64,000 nt of DNA from Antedon bifida (taxonomy: Eukaryota; Echinodermata; Crinoidea; Comatulida; Antedonidae), in the NCBI GenBank assembly GCA_963402885.1, contig OY727096.1, forward strand, positions 18,891,820 through 18,955,819, written 5' to 3'. The stretch's first letter is position 1; each line of letters opens with the position of its first letter. A program made the translations under genes and the position numbers. Below, in pieces: positions 1-64,000 of this stretch. The notes beneath the pieces were generated by a model. That model worked only from the letters and a program-made list of their open reading frames with translations, was not told the DNA's origin and did no database searches.

Positions 1-199
1 TTAATGATATATTATTTCAACAGTTTACAATGAGAATATTTTGTTTAATATGAACAAATTTCAGGCAGTAAAAGGGGCCTAGGTCGTCAAAAAAAACCTC
101 CCTATCGGATTCTTCAATGTAACTTTTCAGTTTATAGATACACTTAAGAGTATTTTTAATAACAGTCTTTTATGCTATTATCTATAGAGATATTCTTAC

Positions 200-3100
200 A
201 GAATTGCCCGTCATTGCTGCAATTTCTTTAAGTTTGTTGAAAACTGCCTGAATAGTCAACTTTGGGGGAGCAAACATCATCTTCTGAGTTGTACGGCTTG
301 CCTACAACAAACAAAAAACACTTTAGGTAACAAATTGCATATACAAACAAATTTCGAGAATGTTTTATTTTAATATTATTTTTTAAATTTTTTCAAAGTG
401 AAAAATTATGGGAGGAGTACTTTCAGATTTCAGAAATGTCGCCCTCTTTTAAAAATGCTTACCTCAGCAACTATACCGAGGTCACCCTTTTCTGCTACTT
501 CTGCCTTCATTTTATCAACACTTCGGCCTAAAACATACATAACAAGAGAATTAAGCATTGTTATAATTAACAGCCAAAACACAACTTTTAGTTAAACTGG
601 ACAATTACATACCTGTTGCCTGGCCAATGGCTCTCATCAGAATGGTTTCCCCCATGCCGAGTTCCAAACCCTCATACGCAGGGGCAAGCTTATTTAGACA
701 CAAGTAAACACATCTCACTAGATCGTCTGGTGTAAGTACAATGACTGAACGCAGGAAGTTACAGAGGATTTCAATGGTTTTTAAACGCTTTGTAGTTGCT
801 TCTATCTGCTCAAATGTACGGGCTAGGGCTAGGTATGGTACCCTATGGAAAAAAGAAATTAAATATTTATAAGAATTACAATAAAATACTATGATGGCTG
901 TATGCTCGATTTCATAGTTTTTAAAGATTATCATTTTTATGTTATATAATGTTTTACCACTATGTTATCCCAAGGCAATCTAACAACAGGACACTCGCCT
1001 TGCCAAGATAGAAACTCATAACAGTCCTTTGATCTTATGTCTTGCTGTGACAAATACCAACAGTACTGCATTATGTACATATTCTCTGCAGTGCACGGTT
1101 TCTGTTAGGTGTGTGGAACTGATTGTGTCGCAGCCACAGATAAACCCTTTGATCTCTTGAGCTCAGGATCTTGTTGTTAGATTGCCTTGGTTATTCCAAT
1201 ACATAGTTTTCACTTGTCATTGATTTAATTTACAATACAAATTAGGCTACAATTTAAATCCAGCTTTGAAGTATCTAGTCAATCTATAGTTGCTTTGTGG
1301 CTCTGTCATCATGATACCATTAAAACCAATACTTAAAATTTCTCTTCATCTTACTTATCATCTTTCTTCCAACATGCATCTAACACAGGGTTGTAGTTGC
1401 TCTTTCCAGGGTTGTAATTAATATCTGTAACTTTGTCATCACTGTAATGAAAATAAAAAAATTATATTAATAGTTAGTCCTTATACCGTGCCTAATAATT
1501 GTAAGCACTTTGCACAAAAAAAAAAGGAATGTTAATGTTAGGAACGAAGGGGAGGAATCATTTCCACTTACCTATTCTACCAAGAGGAATATCCTAATTT
1601 ACAGAAATCGGATTTAATGTTAGAGCACAAACTTATTTTGTTAAAAAGTGTTTCTTTGTATAATGTTTATACCATATCATTGGGGACAAAATTGAAAATT
1701 AATAAGCACATTTAAAATTAAGATTTAATTTAAATCACATTTAGATCAAGGATAAATGTCATCATTGTGTAACTAACCTTGATTTCTCTTTCACTGCAGG
1801 TGAGACAGAACTGACTTCTTTCTTTACAGGTGTATCGTCTTTACTAGTTTTTGGTTTCTTTTCTTCTGCTTCTCGTTTTGGAGTTTTTGCTGCTACAAAA
1901 ATAATATTTAACAATTATTAAAGATAAATAGCAAAACTTAAGAAATTCTTTATTGATGGGTTTAGCAAGAATTACTGCAGTAATTGTACAAATGACTTAT
2001 TTTGATAAATACACTTACAGAAAAAAGGATGACTTTTTACCCCATCCTCTTTCTTTATTTCTGGAGACTTTTTTTCATCATCATTATCATCTTCATCACT
2101 TTCTATTATTTGTTTTGTTTTTCGTTTCTTTGCTTTATTCTCTTGTGGACTTTTGTTACTTCCTTTACTTGATACTTTTTTCTCTTTCGTGTCATCACTC
2201 TCCGTCTTTACATTATCAGGTACTTTAACCATTCTTTCTTTTGTTGATGAATCTTTTTTCTTTGATTTTGTTTGACCTTTGCCCTTTGACTTCTCCTTCA
2301 TTTCATCATCTTCATCACTCTCCTTTTCTGTCTTATTCTCTTCATCTTTAATCTCAGTTTTAACCTCAGTAGATTTTTCTTTAGGTATATTTGTCTCTTC
2401 TTTTTCTGGTGAGGTAGCCTTTTCCTCATTTGATGAATCACTTGTTTGCGAAGGATTTAATGTTCGCTTTCGCATGTGTTTTCGGGCTGAAAAACAAAAC
2501 ATGAAAATTAACATCTACTAATCAAATAAAATATTAAATGGGAACTATAATACAAATATTTTAAGCAAAACTTACCTGTTCTTCTGAATGGAATTCCCCC
2601 AGGAGAAATTGTTGGTGTATTGTCTGGTGACAATTTAGGTGTTCCATTTACAGATGGGGGAGATGCCATTATATTTTTGTGTGATGGTGTTTGTGGTTCT
2701 GTTTTAAGTGTGATTTTACTATCCCCCTGGAAGAATGAGAGAGATAAAAAAAATGTTAAATTCAATATTTATTTATTTTTTATTTATTCAAAAAAAGCCT
2801 CCAGAAATGAATGAAAAACAAATAAAATGTTACTACAGAATAAATTGTCTCTTTTTAAAGTAAATTTGTCCACTTTTAGTTAAGTTTTTGAATGCATTAT
2901 TCAGATATTTTTGTATGTCAAATAATCAAATCTTTACCTCAGCATTTATTTCCATCTTTTCTTCATTATTTTCTTCTTCCTTCTTCCCTTCATTACTTTC
3001 TTCTTCCTTCTTTCTTTTATTACTTTCTTCCTCCTTTTTTCTATCACCTACTTGTTCACATTTATCCTCGTGCTTCTTTTCCTCTTCTGTTGTTTGTTTA

Positions 3101-3862
3101 CATTTGTTTTCTTCTTCATCTTCCTCGTCACTGTCTAGAATGCGACGGAACTTTTTCTTTGGTTGTTCTGAGATTGGCGATTTATTTGAAGTCGGGGATT
3201 TGTTCTTCACTTTTAGAGGTGAACGATCTCTGTACAGGAAAAAACATTCACATAACTTGTTAAAATATATATTTATACTCATCATAAAATTTATAATATA
3301 TATTGCATAATAACATTTGAGGCATTTCTGAGCTGATTCAATGTGTGAAAGGAGTCTGTATTACCTCTTTTTCTCACTCGAAGCATTCTTTGTCCCACCT
3401 CCACCAAAAAATGACCTGCAAAAATGAGTTAATAAAACAGTTATAACACCAATAGGCTACATACACGTCATACAAACACTGACTAAACTAGTCTAAGGGC
3501 CTAGAAGTAGAGACACAAAAAATGTCAATAAAATCAATGACTCAATCTCAAGAACAAAAACAATAGTGGGTTATCAAAACAACTAATTACGATACAGTAC
3601 TTGCTCACACGATAAAATAATATAGGCTAGGCCTAATCATTTTGTTTTCTCAACTCCCTCACTCAGCAGACACGTCACACAGTGTGACACCGGCCAGTTT
3701 GAGAAACAGTACGTAGGCCTCCTCCTAGAAAGTTAGGTCTAGCTAGGTAGCCTAGGATTCCAATGCTATTATTTCATATTTAGTAAACAATTGCTAACCT
3801 AATCAAGTCATCATTTATAATATTTATGACATTATAACTTACATGATAGATCTTTGAGCCAT
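200..3862 (-). CDS. LIG1: DNA ligase I, N-terminal ten exons (gene continues off the left edge)
   Basis: ATP-dependent nuclear ligase that seals Okazaki fragments and repair nicks. Coding exons on the minus strand, in order: 3862-3843, 3415-3365, 3229-2938, 2726-2576, 2486-2019, 1892-1778, 1441-1355, 842-613, 527-463, 301-200. All junctions are GT-AG and keep phase, giving 527 codons. The protein starts MAQRSIMSFF, containing the PCNA-interacting box QxxIxxFF typical of this family. About 365 disordered residues follow, rich in Lys, Glu and Ser. Then comes the start of the DNA-binding domain, including [52 protein letters not shown] and [19 protein letters not shown], which match vertebrate LIG1 in order. 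The rest of the DNA-binding domain, the nucleotidyltransferase and the OB-fold lie outside the window. The family call is very secure; short exons in the disordered region are slightly less so. Confidence 0.93.
969..1190. mobile_element. TIR element (MITE-like) in a LIG1 intron
   Basis: About 222 bp bounded by near-perfect inverted ends. The left end reads CCAAGGCAATCTAACAACA and the right end is its reverse complement. The flanks carry TTAT on both sides (965-968 and 1191-1194), which could be a target-site duplication. There is no coding capacity, so it would be a non-autonomous element. It lies between the LIG1 exons ending at 1355 and starting at 842. Confidence 0.7.
3843..3862 (-). CDS. 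LIG1: LIG1 first coding exon with start codon
   Basis: The ATG lies at 3862-3860 and the exon ends at a consensus GTAAGT donor after 20 coding bases. It encodes MAQRSI plus two bases of the next Met. Joined to the next exon (3415-3365) it completes the PCNA-interacting peptide QRSIMSFF. This is why this start was chosen over any ATG in the longer open frame at 3874-4083, which has no resemblance to the family. Confidence 0.9.
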
Positions 3863-6465
3863 GGTAATTGAATCTAGGCTAAATTAGCAACAGTAATAAA
3901 ACCTATGTTCTTGTTGAAGTCAATAATCAACAACATACAATCTAACTTTTCCCGCGGATAAAACACAAGTGGCGCGAGGAGGGCGACAGACTTTTTTAAA
4001 ATAGCCCCCTCTCTAATATTTGTTGAACAAAACTTTTTTTCTAGCAAAGGTCTTAATTTTAGAAGCCGAATAAAAGGTTGCAAGGTGTTTTCCCGAATGA
4101 GGTCGTAAAATCTAAACGGTACTACTGGGTATGACTAGCCTTCTTTTCACCAACTAGCCATCTAAGTACTGATGTAGTCTATCTGTACGGCGACTATAGA
4201 AAGGACACGAGATATGACTTACTATGACTTTTAGTCGAGATAGAAGATTGAAAAAATATTGTTATGAAGAGTTTTGTACGTGAATGTTTTATGAAATTAT
4301 GTCAACTTATAAAATAACAGTAGGGCCTAATATTTGTTAGTATAAACAGTTTTGAGTTAATTTAGATATAAGGAAGAAAAGAGATTATGAGCGACTATTC
4401 AGTGATACAATACTAAGTACCGTTGTTTGAAATTACTAATTTTAGGCGATCTTGTCAAAGTTCAAGCGCCTGCCACGTTTTGATATTCAATATTGAACTT
4501 TACATTACGGCTTAACATTATCTCTATGAATGGTAGTGACTTTTCACTGGTATTTTAATAACATACAATTGTGAATATACCGACAGTTTTCAATTTAATG
4601 AGTAACTTTTCAATTGTTCGTATAGTAACTACTGTATAACCTTAAACAACACAGAAAGAGCTAAAGTGATTTAAAGCTCAGGTATAGGCATGACTTTTAA
4701 ATATAATATTTGGTTAATTGTACATAAATCAAATTTTTGTAACAGAAATCAGGACAAAAAAACATGAATTTCCCTTAATATGGTCAAAAAACAAAATTAA
4801 TTCTTCCATAAAAACCAGGAAGACTTTTTTCAGTAGTTAGGTTGTTAACCTAATGTAATAACATGTCTGGTGACTCCCTAGCAAGTGAAAAAAGATGGTG
4901 GATATACGGTGGATAATTTTTGCTATAGCATGTAATAAAAATTTGAAGTTGAATAAAAATACCAGAAATGTAAAATTCAAGTTATATTACCTATATTTAG
5001 TCATCTGATAACCACACCGTTTATTATTCATAGCTTTTTAAAATGCCTCTCTATTTACAAAATGTGTGTACAAAAGAATAGAAATTTTACTGTGTAATTT
5101 GAACTATCCCCCCACTGATAAGAAAGTGCTTATTTTCAACAAGCTCGTGTAACACAAATAAAATCCCAAAAATTATGAAACATAGGGGAAACTATAGATC
5201 GATAATTATTGGAATGTATGCTTAATAGAAATTTTTTGCCCGCACCTGGCCTTTAATAAGTGAATGATTGAGTGATTATAGACACAGCAATGATATTGAG
5301 ATCCGAAATTTCCGCAAACACTAATTAAAATGGTCTTAATTGTCAGTCTACACTATCAAACTAGTTTGACAAAAAAAAATGACCACATCTTTTGCATTGT
5401 CACATCTAAAGTTTGATAGTGTAGATAAAGCTTTACATAGACATGCTATCTTTAGACATTCATCACTCATACACATTGTTATCAACAACTTGGGCAGATT
5501 AAGATCAACATCAATTTTATTTACATTTTTTGTTTCAAACACAATACGCACTTCTTTTAATTCGGCATAGTTGCAATATTTTGTACGTTTTTTTAAATAT
5601 TTAAAAGATTTTGTATAGCCGTATATTAATAATAATAGGTTTCGTATAAGTGTTCAAAGTGATAATATCTTATCTTGCCAAGGAAATTTGCTTTTTTTCC
5701 TCCGAAAATGTCTTTACATTGACGAATTATCGTATGTAAGTATATATATGTCTCAAATGTGTTTGCCTAATGGTCCATGTACTATAGATGACACTTATCA
5801 CACATTATATATCATTATCAAACACGTTGATCTAATGTGTACTCGATCCCGTCCTCTCGATCATACGAGAGAGGTGATGACTAATTTAACTTAATCTACT
5901 GAGTTAGGGATTTAGTTTTATATCAACCTGTGTCCCAAAAAAGAAAAGAAAGAACTAAAATATTATTATTTTTTAACATATTATGTTCGCATTTTATCAA
6001 TTCAATAAGCCTAGAGTATAATTGAGTTGCCCCGAGTGTCGTCACATGTCCTCATGTGCGCTCTAAAATTTAAAATGAATTTTTTCTCTAGGTACGCATG
6101 GTTGATTTAAATTCTTAGAGCATGAACTTGACATGAGCCAGGAAATTATATGACTCACCATATAATAATAAATTATATTCACATTTTGAGAGAAATATTG
6201 AAACGTAGACAGTCAGTACAGTAGATCAGCAGCTGCTATCGCCTCGTTGCACTGGCTATGAACGATGCAAAAGTATACAATTCTAGTATTGTTTTGCTAT
6301 GCTAGGAATTACAAAAGTGAAACTGTTTTATTTTTCTTCTGATGAATCGAGAGTAAAAGTAATTTGGTTTTAGTTCTGGGATTTACTGAACGCAGCTACC
6401 AATAAAACGAAACTTTTTATTGTTTATAAAAGTTTTTAAGGAAGTTGTACGTGATTGGTGGTAAG
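3863..6465. other. Divergent intergenic region between LIG1 and the UNC13D-type gene
   Basis: This 2.6 kb should contain both promoters and 5' untranslated regions. It is AT-rich and I see no convincing core promoter, CpG-rich block or further exon. It includes one short TIR element (5344-5434). Open frames here (for example 3874-4083, 5688-5894) are short and resemble nothing known to me. Confidence 0.6.
5344..5434. mobile_element. Short member of the TACACTATCAAACT TIR family
   Basis: The ends are inverted copies, CAGTCTACACTATCAAACT on the left and AGTTTGATAGTGTAGATAAAG on the right, separated by about 50 bp. This is the same terminal sequence as the longer copies in the UNC13D introns. 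The inner part is shortened and lacks the usual GATGTGCCC...GGGCACATC arms. Confidence 0.75.
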
Positions 6466-9400
6466 ATGAATTACACAACAATAACAATAGATTTCAATAC
6501 GGCCTACGCGCTCCGAAAAGCAGCCAGGCGGTCGGTATGCAATGTGCGAGGAAGACTTTACAAAACACGGAATCAGATCAGGTCTCGAATAAACCACCAT
6601 AAAAAAATGTTACGAAGTGGGGCTAGGAAGAGATCGACAATGATTTTGTCAATAGTAGATCCAAGGCCCGAGAAAGATATTACAGTTTTGTCATCAAATT
6701 ATAGTAATGATAGGTAAGGCTTATGTTCTTGTTATGTCGCAAAATCTTCTGAAGATTTAGGCCTAGGCTAATGTGTCATGGATCGGCTGCAGCAGCTTTT
6801 CCCCATCCGGTTTGCGGGAAGACGCATCCGGTATAGATAGGGCTAGGCCGTCTGTACAATGCGCTGTATTGGACTTTGCCCTGCTGCTGTGTCATGTTGT
6901 TATTGTAAACACACAAAATGAAAGTGCTACCTAGGGCCTATAACCTAGCTAGGCCTGAAATAAATAATTAATATATTAAATGCAATTGTATTAGTATTAT
7001 TAAAAAATAATTTAAAAAAAACATCTTTTTCATTAATAATACATTTTTCTGCCTTTTTTTAACAGGCTTGCTGTATACTTAATTAATGCCTTTCTTTTTA
7101 CAGACAGTCCCTCCACCAAGAAGCTATTTGTCTACAAAGGAATCTCTTTAATGTACCCCCACCCATGTGATTGGCCACCAATTATAAATTGCATGTGGTT
7201 TTTACAAATGACAGGCCTGATGATAATTAATTAACAATTTATTTGTAGGCAGTGCTTTCTACCCCAGGAATAACCTTGACCAAAAATTGGAATTAATTCA
7301 ACAAATAATAATTCATTTTCAACTCCAAAGGAGATATTGCAACAGGCCCTTCGCCAGGATTTTTACAGGGGTTTCTCTTTTCAACAAAAGGTCACCTTTT
7401 TTCTTACAAAAGGGCATTTTTTCTCACAAAAGGGCATTTTTTCTCACAAAATGACATTTTTTGTTCACAAAAGGGCATTTTTTCCCACATATTTATCTTC
7501 ACTTCTGGTACCGTCTCTAGTTTGAAAAGGGAACTTATGAGAAAGGAGGTTCATTCAAACCTTCAAAACTATTTATAATATATAATTATACAAAAGAAAC
7601 AAGCTGGTTCTATAGATCATCTATAGATAAATACAAGACCACTTCAAAAAAACCTTAACCAAACCACAGTATCTCTTTTTGAGTCAGTTCAATTAAACTA
7701 CTTATTAAAAAAAAGAATATTGTTCCATTGTTTTAAAATACAGTAGTGTTGCAAGGCTGACCTTCATTTTTGACACCACCTAAACTGTCTGGTTGATAAT
7801 TATTTCAAAATAGTATTTATAGACACACCCTGTTATTTATTATAAAAGTCAAATTTGTTTTTCCCCTACTGTACAGGATCAATGCTGCGGACGGAAACTT
7901 CTTTGAGACATACTCAGCATTACAGGATAAACAGGAAAATAGGAACCGACTAGATTCACATGACACACAGGTACATAACAATTACTATCCTTTAAATAAA
8001 CTAAATTAATTGTTTTATTGTCTAGTAGCATCTGCCTACACCAGGATATGATTTCAATATATTACAGACATTATTCATTGTGAAAAGTTACTATTAGTTA
8101 TAAGTAATTATATAACATACAAAGGTGTTATTTACTGTTGTCTCACCTTCATGTGGTAAATGTGGTTTTATATTAAAATATTAAGTTGCCCATTGGTGTT
8201 TAAATAGGTGTATAAAGGATTGCTACTGTGCTATGTGACTTTACTGTAAATACTACTGTAAATACTGCAGTAAATATTGAATTTACTATAATATGGTATT
8301 TACAGACTATTAAAAAATACTGTATAAAATAGGTTAAATTAGGATAAATAATTGAAATGTAAATTCAGTAAAAGATTGTAATTACTGCAGTAATGCTTTT
8401 GATTAATGCAAAAGCACTTAACACAGTACTGTACCATCAAAATATAATTTATATAATTTAATGTTTTATTTATTTATTTCCTGTTTTTTTTGTATAGGAA
8501 GATGATCATTATGAAGATGTGCATGTGTTGTCACATGATCACGATGAGGCTGATGGGAATAATAAGCTCCTTAGGTGGACCAAAAAAGAGGTAAGGTTAT
8601 TAGGGTTAAATTTAGAATATTATTATCTTCCCTAGAGTATATTCCCAGATGGAATACTACATTAAACTTGGATAATCCCAGATGGAATATGAATTATTCT
8701 GGGAAGCTGGTTAATATCAGATATCATTAATGTTCAGTCATGTGGTATTCAGTTTAATAATAATACATTAATTTCTGTCTATAGTACACTATCAAAATAT
8801 GTGACAAAAAAATGTGATGTGCCCATATATGGACTTGATGATGTCATATCACTACCATGTTTGGGCATATCATTACCATATTTGGGCACATCACACTTTT
8901 TTTCGTCGTCAAACTAGTTTGATAGTGTAGACAGAGCTTTAGACCATAGGCAAATTTGAAAGTTATTTTTAGCCAAAAGTCCCTGCAAATTCCCTGGGAT
9001 ATTCCCTATGAAATAGCCTTTTCCCTAGGATTATTAAAGTACAGTATATGTGTAATCTGGTTAACATGCAATATAAACTGATTGTACAGTATCATGTGAA
9101 TAAAATATAAATAAATAAAAGATATGGAGCATGCATCAATCGCAATATATACATGATCCCACTGCTATCCGGAACAGCTTTTTCCTTCAGATTAATAATA
9201 GCAAGCATGGATTTTTTGAAATAATATTCGGATAAAATTTCCTGTTTTTTTTATATAGGAAATACTTTAATCTTGCTATTACAGGTAGATGTGTAGAGCT
9301 AATCAACATTTTTACTGCAGCTACCACAGTAAAACTATATGTAATTTAAAAAACTGAATACTGTACATGTTTGTAAAATAATTAGCTTAAGTGTATTTTT

Positions 9401-12400
9401 TGGTCTTCCTCCTCTTTGTCTTTTTTTGTAAGACCGTGTAAAACTACTAGTAGAAAACCAATTTTAATTTTAATTAAAAAGTATTCTGGATTATATTTCG
9501 TACAAACCTCCTTGGTTTCTTGAGACCCCATTTCATTTTCTTTTTCCTTTGAAACACTGTACATATAATTTTTTTCACATGATTTAATGAAAAACATATT
9601 TGTATTATATTGTAATGTAGACTTACAGTACAAGTAACAATATTTATACTATACAGTATTTACTGTCATAATTAAAGAGGGCCCTGATATCAGTTAACCC
9701 ACTGGGCTAAACTGGAAGCGTTAACCTCTTTAAAGATGGTTGAAATAAAATAATTAATTTTTACACAAGTTAGGCTGTAATTTTCAAATACTGTTCTTGG
9801 ATAAGACCTCCAGGAAGTAAGAATGGCTGGGCTTGGCCACCGGTGAGCTACTAATGTATATAGAATAAAATGAATTAAAAATCCACTGTATGTTAAAAAA
9901 TTAGTTTTGACTACTGAAAAATGGTTCCTCACACTTTTTGTTTTGATCGACAAATTAAAGTAAAACACACTATGCTATTTGGAAAGTTAAATCTTTTTTA
10001 GATAATTTGTGTTGGTTACTTTGCTGATTTTATTTTAAAACCTTTTACTAATTACTATTATTTTTAAAAGCTAATTTTCTTATATAGTTATCGTTAATAA
10101 GAAAGAAGAGTTTTGATTCAATTTATTTCTTATATAACATTTTGTACAGTATTGTAACCTTCACCGCAAATGCCGAAGGCTACAAATAATTGAATAATTC
10201 AATACAGTAATTTGCGTAATAAATACAATGTTGAAGTTACTTTCACAATTAAACCAGCTGAGAAGCAGGAGGAATATTCCCATAGGTAAATAAAGATTCA
10301 TTTCTCTTGAAAAGAAGCAGTGAAAGTTTTTGGGTATTTCCCTAATTTATGTAGGTAACTTTACAGTTTTCCTGAACTCTGTTCTTCCATCTAAGGATAG
10401 AATATGTTGATGGGGTTTTTCAGTTTTTGGTATATATAACTTTCTTAAAGTAGATGTTGTAATGATAATGAGTTGGAAACTATTAAAAGGGTACAGTACT
10501 ATACTTTGTTAAGGAGTAATGCTATAAAGAAACAATGATGCCTGAAGAAGTGTATGAAAGCCAAATGGTAGTATAATTTTTTCAATGTAATCATTAATAT
10601 TGTATAAATTATAGACCTAGCCTTTTATTATTTTGCTTTTTAAAATTTATATTATATTAATTAATTTTGTAAATTGTGTATAATATTATGCTGTGATGTG
10701 CAATGCAATACTAAAGCCTGTTTTCCAGTCGACATTGAGTAACCAATGCATTCTGAAATCTAGTGTCTAGAAATCAGAACATTGGGTCTGTTTTGGGCCG
10801 GCCCAAGGCTGTTGTTTTATATGATGTAAATGTATGATAATAACCAGACTTCTTGTAGTCTACTGGGCTGAATGCCCACAGGCGTGGACAACAATTTTCA
10901 ATTTCCCTAAACTGTTCCTTAATGTCCGCAGCAACTGGGCTAAGATGATACTGAACATTGCAGTAATCCCTAATCTTACAAAGTGGGTCGTTCTTTAAAG
11001 TGAACACCAGCCAGATATATAGATTGGACATCAAGTTTGAGTTCGTTACAGTATCTGAGATTGAGAAATTTCTACCAGTAGAACTATATGGTCAAGGAAA
11101 ACCTTAAAAAGCTGTGACAAATTTGTGGCTATAAATAAGCTGTAAGCCCTGGCCACATGATTCAATTAACAAGTTTCTCCACTTTATGTCTATAATAATA
11201 GTTTGATTATTTTATTTTCAGAATGAAATCTTGTACAAAGTTTCACTATCAACAATTGAGAATCGTCTAGGAATGACCATTGAAGATGAAGTAGTGGCGT
11301 CAAACACCCTTTTTGATTATGTGAAAGATGTAAGTAACGCAAAACCATTGCCAAGATTAAGTGAACTCGTGCCAGGTTTTAAGAACACTGCTTAACATAT
11401 ATTGGTCCAGGTACCGTCCTTCTAAAACTAGGGTACAAATTATTAGATGTTTAATTTATATTTTTTAATAGAACATTTCAACACATTATAAATTAACCAT
11501 TTGGTCCAAGAAATTTAATATGCAAGCCAGTATGTAATTCAATATTTCAAACTTTATTTATTCATCTTTTATTTCTTATATCAACCATGTAGAAATAAAT
11601 TAAAATGTTAACATGTGATTGGTTAATCCTCACATGTTTTCATAACAGGAAACGTTTTCCTAAGCTGTGCCAATATGCTAAGCAAATCATGAGTTTTTAA
11701 TTGCTTCCACTGTTTTGATCTAGAATACGAGGTTATAATATCCAAGTACTAAATGGCAAAAAATTAGGCCCCTTTCAGTATCAGATTAGGATAACAACTT
11801 TCATATTTGTACAAAATCATATATAAATGTTTCCTTATTAAAGTGAGTTATACAAAACATTATGCACAATATACAGTACCTCTACTGTATTAAGAGGACA
11901 CAGTGGTGATCCCTTTTGTCACTGTTAAGGCATATGTTGTCCCTTGTACATTTCACAGGAAAGTGTCTCCTTAAAAGTGTCCCAGGAGCAGATCCAAGGG
12001 GGCCCCTTCGCACAGTAATCCAAAAGATAAAACATCAAATTAAGCTCAGCCCTTATTATTAATTAGTACAGTATATTAATTTATGGTACTTTTTTAGTTC
12101 TTAAAATATATAATTATTATCATACTTGAGGTAAATACAATCTTCGACATATTAATATTGGGACATTCTGCTGATAGTTAGTGCTATATTTTCGACAACA
12201 TTTAAGACCAACAATTTTATAAGTAAATCATTTTTTTTCTCATCTAGGTTTTTTCTGTTGCTGATGAAGACCATGATATGTTACTTTTAGAGAGTAGCAG
12301 CGAACAAGACGTAAGGAAACTTAATTTTTAGATAAACACAAAAAAGAATTTCTACTTCTTTTCTTTATTTTCGTTTTTCTTTTCTGAATAGATTTTAAAA

Positions 12401-15400
12401 GATAGAATATCTTTCTACAGGAAAACCTGTATTGTAATAATTTGATCACATCCTCTGCAGACCTATTTAATGCACTAAATATATTTTTATTATAGATATT
12501 AATTCCAATTTTAAATGTGACAGTCATTGCTGCAAGTGGCTTAGGTGCAAAGGACCCAAATGGTAAGCCAACACCTCTTACGTACATCTACTTTATATTC
12601 TATATACTCTATTTCCTTCCTTTGAAAATAATAGAACATTTGACCTTTTATCTTATTATCACAACAGTGGGTCGTTTGGCATGATGTTTTGTTATTTTCC
12701 TGTTACTTTTTACAGGTTAAATTGTTGAATTCAATTGTCAATGTCATACTGTATTTTCACTTTGAAATTAAAAAACCTTTAATTTACTCCTGCTTGAAAC
12801 AGGGGTGAGTTTATAATAGACTTCGACCTTGGCCCCAGAGGTATGCTTCTTAACACATCAGCATTTTTACCATTTTAACAAGGGGTCTGTTTCTGCTGCA
12901 TAACGCAAATTAACCGTTTATTTTAAAATGGATTAAAAATAACAAATCCGCGTTTCTGCTCAATTTTTGCTCAGAAATAATCGGTTAAATCAATGGGTGG
13001 TTGTTGACAAAAATCGTTAGAATTACCCAACATGCATTTGGTCCTGGCGGTTAATTCAAACGTTACTGCATGTAGTTGACTCGGGGTTAGCAGCTGTCAA
13101 TCAAATAACCAGTATTTCGTGTTAAACCGGTTAAATGGCGTTCTAACACCGAATTGAATGGGTGTTTTTAACCGGTTATTTTGCGCTGCCTTTCAACCGG
13201 TTACCACAGACTTGTACTGTTTCGGCTCCCAATAAAATGGAGTTAATTTATTCACATCGATTTTAACCGGTTATTTTATGCAGCAGAAACAGGCCCACAG
13301 TGTTTATATTCTTAACTTGTAATTATTGATAGTATGTCATAATATATAGTTATATAAACAAGTTAATACTGTAATTTCATTGATGCTGTCCCTGCTATAG
13401 ATCATTACAACACAGCTTGGACTGTGACCGTTGCTTAACAAATTGTCAAATCCCAGGGTCCAATTATTCTTGTATCATACCAGGATGTTAGGCTCATCGA
13501 GCATATTTTATTTTATCAACTATCAAAAGAGGATATAATCCATGCAGTTTTTCAATACAAAAGAACTATATACATCTAAATAAAATAATATAATATAACA
13601 ACATTTAAAACAATGCACGAAATAGGCCCTATAGGTCTAACTAAAACAAACAAATTTACATAATATTTACTTACCCTGTTATATTTATCATTGAAGTGGA
13701 ATGCAATGCACTAAGTGGACTTCACATTGTATTTATGAGGGCAGCTCATGGATTGTGAAATGCGATAATTTGAGTGTCTCTAAAATGTCAAAGAGTCTTT
13801 AATCATATTATATAGTTTATTTAATTCAATTACATTTATTATTTATTTATTATAAAGGTTTCAGTGATCCGTACTGCTTGTTGGGAATAATGCCCCCGAA
13901 GGAACAAGAAGATGAGGGGGCCATAGACTCTCTAAATGATTCCATTGAAACCGAAGTAGATGGAAAGAAGAACAAGAAGAAAAAGAAGTGGTACAAAATG
14001 AAAAAGAAGAATAAAAAAAAGAAAAAAAAATTAAAACTTCGAGATAAAGTTCCTGAACAAGCAATTAAGCAGACAAGAGTAATCAATCAGAATTTGAACC
14101 CTAAATGGGGGGAATCATTCACAATGTAAGTTTAGCAAGAGAGTGTGGTGTTAGGAGTGAGAATAAAGGGAGTTTGTAAGTTACATGAAAGGGGTCTTTA
14201 GATGAATGGCGTGACGGCTATGAGCACTCACTGGCTCAACTTAAGGGCCCCTGAGCTTATAGGGCCCCTGAGTAGTGCCCAGAGGAAAAAAACAGGCATT
14301 AAAATATGTCGAAAAATGCCTGAGGGGCACTAAGGGTTTCTAAACCAGGGGCCTCAGGTCTCTATGTTACCCCACTGCTTTAGATAAAAACATCACTTTA
14401 AAAAGTACATTTTCCATAAATTCTAGCAAAATTGGATCAGCAGTCAGTATTGATGTAACACTTTTTTATTATAGAAATGTATTCATTAAATTTCGTAATA
14501 TTTGCTTTTTTTTTAACTCAACCAATTTAATATGATACTACCTGTACATTTTTTTACCTGCTGTAATTGCATTTTTTTTAAATTGGTTTACAGAGACTTG
14601 CAAGATCTTCAAGATGATATATTTCATTTGGAAATTTGGTAAGGAAACTTATAATTGTATATAAAATGTATTTTTAGAACTACTGTATTTCAGGTAAAGT
14701 ACTGTTTGTACTACTTTACAGGGATCATGATGAGGACACAACTGTGTTTGGTGCCATGAGGAACATCAACGAGGTATCTGGTGTGAAAGGAATGCAGAGG
14801 TACTTTAAGCAGATTGTCCACAATGCCAAGAATACTGATGGTAATGTGGATGACTTTCTTGGTAGTATTGACATACCAATTAAGGTAAGCATTGTTATGT
14901 AATGGGAAAAGTTTGGTGGAAAGTTAGGGGAAATATTGTTGGTGGAGGGTTGGGGAGAAAAGGTTGTGGGAAGAGGGTGGAGGAGGAAAGGTTATGGGAG
15001 GAGGAAAGGTTATGGGAAGAGGGTGGGGGAAGAAAGGTTGTGGGAAGAGGGTGGGGAGGAAAGGTTGTGGGAAGAGGGTGGTGGGAAGAAGGTGTGGGGA
15101 GGAAAGGTTGTGAGAAGAAGGTGCGGGGAGGAAAGGTTGTGGGAAGAAGGTGCGGGAAGGAAAGGTTGTGGGAAGAGGGGAAGAGGAAAGGTTGTGGGAA
15201 GAGGTTGAGAGGAAAGGTTGTGGGAAGAGGGGGAGAGGAACGGTTGTGGGAAGAGGTGGAGAGGAAAGGTTGTTGGAAGAGGGGGAGGAAGGGTTGTGGG
15301 AAGAGGGGGAGAGGAAAGGTTGTGGAAAGAGGGGGAGAGGAAAGGTTGTGGGAAGAGGGGGAGAGGAAAGGTTGTGGGAAGAGGGGGAGAGGAAAGGTTG

Positions 15401-18400
15401 TGGGAAGAGGGGGAGAGGAACGGTTGTGGGAATAGGTGGAGAGGAAAGGTTGTGGGAAGAGGGGGGAGAGAAAAGGTTGTGGGAAGAGGAGGGAGAGGAA
15501 AGGTTATGGGAAGAGGGGGGAGAGGAAAGGTTGTAGGAAGGTTGTGGGAAAAGTGGGGAGAGGAAAGGTTGTTGGAAGAGGGAGGAGAGGAAAGGTTGTG
15601 AGAAGAGTGGGGAGAGGAAAGGTTAGTGAGAGAAGAAACTTCATTGTTTGTGTCATAATTGACATACCATGTTCATGATTTGCTACCTAACGATACATTT
15701 ATTCAAGAATCAACCACATTCTTGACTTTATTCTTTTCCTAAAGGATATTCCAAGCCATGGCAAAACAGACTGGTTTAAGTTAGAAGGAAAATCAGAGAA
15801 ATCAAAAGCTAAAGGAAAAATAAAATTACAGTTACATTTAGGATACAGAGTAAGTACACATGCTCAGAGATGTTCTTTACATACCATTATTTAAGAGCTT
15901 ATATTCTTTTATTAGTTATTCCTTGTACTGGGTGACCTCTTCAGTCAAAGACTTTTCTCCAAGAGGGCTCAATATACTGGACAATGATGATTTGCTGTGT
16001 GTGACATTTGCTGTGTGTGAACTAGTACACTGAGGTAACCCCCTACTCGTCTCGAAGGATGTACTTTAAAGTGCATATGAGCCAGATTTGTACACTAGAC
16101 CTATGGTTTCTATTCCTTATCCACCAGAACCATAAAGCGAGTGAACCCTTGTATATAGTTCCCTCACCAGAACAGTGGCAATTCTACATCTATGACTATA
16201 ATTATAGTCCAGCAATCTTTCCCTCACTGTATCTATTAGAATTATTTTTGTTTACAGAAAGAGGAAGATGAGGAAGAAACTGAACAGGTAGAAGAGGATC
16301 GTATGAACCCTGTTGAGTGTTATCGTTGTATATTAACACAGTTGGTTGAACATGAACTGAAGCAGATGGAGAACTCTAGTAGATGGGATGGAACACTGAA
16401 TCATGAGGCAGTCTACCTACTTCATCAGATAGCCATACAAAACCAGCTCTCACAGTTAAACTTAGCTTATTGGTAAAATAAAAATAATTGCTTATTTTAA
16501 AATAAATGGGACTGAACACTTTAGGTGCCCTTGTTGAACCCAGTGGATACTTTAAGTGAAATTCTGTGGGTATGGAGTAAGTACCTAGATGTCCATTGAG
16601 AATACACTGGATGAATTCTCTAGGTACCCTGGATGAATTCTCTAGGTACCCTGGATAAATTCTCTACGTACCCTGGATCATAGAGCAAACATTTCTCTAT
16701 GCCTGGATGAACTCTAGGTGTATCCTGGTTGAAAATTGTAGGTACCCTGGTTGAATATTGTAGATACCCTGGATGAATTATGTAGTACCCTGGATGAATG
16801 ATGTAAACACCCTGGATTTGGACTTGTATTACTGTCAGTAAAAATGTGCCTGGATGAACTTTAGATGTATACTGGATGAAAATTGTAGGTACCCTGGTTG
16901 AATATTGTAGATGTCCCTGGATTAAATTATGTAGTACCCTGGATGAATGATGTAAACACCCTGGATTTGGACTTGTATTACCGTAAACATTTTCTTTTTT
17001 GTGCTTCTAATCTTTGTAGTCGGTGGCTGGCTTACAGCAAAGCTCATACATTGTATGCAATGGATTATAGATTCTTACATTCCTTATTGAAGATGGTGGA
17101 AGAACAATGGAAGATAACTCAACAAACGTCATCGAAAGAATGCTTCACAACTAAAGAGGTAAATGTTTGTAACTACTGTAGCTTGGGTCACGGTGTTGAG
17201 TAATTGGTCAAATGTTTGCTGTACTCTGACATAATTTGTCCTTCATACTAAGAAACATTGAGAGTAATTTTGGGTGGAACTCGAACGCACAACCTCCATT
17301 AGCCTGGCGTTCATACCTTTAGACCACCGAACTTGAGCTGATGGCTAGGGATTAGATCGGTCTAGATATTTTGCAATTTCATTAACTTTTTATGTCTTTA
17401 TGTATATGGTGTACGCAGGGCCAGTCTGTACCACTACCATTACCACTGTGAAGTTATCTAAAGTTCAGTGCTTGATCCCAGCTGTCCTAATGTATCACCT
17501 ATCAGCTGAATTTCTTCGTTATTCACTTGTCTGTGATTCAGTCACTGGTAACTAATGGATAGACCTACAATGACTAATAAGTTATTTAGGGCTCAATATG
17601 TTGCCCTGAATTGAGTAGAATTCCCTGATTGATGGGATATCTTGGAGTCCAACAAAGTTTCCCCTGAATTGTGTTAATACATGTATTGCCCCGCTTTCAA
17701 CACTATCATGTGTACTTTATGCGACACAAAATGTGATGTGCCAATATATGGACATGATGATGTCATATGAGCACTACCATATTTGGGCACATCACATTTT
17801 TTTGTCAAACGAGTTTGATAGTGTAGACAGAGCTTAATATTCAACTAAGGCAATAAAATTGGGGGTAAAGAATGAGATGAAACTCCATTGGTAGGTAAAC
17901 TAGTACAGGATATATACTACTTTTCACAGAATGCTTATCTACTGTATTTTCTTTAGATTTATTTTGGTTTTTTTTTTTTTCATTTTTCAGGAAGTTACGT
18001 TAGCAGAATCCTTTGACGCATTTGTCAAATATTGCATTGGTCTTTTACGCAAGCAACGCGACGTGTTCCCTCCACAGAAGAAAAATGTTGTTAGACTTGA
18101 ATGGCTCCTTAAGTAAGTATAATGGAATAAGAAACATATCAGCTAACCATTTTTATTTCTGAAAATAAATTGTATTTCAAATTCCTTCACTTGCACTGAT
18201 GAAGGGCTAGTGTTACCCGAAAGCTCTGCTAACTTTTCTGGCTGTTTTACTTTATCGTTTTGATTTAGCTTTTCGCTTTTTTTTTGTATCTCCATTGAGA
18301 TCCAGCCACTGATACCCACAGCATTGTCATTTTTTCAGTAATTTGCCTTTGGATTTCAAGTGTGAAATATAAGATGTATATGACTCAATCAACAGAAGTA

Positions 18401-21400
18401 CGGCCTTAACTCGCATACTTATATAATCATCATTAATGTCAGGGTGTGCTACAGCATACGTGATTATTATTATTATTATATTTTCTAATGACAGTTTGTT
18501 CTGACAGCTGACGTTTTAAATTCACCAAAACATTGACTAAACTAACAGGTGTCTGTCTGTGTTTTAAGTAAGATAATAAGGGAATGTTAAATAAACACAG
18601 TGACTGGCAAAAAAATATTTTAGTTGATTCATTTTTTATGTATTCAATTTCATGCATAACATAACCATACAAAGTTATCTGATTTTTCGGAGTATATATA
18701 CTGTAGTATATTAACCGGTCCATTATACATAATTATAATGTCATTGCAACACTATTAATAATTTCATTGTTACTTCCACCTTTTGCATTTTTTACAGATG
18801 TCTACAGCATCTCCAAGCTTTAGATATTTATGAGAAATTATGTCCATCACAAACAGATATACATTCCCAAATTATCAATGGTATTCACGTGAGTATTGAA
18901 ACATTGAGATTAATTTAAGACACACAATTTACGGAACAAGACAGTATTAGGACGCGTGACTGCGTAATGATGATTTTAGATGCGCGCATAAAATAAGCCT
19001 TTAATTAAGATGACTACGCATCAGTAAGCTCCATTACGCAGTTGTTATCCTCATACCGTCCTGTTTTGTGATTTCATTATTGGGCTAAAGATATGGTTTT
19101 AACCTGAGCATTTCTTTAATATGTATACATATTGGTGTGTGTGTGTGTATTTGTTTATTTAAATATTATCTATATTATGATAGCCTTATAAAACTTTGTA
19201 CTCTATCCCCTGTTAAACCTCTACATACTTGAGCCGTTTGATCTGGGGCTACGTTTAACCCATTTAGCCATTTAGCTATGTCAATAAGAAGTGTCAATAA
19301 CAAATGTGGTTTTTTGACCAATTCTTTTGCAACGACCTAATACTGTATAAAGTATACTAGTATGGTAACTCTCAACAGTTATATCTTACTTCACTAATAC
19401 ACTGTCTACACTATCAAACTTTATGTGTGTGTGATGTGCCCATATATGGACATGATGATGTCATATCACTAGCATATTTGGGTATATCACTACCATATTT
19501 GGGCACATCAAATCATTTTGTCAAACTAGTAGACAGAGCTTATTTGTTTATCTATTATTGTAGTCTTGAATAAATTGCCTTATCATCCCAAATAATAAAT
19601 AATAAATGAAATAATTTAAAATGTCAATAACGTTTATTTTGATCATTTAACAAATACCCTACATTGTCTGTTTGCTCCTTCCTGTGTGACTAATGTTGGC
19701 AGAGAGTTTGTAGATTCATAATGTTGCAGTATATAGTAACCTTTATAGTACAGGACTATTGAGATAATAAAGGTCCTTCAAAAATAAGATAATGATCAAA
19801 ATAGGCTCCCAGCAGCACTTTTGACAATTTGTATTACCGGTAGTTGTATTAGAGGGAGGAAAATTGAGCAATTAAAAAAATGTCTGTATTTTTATGCCCT
19901 TGATTATGTGTTTTTTGTTTATTGTCAAAATATATTGATGCATGTTTATTTAAATGTGTTTGTCATTGAAAACTTAATTGATGGGAAGTGTTATATTATT
20001 GATATCCCTAAAGGAAGGGGTACAGTTAGATTTTGTTGTGATTAGTAAATTGTTTACTTAGTAGATAAGAGGCTGCTGACTCTTGAACTTATAGTAATCT
20101 TGTTTACTTCTACAGTCGTTGACCGATTCAATTTTTATTTGTCGAGTTGGTTGAGTGACCGAATAGTTATGGTGGGTACCGCAAATCATAATTTCTACAC
20201 TAAAAATTACCAATTAATAAAAATAGAATTCAATTTGATTTTATCTCCTTTAGGAAGGTACAACAGAATGGTTTTACAGGATTCGTGCATTCACAGAGCC
20301 AGGCACCTCAACCGATGGTGAAATGGTGTCGGCAATTGCGGCGATGACAAACACATTGAACCTTGACCTCGTCCGTAGCTACAAGTACACAGGGAAGCTG
20401 TATCAAGCCATGCTGCAGATTGACTATTTCAGTATTGCGTACAAGAACTTTGATAAACTGGTATGGAAAGAGTCCTAAACTAAATTCTTCCATGATCCCA
20501 GGGTGTTACATTTTGCATTCAATATCAAACAGAGCCAACTCCAAAAATATTAGAAACATGTACAGACACTTCCATCCACTTCCTAAAATTTAAAAAATAC
20601 AGTAGAACCCCTATTAAAGGGACAGCTAGTGGTGTAACAGCTATGAGGCCTCAATGGCTAAACCCAGGGGCCTCAGAGCTTAAGGGCCCAGTGCATGAGC
20701 AACCACAATGTGTCACTATAGTGACCCTTATATAGAGGTTGGCTGTTAAAAAAATATATAACCCCTCAGTAAAGTGTCCATTTATAGGTGTGTGTCCCCT
20801 TAATAGGGGTGTCTTAATAGAGGTTCTACCTATACAAATTCACTGTCACATAGAATAGAACATTGAGTTCAATGTTTTTCGTTGAGTTGTATGAAGAAAG
20901 TTTTGAATGTCAGACGAATATTACATTAATCCAATATTGATATTGTGAACGAAAGCCTAAATCTTATTATGTTTTTTATCTGCTATTCATTTCCTGTGCA
21001 TGTAGAATATATCTTAAATAGTATGTTTGACATTGACTGACGGAAATTGTTATTGAGTAAGAAATTGGTCATACAAACCCAGGACACTTTCTACATAAAA
21101 AAAAATATTTTTTTTATATTGGTTTTAGCTCGGAGAAGAAGTAATAGAACTAATGACAGGGGTCAACAAGAGTTTAAAGTCTCAGACAATCGACACAACA
21201 GAAATTAGCACATCTTTGTTTGAACTGTACCTCGCTTTAAAGGACTTACTTGGTTTCAAGCAATACTTAAATAAAAGGTGGGTTATTTTATTGCCAACAT
21301 TGAACAGCATCTGATTAAAAAAAAAAAATTGTTTAATGTAGATTGTAAATGAATACATTACAATACATAATTGATATATTTCTTTGACCACTTAAATTCA

Positions 21401-24400
21401 CTCACTTGTGACGGACTCTATACGTGCCTATTTTGTATATATCTCATCTGGTTATATTGCCTGTGTATTCTTGGAGCTGATGAACATTTACCATCATACA
21501 GTAGGTCTTCCCACCTTCCTCTTCCCTTGAGATGGTCTTCGGGTAACTAAGTCGGACACAACCCTTTATTTCTGTCTTTTGCAATGTCCTGCAAATTCAT
21601 ATATGTTAAGTAATTTCTATTTGTTCTTTAGTGATGCTGAAGCCTTGGTATTAGCAGACTATCACAAATACTTCAAGAAGGCTGTCCAGAACTGGCTCGC
21701 ATTGGCATACAACAAAGCTATCAAGAGAATAGAGAAAGCAGTTGAACTTGATAAGGTATTTAGGCGGTAGTGTGGACAGATGAGAGAGTGCCATGACGCA
21801 TGTACAAGCATATAGTTGACGCCATTAACTTCCAAACGCCTTGAGCAATGATCCATTCGTTGGAATTTGGCACTATACAAGAACTTGTATATTATCATTA
21901 TTATTACATTTACTTGTGTGTTTTGTGTGATGTACTATAATTGTATCTGGTAATTAAAAAAAACTAAAAGATATTTTTCACATTTGTTTGTATATAGGTA
22001 GAACAAGTGGATGCTATGGTGAAGCATAGTACATCTGCTGTGGATGTTGCTTGCTGTTTTGGTCAGGTATGTGGTGGTGATCTAAACCTCTTGTATAATC
22101 TGCCATTACTCAGTCCTGAAAACTTAATACTGTAGAATCCCCTTTGGGGAACCCCTATTCAGGGGACATATTCTTGTTCGCAACAGCAATCCCATATTCA
22201 TTGAACGCTTCTATTAGCTATACATATTCTTGGATCCCGAAGGTATCCCCTTAATATATATATATAATAATAATTTCTGCATTAAATTGTATAAGTTTAT
22301 GTAAAGTAAAGCTCTGGTTTTTTTATTCATTATTTTTAGATTGGTGAGTTTTACTCCAAACTTGATTGGCCAGACATTGAAGGTTCTTATGTATTCGTTA
22401 TGAAGATCACAGATGTAAGTCCTATTTTTATATCTAAAAAAAACCCAGTTTTAATACAAAAATTATAAGATACTGTATAGCAGTGCCTAATGGTTGCCAA
22501 TCCCAAGGTACAGATGCTCAAACCAAGGCTCTGTCTACACCTTCAACAAAATGTGATGTGCCCAAATATCCTTTAATGAGTACATGCGAAAATCTACCTA
22601 TGGTTTCATGCAACGTATGTTGAATAGTGGTAACATCCTTGTTGCTTGTGTTTGCAAACATATGCTCCATAACTCCAAAATGTATTGTAGATGGAGAAGC
22701 ATTCTATATACTTAAGTTTAGATTTTTCTTTTTCTGTTTATAAGTTTATTAATATGGATGATATTTCCGAAATAAAAAGAAATTGAAATATGGTAGGGAT
22801 ATGCTTTATATTATTTAAATAAAATATTGTGTTATATTTTCTTACACCATTTTTAATTCCGATTTGGATTCTTGCTCTTAAATTACTTGACCAGTACGTA
22901 ACCGAATTGGTTCGTTCATTTTCTTGAGTTCATATGCTATATTGATGGTACTGTTGGATGTACAGTATGGAACATTCCAACATTTTCATCAATGAATTTT
23001 TGTATTTCAGGACATTTGCAGAGCAGCTCTGTTTTATGCCAATATTATTCACAAGGATCTGATATCCAAAGGGTACTATGATGATGAAGGCCAGTTTGAT
23101 GTCACAGATCAGGTAAGTGAAAAACTACCAAATGTCACCCAAAAATAACTGTTTCATTTTTGTAATGATTACGAGATGACCTTTCTTATAAATATTTAAA
23201 AGACGTGTTGTCCCAAATGACATGACAAAATAAGATGGTTAAACCCAAACTGTGAATGGACAATTTCTAAAGCTCTGTCTACACTATCAAAGTTTATGTG
23301 ACAAAAACATGTGATGTGCCCATATATGGACATGATGATGTCATTCCACTACCATATTTGGGCACATCACTACCATATTAGGGTAGTGCATACAGAGCTT
23401 TATGCCTGATTACTAGATATTTTGAACTTTCAGTAACTTTTTATGCAATTTCTAGTACAGTATTCCATGTCTTTATGTAAATGATTTGCGCTTGGCCAGT
23501 CTGGGCACATCACACTTTTTTGTCAAAGTGGTTTGATAGAGATAGACAGAGCTTTAGTTTTAATAATGTTTGTTTTTAAGTTACAATAAATATTTAGCTT
23601 GTAAAAAAGACAAAATAAACAGATAAACAAAAAAAACCCATTAACTTCTAAACTGTTTTTTTAGATATCAAACTAGTTTGACAATAAAAGGGTGATGTGC
23701 CTAAATATGGTAGTGATGTGCCCAAATATGGTAGTGATATGACATCATCTTGCACATATATGGGCACGTCACATTTTTTTATCACATAAAATTTGATAGT
23801 GTAGCAATTTATCATGCTGTCATTTCAGCTCTGCATTGCAATCAACAATATTGAGCAAGTTCGGAGGTCGTTGGCAGTTTTACCGAAATCTCTCAACTGG
23901 GACAAGCTATTCACGTTGGTGGCAATGAAACAAGGAGAGCAATCGAGTGAACAGTGCAAGGCTTCGCTGAAGGAAATGCTGGCGAGCGCCGACGATGACA
24001 TGGTTAATATTATACTGAAAGTCGCAGGCAGGGTTGGTGACAAAATGAGACCAGATGTCAAGAAATTCATCTTTCAGTTAGCATATGCACCAGTGAAGCA
24101 GTCTTTGGATGATGTAAGTTTATAAGGTTGTGTTCGTACTGTAAACTAAACTGTGTAACTTAAATTACTCTTGGCAGTGGCATAACAGCTATGAGCTCTC
24201 ACGGCCCTGGATCTTATGGGGGCCCCTGACCAGTGTCCAGAGGAAAAAACAGGCATTAAAATATGTTGAAAAAGGCTAAAATCACCCAAGTCCTCCAGCG
24301 TTGGAGGGCCACTTGGGGTTCTTAAGCCAGGGGCCTCAGGCCTCTGCATTAAGCCACTGCTCTTTATTAAGATTTATTAATAATATTTATTTAAACTCAA

Positions 24401-27400
24401 TTACCTTTTTACCAACCTAAGGACAACTTGCTCCTTATCTTGTGGTTAATCAGCTTGTGGTTTAAGGTGTAATTGAAAAATCTAGCAACTGAGGTAGGTT
24501 TTTGAAACAGCTGTTTTATCTCAAACACGCAACCATTACATGTGTCCATTCTAAGTGCGAACAGGCCCTAATTCTTTGATTGGTATATGTATGTTCTTGC
24601 TAATATTCATGAGGATTTGTTACCACGTAATATTTATTGTTATTCTTTCAACCTAGGCAATAACACCTTTGATGCAGTATTTGGACAAAAACCTTATCAC
24701 TCTGAGTGAAGGTTTACTACAAATTAACTTTCAAAGGTTAGTAATATGAACAGTTACTGCATTACTTGTAAATTTTACTGCAGTAATCTATGAAATCAAA
24801 AATCTTATCACTTTGAATGACGGTTTACTAAAGATTAACTGTTAAAGGTTAGTAATATGAACAGTTACTGCAGTACTTGTACATTTTACTGCAGTAATCT
24901 ATGAAATAAAAAACCTTATCACTTTGAAAGTTTACTAAAAGATTAACTTTGAAAAGTAAGTAATATAAACAGTTACTTAAAAGTTTAATGCAGTAATCTA
25001 TAAATAGTAAAGGTAGATTATAAAAGACTGCATGTAAACTCTGATAGGCAAAGTGTACTCCATATTTGGAATATATATGTCCTTTTTTGCCATCAATAAG
25101 ACCACAGGTCAGAGTTCACAACACATTTTATTGACTTGTATATAGTAGGTAAAGTATCACCGTGATGAGGTCTAAAATTTCTTGTTTCTCTTTCAGAATT
25201 CTCGAAACTATGTGGCAAGTTGTTTTAGATGAAATGAGAGAGCAGGTCATAGGTGAACATGAGGTAAGTCAAGCGTACCATTTAAATCAAATTTGTCCTT
25301 TGTTATTTTATTGTGTTATTAAATGATTATATTGTAGTCCAATTACAACTGGGTACTATCAGGTACAGTGTAGCTTACAAAAACGTGTCAGTGTTTTAAG
25401 ATGAAAAGATATTGTTTGTATCCCAATCTATGCTCAAATTGTGTGTGAAACTACACCTTATATAGTATCGTTCTTTCATATCACAATTTAAAACTTTTTA
25501 ACCATATATTATACAATGAATGATGAATTTTTGTAAATTTTTATCATTCATAATCTAAACTTTTAATCAATAAAGCTGCCAAATGGTATAATATCACCAT
25601 GATTTAAGGGTAGGTATATTTTAGTTTAAGTATATCAATATCATTTTATAATAGTAGATGGTGGTAGAAATAATATATTATTGAATGTTGTTCCATATAC
25701 AGTATATACAAAAATGCAACTGGTAAATTAGCTATCTGTGCTACTACTACTACTACTTCAAAGTGACAGTATACCCTTATTAACTCCAGTAGGCCTATGT
25801 TTAGAATTTTTAATATTTGATATCTGTGTTTGATAAAAAAAAATGCTAGTATGATTCATTCTTTTTTTCGTCAGTGGGCTGTTCTTCTTTGCTTTATTGT
25901 TCCCTAATTCCTAAAAAAAATTTGTGGTTTTGAACTAATTCATTTGTTTTGTGTTTTTCATATGTTGCCAAATTATCAAATCATTTCAACATAATCACCA
26001 TAATGGTCATAGCCTTGGTACCAACACAATATAGGTACTAATCAACCATGAGTGATTACACCAAAATGTTGCCATATGTTTCTGTAATGGTTCTTTGTGT
26101 TTCATTTCTAACAGCAACATAATCAGAATCACCATAATGGTCATAGCCTTGGTACCCACACAATATAGGTACTAGTGAACCATGAGTGATTACACCACAA
26201 TGTTGCCATATGTTTCTTTGTGTTTCATTTCTAACAGCAACATAATCAAAATCACCATAATGGTCATAGCCTTGGTACCCACACAATTCAGGTACTAAAA
26301 TCCACCATTACCGATTACACCAAAAAGAAAATAGGTGCTCTTCCAACCATGAAGGTAGACTTTTTCTTGCATCATATCTGCATGAGATTATAATGTTTAA
26401 AACAATGCTTTTAATATATACATGAAAGTGTAATTCATTTCAGTTTAAAGGGGGAGGGGGGAGGGGGTGAGGGTATGTTTACATTTATAGAGCAATTTTT
26501 TTAATTGTTTTAATCATTTTGACTTTAAAACCAGCATGCATGATTTTTTATTTTTAGCTATTTGAATATCTTTGTTTTTTAATTCTAATTATTATTAGGA
26601 CAGGGTTTAAAACCACCATGCATGTTGTTTTTTGTTTTTTTAATATCTTATTTTTTGCATGCTATTTATTAACAGCATAATTTAAAACTTTTTAAAGATA
26701 ATTCATTATTTTGGGTGAGGAAGAAAGGTGTCTAGATATTTCTTACTTTTCATGCCCTTTCAAGATGATGATGGTAATCAGGGACTCCTGCATTTGAAAC
26801 AATTGTTCACATTTTACACTCCTTAAGCTCTGTCTACATTATCAAACTTTATGTGACAAAAAAATGTGATGTGCCCATATATGGACATGATGACATCATA
26901 TCACTACCATATTTGGGCACATCACACCTTTGTTGTCAAACTAGTTTGATAGTGTAGACAGAACTTTACAAACTTTTTAACTACCAATTAGCTGACCTTA
27001 ACTAACCATGCTGTATTATGATTCTCACTTTCCTCTTTATTCCAAAAACCTATTTAATATCTTTGTGTCTGTGTGGACTTTGTAGATTAAATCTAAGTCT
27101 TTGAAGTTAAGGAAATCGTCAACATCAAAAGAGGAACAGGTAGACAACAACGGGCACAACATCATTTATTATTATATATAGTAGTATTTATGTTGATTGT
27201 ATCCTATATTGTTACAATACATATCTGAGCACTTTTATATAAGCTTGGTTTACATATATAGGTAGAATACTATTTACTTTATATTTGTTTAATATGTATC
27301 CTTTATACTTTATTTATAATCAAAGATAAAATATACACTTTATATAATTATGTTTGTACTAATTAGCATGTTGTTATATTTATACACCTTTATTTTGTAT

Positions 27401-30400
27401 TTTGTATTTATTATTGTATTCAAATATACTGTTTAAAAAAAAAAATACATTTGACGTATATTTGATGTATATTAGATTGTTTTGAGTACATGTAATGTAT
27501 GACATCCCATCAGTGGCATTATAATATTATTATGAACTCATGAAAATTGCTTTCTGAAATAATGAGCATATATATTTATAATTTCTCTTTATTCATCTCA
27601 TAAACAAACAAAACATAAAACAAAAAAAGATGAAAGGGACCTCCAGGAAACCCCAAGGGTCTTGTGATTGGAGGCCCACTAAAGACTATAGTTACATTTT
27701 AATTAAGATAACGTAAAAAGAATAAATAAATAAATAGACCATGACAGGATTAAAAGGGAATACAATTGCCAGGACAACCAGAAACCAATACAAGGTTCAA
27801 ACAGAAGCAGAAAGGTTAAATAAAATACACATAAATACTGTACATATACATTTTGCAGACCAACTTAGAGCATCCTGTATAAACATTCATTATAACACTT
27901 AGATCAAGGTAGAGTCTGATGTGTCCTCTGTGCATTTCCTGAGTTATAGAACAGAGTGCATTCAGATGTTCAACCCAGTGTTTTAAACTCCAGTGGTATT
28001 TGATTGTGACAAACAAAATGCTGGTGTGTGTAAACTACAGAGTTTTGCTAGGTATTGTGAAAGGGGTATTAGTTTAAAAAACACAATTTTCTTTCCTATC
28101 CTGTAGTTGGTGAGTCATATGCTTGCTGTGGATGTGTTGTAATATAAAAATAAAATTATTAAATTTAATTTGATAATGTAGGGAGAAATAGGCGAATGTT
28201 TAGTGTTAAGTAAATATGGACGACGGTTTATTTTTGAGAAGATGACGCAAATTTATAGTGGAAATAAACAGGTAGACATGGTTACAGGCTTCTTGTTCAT
28301 GTTGGTGTTACTCAGTTCCCTAGTTCCTTATTTCTTGACAAATCTTGTAGTGTTTATGTTAGATTTATTTTTCTATTTTTTAGTATATTTTTTTTAAATG
28401 TTGCTTTTTTTAACATCCCAGTGTAAACTTTCTTCTGTACTAAGGTTAACTTAAATTGTCTAGAATCTATTATGTTTATTGTTTTTATAATTATATATTT
28501 ATAGATTCTAATTAAAAACACATAAATATTATACAATATAAGGATATAATAATATTGTTTGCATGTATTCTTCAATCTAACATGTTATTAATAATTTCAC
28601 ATTTGAAGTAATTTCATTTGTTGGCAAGTTCAGCATGTACTACACCAACATAACAATACTTTTTATTGTTTCTGATTGTTTTTTTTTAATCAGTACAATT
28701 CACACTAAAATAATAATAACATTTTAACAAATTGGTAAGTTTTTTGTATCTTTATATACAAATTAAATAGAAACAAAAACAAAGTAAAACATAGTTTTTA
28801 AAAGTTGATTAAATAAATGTGGGGGAATAACCTGTGCTTTGCAGCTTAACTGAGCTGAATTGCGCGCAGGAGTAGACGACACAAACAAGAACTTTGTTCT
28901 CCACTTCGTGTTGAGTGCTGACACCAAATGGCGCCTGTTCATCTCTCCACAACTGTAACATCATTGTTTAAATATTTAATTATTTTTATGCAAATGAAGA
29001 TTTATTTCACGAATGGCAAGAAACAGCATCACTATCTGAACCTTAAGACACAAGTTTTCTAAAGCTCTACACTATCAAACTAGTTTGACAAAAAAAAGTT
29101 TGATGGCTCCAAATATGGTAGTGATATACCCAAACATGGTAGTAGTGATATTAACATCATGTTCATATATGGGCACATCACTTTTTTTTGTCACATAAAT
29201 TTTGATAGTGTAGACAGAGCTTGATTCTCTTGCAGCGCCTGAATAGTCTTTCACAAATTTGTCTGCAATGATGTGTAATACAATAGTTTCATATGACAAA
29301 TCAACAGTTGCAGCCACAACAAATAACTTTTTTTACAGTTAAAGATGGGATGTATTGTAATTATGTTTGTTTTCCTTTGTTTTTTTAGAAAGGTCTTGAG
29401 TTCTTTGTTCGTCTTCATTCTGCTCTGGAGGTACGTTTTGAAACAACATAGAACAAATTGATTACAGTGATTTCTCTATGGTATAATAAGCACCATGATG
29501 AAAAACAATAGAAGTTAGGCCGTGTAGTGTCAGGAATAATGCATTTGGATTTGATTGACCCAATCTTCTTTTTGACCAAATCTTCTTCTCACTCAACCAA
29601 GTTCTCTTTTCAATCTACCCAATCTTGAGTCAACCATTTGAAACTTTAAAGACTGCTAATATTAGATTTATTCTTCTTTTCCAGATTCTCTTGGAATTTT
29701 TCAATGCTGATGGAAAAGGTCTTTCAATGGAAGATCTTATGATAGAAGATTATAAGACTTTACTGTCGTGTCTTGTCACCAACAAGTCAACAACGGAGGA
29801 AATTATCACCTCATACTACAGTCGACGTGCTCAGGAACAAGTAAGTGTCTAGTGTCATCACTCCTAGCTCTAGCCTAGGCCTACTGACATCAGTACAACA
29901 AACACAACCAGAGACATGAGTATAAGCCTATAACCCTTTATCTTGTTTCTAATTATTTATTGTACTGTAATGCTCTGTTCTAAAATTTATGCCCAAAAAT
30001 AAAATAATTCTAAATACAATGCTAAATTCTGTTCTCCTCTGTTTAGATGAGCAGGTCAGATAATTCATATGGTGAACTAGATGTCGTCTGCTACTACAAC
30101 CCAATGGACAGTAAGCTAATTGTTGAAGTCAACAAAGCGAAGAATCTCAAGGCACTTGATTGTAATGGTAAGGAAAGATTAATTTACATATGTAATTATT
30201 ATTATTATCATTAATTATTATAGGTAATTTTCCAAAATTAAATATTTCATTAAATTAGTTTTTTATATTTTTTTTAATTTCAGGTGTTAGTGATCCTTTT
30301 GTGATGATTGAACTTTGCCCCCGTCACATGTTCAATTTAGATCCGCAGAGAACAAAGGTCATAAAGAAAACACTGAATCCAGTTTTTAATCAAAGTTTTG

Positions 30401-31258
30401 AATTGTAAGTTTTATTGATTGTTATACATGACATGACTATGTGTTGTATATTATAATTTTTTATTTTTCGAATAGCAAGTTGAATATAAAATATTTATTA
30501 TTCAGGCACAATTGATTTTATAGTTGGGAAAAACTCCTGTTGCCTACTCTTCTCAAAGTAGTGGAAACGATAATGTGCTGTGCTAATGAAGTGCAAGAAC
30601 TTATTTGTTTCTTTTATGTATTTTGTTGCAGTAATATCCGAGAAGAACAGTGTAAACAAAGAGGAGCTAGTGTAGTGTTCAGCGTGATGGATCATGATAT
30701 GATGTTTTCAAATGATTTAGAAGGAGAGGCGATAATATCGTTGGAAACAATTCCTGGGATAAACCTACACGGGGCATCTCAGCAGCATTCTCTTAAACTT
30801 GTGAAACCAGTTCTAACAGGTTAGACCATTTCAAAGCAACTTAATTGCAATAATTGAATTTGTTTACTTCAGCTATAACATTACTGCATAATTATAAACT
30901 TACATAGTCACACTTTATAGTGTATATGCATAGCTTCTTAGAATAGAACAATCTTGCATAGTGCATACACTACTTTAGTATATAATATGATATTCTGTAT
31001 TTTAGATTCTGTATTATAATATATACTGTGTTTTATTCAGTGAGCTACTAATTCTATTATGTAATATTTATATTATCTATTATGTAATATTTATATTATC
31101 TATTATGTAATATTTATATTATGTAATATTTATATTATCTATTTCTAGCTGAGGACCAGACAATGTTTACCATTTTGGGTAATCGTCATGGAGATAAGAA
31201 AGCTTCAGATTTCGTGAAAAAGCGGTACCATGCAATTGACCAAGCAAAAGAAGTATGA
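6466..31258 (+). CDS. UNC13D: Munc13-4 (UNC13D)-type C2-MUN-C2 exocytosis priming protein, 31 exons
   Basis: A Ca2+-regulated priming factor that acts with SNAREs and Rab27 when secretory granules fuse with the plasma membrane. Exons: 6466-6713, 7877-7970, 8498-8590, 11222-11329, 12248-12310, 12496-12562, 13858-14125, 14594-14638, 14722-14884, 15745-15849, 16258-16472, 17020-17158, 17991-18112, 18798-18888, 20254-20460, 21129-21277, 21632-21755, 21998-22066, 22340-22414, 23011-23112, 23829-24113, 24657-24736, 25197-25263, 27086-27139, 28182-28271, 29389-29430, 29685-29840, 30047-30167, 30284-30404, 30632-30819, 31149-31258. Phase holds throughout, giving about 1,286 residues against about 1,090 in human. 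C2A spans about 203-418, MUN about 430-1107, C2B about 1117-1245. There is no C1 domain, as in Munc13-4. The ATG follows an in-frame stop at 6427-6429. BAIAP3 is the closest alternative; C2A, the SxxWDGxL segment and the C-terminus look more like UNC13D. Confidence 0.88.
7385..7490. repeat. Short tandem repeat, about 21-bp unit
   Basis: About five imperfect copies of a unit like TCACAAAAGGGCATTTTTT, in the first intron of the UNC13D-type gene. The open frame across it (7337-7525) is a by-product of the repeat. Confidence 0.8.
8591..11221. other. Large intron 3 of the UNC13D-type gene
   Basis: A 2.6-kb intron. It holds one full TIR-family element (8774-8940). The remainder is AT-rich and I see no exon or RNA gene in it. 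Open frames at 9382-9633, 9690-9968 and 10774-11034 (minus strand) have no recognisable similarity. Confidence 0.55.
8774..8940. mobile_element. TIR-family element (MITE)
   Basis: The left end TACACTATCAAA and the right end TTTGATAGTGTAGACAGAGCTTT are inverted. Between them lie the arms GATGTGCCCATATATGG and CCATATTTGGGCACATC. Part of a family with about eleven copies in this window. Confidence 0.85.
12248..15849 (+). CDS. UNC13D: C2A domain exons of the UNC13D-type gene
   Basis: Exons 5-10 encode a C2 domain. Ca2+-binding acids can be placed: GAKDPNGFSDPYCLLGI gives loop 1, WDHDED gives the paired aspartates of loop 3, and VDDFLG follows in the last strands. NQNLNPKWGESF is the usual strand-4 signature. 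An unusual insert between strands 3 and 4, encoded at about 13960-14040, is almost pure lysine. Confidence 0.85.
12883..13296. mobile_element. About 414-bp TIR element
   Basis: The ends are inverted: GGGTCTGTTTCTGCTGCATAA on the left, and TTATGCAGCAGAAACAGGCCC on the right. The interior repeatedly contains AACCGGTTA palindromes. There is no open frame of note, so it is a non-autonomous DNA element. It sits in the intron between exons 6 and 7 of the UNC13D-type gene. Confidence 0.82.
14205..14383. mobile_element. Dispersed TIR repeat, copy 1 of the GCAGTGGCATAACAGCTATGAG family
   Basis: Shares a long stretch with 24173-24361, including CCAGAGGAAAAAA, CAGGCATTAAAATATGT and CCAGGGGCCTCAGG. Its right end, CCCACTGCTTTA, is an inverted version of the family's left end. 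Confidence 0.7.
14936..15630. repeat. Purine-rich minisatellite, about 26-27-bp unit
   Basis: About 25 imperfect copies of a unit like GGTTGTGGGAAGAGGGGGAGAGGAAA fill most of intron 9 of the UNC13D-type gene. The plus strand is almost entirely G and A with a few T. Because the unit rarely produces a stop, several overlapping open frames cross it; they are not genes. Confidence 0.92.
16258..29840 (+). CDS. UNC13D: MUN-domain exons of the UNC13D-type gene
   Basis: Exons 11-27 encode a long helical region. Recognisable stretches are SSRWDGTLNHEAVYLLHQIA, CRWLAYSKAHTLYAMDYRF, KHSTSAVDVACCFGQIGEFY and DWPDIEGSYVFVMKITDDICR. These occur in the same order as in Munc13-4. Exons 24-26 (54, 90 and 42 bp) are all multiples of three and in phase 0, so any of them could be skipped without a frameshift. 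Exon 25 (28182-28271) is the least certain. Confidence 0.82.
16540..16985. repeat. Degenerate tandem repeat TACCCTGGATGAAT, with a duplicated ~145-bp block
   Basis: A short unit around CCCTGGATGAAT is repeated with variable spacing. Within it, about 16700-16840 and 16848-16985 are two copies of a larger block, ending in the shared CACCCTGGATTTGGACTTG. It occupies most of intron 11 of the UNC13D-type gene. Confidence 0.8.
17265..17430 (-). mobile_element. tRNA-derived SINE-like remnant
   Basis: Read on the minus strand, 17360-17268 has a tRNA-like layout ending in GTGCGTTCGAGTTCCACC, close to a polymerase III B box. The adjacent sequence at 17360-17430 recurs at 23415-23500 (TTTATGTCTTTATGTA..TGG...GGCCAGTCTG), as expected for a SINE body. 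It is too degenerate to be a functional tRNA. Confidence 0.5.
17697..17835. mobile_element. TIR-family element (MITE)
   Basis: The right terminus GTTTGATAGTGTAGACAGAGCTT and both inner arms (GATGTGCC, GGGCACATC) are intact. The left terminus is partly degraded. Confidence 0.8.
18190..18340 (+). mobile_element. Possible retroelement 3' end
   Basis: Contains CACTGATGAAGGGCTAGTGTTACCCGAAAGCTCTGC. A gaaggGcta...CCCGAAA motif of this kind recurs at the 3' ends of some invertebrate retroelements. No reverse-transcriptase frame is attached. I recognise only the motif style, so the assignment is weak. Confidence 0.3.
19401..19541. mobile_element. TIR-family element (MITE)
   Basis: Left end ACTGTCTACACTATCAAACT and right end CAAACTAGTAGACAGAGCTT, with an internal deletion in the right terminal repeat. 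The inner arms ATGTGCCCATATATGG and CCATATTTGGGCACATC are present. Confidence 0.85.
20593..20835. mobile_element. TIR-like repeat with a second repeat nested inside
   Basis: The outer ends are inverted: CAGTAGAACCCCTATTAAAGGG at the left, and CTTAATAGAGGTTCTACC at the right. Related AATAGAGG/GTTGG text recurs at 31450-31835. Inside, at 20627-20700, is a fragment of the GTAACAGCTATGAGGCCTCA family also seen at 14205 and 24173. The order of insertion is therefore readable. Confidence 0.6.
22526..22570. mobile_element. Truncated TIR-family fragment
   Basis: Only the left half survives: GGCTCTGTCTACAC followed by CAACAAAATGTGATGTGCCCA. The remainder is missing. Confidence 0.65.
23269..23557. mobile_element. 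TIR-family element plus a second half-copy separated by a SINE-like segment
   Basis: 23269-23402 is a near-complete element (AGCTCTGTCTACACTATCAAA to TACAGAGCTT). 23503-23557 is another right half (GGGCACATCACAC ... AGACAGAGCTTT). Between them, 23415-23500 matches the SINE-like body at 17360-17430. Either two elements lie side by side or one copy was split by insertion. Confidence 0.65.
23665..23804. mobile_element. TIR-family element in opposite orientation, just upstream of exon 21
   Basis: Runs from ATATCAAACTAGTTTGACA to AAATTTGATAGTGTAG, in reverse orientation relative to most other copies. It ends only 24 bases before the first base of exon 21 (23829). Its right terminus therefore lies directly next to the pyrimidine tract and acceptor of that exon. 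Confidence 0.85.
24173..24361. mobile_element. Dispersed TIR repeat, copy 2
   Basis: The left end GGCAGTGGCATAACAGC and the right end GCATTAAGCCACTGC are inverted. The interior matches 14205-14383. It lies in the intron after exon 21. Confidence 0.75.
24690..25015 (+). repeat. Tandem copies of an exon 22 end plus its intron start
   Basis: The last ~47 bp of exon 22 and ~65 bp of the following intron recur twice downstream. Each copy carries AAAxxCTTATCACTxTGA..., TTTACTA.A.ATTAACT and TAGTAATAT.AACAGTTACT. The two extra copies have lost the reading frame, so they are decayed partial exon duplicates. Confidence 0.85.
25985..26310. repeat. Tandem repeat, about 125-bp unit, ~2.7 copies
   Basis: Each copy contains AATCACCATAATGGTCATAGC, CTTGGTACC.ACACAAT, GAGTGATTACACCA and ATGTTGCCATATGTTTCT. 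The minus-strand open frame at 26056-26286 is a by-product of the repeat. Confidence 0.88.
26824..26967. mobile_element. TIR-family element (MITE), well preserved
   Basis: Left end TAAGCTCTGTCTACATTATC and right end TAGTTTGATAGTGTAGACAG. Inner arms GATGTGCCCATATATGG and CCATATTTGGGCACATC, with ACATGATGACATCAT in the middle. It is close to a family consensus. Confidence 0.88.
29060..29222. mobile_element. TIR-family element in reverse orientation
   Basis: Runs from AAAGCTCTACACTATCAAACT to TTTGATAGTGTAGACAGAGCTT, with the ATATATGGGCACATCAC arm on the right. Intron 25 of the UNC13D-type gene. Confidence 0.85.
30047..31258 (+). CDS. UNC13D: C2B domain and C-terminus of the UNC13D-type gene
   Basis: Exons 28-31 encode the second C2 domain: ALDCNGVSDPFVMIELCPRH (loop 1 acids), VIKKTLNPVFNQSFEL (strand 4) and VMDHDMMFSNDLEGEA (loop 3 acids). 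The five aspartates expected for Ca2+ binding are present. The C-terminus GDKKASDFVKKRYHAIDQAK resembles the short basic Munc13-4 tail, ending at TGA 31256-31258. Confidence 0.88.
31056..31143. repeat. AT-rich tandem repeat, TATTATGTAATATTTATATTATC
   Basis: About four imperfect copies immediately before the last exon of the UNC13D-type gene (31149). It lies next to the acceptor of that exon. Confidence 0.8.
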
Positions 31259-31372
31259 TTACGTATGTATGTGTAGGTACAGTGTTGAAATTTACATTCA
31301 ACTACAGTAATTTTGTAGTCATCTATTTTTTTGCACAAAATGTTTACTTTACTTCATTTCACAAAGTGAATG

Positions 31373-31378
31373 AATAAA
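31373..31378 (+). terminator. Candidate polyadenylation signal of the UNC13D-type gene
   Basis: AATAAA about 115 bp after the stop codon, in an AT-rich stretch with no further exon. It is the first such hexamer after the stop. Confidence 0.5.
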
Positions 31379-31449
31379 GATGAAAATGATTTAAAAGAAC
31401 ATAATCATGGTGATAATAATAGTAATCCAAAATATGTGATTGCTTGTAC

Positions 31450-31835
31450 AGTAGTAGAACATCTTTGGGACCCAGCAAATTGTCCCTTGAATAGAGGTTG
31501 GCCACTGGGTTAAGTTGTTACCCTTGTTAGGTTCTTGGCAAATTGTCCCTTGAATAGAGGTTGGCCACTGGGTTAAGTTGTTACCCTTGTTAGTTTCTTG
31601 GCAAAGTGCCTTTAATAGAGGTTGGCCACTGTAAAATTGTTACCCTTGTTAGTTTCTTGGCAAAGTGTCCCTTTAATAGAGGTTGGCCACTGTAAAATTG
31701 TTACCTTGTTAGGTTCTTGGCAAAGTGTCCCTAGAATAGAGGTTGGCCACAGTGTTAAATTGTTAACCTTGTTAGGTTCTTGGCAAAGTGTCCCTTTAAT
31801 AGGGGGTGTCCTGAATGAGAGGGTGCTACTGTATA
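31450..31835. repeat. Tandem repeat, ~60-bp unit, about six copies
   Basis: The unit contains AATAGAGGTTGGCCACTG, TTACCCTTGTTAGGTTCTTGG and CAAAGTGTCCCT. It begins and ends with the GTAGAAC / GTGCTACTGTA-type termini of the outer repeat at 20593-20835, so it looks like an internally amplified copy of that element. It lies after the polyadenylation signal of the UNC13D-type gene. Confidence 0.85.
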
Positions 31836-33694
31836 CTATTATACTACAGTAGTATAATGGAGATGTCTTACATTGTGCTAATTGCATATATCTGAGATAT
31901 ATCATATAAAAATGTAATTTTTAGTATTCTTTTAATAGTATGAAATCATAATATAATAGTTTTATTAATATGCAATTTTGTTAATCAATTTTTCTGTAAG
32001 TATTTTTTTTTTATTTGATATTTGTTTTCACTTTGATTTCTGTTATTTAAATGAATGTATGTTTTTTTTAAATGTATTTAATTTATGTTGTAATTATAAA
32101 TTGTATGTATAAGATCATTGATTCACTTAAAAGTTGTTTTAATCCAGTTTATTTCTTTATTTAAATTAATTTATGTTACAAAGTAAATTGTTAGTGAATT
32201 TTTAAGTGTTCTTCCGTTGTATTAGTTTTGTTTGTGTTAATGTTTCTAACAATTATTGTTAAAACGTTAAACGTTATTAATGACAAATTTATTAATGAAA
32301 CAAATTCACCATTTTGTGAGTGTCATGATAGCAATAAATATATATATATATAACTAATTACACTACACTATAGGAATTCAGTAATAGAGAGAGGAAATTG
32401 CTGAGATAGGGGTGTGAAGTTGAAAGAGAAGAGGGTGGGTCAGTTGAGGTCAGGGTAATTGTGGAGCACATTTAGATTGGGGATATTCCAGGTTGATACA
32501 ATGGTATAAAGGTTCAGTTTTTGGGATGGAGTGATGTTTGGTGAGATATTTAAATAGCAATTTAAGTTATTTTATAGTAGATTTCAGAGTTCATTCAACC
32601 AAATATTAATAATATATTCAGGGTGTTAGAAGGGTTCTTTAACTGTAACTTTAGATGACGCAGGAAAGATGAATTGAATATGTCACTTTAAAGATGTACA
32701 AAAATGCAATCAGCAATGTATTGATCTGGGCTGTAAGTTTAATGAACTATTCAAACACAATGTTCCTCATTGGCTGATCACTAGATTACGTAGGGGGATT
32801 CAATGTTTTTATCACGACAGACAGTTAATTTTGTACTTTTTGATTGATTGGTTAATTCAATGATTAACTATTGATGTTAATATTTTGGAAATTGACCAAA
32901 GTGGTAATGTTTATACGTTAAACGTTTATAGTCTGTCAATTACCAGCACATTGATTTAAAGTAAATTATTTATATTTTCTATGATACAGTTCTTCCTTAT
33001 TTGAATATATTCCATAAGTTTCTGCTTTTTTATTATACGGACAATAAAAGTAATGAAATACAGTAGACTTTTTTTTTTCAAAGAATGATTTTATTGATGT
33101 AAATACCAACAGTAATATGTTTACTTTAAATAAAAATGTTTGTACCGTAATTATTTATTAATTTATTAACAGTGTACAAATTAGGAACATGATTTCATTC
33201 CAATCAGATTGTGAGTATTTTGCAGAATATTTCATTAAAAGAAATAGATATCAAATCACAATATAACTAAATTACAACCAAATTATTGGTTTTACGATGC
33301 AACAATCGAATACCAATTGACAAATTGACTTAGCCAAAGTGAAATCAAACGGAAGAAATACGTTGAATAGTTCAAATGTGTGAAAAGTGTGATGTTATAT
33401 TATTTATAATGTTAATAGCAACCTTTTGTTTTCATGATGCTCCGCTAGACTATGCACCTATTTAGTCAAAGAGTCATTCTGCATACTCTTAAAATCACAT
33501 GAGCAGAATTACTGTTGGACTCAATAGCTGCGTAGGTGATTGTCATGTGAAATCAAAAGGTCACTAATTTCTTCATAATATGATCAAACAGTGATTAACA
33601 CAAAAACTAATGTTATCCCGATTACAAACATGAAAAATACTAATTGTCAAGCTCATCTGATCCACAATCAGTTTCAAAGTTTAGCACACATTTC

Positions 33695-33955
33695 ATTTAT
33701 TAGGTATGACTTAAGCACAAGTTTCATTTACTTAGGCACAGTTTTTATTTACTTGAGCACAAGTTTCATTTACCTAAGCACAGTTTTTATTTAATTGAGC
33801 ACAAGTTCTATCTACTTATGCAAAAATTTACTTAAGCACAGTTTGTATTTACTTGAACACAAATTTAATTTACTTAAGCACAGATTTGATTTACTTAAGC
33901 ATGTATTTCATTTAGATTAACACAAACTTGATTTACTTAAGCATTAATTACATAA
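33695..33955. repeat. Degenerate tandem repeat, ~23-bp unit
   Basis: About ten copies of a unit like ACTTAAGCACAAGTTTCATTT. Copies alternate between GAGCACAAGTTTCATTTA and AAGCACAGTTTTTATTTA, a possible dimeric period. Confidence 0.85.
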
Positions 33956-34468
33956 GTATGAATTTCAATTATTCACCATACATTTGAGTAACAATAAGAA
34001 ACGTGTCTAGAAACATGAAAGCTGATAGTAATGATATTGATAACCAAGGCAATGTTAACAATACAACCATTAAAATATAGTGTAAATTATACCTGTTTAT
34101 GTTAAGCTTGTCAAATACTGATTTACAGCATAGGAATGTGTTTATAAGAATCACATTTCAAACCTATCAGTTTAATATTATATAAATGTATTAATCTTAA
34201 TATCCCTTTTAATATTAATTATACCCTTGATCTAAAAATAACCCACCTATACAAATATCATTTGTATTTTTTAAACAATTAAACTCAAGGAATTTTGATT
34301 ATGTAATAATAAATATAAAAATAATATAAGCAAATCAATACAAACAAATAAATAAATATATAATAGTAATATAATCAACAGGCACAGAATAAATTCTATA
34401 CTGAAAATTTAAATAGTAATTAATTTGAAACAATAAAGATGATGAAATTTGTGAGAATGAGGAAAAAG

Positions 34469-34540
34469 TCCCCCAACTGAGATTCTAACCCAGACCTTCT
34501 GCTTGATAAGCAGACGTGCTAACCCATTGGATAGCGACTC
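34469..34540 (-). mobile_element. tRNA-like sequence, probably a SINE head or tRNA pseudogene
   Basis: On the minus strand: a D-arm-like TATCCAATGGGTTAGCAC, an anticodon arm TCTGC-TTATCAA-GCAGA, and a T-arm-like GGGTTAGAATCTC. The acceptor ends do not pair properly and the anticodon would be an unusual AUC. A transposed tRNA-derived element is therefore more likely than a working tRNA gene. Confidence 0.5.
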
Positions 34541-34756
34541 TTTGACATTCTCGGCGTGGTACGACAGAACAGCACTAGTCCTCAATTGTACACTACGCGC
34601 ACCAGAGATCAAATTGATATACCCTATAATATACATCGCACTCCGCGATAATAATGAAATACACAGTGTAATAATTACTTAATTATTATTATATATCCTG
34701 TGACATTATATACAAACCCTTCTATACCTATATGATATGAAAAAGTGTCAAACTGT

Positions 34757-35800
34757 TTATCTGGGGTCATAGTCCATGGGTGTACTTTGCATCTGTGTCG
34801 TTTCTTCAGCTGTGATCTCAACTGATTCCACGTCTACATCATATCTAGATTTCGCACTTGCTCTTGGTCTTAAGACAACACCTGATAATTGAGTTCTGAA
34901 GCGACTTCTACCACGCTCAGAAGTGGATCCTCCTGAAACTCCTCGGAAGGTCTGTCCATCAGTTTCCATTACTTCGGTCTGGATGTCTGCATAAGCCTGT
35001 GTTTCTCCAGACACAGCACTGTTGCCGTCAGTAACTCCCCCACTATTGCCGTATGTTGTTGAACCATAGTTACTGCTGGCTGAATAGCTGGTGAAATCAT
35101 GGGTTATACTACTACTCTGAATATCTTGGACGCCAGATGTGCCTTCTTGGTCTCTGTAACCTACTGATTTATATGTTAAAAATGGACTACTTTGCTGGCC
35201 TACCTCGTTAATGACAATATTTTCACCACCGCCAGTTGGGTATTCATATTGTGTTGAAGTTTGTTCGGTCGACCAGCCTGCATTGTACCCGTCTCTACTG
35301 GCTTCTTGTTGCCCAGTATTCTGTTGATACGTTGTACTACTGGTTTGGTCATCAAATTCATTAGTTTGTGTAATATATAAACCTTCAGTCACCTCACCTT
35401 CAGCCCCTTCAATTGTCTCTATAGTATTGATAACATAAGACAGTTCACTGTCAATTTCTCCATCTTCCTCCTTTACTATAGGCTGGCTACAATGTTCGCA
35501 ATGATGATCTTTTTGTCCTTCGTCTGTTGTAGTTGTAATTGTTTCATACCCGTACTGTTGAGAAACATCTGTAATTCTTCCATCAGATGTAGTAGTAGTA
35601 TATTCTGGATATTCAACACGTTTTTCATCAGCCCACGTTCTAGTATCACCGATCGTGAGATCACCAGTTGTACCACTATTCATTGTTGTAGTTGTCTCTA
35701 TGTATCCATGTCTTCTTGCCACATCATCGTCTCTATTTTCTACAACGTAGCTTATTATCTCATCAGGTTTTCGAACAATTGGCTCTATGATTGCTCGTCT
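34757..35800 (-). CDS. C-terminal Ser/Gly/Thr-rich end of the giant tail
   Basis: About 345 residues after array 2. It contains SELSYVINTIETIEG, which echoes DISYVIKTIEKIEE just before array 2. It also has the lone Cys pair HCEHC and long stretches rich in Ser, Tyr, Gly and Gln (for example SYSASSNYGSTTYGNSGGV). The final segment is basic then acidic and ends in TAA at 34759-34757. It is probably disordered. Confidence 0.8.
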   Translation of the reverse strand, partial: RRAIIEPIVRKPDEIISYVVENRDDDVARRHGYIETTTTMNSGTTGDLTIGDTRTWADEKRVEYPEYTTTTSDGRITDVSQQYGYETITTTTDEGQKDHHCEHCSQPIVKEEDGEIDSELSYVINTIETIEGAEGEVTEGLYITQTNEFDDQTSSTTYQQNTGQQEASRDGYNAGWSTEQTSTQYEYPTGGGENIVINEVGQQSSPFLTYKSVGYRDQEGTSGVQDIQSSSITHDFTSYSASSNYGSTTYGNSGGVTDGNSAVSGETQAYADIQTEVMETDGQTFRGVSGGSTSERGRSRFRTQLSGVVLRPRASAKSRYDVDVESVEITAEETTQMQSTPMDYDPR

Positions 35801-38800
35801 TTGTCTTCGAGGTGATTCTTCACGTCTGTCTGCTATATAACTTCTTGTCTCTTTATCATATGGTTCTCGTGTTCTTTCATCAGTAGTAGTAGTTGTAGTC
35901 GTTTCTATGATTTCTTGTCTTGGCCTTTGAGGTGACTCTTCTCTTCTTCCAACTACATATTTTCTAGTCTCATAATCATACATTTGTACAACAGGTTCTC
36001 GTGTTCTTTCATCAGTAGTAGTGGTAGTAGTTGTTTCTATAATTTCTTGTTGTCTTGGTCTTTGAGGTGATTCTTCACGCCTCTCTACTACATAAGTTCT
36101 TATATTTTCACTACTTAGTCTTTGTACAACAGGTTCTCGTGTTCTTTCACCAGTAGTAGTGGTTGTAGTAGTTTCTAGGATTTCTTGTTGTCTTGGTCTT
36201 TGAGGTGATTCTTCACGTCTTTCAACTACATATTTCCTATCACCATATCTTTGTACAACAGGTTCTCGTGTTCTTTCATCAGTAGTAGTTGTTGTAGTAG
36301 TTGTTTCTATGATATCTTGTCTTGGTCTTTGCGATGACTCTTCATGTCTTTCAACAACAGATTTCCTATCACCATACCTTTGTACAGCAGGTTCTCGTGT
36401 TATTTCATCAGTAGTGGTTGTAGTAGTTGTTTCTATGATATCTTGTCTTGGTCTTTGAGGTGACTCTTCACGTCTCTCAACAACATATTTCCTATCACCA
36501 TACATTGGTACAACAGGTTCTCGTGTTCTTTCATCAGTAGTAGTGGTAGTAGTTGTTTCTATAATTTCTTGTTGTCTTGGTCTTTGAGGTGATTCTTCAC
36601 GCCTCTCTACTACATAGGTTCTTATCTTTTCACTACTTGGTCTTTGTACAACAGGTTCTCGTGTTCTTTCATCAGTAGTAGTGGTTGTAGTAGTTTCTAG
36701 GATTTCTTGTTGTCTTGGTCTTTGAGGTGATTCTTCACGCCTCTCTACTACATAGGTTCTTATCTTTTCACTACTTGGTCTTTGTACAACAGGTTCTCGT
36801 GTTCTTTCATCAGTAGTAGTGGTTGTAGTAGTTTCTAGGATTTCTTGTTGTCTTGGTCTTTGAGGTGACTCTTCACGTCTTTCAACAACATATTTCCTAT
36901 CACCATACCTTTGTATAACAGGTTCTCGTGTTCTTTCATCAGTAGTAGTAGTGGTAGTAGTTGTTTCTATGATTTCTTGCTGTCTTGGTCTTTGAGGTGA
37001 CTCTTCACGTCTTTCAACTACATATTTCCTATCACCATATCTTTGTACAACAGGTTCTCGTGTTCTTTCATCAGTAGTAGTTGTTGTAGTAGTTGTTTCT
37101 ATGATATCTTGTCTTGGTCTTTGCGATGACTCTTCATGTCTTTCAACAACAGATTTCCTATCACCATACCTTTGTACAGCAGGTTCTCGTGTTATTTCAT
37201 CAGTAGTGGTTGTAGTAGTTGTTTCTATGATATCTTGTCTTGGTCTTTGAGGTGACTCTTCACGTCTCTCAACAACATATTTCCTATCACCATACATTGG
37301 TACAACAGGTTCTCGTGTTCTTTCATCAGTAGTAGTGGTAGTAGTTGCTTCTATAATTTCTTGTTGTCTTGGTCTTTGAGGTGATTCTTCACGCCTCTCT
37401 ACTACATAGGTTCTTATCTTTTCACTACTTGGTCTTTGTACAACAGGTTCTCGTGTTCTTTCATCAGTAGTAGTGGTTGTAGTAGTTTCTAGGATTTCTT
37501 GTTGTCTTGGTCTTTGAGGTGATTCTTCACGCCTCTCTACTACATAAGTTCTTATATTTTCACTACTTAGTCTTTGTACAACAGGTTCTCGTGTTCTTTC
37601 ATCAGTAGTAGTGGTAGTAGTTGTTTCTATGATTTCTTGTTGTCTTGGTCTTTGAGGTGACTCTTCACGTCTTTCAACAACATATTTCCTATCACCATAC
37701 CTTTGTATAACAGGTTCTCGTGTTCTTTCATCAGTAGTAGTGGTTGTAGTAGTTGTTTCTAAGATTTCTTGTTGTCTTGGCCTTTGAGGGGATTCTTCGC
37801 GCCTCTCTACTACATAGGTTCTTATATTTTCACTACTTGGTCTTTGTACAACAGGTTCTCGTGTTCTTTCATCAGTAGTAGAGGTTGTAGTAGTTGTTTC
37901 TATGATTTCTTGTTGTCTTGGTCTTTGAGGTGACTCTTCGCGTCTTTCAACAACATATTTCCTATCACCATACCTTTGTATAACAGGTTCTCGTGTTCTT
38001 TCATCAGTAGTAGTAGTGGTAGTAGTTGTTTCTATGATTTCTTGCTGTCTTGGTCTTTGAGGTGACTCTTCACGTCTTTCAACTACATATTTCCTATCAC
38101 CATATCTTTGTACAACAGGTTCTCGTGTTCTTTCATCAGTAGTAGTAGTGGTAGTAGTTGTTTCTATGATTTCTTGTTGTCTTGGTCTTTGAGGGGATTC
38201 TTCACGCCTCTCTACTACATAGGTTCTTATCTTTTCATTACTTGGTCTTTGTACAACAGGTTCTCGTGTTCTTTCATCAGTAGTAGTGGTTGTAGTAGTT
38301 TCTATGATTTCTTGTTGTCTTGGTCTTTGAGGTGACTCTTCACGTCTTTCAACAACATATTTCCTATCACCATACCTTTGTATAACAGGTTCTCGTGTTC
38401 TTTCATCAGTAGTAGTGGTTGTAGTAGTTGTTTCTAAGATTTCTTGTTGTCTTGGTCTTTGAGGGGATTCTTCGCGCCTCTCTACTACATAGGTTCTTAT
38501 ATTTTCACTACTTGGTCTTTGTACAACAGGTTCTCGTGTTTTTTCATCATTAGTAGTGGTAGTAGTTGTTTCCATGATATCTTGTTGTCTTGGTCTTTGA
38601 GGTGATTCTTCACGCCTCTCTACTACATAAGTTCTTATCTTTTCACTACTTGGTCTTTGTACAACAGGTTCTCGGGTTCTTTCATCAGTAGTAGTGGTTG
38701 TAGTAGTTGTTTCTATGATATCTTGTTGTCTTTGAGGTGACTCTTCACGTTTTTCAACAATATATTTCCTATCACCATACCCTTGTATAACAGGTTCTCG

Positions 38801-41800
38801 GGTTCTTTCATCAGTAGTAGTGGTTGTAGTTGTTTCTATGATATCTTGTTGTCTTGGTCTTTGAGGGGATTCTTCACGCCTCTCTACTACATAGGTTCTT
38901 ATCTTTTCACTACTTGGTCTTTTTACAGCAGGTTCTCTTGTTCTTTGATCAGTAGTAGTGGTAGTAGTTGTTTCTATGATTTCTTGTTGTCTTGGTCTTT
39001 GAGGTGACTCTTCACGTCTTTCAACTACATATTTCCTATCACCATACCCTTGTACAACAGGTTTTCGTGTTCTTTCGTCTGTAGTAGTGGTAGTAGTTGT
39101 TTCTATGATTTCTTGTTGTTTTGGTCTTTGTGGTGACTCTTCACGCCTCTCTACTACATAGGTTCTTATCTTTTCACTACTTGGTCTTTTTACAGCAGGT
39201 TCTCTTGTTCTTTGATCGGTAGTAGTGGTAGTAGTTGTTTCTATGATTTCTTGTTGTCTTGGTCTTTGAGGTGACTCTTCACGTCTTTCAACAACATATT
39301 TCCTATCACCATACCTTTGTATAACAGGTTCTCGTGTTCTTTCATCAGTAGTAGTGGTTGTAGTAGTTGTTTCTATGATATCTTGTTGTCTTGGTCTTTG
39401 AGGGGATTCTTCACGCCTCTCTACTACATAGGTTCTTATCTTTTCACTACTTGGTCTTTTTACAGCAGGTTCTCTTGTTATTTCATCTGTAGTAGTGGTA
39501 GTAGTTGTTTCTATGATTTCTTGTTGTCTTGGTTTTTGAGGTGACTCTTTACGTCTTTCAACAATATATTTCCTATCATCATACCTTTGTACAACAGGTT
39601 CTCGTGTTATTTCATCAGTAGTGGTTGTAGTTGATTCTATGATTTCTTGTTGTCTTGGTCTTTGAGGTGACTCTTCACGTCTTTCAACTACATATTTCCT
39701 ATCACCATACCTTTGTACAACAGGTTCTCGTATTCTTTCATCAGTAGTAGTGGTTGTAGTAATTGTTTCTATGATATCTTGTCTTGGTCTTTGAGGGGAT
39801 TCTTCACGCCTCTCTACTACATAGGTTCTTATCTTTTCACTACTTGGTCTTTTTACAGCAGGTTCTCGTGTCCTTTCGTCTGTAGTAGTGGTTGTAGAAG
39901 TTCCTATGATTTCTTGTTGTCTTGGTCTTTGCGGTGATTCTTCGCGTCTTTCAACAACATATTTCCTATCACCATACCTTTGTACAACAGGTTCTCGTGT
40001 TCTTTCATCAGTAGTAGTGGTAGTAGTTGTTTCCATGATATCTTGTCTTGGTCTTTGAGGTGACTCTTCACGTCTTTCAACTACATATTTCCTATCACCA
40101 TATCTTTGTACAACAGGTTCTCGTGTTCTTTCATCAGTAGTAGTGGTAGTAGTTGTTTCCATGATATCTTGTCTTGGTCTTTGAGGTGACTCTTCACGTC
40201 TTTCAACTACATATTTCCTATCACCATATCTTTGTACAACAGGTTCTCGTGTTCTTTCATCAGTAGTAGTGGTAGTAGTTATTTCTATAATATCTTGTCT
40301 TGGTCTTTGAGGTGACTCACCATCAACTATTTGTTCGTCTTTAAACTCAATTCGTTCAGATTCTTCGATTTTCTCAATAGTTTTAATTACGTATGAAATA
40401 TCAGTGTCTGTGCTGCTTTCATCATCTACAGGTGATTTAATTTTTTGGCTTAAAGGTATTTCAATTGTTTGAGAAGGCATTTTGGTATTACCTTCGCTGG
40501 CTATTAGTGCACTCTCAAGTTCATTTCGATCGGAAGTTGACATCACTATTGAATAAGTATTCTTACTTTCGTATTTCAGTAAGTGGACTGTTTCTGGAGT
40601 CCCATCCCATCTTACCACAATAGCCTCTATATAATCTTCATTTATGGGATAGGGATCAATATACCATGGTCCTTCTTGATATCGTTTCATGTACTTTATA
40701 TCATACCTATCATCTCCTGCATGCGGAATGATTAGTTTTATTTGATCAATATCGTACATATATTTTGCAGCAGGGTCATCATTTTCTACAATTTTAATAG
40801 GACGCTTTCTTATTTTATCTTTTCCTACTTGAACTAAAAACTCATCTAATTGTTCTTTACGATATGTGTATCCAGTCTCTTTCATTTTCTCTCCTTCTTC
40901 ATAATACTTTACTGGTTGTTTTATTGATAGTCTGCGATATGTTGCTGTATCTCTGTCATAACTGAATACGAATGGCTGACTGACTACAAGGCTGCCATCA
41001 ACATTCACTATATAAGCCTCAAATGGTCTGTCAAGTGGAATAGCTTTCAAACCACTTGCTTCGTCAAAATGTCTTTCAAGGGTTGTTAATTTATCACCAA
41101 CATCTAAAATCATGAACTTAAGTTTTTTGCTGTCAAACTTACTAAGATTTTTTAGTTGTGAGCTTCGCTCATTTATTTTTATATCTCTTAGTTTATCTAC
41201 AATGTCTGTTCCTTGTATGGCAATAATACCTGTCTTTGTCGTCGTCCCCCGTTCAGAAATAATTTCTAAAATTTCCTTGTCAAGTTTGTCAAGTTCTTGT
41301 AAAACATTCCTTTGTGTTAACTCATTCTCTTGAAGAATATTTTCTGGTTCTAAAAGTATCTTGTCGAGTGCTCTTTGTAGTGGAACAACATCTTTCTTCA
41401 CAATTTGTGGTTCCAGTTGCAGCTCTTCTATTTCAGAAATTCCATCAATTTCACTGGTGAATGGTTGAGTTGTATCTGAGAATCTTTTAGTGTATTCCAA
41501 TCTCGTAAGACTGTCTCTGCGATCATTTCTTTTAGGAAAATACTGGGATTTGAATGGATGGTCAATACTACCAAACTCGGTTTTAGAATCGCGCTTCGTT
41601 CTGACATCAGAATATTTTTCATCTATTGTGTTTTTTCCAGTAAAGTGGCTATCTACTGGTTTTGTTGAACGTCTTTGCTTTTCAGGTGACCTTGTTCGTC
41701 TTATGTCTTCGGGTTCTCTTCTATCATCTTCAGTAATGACATAATCAGTTGTTGTAACAGTTGTTTCGTAACTGCCTCTAGTTATTTCTTGTTCATCTGA

Positions 41801-44800
41801 TCTACCTGGACGTCCATCTGTTGGTTGAATCGGACGCCTTTGCTTTTCAGGTGACCTTGTTCTTCTTATGTATTCGGGTTCTCTTCTGCCATCTTCAGTT
41901 ACGACATAATCAGTTGTTTCGTAAGCATCTCTAATTGTGTCTTGTTCATCTGGTCTACCTGGACGTCTTTCTGTTGGTTGAGTTTGACGTCTTTGCTTTT
42001 CAGGAGACCTTGTTCGCCTTGTGTCTTCGGGTTCTCGTCTGTCATCTTCAGTAAAAACATAATCCTCTTTTGTTGTTGTAACAGTTGTTTCATAAACATC
42101 TCTAATTGTGTCTTGTTCATCTGGTCTACCAGGACGTCTTTCTGTTGGTTGAGTTGGACGCCTTTGTTTTTCAGGTGACCTTCTTCGTCTTGAGCCTTCA
42201 GGTTCTCGTCTGTCATCTTCAGTTATGACATAGTCAGTTGTTGTAACAGTTGTTTCGTAAACATCTCTAATTGTGTCTTGTTCATCTGGTCTACCTGGAC
42301 GTCTTTCTTTTGGTTGAATTAGACGTCGTTGTTTTTCAGGTGACCTTGTTCGTCTTATTGCTTCGGGTTCTTTTCTGTCACCTTTAGTAATGATATAATC
42401 CTCTTCTGTTCTTGTAACAGTTGTTTCGTAAACATCTCTAATTAAGTCTTGTTCATCTGGTCTACCAGGACGTCTTTCTGTTGGACGTCTTCGCCTTTCA
42501 GGTGACCTTGTTCGTCTTGTGTCTTCAGGTTCTCGTCTGTCATCTTCAGTAATAACATAATCCTCTTTTGTTGTTGTAACAGTTGTTTCATAAACATCTC
42601 TAATTGTGTCTTGTTCATCTGGTCTACCAGGACGTCTTTCTGTTGGTTGAGTTGGACGCCTTTGCCTTTCAGGTGACCTTGTTCGTCTTATGTATTCAGG
42701 TTGTCTTCTGTCATCTTCAGTTATGACATAATCAGTTGTGACAGTTTTTTCAAAAACATCTCTGGTTATGTCTTGTTCATCTGGTCTACCTGGACGTCTA
42801 TCTGTTGGTTGAATCGGACGCCTCTGCTTTTCAGGTGACCTTGTTCGTCTTGTGTCTTCGGGTTCTTGTATGTCATCTTCAGTTATGACATAGTCAGTTG
42901 TTGAAACAGTTGTTTCGTAAACATCTATAATTGTGTCTTGTTCATCTGGTCTACCTGGACGTCTTTCTTTTGGTTGAATTGGACGTCTTTGTTTTTCAGG
43001 TGACCTTGTTCGTCTTCTGTATTCAGGTTGTCTTTTGTCATCTTCAGTTATGACATAATCAGTTGTAACAGTTGTTTCATAAACATCTCTGGTTATGTCT
43101 TGTTCATCTGGTCTACCTGGACGTCTACTCGTTGGTTGAATCGGACGCCTCTGCTTTTCAGGTGACCTTGTTGGTCTTGTGTCTTCGGGTTCGTGTATGT
43201 CATCTTCAGTTATGACATAGTCAGTTGTTGTAACAGTTGTTTCGTAAACATCTCTAATTGTGTCTTGTTCATCTGGTCTACCTGGACGTCTTTCTTTTGG
43301 TTGAATTAGACGTCTTTGTTTTTCAGGTGACCTTGTTCGTCTTATTGCATCGGGTTCTTTTCTGTCACCTTTAGTAATGATATAATCCTCTTCTGTTCTT
43401 GTAACAGTTGTTTCGTAAACATCTCTAATTAAGTCTTGTTCATCTGGTCTACCAGGACGTCTTTCTGTTGGACGTCTTCGCCTTTCAGGTGACCTTGTTC
43501 GCCTTGTGTCTTCAGGTTCTCGTCTGTCATCTTCAGTAATAACATAATCCTCTTTTGTTGTTGTAACAGTTGTTTCATAAACATCTCTAATAGTGTCTTG
43601 TTCATCTGGTCTACCAGGACGTCTTTCTGTTGGTTGAGTTGGACGCCTTTGCTTTTCAGGTGACCTTGTTCGTCTTATGTATTCAGGTTGTCTTCGGTCA
43701 TCTTCAGTTATGACATAATCAGTTGTTGTAACAGTTGTTTCATAAACATCTCTGGTTATGTCTTGTTCATCTGGTCTACCTGGACGTCTATCTGTTGGTT
43801 GAATCGGACGCCTCTGCTTTTCAGGTGACCTTGTTCGTCTTGTGTCTTCGGGTTCTTGTATGTCATCTTCAGTTATGACATAATCAGTTGTTGAAACAGT
43901 TGTTTCGTAAACATCTCTAATTGTGTCTTGTTCATCTGGTCTACCTGGACGTCTTTCTTTTGGTTGAATTGGACGTCTTTGGTTTTCTGGTGACCTTGTT
44001 CGTCTTATTGCTTCGGGTTCTTTTCTGTCACCTTTAGTAATGATATAATCCTCTTCTGTTCTTGTAACAGTTGTTTCGTAAACATCTCTAATTATGTCTT
44101 GTTCATCTGGTCTACCAGGACGCCTTTCTGTTGGACGTCGTTGCCTTTCAGGTGACCTTGTTCGTCTTATGTCTTCAGGTTCTCTTCTGCCATCTTCAGT
44201 AATGATATAATCAGTTGTTGTTGTAACAGTTGTTTCGTAAACATCTCTAATTGTGTCTTGTTCATCTGGTCTACCTGGACGTCTATCTTCTGGTTGAATT
44301 GGACGTCTTTTGCTTTCAGGTGACCTTGTTCGCCTTGTGTTTTCAGGTTCTCGTCTGTCATCTTCAGTTATGACATAATCAGTTGTTGTTACAGTTTTTT
44401 CGTAAACATCTCTAATTGTGTCTTGTTCATCTGGTCTACCAGGACGTCTTTCTGTTGGTTGAATTGGACGCCTTTGCTTTTCAGGTGACCTTGTTCGTCT
44501 TGTGTCTTCGGGTTCTCGTCTGTCATCTTCAGTTATGACATAATCAGTTGTTGTTACAGTTGTTTCATAAACATCTCTAATTGTGTCTTGTTCATCTGGT
44601 CTACCAGGACGTCTTTCTGTTGGTTGAATTGGACGCCTTTGCTTTTCGGGTGACCTTCTTCGTCTTGTGTCTTCGGGTTCTTGTCTGTCATCTTCAGTAA
44701 TGACATAATCAGTTGTTGTAACAGTTGTTTCATAAACATCTCTAATTGTGTCTTGTTTATCTGGTCTACCAGGACTTCTATCTGTTGGTTGAGTTAGATG

Positions 44801-47800
44801 CCTTTGCTTTTCTGGTGACCTTGTTCGTCTTATGTATTCAGGTTGTCTTCTGTCATCTTCAGTTATGACATAATCAGTTGTGACAGTTTTTTCAAAAACA
44901 TCTCTAGTTATGTCGTGTTCATCTGGTCTACCAGGACGTCTTTCTGTTGGTTGAATCGGACTCTTTTGCTTTTCAGGTGACCTTGTTCGTCTTATGGCTT
45001 CGAGTTCTTTTCTGTCATCTTTTGTAATGATAAAATCCTCTTCTGTTCTTGTTGTAACAGTTGTTCCGTAAACATCTTTAATTGTGTCTTGTTCATCTGG
45101 TCTACCTGGACGTCTTTCTGTTGGTTGAATTAGACGTCTTTGCTTTTCAGGTGACCTTGTTCGTCTTATGTCTTCAGGTTCTCTTCTGTCACCTTTAGTA
45201 ATGATATAATCCTCTTCTGTTCTTGTTGTAACAGTTGTTTCGTAAACATCTCTAATTGTGTCTTGTTCATCTGGTCTACCTGGACGTCTTTCTGTTGGTT
45301 GAATTGGAAGTCTTTGCTTTTCAGGTGACCATGTTCGTCTTATGTCTTCAGGTTCTCTTCTGTCATCTCCAGTTATGACATAGTCAGTTGTTGTAACAGT
45401 TGTTTCGTAAACATCTTTAATTGTGTCTTGTTCATCTGGTCTACCTGGACGTCTTTCTGTTGGTTGAATTGGACGTCTTTGCTTTTCAGGTGACCTTGTT
45501 CGTCTTATGTCTTCAGGTTCTCTTCTGTCACCTTTAGTAATGATATAATCCTCTTCTGTTCTTGTTGTAACAGTTGTTTCGTAAACATCTCTAATTGTGT
45601 CTTGTTCATCTGGTCTACCTGGACGTCTTTCTGTTGGCTGAATTGGACGTCTTTGCTTTTCAGGTGACCTTGTTCGTCTTATGTCTTCAGGTTCTCTTCT
45701 GTCACCTTTAGTAATGATATAATCCTCTTCTGTTCTTGTTGTAACAGTTGTTTCGTAAACATCTCTAATTGTGTCTTGTTCATCTGGTCTACCTGGACGT
45801 CTTTCTGTTGGTTGAATTGGACGTCTTTGCTTTTCAGGTGACCTTGTTCGTCTTATGGCTTCGGGTTCTTTTCTGTCATCTTCAGTTATGACATAGTCAG
45901 TTGTTGTAACAGTTGTTTCGTAAACATCTTTAGTTGTGTCTTGTTCATCTGGTCTACCTGGACGTCTTTCTGTTGGTTGAATTGGACGTCTTTGCTTTTC
46001 AGGTGACCTTGTTCGTCTTATGTCTTCAGGTTCTCTTCTGTCACCTTTAGTAATGATATAATCTTCTTCTGTTCTTGTTGTAACAGTTGTTTCGTAAACA
46101 TCTCTAATTGTGTCTTGTTCATCTGGTCTACCTGGACGTCTTTCTGTTGGTTGAATTGGACGTCTTTGCTTTTCAGGTGACCTTGTTCGTCTTATGGCTT
46201 CGGGTTCTTTTCTGTCATCTTCAGTTATGACATAGTCAGTTGTTGTAACAGTTGTTTCGTAAACATCTTTAGTTGTGTCTTGTTCATCTGGTCTACCTGG
46301 ACGTCTTTCTGTTGGTTGAATTGGACGTCTTTGCTTTTCAGGTGACCTTGTTCGTCTTATGTCTTCAGGTTCTCTTCTGTCACCTTTAGTAATGATATAA
46401 TCCTCTTCTGTTCTTGTTGTAACAGTTGTTTCGTAAACATCTCTAATTGTGTCTTGTTCATCTGGTCTAACTGGACGTCTTTCTGTTGGCTGAATTGGAC
46501 GTCTTTGCTTTTCAGGTGACCTTGTTCGTCTTATGTCTTCAGGTTCTCTTCTGTCACCTTTAGTAATGATATAATCCTCTTCTGTTCTTGTTGTAACAGT
46601 TGTTTCGTAAACATCTCTAATTGTGTCTTGTTCATCTGGTCTACCTGGACGTCTTTCTGTTGGTTGAATTGGACGTCTTTGCTTTTCAGGTGACCTTGTT
46701 CGTCTTATATCTTCAGGTTCTCTTCTGTCACCTTTAGTAATGATATAATCCTCTTCTGTTTTTGTTGTAACAGTTGTTTCGTAAACATCTCTAATTGTGT
46801 CTTGTTCATCTGGTCTACCTGGACGTCTTTCTGTTGGTTGAATTGGACGTCTTTGCTTTTCAGGTGACCTTGTTCGTCTTATGGCTTCGGGTTCTCTTCT
46901 GCCATCTTCAGTTATGACATAGTCAGTTGTTGTAACAGTTGTTTCGTAAACATCTCTGGTTATGCCTTGTTCATCTGGTCTACCTAGACGTCTTTCTGCT
47001 GGTTGAGTTTGACGTCTTTGTTTTTTAGGTGACCTTGTTCGGCTTATGTCTTCAGGTTCTCTTCTGTCATCTTCAGTTATGACATAGTCAGTTGTTGTAA
47101 CAGTTGTTTCGTAAACATCTTTAGTTGTGTCTTGTTCATCTGGTCTACCAGGACGCCTTTCTGTTGGACGTCTTTGCTTTTCAGGTGACCTTGTTTGTCT
47201 TATACGTTCTATTTGGTCATCTTCATTAATGATATAATCCTCTTCTGTTCTTGTTACAGATGTTTTATAAACGTCTCTAATATTTTGATCTTTTGGTCTA
47301 ATCGGATGCCTTTCTATTGGTTGTGTTGGACGTCTTTGTTGCTCAGGTGACCTCGTTCGTCTGATTTCTGGTTCTCTTCGGTTATTGTCACTAGTATCGT
47401 GCAAGTGACGTCTTACACCAGGAGATCTTGTTTGCTGTATTTCTTGTTTTTCTTGGATAATTGTAGTTTCATGTTTATCTGGCATGGTTTGCCTCCTCTC
47501 TGTTTCTACAAGTTGTTGTGGATAATCAACCATTTCAATAATGGAATCGTCTTCAATTCTTGTGGTAATAGTTGTCTCCTGAATATCCTTTGTTGATTCT
47601 TTATTTTTTCCATGAAATTTCTGCTTCTGATAATCTGTTATTTTTTTTCCTAAACTGGTACTGCTATGGATCAATGCCTTGCTTTTATCCTTTAGGGAAC
47701 CTGTCAATCTCTTTAATGATCTACGTTTTGAAGATGGTTCAACTTCCATGGGTACATCAGAGATTCTATCCTTATGGTATATACCTGTAATATATTCTTC

Positions 47801-48172
47801 TTCAATATCAATTACTTCATCGTTTGGCTTGCCTTCTTCCAAAATCTGAAGTGTTATGTCTTCACGAAAGACCTTCTCACGCGCTTTACCATCCCGCTTA
47901 CCAACGTCACTAGTTCTTTGTTGATAGTGTTCTTGTTGCGCAGAACCTTCAGTAAAGAATACTTTAGTATCAGAAGTTTCTTTTCTATACTTTTTCCTGC
48001 TTGGTTTTTCCATCGGCTGTTGTATGGGACTTTCTGTCACAATGTATCCTTCATTATAATGGCTTTGTTTGTAATCTGAACTGTGAGGCATCAAAATATC
48101 TTCATCATAATAAGCACCTGGTAGAGACTGGCCATGAATAGATGGCTCCACTCGGGCTTGTACCTGTTTTGT
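34757..48172 (-). CDS. Single 13.4-kb terminal exon encoding the giant repetitive tail
   Basis: An uninterrupted frame of 4,471 codons follows a TTTGTAG acceptor. It is joined in phase 0 to the TM7 exon (donor AGG|GTGAGT at 48420). Tail layout from its start: ~275 residues of mixed charged sequence; array 1, about 35 units; a transition and a ~350-residue non-repetitive block; array 2, about 34 units; and a ~345-residue Ser/Gly/Thr/Gln-rich C-terminus ending MDYDPR. The only cysteines I find are in HHCEHCSQP near 35490. Absence of stops over 13 kb of repeat strongly implies translation. The many plus-strand frames inside are mirror images of the repeats. Confidence 0.9.
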   Translation of the reverse strand, partial: TKQVQARVEPSIHGQSLPGAYYDEDILMPHSSDYKQSHYNEGYIVTESPIQQPMEKPSRKKYRKETSDTKVFFTEGSAQQEHYQQRTSDVGKRDGKAREKVFREDITLQILEEGKPNDEVIDIEEEYITGIYHKDRISDVPMEVEPSSKRRSLKRLTGSLKDKSKALIHSSTSLGKKITDYQKQKFHGKNKESTKDIQETTITTRIEDDSIIEMVDYPQQLVETERRQTMPDKHETTIIQEKQEIQQTRSPGVRRHLHDTSDNNRREPEIRRTRSPEQQRRPTQPIERHPIRPKDQNIRDVYKTSVTRTEEDYIINEDDQIERIRQTRSPEKQRRPTERRPGRPDEQDTTKDVYETTVTTTDYVITEDDRREPEDISRTRSPKKQRRQTQPAERRLGRPDEQGITRDVYETTVTTTDYVITEDGRREPEAIRRTRSPEKQRRPIQPTERRPGRPDEQDTIRDVYETTVTTKTEEDYIITKGDRREPEDIRRTRSPEKQRRPIQPTERRPGRPDEQDTIRDVYETTVTTRTEEDYIITKGDRREPEDIRRTRSPEKQRRPIQPTERRPVRPDEQDTIRDVYETTVTTRTEEDYIITKGDRREPEDIRRTRSPEKQRRPIQPTERRPGRPDEQDTTKDVYETTVTTTDYVITEDDRKEPEAIRRTRSPEKQRRPIQPTERRPGRPDEQDTIRDVYETTVTTRTEEDYIITKGDRREPEDIRRTRSPEKQRRPIQPTERRPGRPDEQDTTKDVYETTVTTTDYVITEDDRKEPEAIRRTRSPEKQRRPIQPTERRPGRPDEQDTIRDVYETTVTTRTEEDYIITKGDRREPEDIRRTRSPEKQRRPIQPTERRPGRPDEQDTIRDVYETTVTTRTEEDYIITKGDRREPEDIRRTRSPEKQRRPIQPTERRPGRPDEQDTIKDVYETTVTTTDYVITGDDRREPEDIRRTWSPEKQRLPIQPTERRPGRPDEQDTIRDVYETTVTTRTEEDYIITKGDRREPEDIRRTRSPEKQRRLIQPTERRPGRPDEQDTIKDVYGTTVTTRTEEDFIITKDDRKELEAIRRTRSPEKQKSPIQPTERRPGRPDEHDITRDVFEKTVTTDYVITEDDRRQPEYIRRTRSPEKQRHLTQPTDRSPGRPDKQDTIRDVYETTVTTTDYVITEDDRQEPEDTRRRRSPEKQRRPIQPTERRPGRPDEQDTIRDVYETTVTTTDYVITEDDRREPEDTRRTRSPEKQRRPIQPTERRPGRPDEQDTIRDVYEKTVTTTDYVITEDDRREPENTRRTRSPESKRRPIQPEDRRPGRPDEQDTIRDVYETTVTTTTDYIITEDGRREPEDIRRTRSPERQRRPTERRPGRPDEQDIIRDVYETTVTRTEEDYIITKGDRKEPEAIRRTRSPENQRRPIQPKERRPGRPDEQDTIRDVYETTVSTTDYVITEDDIQEPEDTRRTRSPEKQRRPIQPTDRRPGRPDEQDITRDVYETTVTTTDYVITEDDRRQPEYIRRTRSPEKQRRPTQPTERRPGRPDEQDTIRDVYETTVTTTKEDYVITEDDRREPEDTRRTRSPERRRRPTERRPGRPDEQDLIRDVYETTVTRTEEDYIITKGDRKEPDAIRRTRSPEKQRRLIQPKERRPGRPDEQDTIRDVYETTVTTTDYVITEDDIHEPEDTRPTRSPEKQRRPIQPTSRRPGRPDEQDITRDVYETTVTTDYVITEDDKRQPEYRRRTRSPEKQRRPIQPKERRPGRPDEQDTIIDVYETTVSTTDYVITEDDIQEPEDTRRTRSPEKQRRPIQPTDRRPGRPDEQDITRDVFEKTVTTDYVITEDDRRQPEYIRRTRSPERQRRPTQPTERRPGRPDEQDTIRDVYETTVTTTKEDYVITEDDRREPEDTRRTRSPERRRRPTERRPGRPDEQDLIRDVYETTVTRTEEDYIITKGDRKEPEAIRRTRSPEKQRRLIQPKERRPGRPDEQDTIRDVYETTVTTTDYVITEDDRREPEGSRRRRSPEKQRRPTQPTERRPGRPDEQDTIRDVYETTVTTTKEDYVFTEDDRREPEDTRRTRSPEKQRRQTQPTERRPGRPDEQDTIRDAYETTDYVVTEDGRREPEYIRRTRSPEKQRRPIQPTDGRPGRSDEQEITRGSYETTVTTTDYVITEDDRREPEDIRRTRSPEKQRRSTKPVDSHFTGKNTIDEKYSDVRTKRDSKTEFGSIDHPFKSQYFPKRNDRRDSLTRLEYTKRFSDTTQPFTSEIDGISEIEELQLEPQIVKKDVVPLQRALDKILLEPENILQENELTQRNVLQELDKLDKEILEIISERGTTTKTGIIAIQGTDIVDKLRDIKINERSSQLKNLSKFDSKKLKFMILDVGDKLTTLERHFDEASGLKAIPLDRPFEAYIVNVDGSLVVSQPFVFSYDRDTATYRRLSIKQPVKYYEEGEKMKETGYTYRKEQLDEFLVQVGKDKIRKRPIKIVENDDPAAKYMYDIDQIKLIIPHAGDDRYDIKYMKRYQEGPWYIDPYPINEDYIEAIVVRWDGTPETVHLLKYESKNTYSIVMSTSDRNELESALIASEGNTKMPSQTIEIPLSQKIKSPVDDESSTDTDISYVIKTIEKIEESERIEFKDEQIVDGESPQRPRQDIIEITTTTTTDERTREPVVQRYGDRKYVVERREESPQRPRQDIMETTTTTTTDERTREPVVQRYGDRKYVVERREESPQRPRQDIMETTTTTTTDERTREPVVQRYGDRKYVVERREESPQRPRQQEIIGTSTTTTTDERTREPAVKRPSSEKIRTYVVERREESPQRPRQDIIETITTTTTTDERIREPVVQRYGDRKYVVERREESPQRPRQQEIIESTTTTTDEITREPVVQRYDDRKYIVERRKESPQKPRQQEIIETTTTTTTDEITREPAVKRPSSEKIRTYVVERREESPQRPRQQDIIETTTTTTTTDERTREPVIQRYGDRKYVVERREESPQRPRQQEIIETTTTTTTDQRTREPAVKRPSSEKIRTYVVERREESPQRPKQQEIIETTTTTTTDERTRKPVVQGYGDRKYVVERREESPQRPRQQEIIETTTTTTTDQRTREPAVKRPSSEKIRTYVVERREESPQRPRQQDIIETTTTTTTDERTREPVIQGYGDRKYIVEKREESPQRQQDIIETTTTTTTTDERTREPVVQRPSSEKIRTYVVERREESPQRPRQQDIMETTTTTTNDEKTREPVVQRPSSENIRTYVVERREESPQRPRQQEILETTTTTTTTDERTREPVIQRYGDRKYVVERREESPQRPRQQEIIETTTTTTTDERTREPVVQRPSNEKIRTYVVERREESPQRPRQQEIIETTTTTTTTDERTREPVVQRYGDRKYVVERREESPQRPRQQEIIETTTTTTTTDERTREPVIQRYGDRKYVVERREESPQRPRQQEIIETTTTTSTTDERTREPVVQRPSSENIRTYVVERREESPQRPRQQEILETTTTTTTTDERTREPVIQRYGDRKYVVERREESPQRPRQQEIIETTTTTTTDERTREPVVQRLSSENIRTYVVERREESPQRPRQQEILETTTTTTTDERTREPVVQRPSSEKIRTYVVERREESPQRPRQQEIIEATTTTTTDERTREPVVPMYGDRKYVVERREESPQRPRQDIIETTTTTTTDEITREPAVQRYGDRKSVVERHEESSQRPRQDIIETTTTTTTTDERTREPVVQRYGDRKYVVERREESPQRPRQQEIIETTTTTTTTDERTREPVIQRYGDRKYVVERREESPQRPRQQEILETTTTTTTDERTREPVVQRPSSEKIRTYVVERREESPQRPRQQEILETTTTTTTDERTREPVVQRPSSEKIRTYVVERREESPQRPRQQEIIETTTTTTTDERTREPVVPMYGDRKYVVERREESPQRPRQDIIETTTTTTTDEITREPAVQRYGDRKSVVERHEESSQRPRQDIIETTTTTTTTDERTREPVVQRYGDRKYVVERREESPQRPRQQEILETTTTTTTGERTREPVVQRLSSENIRTYVVERREESPQRPRQQEIIETTTTTTTDERTREPVVQMYDYETRKYVVGRREESPQRPRQEIIETTTTTTTDERTREPYDKETRSYIADRREESPRRQRRAIIEPIVRKPDEIISYVVENRDDDVARRHGYIETTTTMNSGTTGDLTIGDTRTWADEKRVEYPEYTTTTSDGRITDVSQQYGYETITTTTDEGQKDHHCEHCSQPIVKEEDGEIDSELSYVINTIETIEGAEGEVTEGLYITQTNEFDDQTSSTTYQQNTGQQEASRDGYNAGWSTEQTSTQYEYPTGGGENIVINEVGQQSSPFLTYKSVGYRDQEGTSGVQDIQSSSITHDFTSYSASSNYGSTTYGNSGGVTDGNSAVSGETQAYADIQTEVMETDGQTFRGVSGGSTSERGRSRFRTQLSGVVLRPRASAKSRYDVDVESVEITAEETTQMQSTPMDYDPR

Positions 48173-51100
48173 CTACAAATATAATATTCACTCTTATTGA
48201 ATTTAAAAGTTTATATTACAGACCTAAATTCGTAAAAACTTGATTCGTATAGATGTATACGAATGTGTATCACTAGCGATCTGGACTATCGGACACTTTT
48301 GCTTACTATATCCGGATGCCTATGATTGTAATGACATCGTACCCATAACCCAACTCATTTGAGTTTGCGTAGACGCGCGGCTAGTAGGAACTAATCTTAA
48401 CAAGACGTTAAATACTCACCCTCTTTGACAATCTGTTAATGCACAATAAGAGGACAAAGCCAATTGTTCCATTCAGAATGACAAACACATATTGTAGATC
48501 TATGTTCTTGATTCCAAACACCCCAATGAACCACGTAGCACTTATGTATATTAGGAGAAAGGTGAACAGCCCAATTTTTAACCTAAACAAAAATTATAAT
48601 TTAAATGTTTAATAGTTTTATTCAGATAGCACTGATAAAAAATATCCTATTAGTTAATTATTTCTGAAATATGGATATTACAGCTAATGAAATATACCTT
48701 GTTCGTTTTTGTCGCCTGTACCGTTCTTGCTGTTTGATCAAATGCATAGAGCTGGCACTACAACTTTGAACAATTAAAACCAACAGCATCAGCAATGATA
48801 TCTAAAATACAATACAATCACATGTTTATATTTAAATATGTATGGAATGGTTACTGAGAACTCGAATGCACCTAATTACACAACTACATATCCATTAAAA
48901 ATTCACATCACACACTACTGTTGCTACTGATGAATAGGACACTATACCATTTTTTCAACATAGTTGTGTAATTCATTAATGATTTACAACGTTTGAACCG
49001 AGTTAGGACATATGTTAGTACGATAGCTATGATTATCTTGTTCTAATGAAAGCTTTGAATATTTACCGCAATAAAGAAAATGATTGGTCCAACCATACTC
49101 CATATAGCTTCAGTGTCTGGATCTGGCCATGATCTGTGTGATAATGGTAGACATTTATTCATGAAGTTATGTCATGTAAGGTGGTAAACAATGATATAAG
49201 TTATACTTTTGAATGATGTTTGTTTAGATTATATTCACGATAATGCAAGCTTAGTTTGAAAAACAGAATTCTTTATGAACCAAGAGCCAAGGATTGGTAG
49301 GTAAGCATGATAACTACAAAATTCCACTTTTCTCGCATACCTGTATTCTGGTGAAGCATATTCGTCCCACAGCAGCCCGGCACTCAGTCCAGAAATCAAT
49401 ATTGGCATTCCCCAACCAAACGACTGGTAGAAACAATTGAAGTTCTGTGCTCGGCAAGATGCGAATTTCTCTTTGATGAAGAGGTCGAAAATCATTAAGA
49501 ACAACCAGACGAAAACGGACGTTAGTGAGAAGTGAATCGATAACGCCATCGTGTTTGTAAGCTCCTGTAATAAAAGATTACAAGATTTACCAATCTACTT
49601 CGTATTACCTCTTCAGTCATACGAACTGTAACGAAATATCACTTACAAAATATGTGTTTAAATCAGCACCCGTATCTGCCAATAGTGCAACATTCGCCAG
49701 TAGTAAAGCAATTGACAGATTTCGAATGAGGCTCTTTTCTGGAAGATGTTTCATTCTCCTGTAAATTGTAAGACAATTGTAGTAATATTACATAAATAAA
49801 ATTAAACAATGAACTAGTTATGTAAATAGGTCTTTATAAGTGAATAATCGATGATGGCACATCTGATATATTTAGCCTGAAGTCAAATTTTACTAAGATT
49901 AAACACAAGTCCCAATGGCTATAGGTTTTACTACTTTCTCCTGTCCAATCAACTATAAAAATGATATTCTTTTGTAAGCATAATTACTTCATTATGGCAG
50001 TTCCGAAGATGATCAGCAGTAGAATTAAAATTGACAACACTGTGGCTAAGCAAGTAACTATCAACAGTGCTTCTGGATAGTAAATCTGTAATAGAGAAGA
50101 TTTTACGGAGATGAGCATTATTTCAAGTCAGTTTCAGTAACTTCTGATAATGCATGTTGTAGTTTATGCATCTTTTTCGGGTTATGCTTAGAGACAGTGT
50201 CTCAATGTAGTACAGTACGTCTTTATCAAAACTTATGAGGAGGCCAACCCATTTATATTACAATATTTGCATCGTGAACACAGTCAGTGTTGATGGACTG
50301 AACTGCAGCAGTATTTGCAATTTTCATTGTACGTACCAGTGACGAAATATCCATTAGGAGTGCGAATGAAGTCCCTTCGTGGCAAGAGCATGATACGCCA
50401 TTTTTCCTGGAATCACTTGCGAAGGTCTTGCATCCATCCGGAGAAAAGGAACTGTTGACCAAAGCAATTATTATATCTTTATAAATAAAGTACAAGCTTT
50501 TTTTTTAACATTTTGCATCAGCAACAAGTTGCTGAGTACGAACAAGTATGCATTACGTTTTTTTTAAAAGTAGCTTTAAAAAATGTTCACTTTATTAAAG
50601 AAAGAAAATTGATATAGTTCAATTCTTACAGTGAAGTTCTATCAATGTATGTGCACACAGGCTTGCTTGTTCCTCTTGTACGGTAACCATTTCTCTTCCA
50701 GCGTATCTAAAAATAAAGGTTCATTATGATAAAGAACATAAATTACAATGTTGATTCAATACAAGGCGAGGAGACAAATCTCCCCCTCCTACTTCAATCT
50801 GCTGCTGTGTAGGCCTAATCTTTAAGGTCATGTTTTGAACAAACTTGGTAAAAAGACATTACCTCATCTGAAGGAAAATGTATAAAGGTGTTTCCATTAG
50901 CGACTGCGTCTTCATTTACATTGTAGGTGACAATGGATACAAGTCTGCTTGCAAGAAAGTAGACCATTTCTTCTTCTTTGTTAGCTCTAAGAAGAAAAAA
51001 AAATAGTACCGTACTAGTTAATTTAAATGATTTCAATTCGGTGAATGGAAGTTTGTATCAATGTAGAACACTTTCATTTCGGACATTCAATCGGTAATAA

Positions 51101-54100
51101 ATAGGAAAAAAGATACTTCATTAGGTAGCCTATATTGAATCCAGTATGAGAATGGTATGGTTCTTTCATTGCACAACAAGCTACACACATTTTGTCCATG
51201 ATGAACATCATACAGTTTCAGTGGGGTTCAGCCCACCGAAATAAACCAAAATGGAAAACAGGTAAGCCTATTATGTTTAACATAAACTATTGACTATACG
51301 TTATGTTAGGTTACGAATATAATGTAACCGATTTCCACATTGTGACAGTTCTATATAATATATTGATTTCTTTGTATAAAGATTGTGACATGCCTGCAAC
51401 TGCTTTAGGATTTTTAGAGGGAATTGCACAAACAAACCATTCGTTCAAGTTACTTATTCAATGGAGTTTGGGGTGAGTTATTTGTTGTTATCCTTTTTTT
51501 TCATTTTAAAATCCATGTTTGACAACAACAACAACAGCACAAACCTTTGTATTAACGTATTGTCATACGAATTGTTCCATAATAGCGATACACTACATGT
51601 CTCTCCTTGAAAAAAGAACAAGAACAACGTGTTATTACATACAGGTTTTGAACATTTTAGATAGGTCTATAATTTACTATTGGTAATCTTTGACATGAAA
51701 AAATAGAGAGCTACATTGGGGGTTTTCTTTAGATATATGGCACGCCAATACGTTTGATCGTATTAAGCGTTCCATTACAAATTTTAAAATGATATTGTAC
51801 AATTACCTTGAGATGAGTAGGGTGATATGGAATACAAAATCGATGAGCTTGAATGAATATTTACGTCAGTATGTGAACCACGTGATTTTGACAGTGTACC
51901 AACTAAAGCAAAAACCAATACAAGAACAAACAAATTATAACCACAGTACTGTAATGTTTGTGTCCCGATTTCACAATGTGGAGTAATTGCTGATTACTTC
52001 TCAGTGATTGAAAGCTAAAGTAGTAAAGTCTAAAACTTTGTGAGACAAAAATATGTATGGACATAATGATGTCATATCACTACCATATTTGTCACATCAG
52101 ACGTTTGTTGGCAAACTAGTTTGATAGTGTGGATAGAGCTTAATACTCACCAGCTTCATCATTGTATACGAGTGGCTCTCGTTCATCAAGACCTAACGTC
52201 TTGCACTGTGGTGCAAATTCTGCTGTTGCTTTCTCATTAGTTGCCATAAAACGTTGCAACAGAGAATCTGTTTGTGTAAAACAAATTGTAAAAGTTAATG
52301 ATAGTAATGGAGCGAAGTGTACTAACCACTTGACTATAGCAACTGTGTTAATGTAATGATTTGATGTATACTTTACATGTAAACCCGTCGGTACTAGAAA
52401 TCGTATTTACATTTCATTTAAACAAGGATATATCGTCTAAATAATAAATTCAAATTAAACACGATAAAGTTACCTGTCTTGGTCGGCATTGCTTGAAATG
52501 CTCCCATCAATGAAACTGCAAAAAATAAAAAGAAAACAAATTAAAACCCAATTGTTGATTGATTGGCAGTTAACGTTTGATCCAGGCATCCCAGTTAACG
52601 TCTGATCCAGGCATCCCAGTTAACGTCTGATCCAGGCATCCCAGTTAACGTCTGATCCAGGCATCCCAGTTAACGTCTGATCCAGGCATCCCAGTTAACG
52701 TCTGATCCAGGCATCCCAGTTTAATCCAGATGGTTCCCCCTATTATGTCTCTTCAAGTCTAGTATTGCTCATGGTGTTGATTCAACTTTCTCAGACAACT
52801 TTCTTTCTTGATGTTGTTGTTACTGTACTTTGTTTTTTCCCAGCTTAAGTGTACCATATATACCAACATTTTTACCAATGTTAGACCGTTTCGACTAGAC
52901 TAGTCTTGTTATATCGTTTGTATACTTACCGATCTTTATTTTGCGAGGATCATTGAAAACAGCTTCTCCAATATCTTGTATTTGAAGATTGTTTCGATTT
53001 ATCCGAATAAGACGGTCACTGTCACCTGTGATTACGAACAGGTACTCTCCAATGGCGGCAACATCTTGAGTGTTGTTCAGACCAGGATAGGAGGAAGAGT
53101 CCAAAACCGTATTCTTGCTATCGCCTGATAGGTCACTTTCCATCACATGATTAGATGTTCCGTCAGTCCAGTAGATACCATTACCTTAAACAACAATATA
53201 TAGACCGTGGTTTTGAATGTGGTTGTTCAGGAACTGATCGGGGAAGAAAACTTGGGTACTCAAGGGATCCTAAGAAAAATAGTAGACCTATTGACCTATG
53301 ATAATGATACATACCGTCTGATGAGATGGCTAGGCCTGTTGGGGAAATTTCCTCAGCAAGAGTTTTCCTTTGTTTTCCACTCGTCTTGACAGCGCGCTCT
53401 ATCTTTTTTGCCTCCATGGAACTAAAATAGACAAAGCTACGAGACAAGAAAACAAAACAGTTCTTTTTGAGAAACTTATTTAAATAGGCCTATAGATCAA
53501 TTTTATATTTAAATAATGTTTAAAGGCTCGGGTGTGTTTTGTGACTTTAGCTCAAGCTTTTCGGAGGTTACTAAATACTTATTAAGGGCATACATAATTG
53601 TTTCCATTGATATATGAACTTATGTATTGGTGACAGTAAAGAAAGAAGATTGGACAACAATTAGAAGACAGCAATTATTTAACAAATCATTTTGTTACGT
53701 TCTTTCCCTAAATACAAAAAAAACAATTACCGTTTATTAATTTCAACATCGTCAATTTCAAAATTTTGATTTTTAACCACGGTAACTCGTCCAGTTCCAT
53801 CCAGATTGGATCGTTCTATTTCTGTATTTTTGTTATTGTTAACATCAAAAAACAACCTCCTGTTGACCAAGTCAAGTGCAAGTGAAGAGGCATCTGGAAT
53901 TTGAATTGTTGATAGTAGAGGCCATTAAAAGGGGGAAATTTCTAGTTTAATATATATTAACTACGGTAAATACAGTAGATATACAGAAACACTCCTGCAA
54001 CCATGCGTCCCCTTCATAAGTATCAGAGTATTAGTTGTGTATATTCACTCGTTTTTGCCACTGGAAATTGAGCGCATAACTTAGGACCAAACAAGTTCAT

Positions 54101-57079
54101 ATATATAGTTTCTATTTGTAAATAATATAAATAATGTCTAGTGACAGTAAATACATTTCAGCTCTAATAAACGATGACGTAATATTCAAACTTATGCCAT
54201 ACACTATCGAACTATAATACCAGCAGAATTTCATAGAATAAACAAAAACGTAAATGATGATACTATTGAAGTTTTTTTCGATTTAATAATTAATTTGAGA
54301 AGTCACTCATAAAGATAAGTTTCGTAAGATACATTACGAGATAAATGAAAACACAAAGTTGCCGAGCTTGAAAAACAGCATTGGTTACACCAACATCAAC
54401 AAGATGTTTTATTAATGAAGATAAATCATATTTGAGAGCAAGAAGAGGGAAGAAGGAAATGAAAGAATCAATGTATAAAATGAGAAGAAAGAAAGAAACT
54501 TACCAACATTTCTCACTATCACGTGGCGGTGCGTACCATCCAAATACGCCCTTTCGATTACCTTTTTACTCCGATCAGACCAATAAACAACGCTGTCTAC
54601 GGGATCAAATGCGATTCCTGAGACACCGTATGTAGGCCTAATGCCTATTGGTAGCACAGAAAAAGACACATTGGTATCGTGCTCATCTTCCAAGTACGCA
54701 TGCTCAATAACACCATTCTGGTAGTCACTTATGAGAACTATGTAACCTAAATAAAAGCAAAAGCTTGAAAATTAGCCAGATGGTCATCTAATTACTTGTC
54801 ATGTACCTGAAAACCCGACATTTGAAATAATGTACTTAAAATGTATAGAACAGTAACTTAATTGAAATTAAAATGTTTACGAAAATGCAAATAATTTTTT
54901 CAAGCTACAATAATATACAGCGTGAAGATTTATTTTAAATGATCAGTTTTTAATGGAATAATTTATGACAAACGAAAACAATTATCTCACGCTCTCCTGA
55001 AAGTGTTACTAAACAATATAATTATAATTCTTATTTTTGAGAGAAGACCATGAAGTACTAATGCTATGACCGAAATTTGTATAACAATGTATCCTTTTCT
55101 TGTTTGCCATCCGTTCTTTGAGATGTCGTCTGCAATTGGATTGCAGTCCACAAGAGTCGTCTTTTACCTGGTCCAATGCTTGTAGGTTTTGTAGGTACTG
55201 CTAAAATCGGCATCTCCGACTCCACTCTTTCGGAATTGTTTCTCCGTGTATCCACTCCACTTTCTTCATGGATGTTTAAGCTGTGTTCCGTTGTTCCTGG
55301 TGTCACAGTTTCTACCGAATAATGAGTATAGTTGTTGGTTGTCTCCTCTTTCCACGAACCTCCTAATGTACTCTCTTCAGTATGAGTGTTAGATGTGTGT
55401 CTTGTGTCTTCGTTTGAAACTACAGTTCCAATGTTGTGTAAATTTATTTTAACATATGATGTCGTGTCTTTTACTACTGAACCGGAAGGTCCGCTTCCCG
55501 CCACAACTGGTGCAGCCGTCATCATCACGTGTACATCTTCGTCTTGCTTGTGTTCATCATCAATGTGGAAATGAACGTTCTCTCCAGATCCTGAAGTTCC
55601 AAATACTGCCGCCGCTGTTTTTAGAATTTATAAATGTGAAAATATTATGTATGTGTTTAATCTTCGTTAAAGTGTTCATAAAATCCGAAATAAAGATAAA
55701 TTGAAACAACATTAAAAAACTAATTAATGAACTAAATGCTAGTTTATATTGACATTTTGTGAATATTAAGTAATTTGTGATTTTGTAATAATTCTGTAAA
55801 CGCACCTCATCGGTAGATGTCGTTACTCGCAGCTTTTAGTTACTGTAGCCTGTCTACACAGGCAGAATGCATCAGACGTCTGATTATTTACATTAAGTAT
55901 GTTATTATTTAACGTTTATTTAATTATTATTCATCAAAATTATTATTATTATTATAAATAACTAAAATTGAATGAAGAAAAGTAATGAAGGCTACCATTG
56001 ATTTTGTGTTTGGTTATAATTAATTGAGACATTATAGGCCTACCTTTTCCTAGATGTTCGTCTGTTTCTAGTAAAGCTGAAAGAAAAAAATAAAATGATA
56101 AATAATTCCATTTGTATACAGTATAATCCTTCTAGTAGCACAGCCCTACTCAGAGAACAGTTTGGCAAGTCCCGAATGGGTCCTCTTAAATGTATGTGTA
56201 TGTTTAGAACGAGCATGAACCAGTGACTTGTCACTTGTCTTCCTTAGGCGGATCTGCAATAACTTGTTTACTTGATATAACATATCTATCGTGACGAATC
56301 CAATAAAATAGGCCTATTGAAATAAACGTAATGAAGGTTTTAGCCTACATACTGCCTTTATACTGTATTTTGCATGCATACAAAAGATCCCCTAGATCGT
56401 ATTTTTTGATCATTGACGGTTTTGAATTATTACTTTCTCAATTTATTTTTGTATTGATTTTTTGATGATATACTGTAGGTATACTATAAAATATTTCAGA
56501 TCTGTTGTTTGTAAGCTATAACAAATGTTTATGACGCTGTATTATTGTTTATTAAATATGAAGATATACCGATCAATCTGAGGATTAGCCGCCTCTTGTT
56601 GATAATTAATAATATAGGCCTGTTTGTTTATTAAATAATAGTCATCATTATAGGCTAATTACTTCTACACAAAATAATTAGTTTCCATTGGTGTCCTAAT
56701 ATAACTTATTATTTCTTATAATGCATGTATTGCAATGTTTTTAAAGAGTAATAGTATAAAGTCAAATAACTATTGAAATGAATTATAATAATTATAATAT
56801 ATAATAATAATTAGAAAAAGTGCGGAAATCCAATAACTTCACTTACTTAAAATACGTGTGAAAACACAGTCGTGGAGGATATATTTTATATAGGCCGCGG
56901 TGCCTAATAGTGAAAGTGGAAAGGAAATTCACTGAGAGAACTTATAGGCCTACTAAGAAAAAGAAGAACAAGTTGTTTTAATATAGTTTATAAATAAATG
57001 TTATCTTACCTGTAGCAACGAAACTGTTAACAAAAAAAAATAAAAATAACCACCTCGCGTGTGATTCAAAATATAACAT
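34757..57079 (-). CDS. Adhesion-GPCR-like receptor with YWTD repeats, GPS motif, 7TM and a ~4,471-residue tail
   Basis: Exons in order: 57079-57010, 56076-56044, 55614-55168, 54746-54504, 53893-53731, 53421-53315, 53184-52930, 52515-52474, 52267-52151, 51605-51557, 50986-50863, 50706-50630, 50451-50337, 50085-49988, 49758-49647, 49564-49341, 49133-49067, 48801-48698, 48582-48420, 48172-34757. Every junction is GT-AG and phase holds, giving 5,341 residues. Order: signal peptide (1-23), Ser/Thr-rich segment to ~183, YWTD-type repeats ~184-440, a short GAIN-like region with GPS ~455-612, seven helices ~614-870, cytoplasmic tail 871-5341. GPS plus a family-B-type bundle identifies the class; the ligand is unknown. 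I know no named family with this tail. The chain to the giant exon rests on phase and splice-site quality, so a transcript would settle it. Confidence 0.82.
35800..40325 (-). repeat. Coding tandem array 2, ~130-140-bp unit (43-47 residues), about 34 copies
   Basis: The consensus unit is VVERREESPQRPRQQEIIE, then a run of 5-8 Thr, then DERTREPVVQ, then either RYGDRKY or RPSSEKIRTY. The two variants often alternate, giving a two-unit higher-order period. Each unit has one Ser-Pro. The sequence is unrelated to array 1 apart from a shared charged, Pro/Thr-rich style. Confidence 0.92.
40330..41640 (-). CDS. Non-repetitive block between the two coding arrays
   Basis: About 430 codons, without repeats for roughly the middle 350. 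Pieces include KFMILDVGDKLTTLERHFDE, FEAYIVNVDGSLVVSQPFVF, IKLIIPHAGDDRYDIKYMKR and YIEAIVVRWDGTPETVHLLK. Regular hydrophobic/polar alternation and aromatic residues suggest folded beta-rich structure, unlike the rest of the tail. The two xxxWDG/NVDG strand pairs hint at a duplicated fold. I do not recognise the domain. Confidence 0.7.
41640..47370 (-). repeat. Coding tandem array 1, ~165-174-bp unit (55-58 residues), about 35 copies
   Basis: The consensus unit is RTRSPEKQRRPIQPTERRPG, then RPDEQDTIRDVYETTVTT, then a hinge, then REPEDIR. The hinge has two versions: RTEEDYIITKGDR and TDYVITEDDR. Each unit pairs a strongly basic, proline-rich half with an acidic Thr/Tyr half, and carries one Arg-Ser-Pro. 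The copy number comes from counting the RSPE codons and may be off by one or two. Confidence 0.92.
48420..50085 (-). CDS. Seven-transmembrane region of the giant receptor
   Basis: Six exons carry seven hydrophobic helices: TM1 LLIVTCLATVLSILILLLII; TM2 LIRNLSIALLLANVALL; TM3 LTSVFVWLFLMIFDLFI; TM4 SFGWGMPILISGLSAGLLW; TM5 IWSMVGPIIFFIA continuing LLMLLVLIV across the intron; TM6 FTFLLIYISATWFIGVFG; TM7 VFVILNGTIGFVLLLCI. The GWGMP, IW..VGP and NG..GF motifs are characteristic of adhesion/family-B receptors. The Cys pair normally linking TM3 to extracellular loop 2 is absent. Confidence 0.88.
50337..50706 (-). CDS. GPS motif exons
   Basis: Exons 50706-50630 and 50451-50337. The motif is C-TYID...DGC...GVSCSCHEGTSFALLMD. 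All four conserved GPS cysteines and the SFALLMD beta-strand are present. The autocleavage tripeptide, usually His-Leu-Thr/Ser, reads Glu-Gly-Thr here, and the usual tryptophans are missing. Helix 1 follows at once in the next exon. Confidence 0.85.
52025..52141. mobile_element. TIR-family element, shortened
   Basis: Contains ATGTATGGACATAATGATGTC, CACTACCATATTTG and the right end CAAACTAGTTTGATAGTGTGGATAGAGCTT. The left end is degraded. It abuts the donor side of the exon ending at 52151, separated by about 10 bp. Confidence 0.8.
52568..52717. repeat. Minisatellite, 25-bp unit, six nearly identical copies
   Basis: The unit is AGTTAACGTCTGATCCAGG followed by CATCCC. Only the first copy differs (GTTTGA for GTCTGA). 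It lies in the intron between the YWTD exon (53184-52930) and the 52515-52474 exon of the giant receptor. There are no spacers, so it is not a CRISPR array. Confidence 0.95.
52930..54746 (-). CDS. YWTD / LDL-receptor class B-like repeat exons
   Basis: Exons 54746-54504, 53893-53731, 53421-53315 and 53184-52930. Repeats read as GIAFDPVDSVVYWSD...IERAYLDGT, LALDLVNRRLFFDV...IERSNLDGT, and GNGIYWTDGTSNHVMESDLS. Their spacing fits LDL-receptor class B repeats, which form six-bladed beta-propellers. About 257 residues are present, roughly the length of one propeller, though some blades are hard to see. Likely a protein-binding ectodomain. Confidence 0.78.
55168..55614 (-). CDS. Ser/Thr/His-rich N-terminal exon of the giant receptor
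   Basis: 149 codons of low-complexity ectodomain, with many Thr, Ser, Glu and His (for example VHFHIDDEHKQDEDVHV) and several Asn-X-Thr sites. There are no cysteines. It looks like a glycosylated stalk ahead of the propeller repeats. The open frame continues past the donor to 55064, but the next exon is in phase with the GTAAAA donor at 55167. Confidence 0.7.
55615..57009. other. First introns of the giant receptor gene
   Basis: AT-rich introns around the tiny 33-bp exon 56076-56044. I see no repeats of note, no RNA gene and no further exon in phase. Confidence 0.5.
57010..57079 (-). CDS. Signal-peptide exon of the giant receptor
   Basis: Encodes MLYFESHARWLFLFFFVNSF and then VAT: a short N-region, a strong Phe/Leu core and a small-residue end, as in a secretory signal peptide. 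The donor is CAG|GTAAGA. This ATG was chosen because it is the only nearby start giving a signal peptide in phase with the next exon (56076-56044). Confidence 0.75.
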
Positions 57080-59149
57080 ACTCAATACATCGATGTCGCA
57101 TTACAACTTTGAAAGAGGTGAACTTAGAAAGACAGTGAAACGAATAAAATCACGACATATTCGGGTCTATCCAAACGCGTATATAGAAATACGAAAGTGT
57201 TGAACATTATTTGTAGGACCTACTACGCTTGTGTGCGCGCATATTGAGTACCTACGGACGCTCATACCAAGGCTTGTTATTGGCTTACTGACATCCGAAA
57301 ATTAATTATTAAGCAAACTGTTAACGTTTGTTTTTATTTGGAAACCAAAATGTATATAACCTATATATTAATATGTGAGGTTATTGACGTTTAAACATTT
57401 ATTCTTTTAAGGACAACACATTGGAAACATTTGTACAGACAGTTTAAACAATTATTATTTTACACTATTTCAAATCACAACTATATATAATAATTTATAT
57501 CTAATCAATTTATTTTATGTTTTTGTGTTAGAGAGACACGCCTAAGTCGCGGCAGAAGCTGTCTGCCTCTTCTGCCACCCTTGGTACACTGTACTTGTTG
57601 TTTCTATTTCATTAAATTAATAAACAAGAAAACATGATAATAATTTTCTTTTCTGCCTATCTACTTTTAATTCCTTCATAAATCTTCAGTGTTGTAGACG
57701 CAAGATGGAGCGTGCGCACTTGGACGTACGTGCTAAAAGTAAGATGCTGATCTAACGATTTTATAATGTGTATTTATCGGTTCTATTTAGTTTTCCAGTA
57801 TAGACTTAAAGATATATTGTCCCCCTGAAAAAAATAATTCTTAACAACACTTTTGAATATGCCATTTTAATGTAACATAATAGTTATCCACTTTGACCAA
57901 AAATTGGATCAAAACAAAGTTTTAAAGCAAAAAATGGTCAAATTGGCTGCCAGCCAATGGGTTTTTGGTTAAATTTAACCATTTATTTCGTCATTTTATA
58001 GGTGAAAACATTATTTTTTTTGGTTTTTCTTCTACTGAAGTGATTAACTTTATTAAAACTACAAAATAACATATTCAAAGTCTGATTTAATTAATCTTCA
58101 TTTTTCATGTTTTTGGGGGACAATACATCTGTAACGTTTGATCTTTTTATTTTTATAACTGTTTTATTTGTTATACCTTTTGTAAACTCATAAGAATTGC
58201 AACTTCTGTTGCATTTTGAGTGTTTTTACAGAATAAATAACAAATAAATAAATAAACCGTATCCCCTTGTTGGATTGACCACCTGAACTGCAGAAACACA
58301 CATTTTTACTATAATCAAATAACCTTTGTCCATCATTTACTGCAGCATATAACAAAGTTGAAGAGGCTGTTTACAGTTTGAAATACTGTACCAGTACATA
58401 CCACTCAGTGTATTATTATTTATAAACAAATCTTGTTCTTTAGTACTGTATAAGAAAATATTAACTAAAGTATAAATATTGTATAGGCTACTTGTGAGTC
58501 TCTATCATCGTTTAACTATTTCTGGTAATATTTGTGTAAAGATATTTGTAGTGAGACTCTATTTTTCTACTTAACATAACATTTTGTATTTCAGCGACAT
58601 GAATTAAACTTTAGTCTGATAACATTAATTTGCTCTGAACATGTGAAGCCTTATGCTTTTCATACAATGTGAGTGATTGCGATGAACATTAGCGATAAAC
58701 AAAAACATAGGACCACTCGTAAATAAAAAGGGTGGATAATTGATATTTTATTTTTGTTTGTAGACCTAACGTAATAAAGTACCGTATATGTTGGCAGTAA
58801 TTAGGCCATGTGAATCCCTGGTACAAAACCAAAACAAACAATATCAGAACCATTTTTGAATTATATTATAGTCAAATTGCATTTTGTTTAATTTTAAATA
58901 ATTGCAGTAAACTACATTTTTAAACATAATTGAGAAAGTGTATATGTTTCGGTCAAAATGCTTCGATAAGCTATAATAACAACAGTAGGCTATGCTACAC
59001 ATGCCTATTGTTAATATGAAGGTTATCAAGGTCGTTTGATAGTCCTTGATCACGGAAAATGTGTATATGCGCGCCCTCATACCATGGAGCTATAATAGCT
59101 CCATGCTCATACTAATAAAAGGGAAATACCCAATTCAACTCGTATGTAC

Positions 59150-59269
59150 TATTTATAGTAGACGATAGATAACCTATTGTGTATACAGTATAATTTGATA
59201 TCGACTCATTCGATCAGCATCACTGTCTGTCTGACAATCAAGCAAGCAGTACGAAGGACCAATACGAAG
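59150..59269 (+). promoter_or_regulatory. Possible promoter and 5' untranslated exon of the 8-Cys membrane protein
   Basis: A TATA-like CTATTTATAG at about 59149-59158 is followed by sequence ending in CGAAG|GTAGGC, a fair splice donor at 59269. A matching acceptor, CTACTGTAG, ends at 60351, 43 bp before the ATG. The start site itself is not visible, so this is a guess based on splice signals. Confidence 0.3.
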
Positions 59270-59524
59270 GTAGGCCGAATATTGTTTATTTTAAAATTAG
59301 TGATTTGCTTTGACTATTACAATTTATAACAATAAACTTGTTTATACATTTGGTTTCAATAGCTAGTGTTTAATCACGATGGTCTTCCCCCACTTTATTT
59401 TAGAAGTAGGCCTATATGTTTCAAACAATCATAGGCGCAAGTTTAATGGGTAGGGGAAAGTGAGGAAAAGGGTGTGGAGAGAGTGAACAGTTTAAGTTTT
59501 GAACTTCATTTTAAAACATCTTTA

Positions 59525-59800
59525 TCCAGGATTACATAGGTAAAAGAAAAACCTGTTTTGCATTGTCCTGTCTTGAATACGAAATAAATCGGGGAAAAAT
59601 TATTTTAGTTTTGTAAAAAAAAATTGAATTGTTGGCGAATGGGTTATTCCATATTTTAGCGCCTGTAACTTTGAACGACGGATTTACTAATGGAATAGTA
59701 GGGTAGGCCTATCGTTATATTTGAGGCGTTCTACTCCACACGTGTTAAGTGAGAATGAATATCGCCAATCAGCTCAATTTTGTTTAATAATTTAAAAATG
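59525..59800. repeat. Long direct repeat, left copy (partner at 63185-63530)
   Basis: Matches the right flank of the 8-Cys gene over about 250 bp. Shared pieces include TTTTGCATTGTCCTGTCTT, AATAAATCGGGGAAAAA, TTGAACGACG and CCAATCAGCTCAATTTTG, all in the same order and orientation. Confidence 0.85.
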
Positions 59801-59834
59801 TGGATTTCCTAAAAAACAGCTTTCTCCACCATCA

Positions 59835-60075
59835 CCCCTTCCCTGATTTCCCCAACTCCGCTCTAACCACCCCACCCTATCTCCAACCACTTCATCTCAT
59901 CTCATACCAACCTACCCCATCTCCAACCACCCCTCTCATACCACTCCACCCCATCTCCAACCACCCCCTCTCATACCACTCCACCCCATCTCCAACCACC
60001 CCCTCTCATACCACCCCACCCCATCTCCAACCACCCCCTCTCATACCACCTCCAACCACCACACCCCATCTCCTC
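59835..60075. repeat. C-rich minisatellite, ~35-bp unit
   Basis: About six copies of a unit like CTCCAACCACCCCCTCTCATACC followed by ACCCCACCCCAT. The strand is almost free of G. The open frame 59800-60087 across it is a by-product of the repeat. Confidence 0.88.
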
Positions 60076-60394
60076 TTCTGCATATAGTTTTTCAAACAAT
60101 TGAATACCGTATACAATTATGACGTTACCGGAAATGCATTCTATTATTGCGTGGGCGTTATATTCATTGATAACTGTAAAGATGACGTCACATTACACAT
60201 TTCACGGGGAATTACCCACATGTAACGGATATAACTTGATGACTCAGAGTTAGAAACTTCAAGAACATATAATATCCGAGTACAGTCAGGCATTGTGTTA
60301 ACAACAGTTTGCTTATAATCACCTTTTCTTTTCTTTTTTTTCTACTGTAGATTATTTCCTAATCGTTTCTGTCAAATTATACTTTCATTAAACC

Positions 60395-62099
60395 ATGATG
60401 ATGACGTCGATACAAAATACTCTTGTATTTCTCTTGGTTATATGTAATCATTGGATAACATTGGCGGTTGACGTTTGTAACAATCGTTGTCAACAATTTA
60501 AGTACGTATATTGCAACGAACTAACAGCAATATGTGAGAACTGTAACATATATTGCGAGGACGATTCGCAATTTTATAGTGCACACAAATGTCAATCTCT
60601 TGGATGTTTAGATGGTAAGATTTGATTTGTCTTTCAAAAGAGATGTTGAATATAGTCAAAATTACGTAATTGTATTCTTAGGCTTCAGACACAATAATTA
60701 ATTAGGTTTGTGCTATTATTCACATGTAATTGACATCACAAGAACTTGCATAACAAACACCAAATATATGAAAACAAATAATTCCACAAAAAAAACAATA
60801 GTCCTATACAGAAGACCTCCTGCCTACTTTAATTAATTTTGATCGGTATATGTTTGTACGGAATTAGTTAGTTAGTTAGTTACATAACTAGTCACTTTGT
60901 ATTTTGTAGAACCTGTGGTGCAATTACATAACCATAGGCCTATATTATCTTTGTATTTTGTAGAACCTGTGGTGCTTGATGCATGTTCCAATAGATGTCT
61001 AGATTTTCCAATGACATACTGTAACGAGGGCACAGGCGTGTGCGACCCGTGTGAGATATGGTGCAGTAAAGACTCCGTGTTCTTTGATGTTACTAAATGT
61101 ACAGACAAATGTCCAGGTAAGGCTGTGTTGATATTGCTATATCCATTAAAATTCACTAATATTGCTAAAAGTGGTCTATTGTTTACTCCACTCAAGAAAA
61201 ATACACCTCGTATGATGTTGATATCAATGTGTAAATTAATTGCATTTTTAACGCTTTTTAACAGGAATGGTATCACCTACTCCGATAGAATTATCAACAC
61301 CAGATGAAATCTTTACTCCTTCTTCTACTGTTGCTACTCCTGTTACTACAGAATCTATCAGATATTCTACAACACAAGCAGGGCCTGTACATGGTGCTAT
61401 TACAAGTGACAGCGGTAGGTCTTCTATAAAGTAAATTCTTCCACACCGTATTTTCTATTCTTAAAAAAAGTGGTAACAGTGCTTACGAAAGAGTTTTCTT
61501 CCTTGTTTGTTTAAGAATTAAACAGTGGTCTACGTTCAGAAAGCACAATATAAAACAATATCATTAATAAACGATCAATGATTATATTATATTAAATGTG
61601 GGAGTTATAATGTCATTATATTATTGATGTATTTTGTTCTTTACAGGCCGAAACATGTACATTGGTATAGCGGTATCCTCAGTCATAATGGTGGTGTTAG
61701 TCACATTACTAATCATTTTCATCTATAAAAATATAAAAAAGAATTTACCCAACGATGTAGAAAGTAAGTTAATTATTGTTATTTGTATTTTTCTATATAC
61801 TGTACAACAAATAACCAGTTAGTTAAGCCATAGTTGGCTCAGCATTTCTAAAGCGGAATTTTTAATTTGTTTTAACTTTTATCGTAGGCCTAACAGTTCC
61901 TGCACCTACGAGTCCACTTATTCGACAACCCGTAGACGTTACAAACGAAGATACAAACCCCGACCCTAACCATACAGATGAACCATCATCCCTGCAGCCG
62001 AATCCAACTGCATCAGTAGTTGAACCCCGGTCACCATCACAAAATCATCAGCACAAGCCGGTGGAGGATTCCGCTCCATCCAGTCTACTGGCAAGTTAA
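60395..62099 (+). CDS. Type I membrane protein with two 8-cysteine modules (TNF-receptor-like)
   Basis: Exons 60395-60614, 60964-61116, 61265-61414, 61647-61763 and 61888-62099. All junctions are phase 1 and GT-AG, giving 283 residues. Residues 1-24 form a signal peptide ending near ITLAVD. Two modules follow with matching spacing, C-x3-C-x7-C-x6-C-x2-C-x3-C-x11-C-x3/4-C. A Ser/Thr/Pro stalk comes next (~125-174), then one membrane helix (IGIAVSSVIMVVLVTLLIIF, ~179-200), a basic KNIKKN stop-transfer and a Pro/Asn-rich cytoplasmic tail with no death domain. One module per exon with phase-1 borders is typical of shuffled extracellular modules. TNF-receptor resemblance is by layout and Cys content, not confident homology. 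Confidence 0.75.
60910..60963 (+). other. Optional in-frame extension of exon 2 (duplicated splice acceptor)
   Basis: CTTTGTATTTTGTAGAACCT is present twice, with acceptors ending at 60909 and 60963, exactly 54 bp apart. Using the upstream site adds 18 in-frame codons without a stop ahead of the second cysteine module. Which site is used cannot be told from sequence. Confidence 0.65.
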
Positions 62100-62109
62100 A
62101 ATATACCAC

Positions 62110-62255
62110 TGATGATGAATGATCATCCCTGCAGCCGAATCAAACTGCATCAGTAGACGATCCAGTTGAACTCCTGTCACCATCACAGGAACAAAATCAT
62201 CAGCGAAAGCCGGTGAATGATGACCCTCCGTCAGTCTACTGGTAAATTAACATAT
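62110..62255 (+). repeat. Duplicate of the last-exon tail inside the 3' untranslated region
   Basis: Repeats 61984-62108: CATCCCTGCAGCCGAATC, AACTGCATCAGTAG, TCACCATCACA, AAAATCATCAGC and AGTCTACTGG are all present, again closing with an in-frame style TAA and ATATACCAC. It lies after the stop codon and so is probably untranslated. Confidence 0.88.
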
Positions 62256-62323
62256 ACCACGTTATATATCTGTATTTACAATTAATTTAGATATATAACT
62301 GCATGTGGTTGTTGGTTTGAGAA

Positions 62324-62329
62324 AATAAA
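62324..62329 (+). terminator. Candidate polyadenylation signal of the 8-Cys membrane protein
   Basis: AATAAA about 225 bp after the stop codon. Further hexamers occur near 62513 and 62577, so the 3' end could be longer. Confidence 0.45.
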
Positions 62330-63184
62330 CTAAACAAATTAATATTCGTCCAAAATAATAATAGATAAAGAACTGGGAATTTATCAATATGAAGGACAAA
62401 GATTGTTTAGGCCAAGAATGATGTATGCATTTTTTTTTCGGGTTGGACTTTTTTTATAGGCCTAATGTCTCCATATCGATCCATAGGAATTACATCATCG
62501 GTTAGGCCTTTTACAATAAATAATGCAGCAGTTTCTGTACGATAGCAACTTATATATACAGTACTTTATTCATTTTAATAAATTGTGCCTTGTATTTAAA
62601 AAAATGCAATACTTTGATATTTATATCGATTTAGACAGAAGATTAACGTTTAAGATTTATGTATATATTGTACAATGTGTGTATTTAGATAACGATTTTT
62701 AAAAATAATATATTAGGATAAGTTATATATCTTTGAAATATCTTTGTTTTTTAACTGGTCAATGGTAAACGTATTTTATATTTTATATGTACTATATATT
62801 TATAACAAAATATAATTTATTGTTTGACATAAATAATATAATAGATTTAAATATGAAAAAATAATAATAGCCTATCATGAATATTGTATTTTTTTTATTG
62901 TTTTTCTGTGTGTCTGTATACCGTACTGTAGTTCATTAAGTTGGTATTTTTCATGATTAACTATAAACTAAAAAAACTCATTAAGAATACCTAAACTATT
63001 AAAAACATTGGGAATAGGCCGGCTATTTTTAAAAATTATTATATAGGCCCTATTTATTCATAGTAAGATAGTGTAAAACGTTCGCAGTACAATTCCAATC
63101 GTTTTAATGCTGGCGATAAGAAACTGTAGCAAACATGTGTGTATGTCCTACCTATGCTTTTTTGTATAGGCATGTGCACACGCG

Positions 63185-63530
63185 CACATAGGTAAAAGAA
63201 AAACCAGTTTTGCATTGTCCTGTCTTAAATACAAAATAAATCGGGGAAAAAATAATTTTAGTTTTGTTTTAAAAATGAAATCGATATCTAGTTTTGAATG
63301 AAGCAATTAAATTTGTTGGCGAAAATAGGTTATTCCATATTATTTTAACGCCTGCAACTTTGAACGACGAGTTTATCTTACTAATGGAATGGTAGGGTTT
63401 GTTATATTTAGGCGTTCAACTCCACACGTGTTATGTGAGAATGAATATTGCCAATCAGCTCAATTTTGTATACCCTTCACACCAAAAGCAAAACTCCAGA
63501 GTTTTGGTGTGAGGGTATTGTTTAATAACT
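63185..63530. repeat. Long direct repeat, right copy
   Basis: Matches 59525-59800 in order and orientation, with scattered small insertions and deletions and one 49-bp palindromic insertion (63470-63518). The two copies flank the 8-Cys membrane protein gene. Confidence 0.85.
63470..63518. mobile_element. 49-bp palindromic insertion
   Basis: Starts ATACCCTTCACACCAAAA and ends TTTTGGTGTGAGGGTAT, inverted copies of each other. The left repeat copy has CAATTTTGTTTAATA uninterrupted, while here the insert sits between two TGT triplets (63467-63469 and 63519-63521). That pattern is what a small mobile element with a 3-bp target duplication would leave. Confidence 0.75.
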
Positions 63531-63679
63531 TAAAAACAAATCTTTATCTTTATTAAAAATGATTGAATATGCTATTCAGATATGTAATTTTGAAAACGCG
63601 CCTTATTTTATATTGTGTGTGTCTGACGTAATGATAAAATACAATTCGATTTTAAAGCTTTGACTGACAAACATGTGAT

Positions 63680-63711
63680 AGTCAAACTAGTTTGATAGTG
63701 TAGAGAGAGCT
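63680..63711. mobile_element. TIR-family fragment
   Basis: Only the right terminus is present: GTCAAACTAGTTTGATAGTG followed by TAGAGAGAGCT. Confidence 0.65.
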
Positions 63712-64000
63712 CAAGGCTTGGAAAATCCAATGCACCGCTAATAACCCTACTTGTGTAGGCTAAAATAGTAATTGAAAAATTCCAACAACATGAAACATTT
63801 GTTCACAGTTCAATTGATTAAATATAATGTATATAAATAAATATTGGAAATACCGCTTCCGATGAAACGACACCCATTAATAGATATGTTTTCAGTTCAG
63901 TATCCATAGACCTTAATAGATCTTCAATTAATATATTTAAGTACAGTGTTGTCCGTTTTTCAGATACGATTTGATAAAGATAGCCTAGGGAGTACGGTGC

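Follow-up and report, generated by a model that had tools for sequence, protein, structure and literature searches.

Gene Structure and Genomic Context

The window analysed here is a 64,000-nucleotide stretch of the Antedon bifida genome (assembly GCA_963402885.1, contig OY727096.1, positions 18,891,820 to 18,955,819). On its minus strand, from 57079 to 34757, lies a gene of 21 coding exons, 20 of them short and one of 13,416 bp. An earlier, sequence-only reading had proposed a chain of 20 phase-compatible exons leading into a single 13.4-kb exon, and our independent rebuild of the gene bears this out: GT..AG borders are found at 20 of 20 introns, the phases are compatible, and a single terminal stop closes a protein of 5,382 aa. 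The only open reading frame of at least 200 aa in the window (34757-48151, minus strand; 4,464 aa from a GTG) falls in the giant exon, whose remaining two sense frames contain 221 and 560 stops; the open frame is thus not there by chance.

The exons, all on the minus strand, can be assigned to successive parts of a receptor. Exon 1 (57010..57079) supplies the start codon and a hydrophobic, signal-peptide-like N-terminus (hydrophobic at 8-28), with a similar start in the Antedon mediterranea protein described below (P0002). In the gene model, exon 2 (56044..56076) is extracellular and exon 3 (55168..55614; 447 bp, phase 1-1) encodes a Thr/Ser-rich extracellular stalk of 149 aa. The latter is missing from the A. 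mediterranea isoform X2 and is therefore probably a cassette exon. Exons 4-8 (52474..54746) contain a YWTD (LDL-receptor class B) region of ~255 aa, recognized by Pfam Ldl_recept_b and DUF5050; this is the length of one six-bladed YWTD propeller. A GAIN-like region, identified by eye, and a degenerate GPS follow in exons 9-14 (50337..52267), and the seven-helix domain of secretin/adhesion type occupies exons 15-20 (48420..50085). Intron 20 (48173..48419, 247 bp) leads from the TM7 exon to the giant tail exon, exon 21 (34757..48172), with 4,471 aa and the stop. The tail had been put at over five times the length of the rest of the receptor, which holds with exon 3 skipped (4471/762 = 5.9), while the full model gives slightly less (4471/911 = 4.9).

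Several other features were observed in the window. Intron 7 of the receptor gene harbors a 25-bp minisatellite (52567-52721; 6.2 copies, 99% match), and just 3' of the stop codon a tRNA-like, SINE-like stretch was noticed by eye (34409-34678, minus strand), with no ARAGORN call; over the whole window neither ARAGORN nor Rfam found anything. On the opposite strand, C2-domain gene fragments extend over 13803-30824 (plus strand), with Pfam C2 just under its cut-off in two of the four pieces; they look UNC13/BAIAP3-like. A G-rich, strand-asymmetric array with a 26-bp unit was also observed (14979-15624; GC skew 0.53 in 14001-16000). Two small cysteine-rich repeats (CNNRCQQF..., CSNRCLDF...) lie at 60392-61307 (plus strand) and have no Pfam match at E 0.1.

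The Receptor Part

The receptor part yields six Pfam rows. 7tm_2 (E 6.5e-17; residues 662-900, profile positions 4-249 of 250) is the sole 7TM family among them, with no class C 7TM family, and DUF5050 (5.8e-9) and Ldl_recept_b (2.3e-6), also above the cut-off, define a long N-terminal region with adhesion-type domains. Below the cut-off are GPS, SGL and a chance-level TMEM192. A phmmer comparison against solved chains places ADGRD1 closest (8e-14); rows 1-20 of 29 are adhesion receptors and the remaining nine are secretin-type. A hydropathy scan with 19-residue segments recovers the N-terminal segment and six more between residues 654 and 909, with TM4 under the threshold. The signal peptide, YWTD repeats and seven helices of the sequence-only reading thus stand, the first as a signal-peptide-like start. 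The same scan finds no hydrophobic 19-mer past residue 909 of the window protein, or past 780 of the A. mediterranea protein, and so the tail should be cytoplasmic.

The GPS that had also been claimed is here a putative one. All four of its Cys are kept and the Pfam profile is covered in full (positions 1-45 of 45), but the score of 19.1 bits stays under the cut-off of 22.5 and the motif is degenerate. Against the consensus CNHLTNFAVLM it reads CHEGTSFALLM, with a Stachel-like stretch kept. Aligned by eye (C-H-E-G-T-S-F), it has Glu at the His position, and the HL-T/S self-cleavage tripeptide is absent. This tripeptide is common in adhesion GPCRs, without being required of all. Given the missing His of the cleavage motif, we infer no self-cleavage, and the receptor probably stays uncleaved at the GPS.

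With the adhesion GPCRs, of which ADGRD1, ADGRL2/L3 and ADGRE5 are the closest solved, the crinoid protein shares a secretin/adhesion 7TM, a GPS-like motif before TM1, the Stachel-like TSFALLM and a modular ectodomain. It differs from them in its YWTD ectodomain, in the His-less GPS under the Pfam cut-off and in the length of its cytoplasmic tail, 4,471 aa as against a few hundred residues in known adhesion GPCRs. The tail of the window protein ends in ...MDYDPR, presumably not a PDZ-binding end. The C-termini of many adhesion GPCRs bind PDZ scaffolds, a possible link to the cytoskeleton (PMC13197933).

Crinoid Relatives and the Receptor-Tail Junction

Residues 2164-2620 of the window protein (P0001) were compared with ~5.8 billion predicted proteins, candidates being those of 2,455-7,812 aa. 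Two matches were found among 3,754 candidates. P0002, from A. mediterranea (Antedonidae), has 6,206 aa and is annotated as "uncharacterized protein", "isoform X2"; it lacks exon 3 and shares 921 of 939 aa (98%) with the window protein over a stretch reaching from the YWTD region past TM7 into the tail. P0003, from Anneissia japonica (Comatulidae), has 2,640 aa and is annotated as "titin-like", while Ig and FN3 domains are absent from its Pfam rows, which are two, both at chance level and below the cut-off. This kind of sequence is thus already in databases, under the names "uncharacterized protein" and "titin-like". The first residues of P0003 fall, by eye, within TM5, and the comparison covers TM5 onward: identity is 36% over 224 aa, from TM5-6 through TM7 into the start of the tail. 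Taken separately, TM6-7 (2e-15) and the tail start (6e-13) each match P0003, which indicates that homology covers both sides of the junction and that these lie next to each other there as well. Both relatives are gene predictions, possibly sharing predictor bias; on these identities P0003 is the more independent witness of the fusion, since P0002 is very near kin of the window protein.

At the junction itself, the donor after TM7 reads AGG/GTGAGT and the acceptor ATTTGTAG/ACA, giving the joint ...CINRLSKR/TKQVQARVEPSIH... in phase 0. A matrix built from the gene's other 19 acceptors gives 48172 a score of 0.18 bits, the second lowest among the 20. Eighteen of the 73 AG sites from 48420 to 47600 outscore it, and 15 of these 18 would run into a stop within 945 aa. 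The weak acceptor raises the alternative that the giant exon forms a gene of its own or mostly remains unjoined, the receptor ending soon after TM7 and the fusion being an artefact of prediction. Such a gene could start at the Met at tail residue 28, and retention of intron 20 would end the receptor in SKRVSI-stop. However, three of the 18 better sites also keep one protein of >5,000 aa, namely 48163 (2.36 bits), 47626 (0.48) and 48016 (0.26), so the fusion does not depend on one site. The first of them, nine bases downstream of 48172 and costing three residues, could be the exact acceptor. The A. mediterranea prediction reads LSKR/TKQVQARVEPS, with the residues TKQ present as in the 48172 junction. 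The junction recurs there and, in divergent form, in A. japonica, whose alignment includes the stretch ahead of Met 28 (SIHGQ...). AATAAA and ATTAAA, looked for in intron 20 (48173..48419), were not found. With junction homology in both P0002 and P0003, we reject a separate gene despite the weak acceptor, and leave this alternative a very slight probability. An assembly artefact is likewise unlikely, since predictions under two named species share the receptor-tail plan. The proposed fusion of the receptor to the giant exon is thus supported by the sequence and by two database-predicted crinoid proteins. With one frame through all exons and the fusion recurring in predictions from two crinoid families, the support for the predicted architecture is strong.

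In wider searches, residues 505-1010 of the A. mediterranea protein, used as query against 1,812 candidates of ~3,413-10,860 aa, recovered no giant receptor beyond P0002. A 762-aa receptor query, lacking the tail and exon 3, gave 18 matches among 7,994 scored of more candidates; PF00058 is present in all 18 and PF00002 in none, and the five named matches comprise four LRP4/LRP6 and one hypothetical protein. Seed words for this query came only from its first 500 residues, that is before TM1, so the search does not exclude short-tailed 7TM relatives, and distant or differently sized relatives may escape these protein searches. The statement that no described receptor family has this plan agrees with what we found, there being no description among the papers listed by narrow open-access literature searches.

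Organization and Evolution of the Giant Tail

The tail was measured at 4,471 aa, as had been claimed, and consists mostly of repeats. It begins with a nonrepetitive juxtamembrane segment of 245 aa (47438..48172, minus strand, as are all parts of the tail), equal in length in A. mediterranea and alignable in part to A. japonica. In array 1 (41663..47437) an anchor with TRSPEK matches 34 times, at spacings of mostly 51-58 aa, and S-P-x-K/R motifs number 33. A central conserved domain with a core of 243 aa (40502..41230) separates it from array 2. The latter and its edges (35516..40399) contain 33 matches to an anchor with ESPQRPRQ...ETTTTTT, most of them spaced by 40-47 aa, and 32 S-P-x-K/R motifs. 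A unique C-terminal region with the conserved RFRTxxSGVVLRPR follows (34760..35515). The arrays had been described as highly charged and rich in Ser-Pro and Thr, and we count 65 S-P-x-K/R motifs (33 + 32), plus one in the C-terminus, in a tail with 15.4% Thr, 15.4% Arg, 13.0% Glu, two Cys and five Trp. The net charge of the arrays is near zero. In the charge-hydropathy analysis both arrays plot deep within the disordered range, and the central core falls just inside the ordered one. Between equal-length repeats dN/dS is 0.62 in array 1 (53 pairs) and 0.28 in array 2 (57 pairs); the pairs are non-independent and gene conversion may contribute, so these values support coding constraint and do not measure it.

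No Pfam family was found in the whole tail (the 4,464-aa ORF) at E 0.1, and hence no cytoskeletal-binding domain at that threshold. Attempts to identify the central domain produced several candidates that we do not retain. A match of the central region to the toxin-like ATLF (E 0.72; 10 bits vs. a cut-off of 27.4) is absent from the whole-tail scan at E 0.1 and is taken as chance, as is the best hit of a PDB sequence search, a dehalogenase (E 0.089). An internal duplication suspected by eye, with halves matching at E 0.008 in the window and E 0.22 in A. japonica, is not claimed. AlphaFold on the central domain with a three-row alignment gave a mean pLDDT of 37 and no usable fold.

The comparison with the two relatives separates constant from variable parts. 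In the window and A. mediterranea, respectively, the juxtamembrane segment has 245 and 245 aa and the central region 421 and 420 aa, while array 1 has 1,925 and 2,367 aa and array 2 1,628 and 2,099 aa (differences of 442 and 471 aa); the C-terminal segment has 252 and 313 aa. In A. japonica, identity reaches 46-48% in the best-matching part of the central domain and 35% when the wider region is taken (405 aa), and the C-terminus is 29% identical over 255 aa, with RFRTxxSGVVLRPR kept. The motif of array 2 is also kept there, with 21 S-P-x-K/R, whereas the Ser-Pro anchor has no match in its first array; only the motif of array 2 is thus conserved. In these comparisons conserved anchors (the junction, the central domain and the C-terminal motif) alternate with arrays of variable length.

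Comparable repeats occur in the tails of neurofilament-H/-M and in Drosophila Futsch/MAP1B, which contain tandem Ser-Pro repeats and are highly charged and disordered. Those proteins, unlike the crinoid one, are not membrane proteins and include no receptor, and the neurofilament-type motif is KSP as opposed to RSPEK/ESPQR. Could the tail then be a phosphorylation-tuned entropic brush or spacer, akin to neurofilament side arms and lacking a specific partner? The high charge that nets to near zero, the Ser-Pro repeats and the variable array length would all suit such a role. However, a pure spacer has no need of a conserved ordered domain between the arrays or of a conserved C-terminal motif, and we consider this unlikely. 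The S-P-x-K/R repeats also resemble SPKK motifs, which bind DNA and occur in basic tails. The tail might accordingly be cut off the receptor and act elsewhere, for example in the nucleus, where GPR158 and the cleaved DFrizzled2 tail have been reported (PMC3581496). The arrays, in contrast to SPKK tails, are near-neutral overall, and no cleavage site was noticed in the course of the other analyses; this alternative appears highly improbable.

A further comparison concerns receptors with long cytoplasmic parts. The tail of GPR179 has repeats unrelated to the crinoid ones and a length well under half of 4,471 aa, and the CPWE motif is one of its features. GPR179 and GPR158, class C orphan receptors, resemble the crinoid protein in having a long cytoplasmic tail but differ in GPCR class and ectodomain. 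Both recruit regulators (PMC3581496). By analogy, the crinoid tail might be mainly a signalling hub, gathering G-protein regulators, kinases or adaptors near the receptor, as GPR158/GPR179 do with RGS. Recruitment of RGS complexes by these receptors is described (PMC3581496, PMC6203450), and dozens of near-identical short motifs would provide multivalency. Against this, no known RGS or adaptor docking motif was identified in the tail, CPWE cannot occur often with only two Cys and five Trp, and the Ser-Pro motif is missing from the first array of A. japonica. We regard a signalling hub as possible, if on balance somewhat unlikely. Choanoflagellate GPCR-TKL/K receptors likewise combine a 7TM with an extra cytoplasmic C-terminal part, which is a kinase domain (PMC12716839), whereas no Pfam domain was found in the crinoid tail.

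The giant ankyrins offer a parallel at the level of the exon, although the ankyrin giant exon is internal in its gene. No ankyrin repeats or ZU5 domains appear in the Pfam rows of the crinoid receptor, and the tail has no family at E 0.1. In the 270/480-kDa ankyrin-G and 440-kDa ankyrin-B, as in the crinoid gene, one giant exon adds a long phosphosite-bearing segment to a membrane-linked protein; in the ankyrin segment a likely phosphorylated serine matters for beta-IV-spectrin localization (PMC5422562). Unlike the crinoid protein, the ankyrins are adaptors and not receptors, and their 7.8-kb giant exon is alternatively spliced (PMC5422562).

A Proposed Single-Chain Receptor with Its Own Tether

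The reading that we put forward, tentatively and with a probability of roughly 0.45, is that the gene encodes a single-chain crinoid adhesion GPCR whose disordered, phosphorylatable tail would act as a multivalent scaffold or cytoskeletal tether. Expression as a single transcript is inferred. The extracellular YWTD region would bind a matrix or cell-surface ligand, and the His-less GPS would hold the ectodomain covalently to the seven helices. Inside the cell, the tail would form a mostly disordered, near-neutral polyampholyte of repeats, whose 65 S-P-x-K/R sites may be phosphorylated by proline-directed kinases. The charged disordered arrays, the Ser-Pro sites and the absence of a hydrophobic segment in the tail make a scaffold or tether role plausible. 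Specific partners would dock at the ordered central domain and at the conserved C-terminus, with the arrays acting as tunable spacers of variable length. At a contour of 0.36 nm per residue, the tail amounts to about 1.6 um.

A more specific version is that the protein is a crinoid mechanoreceptor, in which the uncleaved adhesion GPCR would itself be the cytoskeletal linker and combine signalling with membrane-cytoskeleton tethering in one molecule. Force on the YWTD ectodomain would then pass covalently through the 7TM to a phosphorylation-tuned tail anchored at the central domain and C-terminus. We consider this extension speculative and rather improbable.

The receptor-tail plan is found in two feather-star families, and narrow literature searches listed no description of it; large genes annotated as "uncharacterized" or "titin-like" can thus conceal receptors. 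Adhesion receptors are regarded as sensors of adhesion and force, and by what route they reach the cytoskeleton is still open. With a cytoplasmic part about five times longer than the rest, a natural receptor of this kind would let one ask directly whether an adhesion GPCR is able to serve as its own tether.
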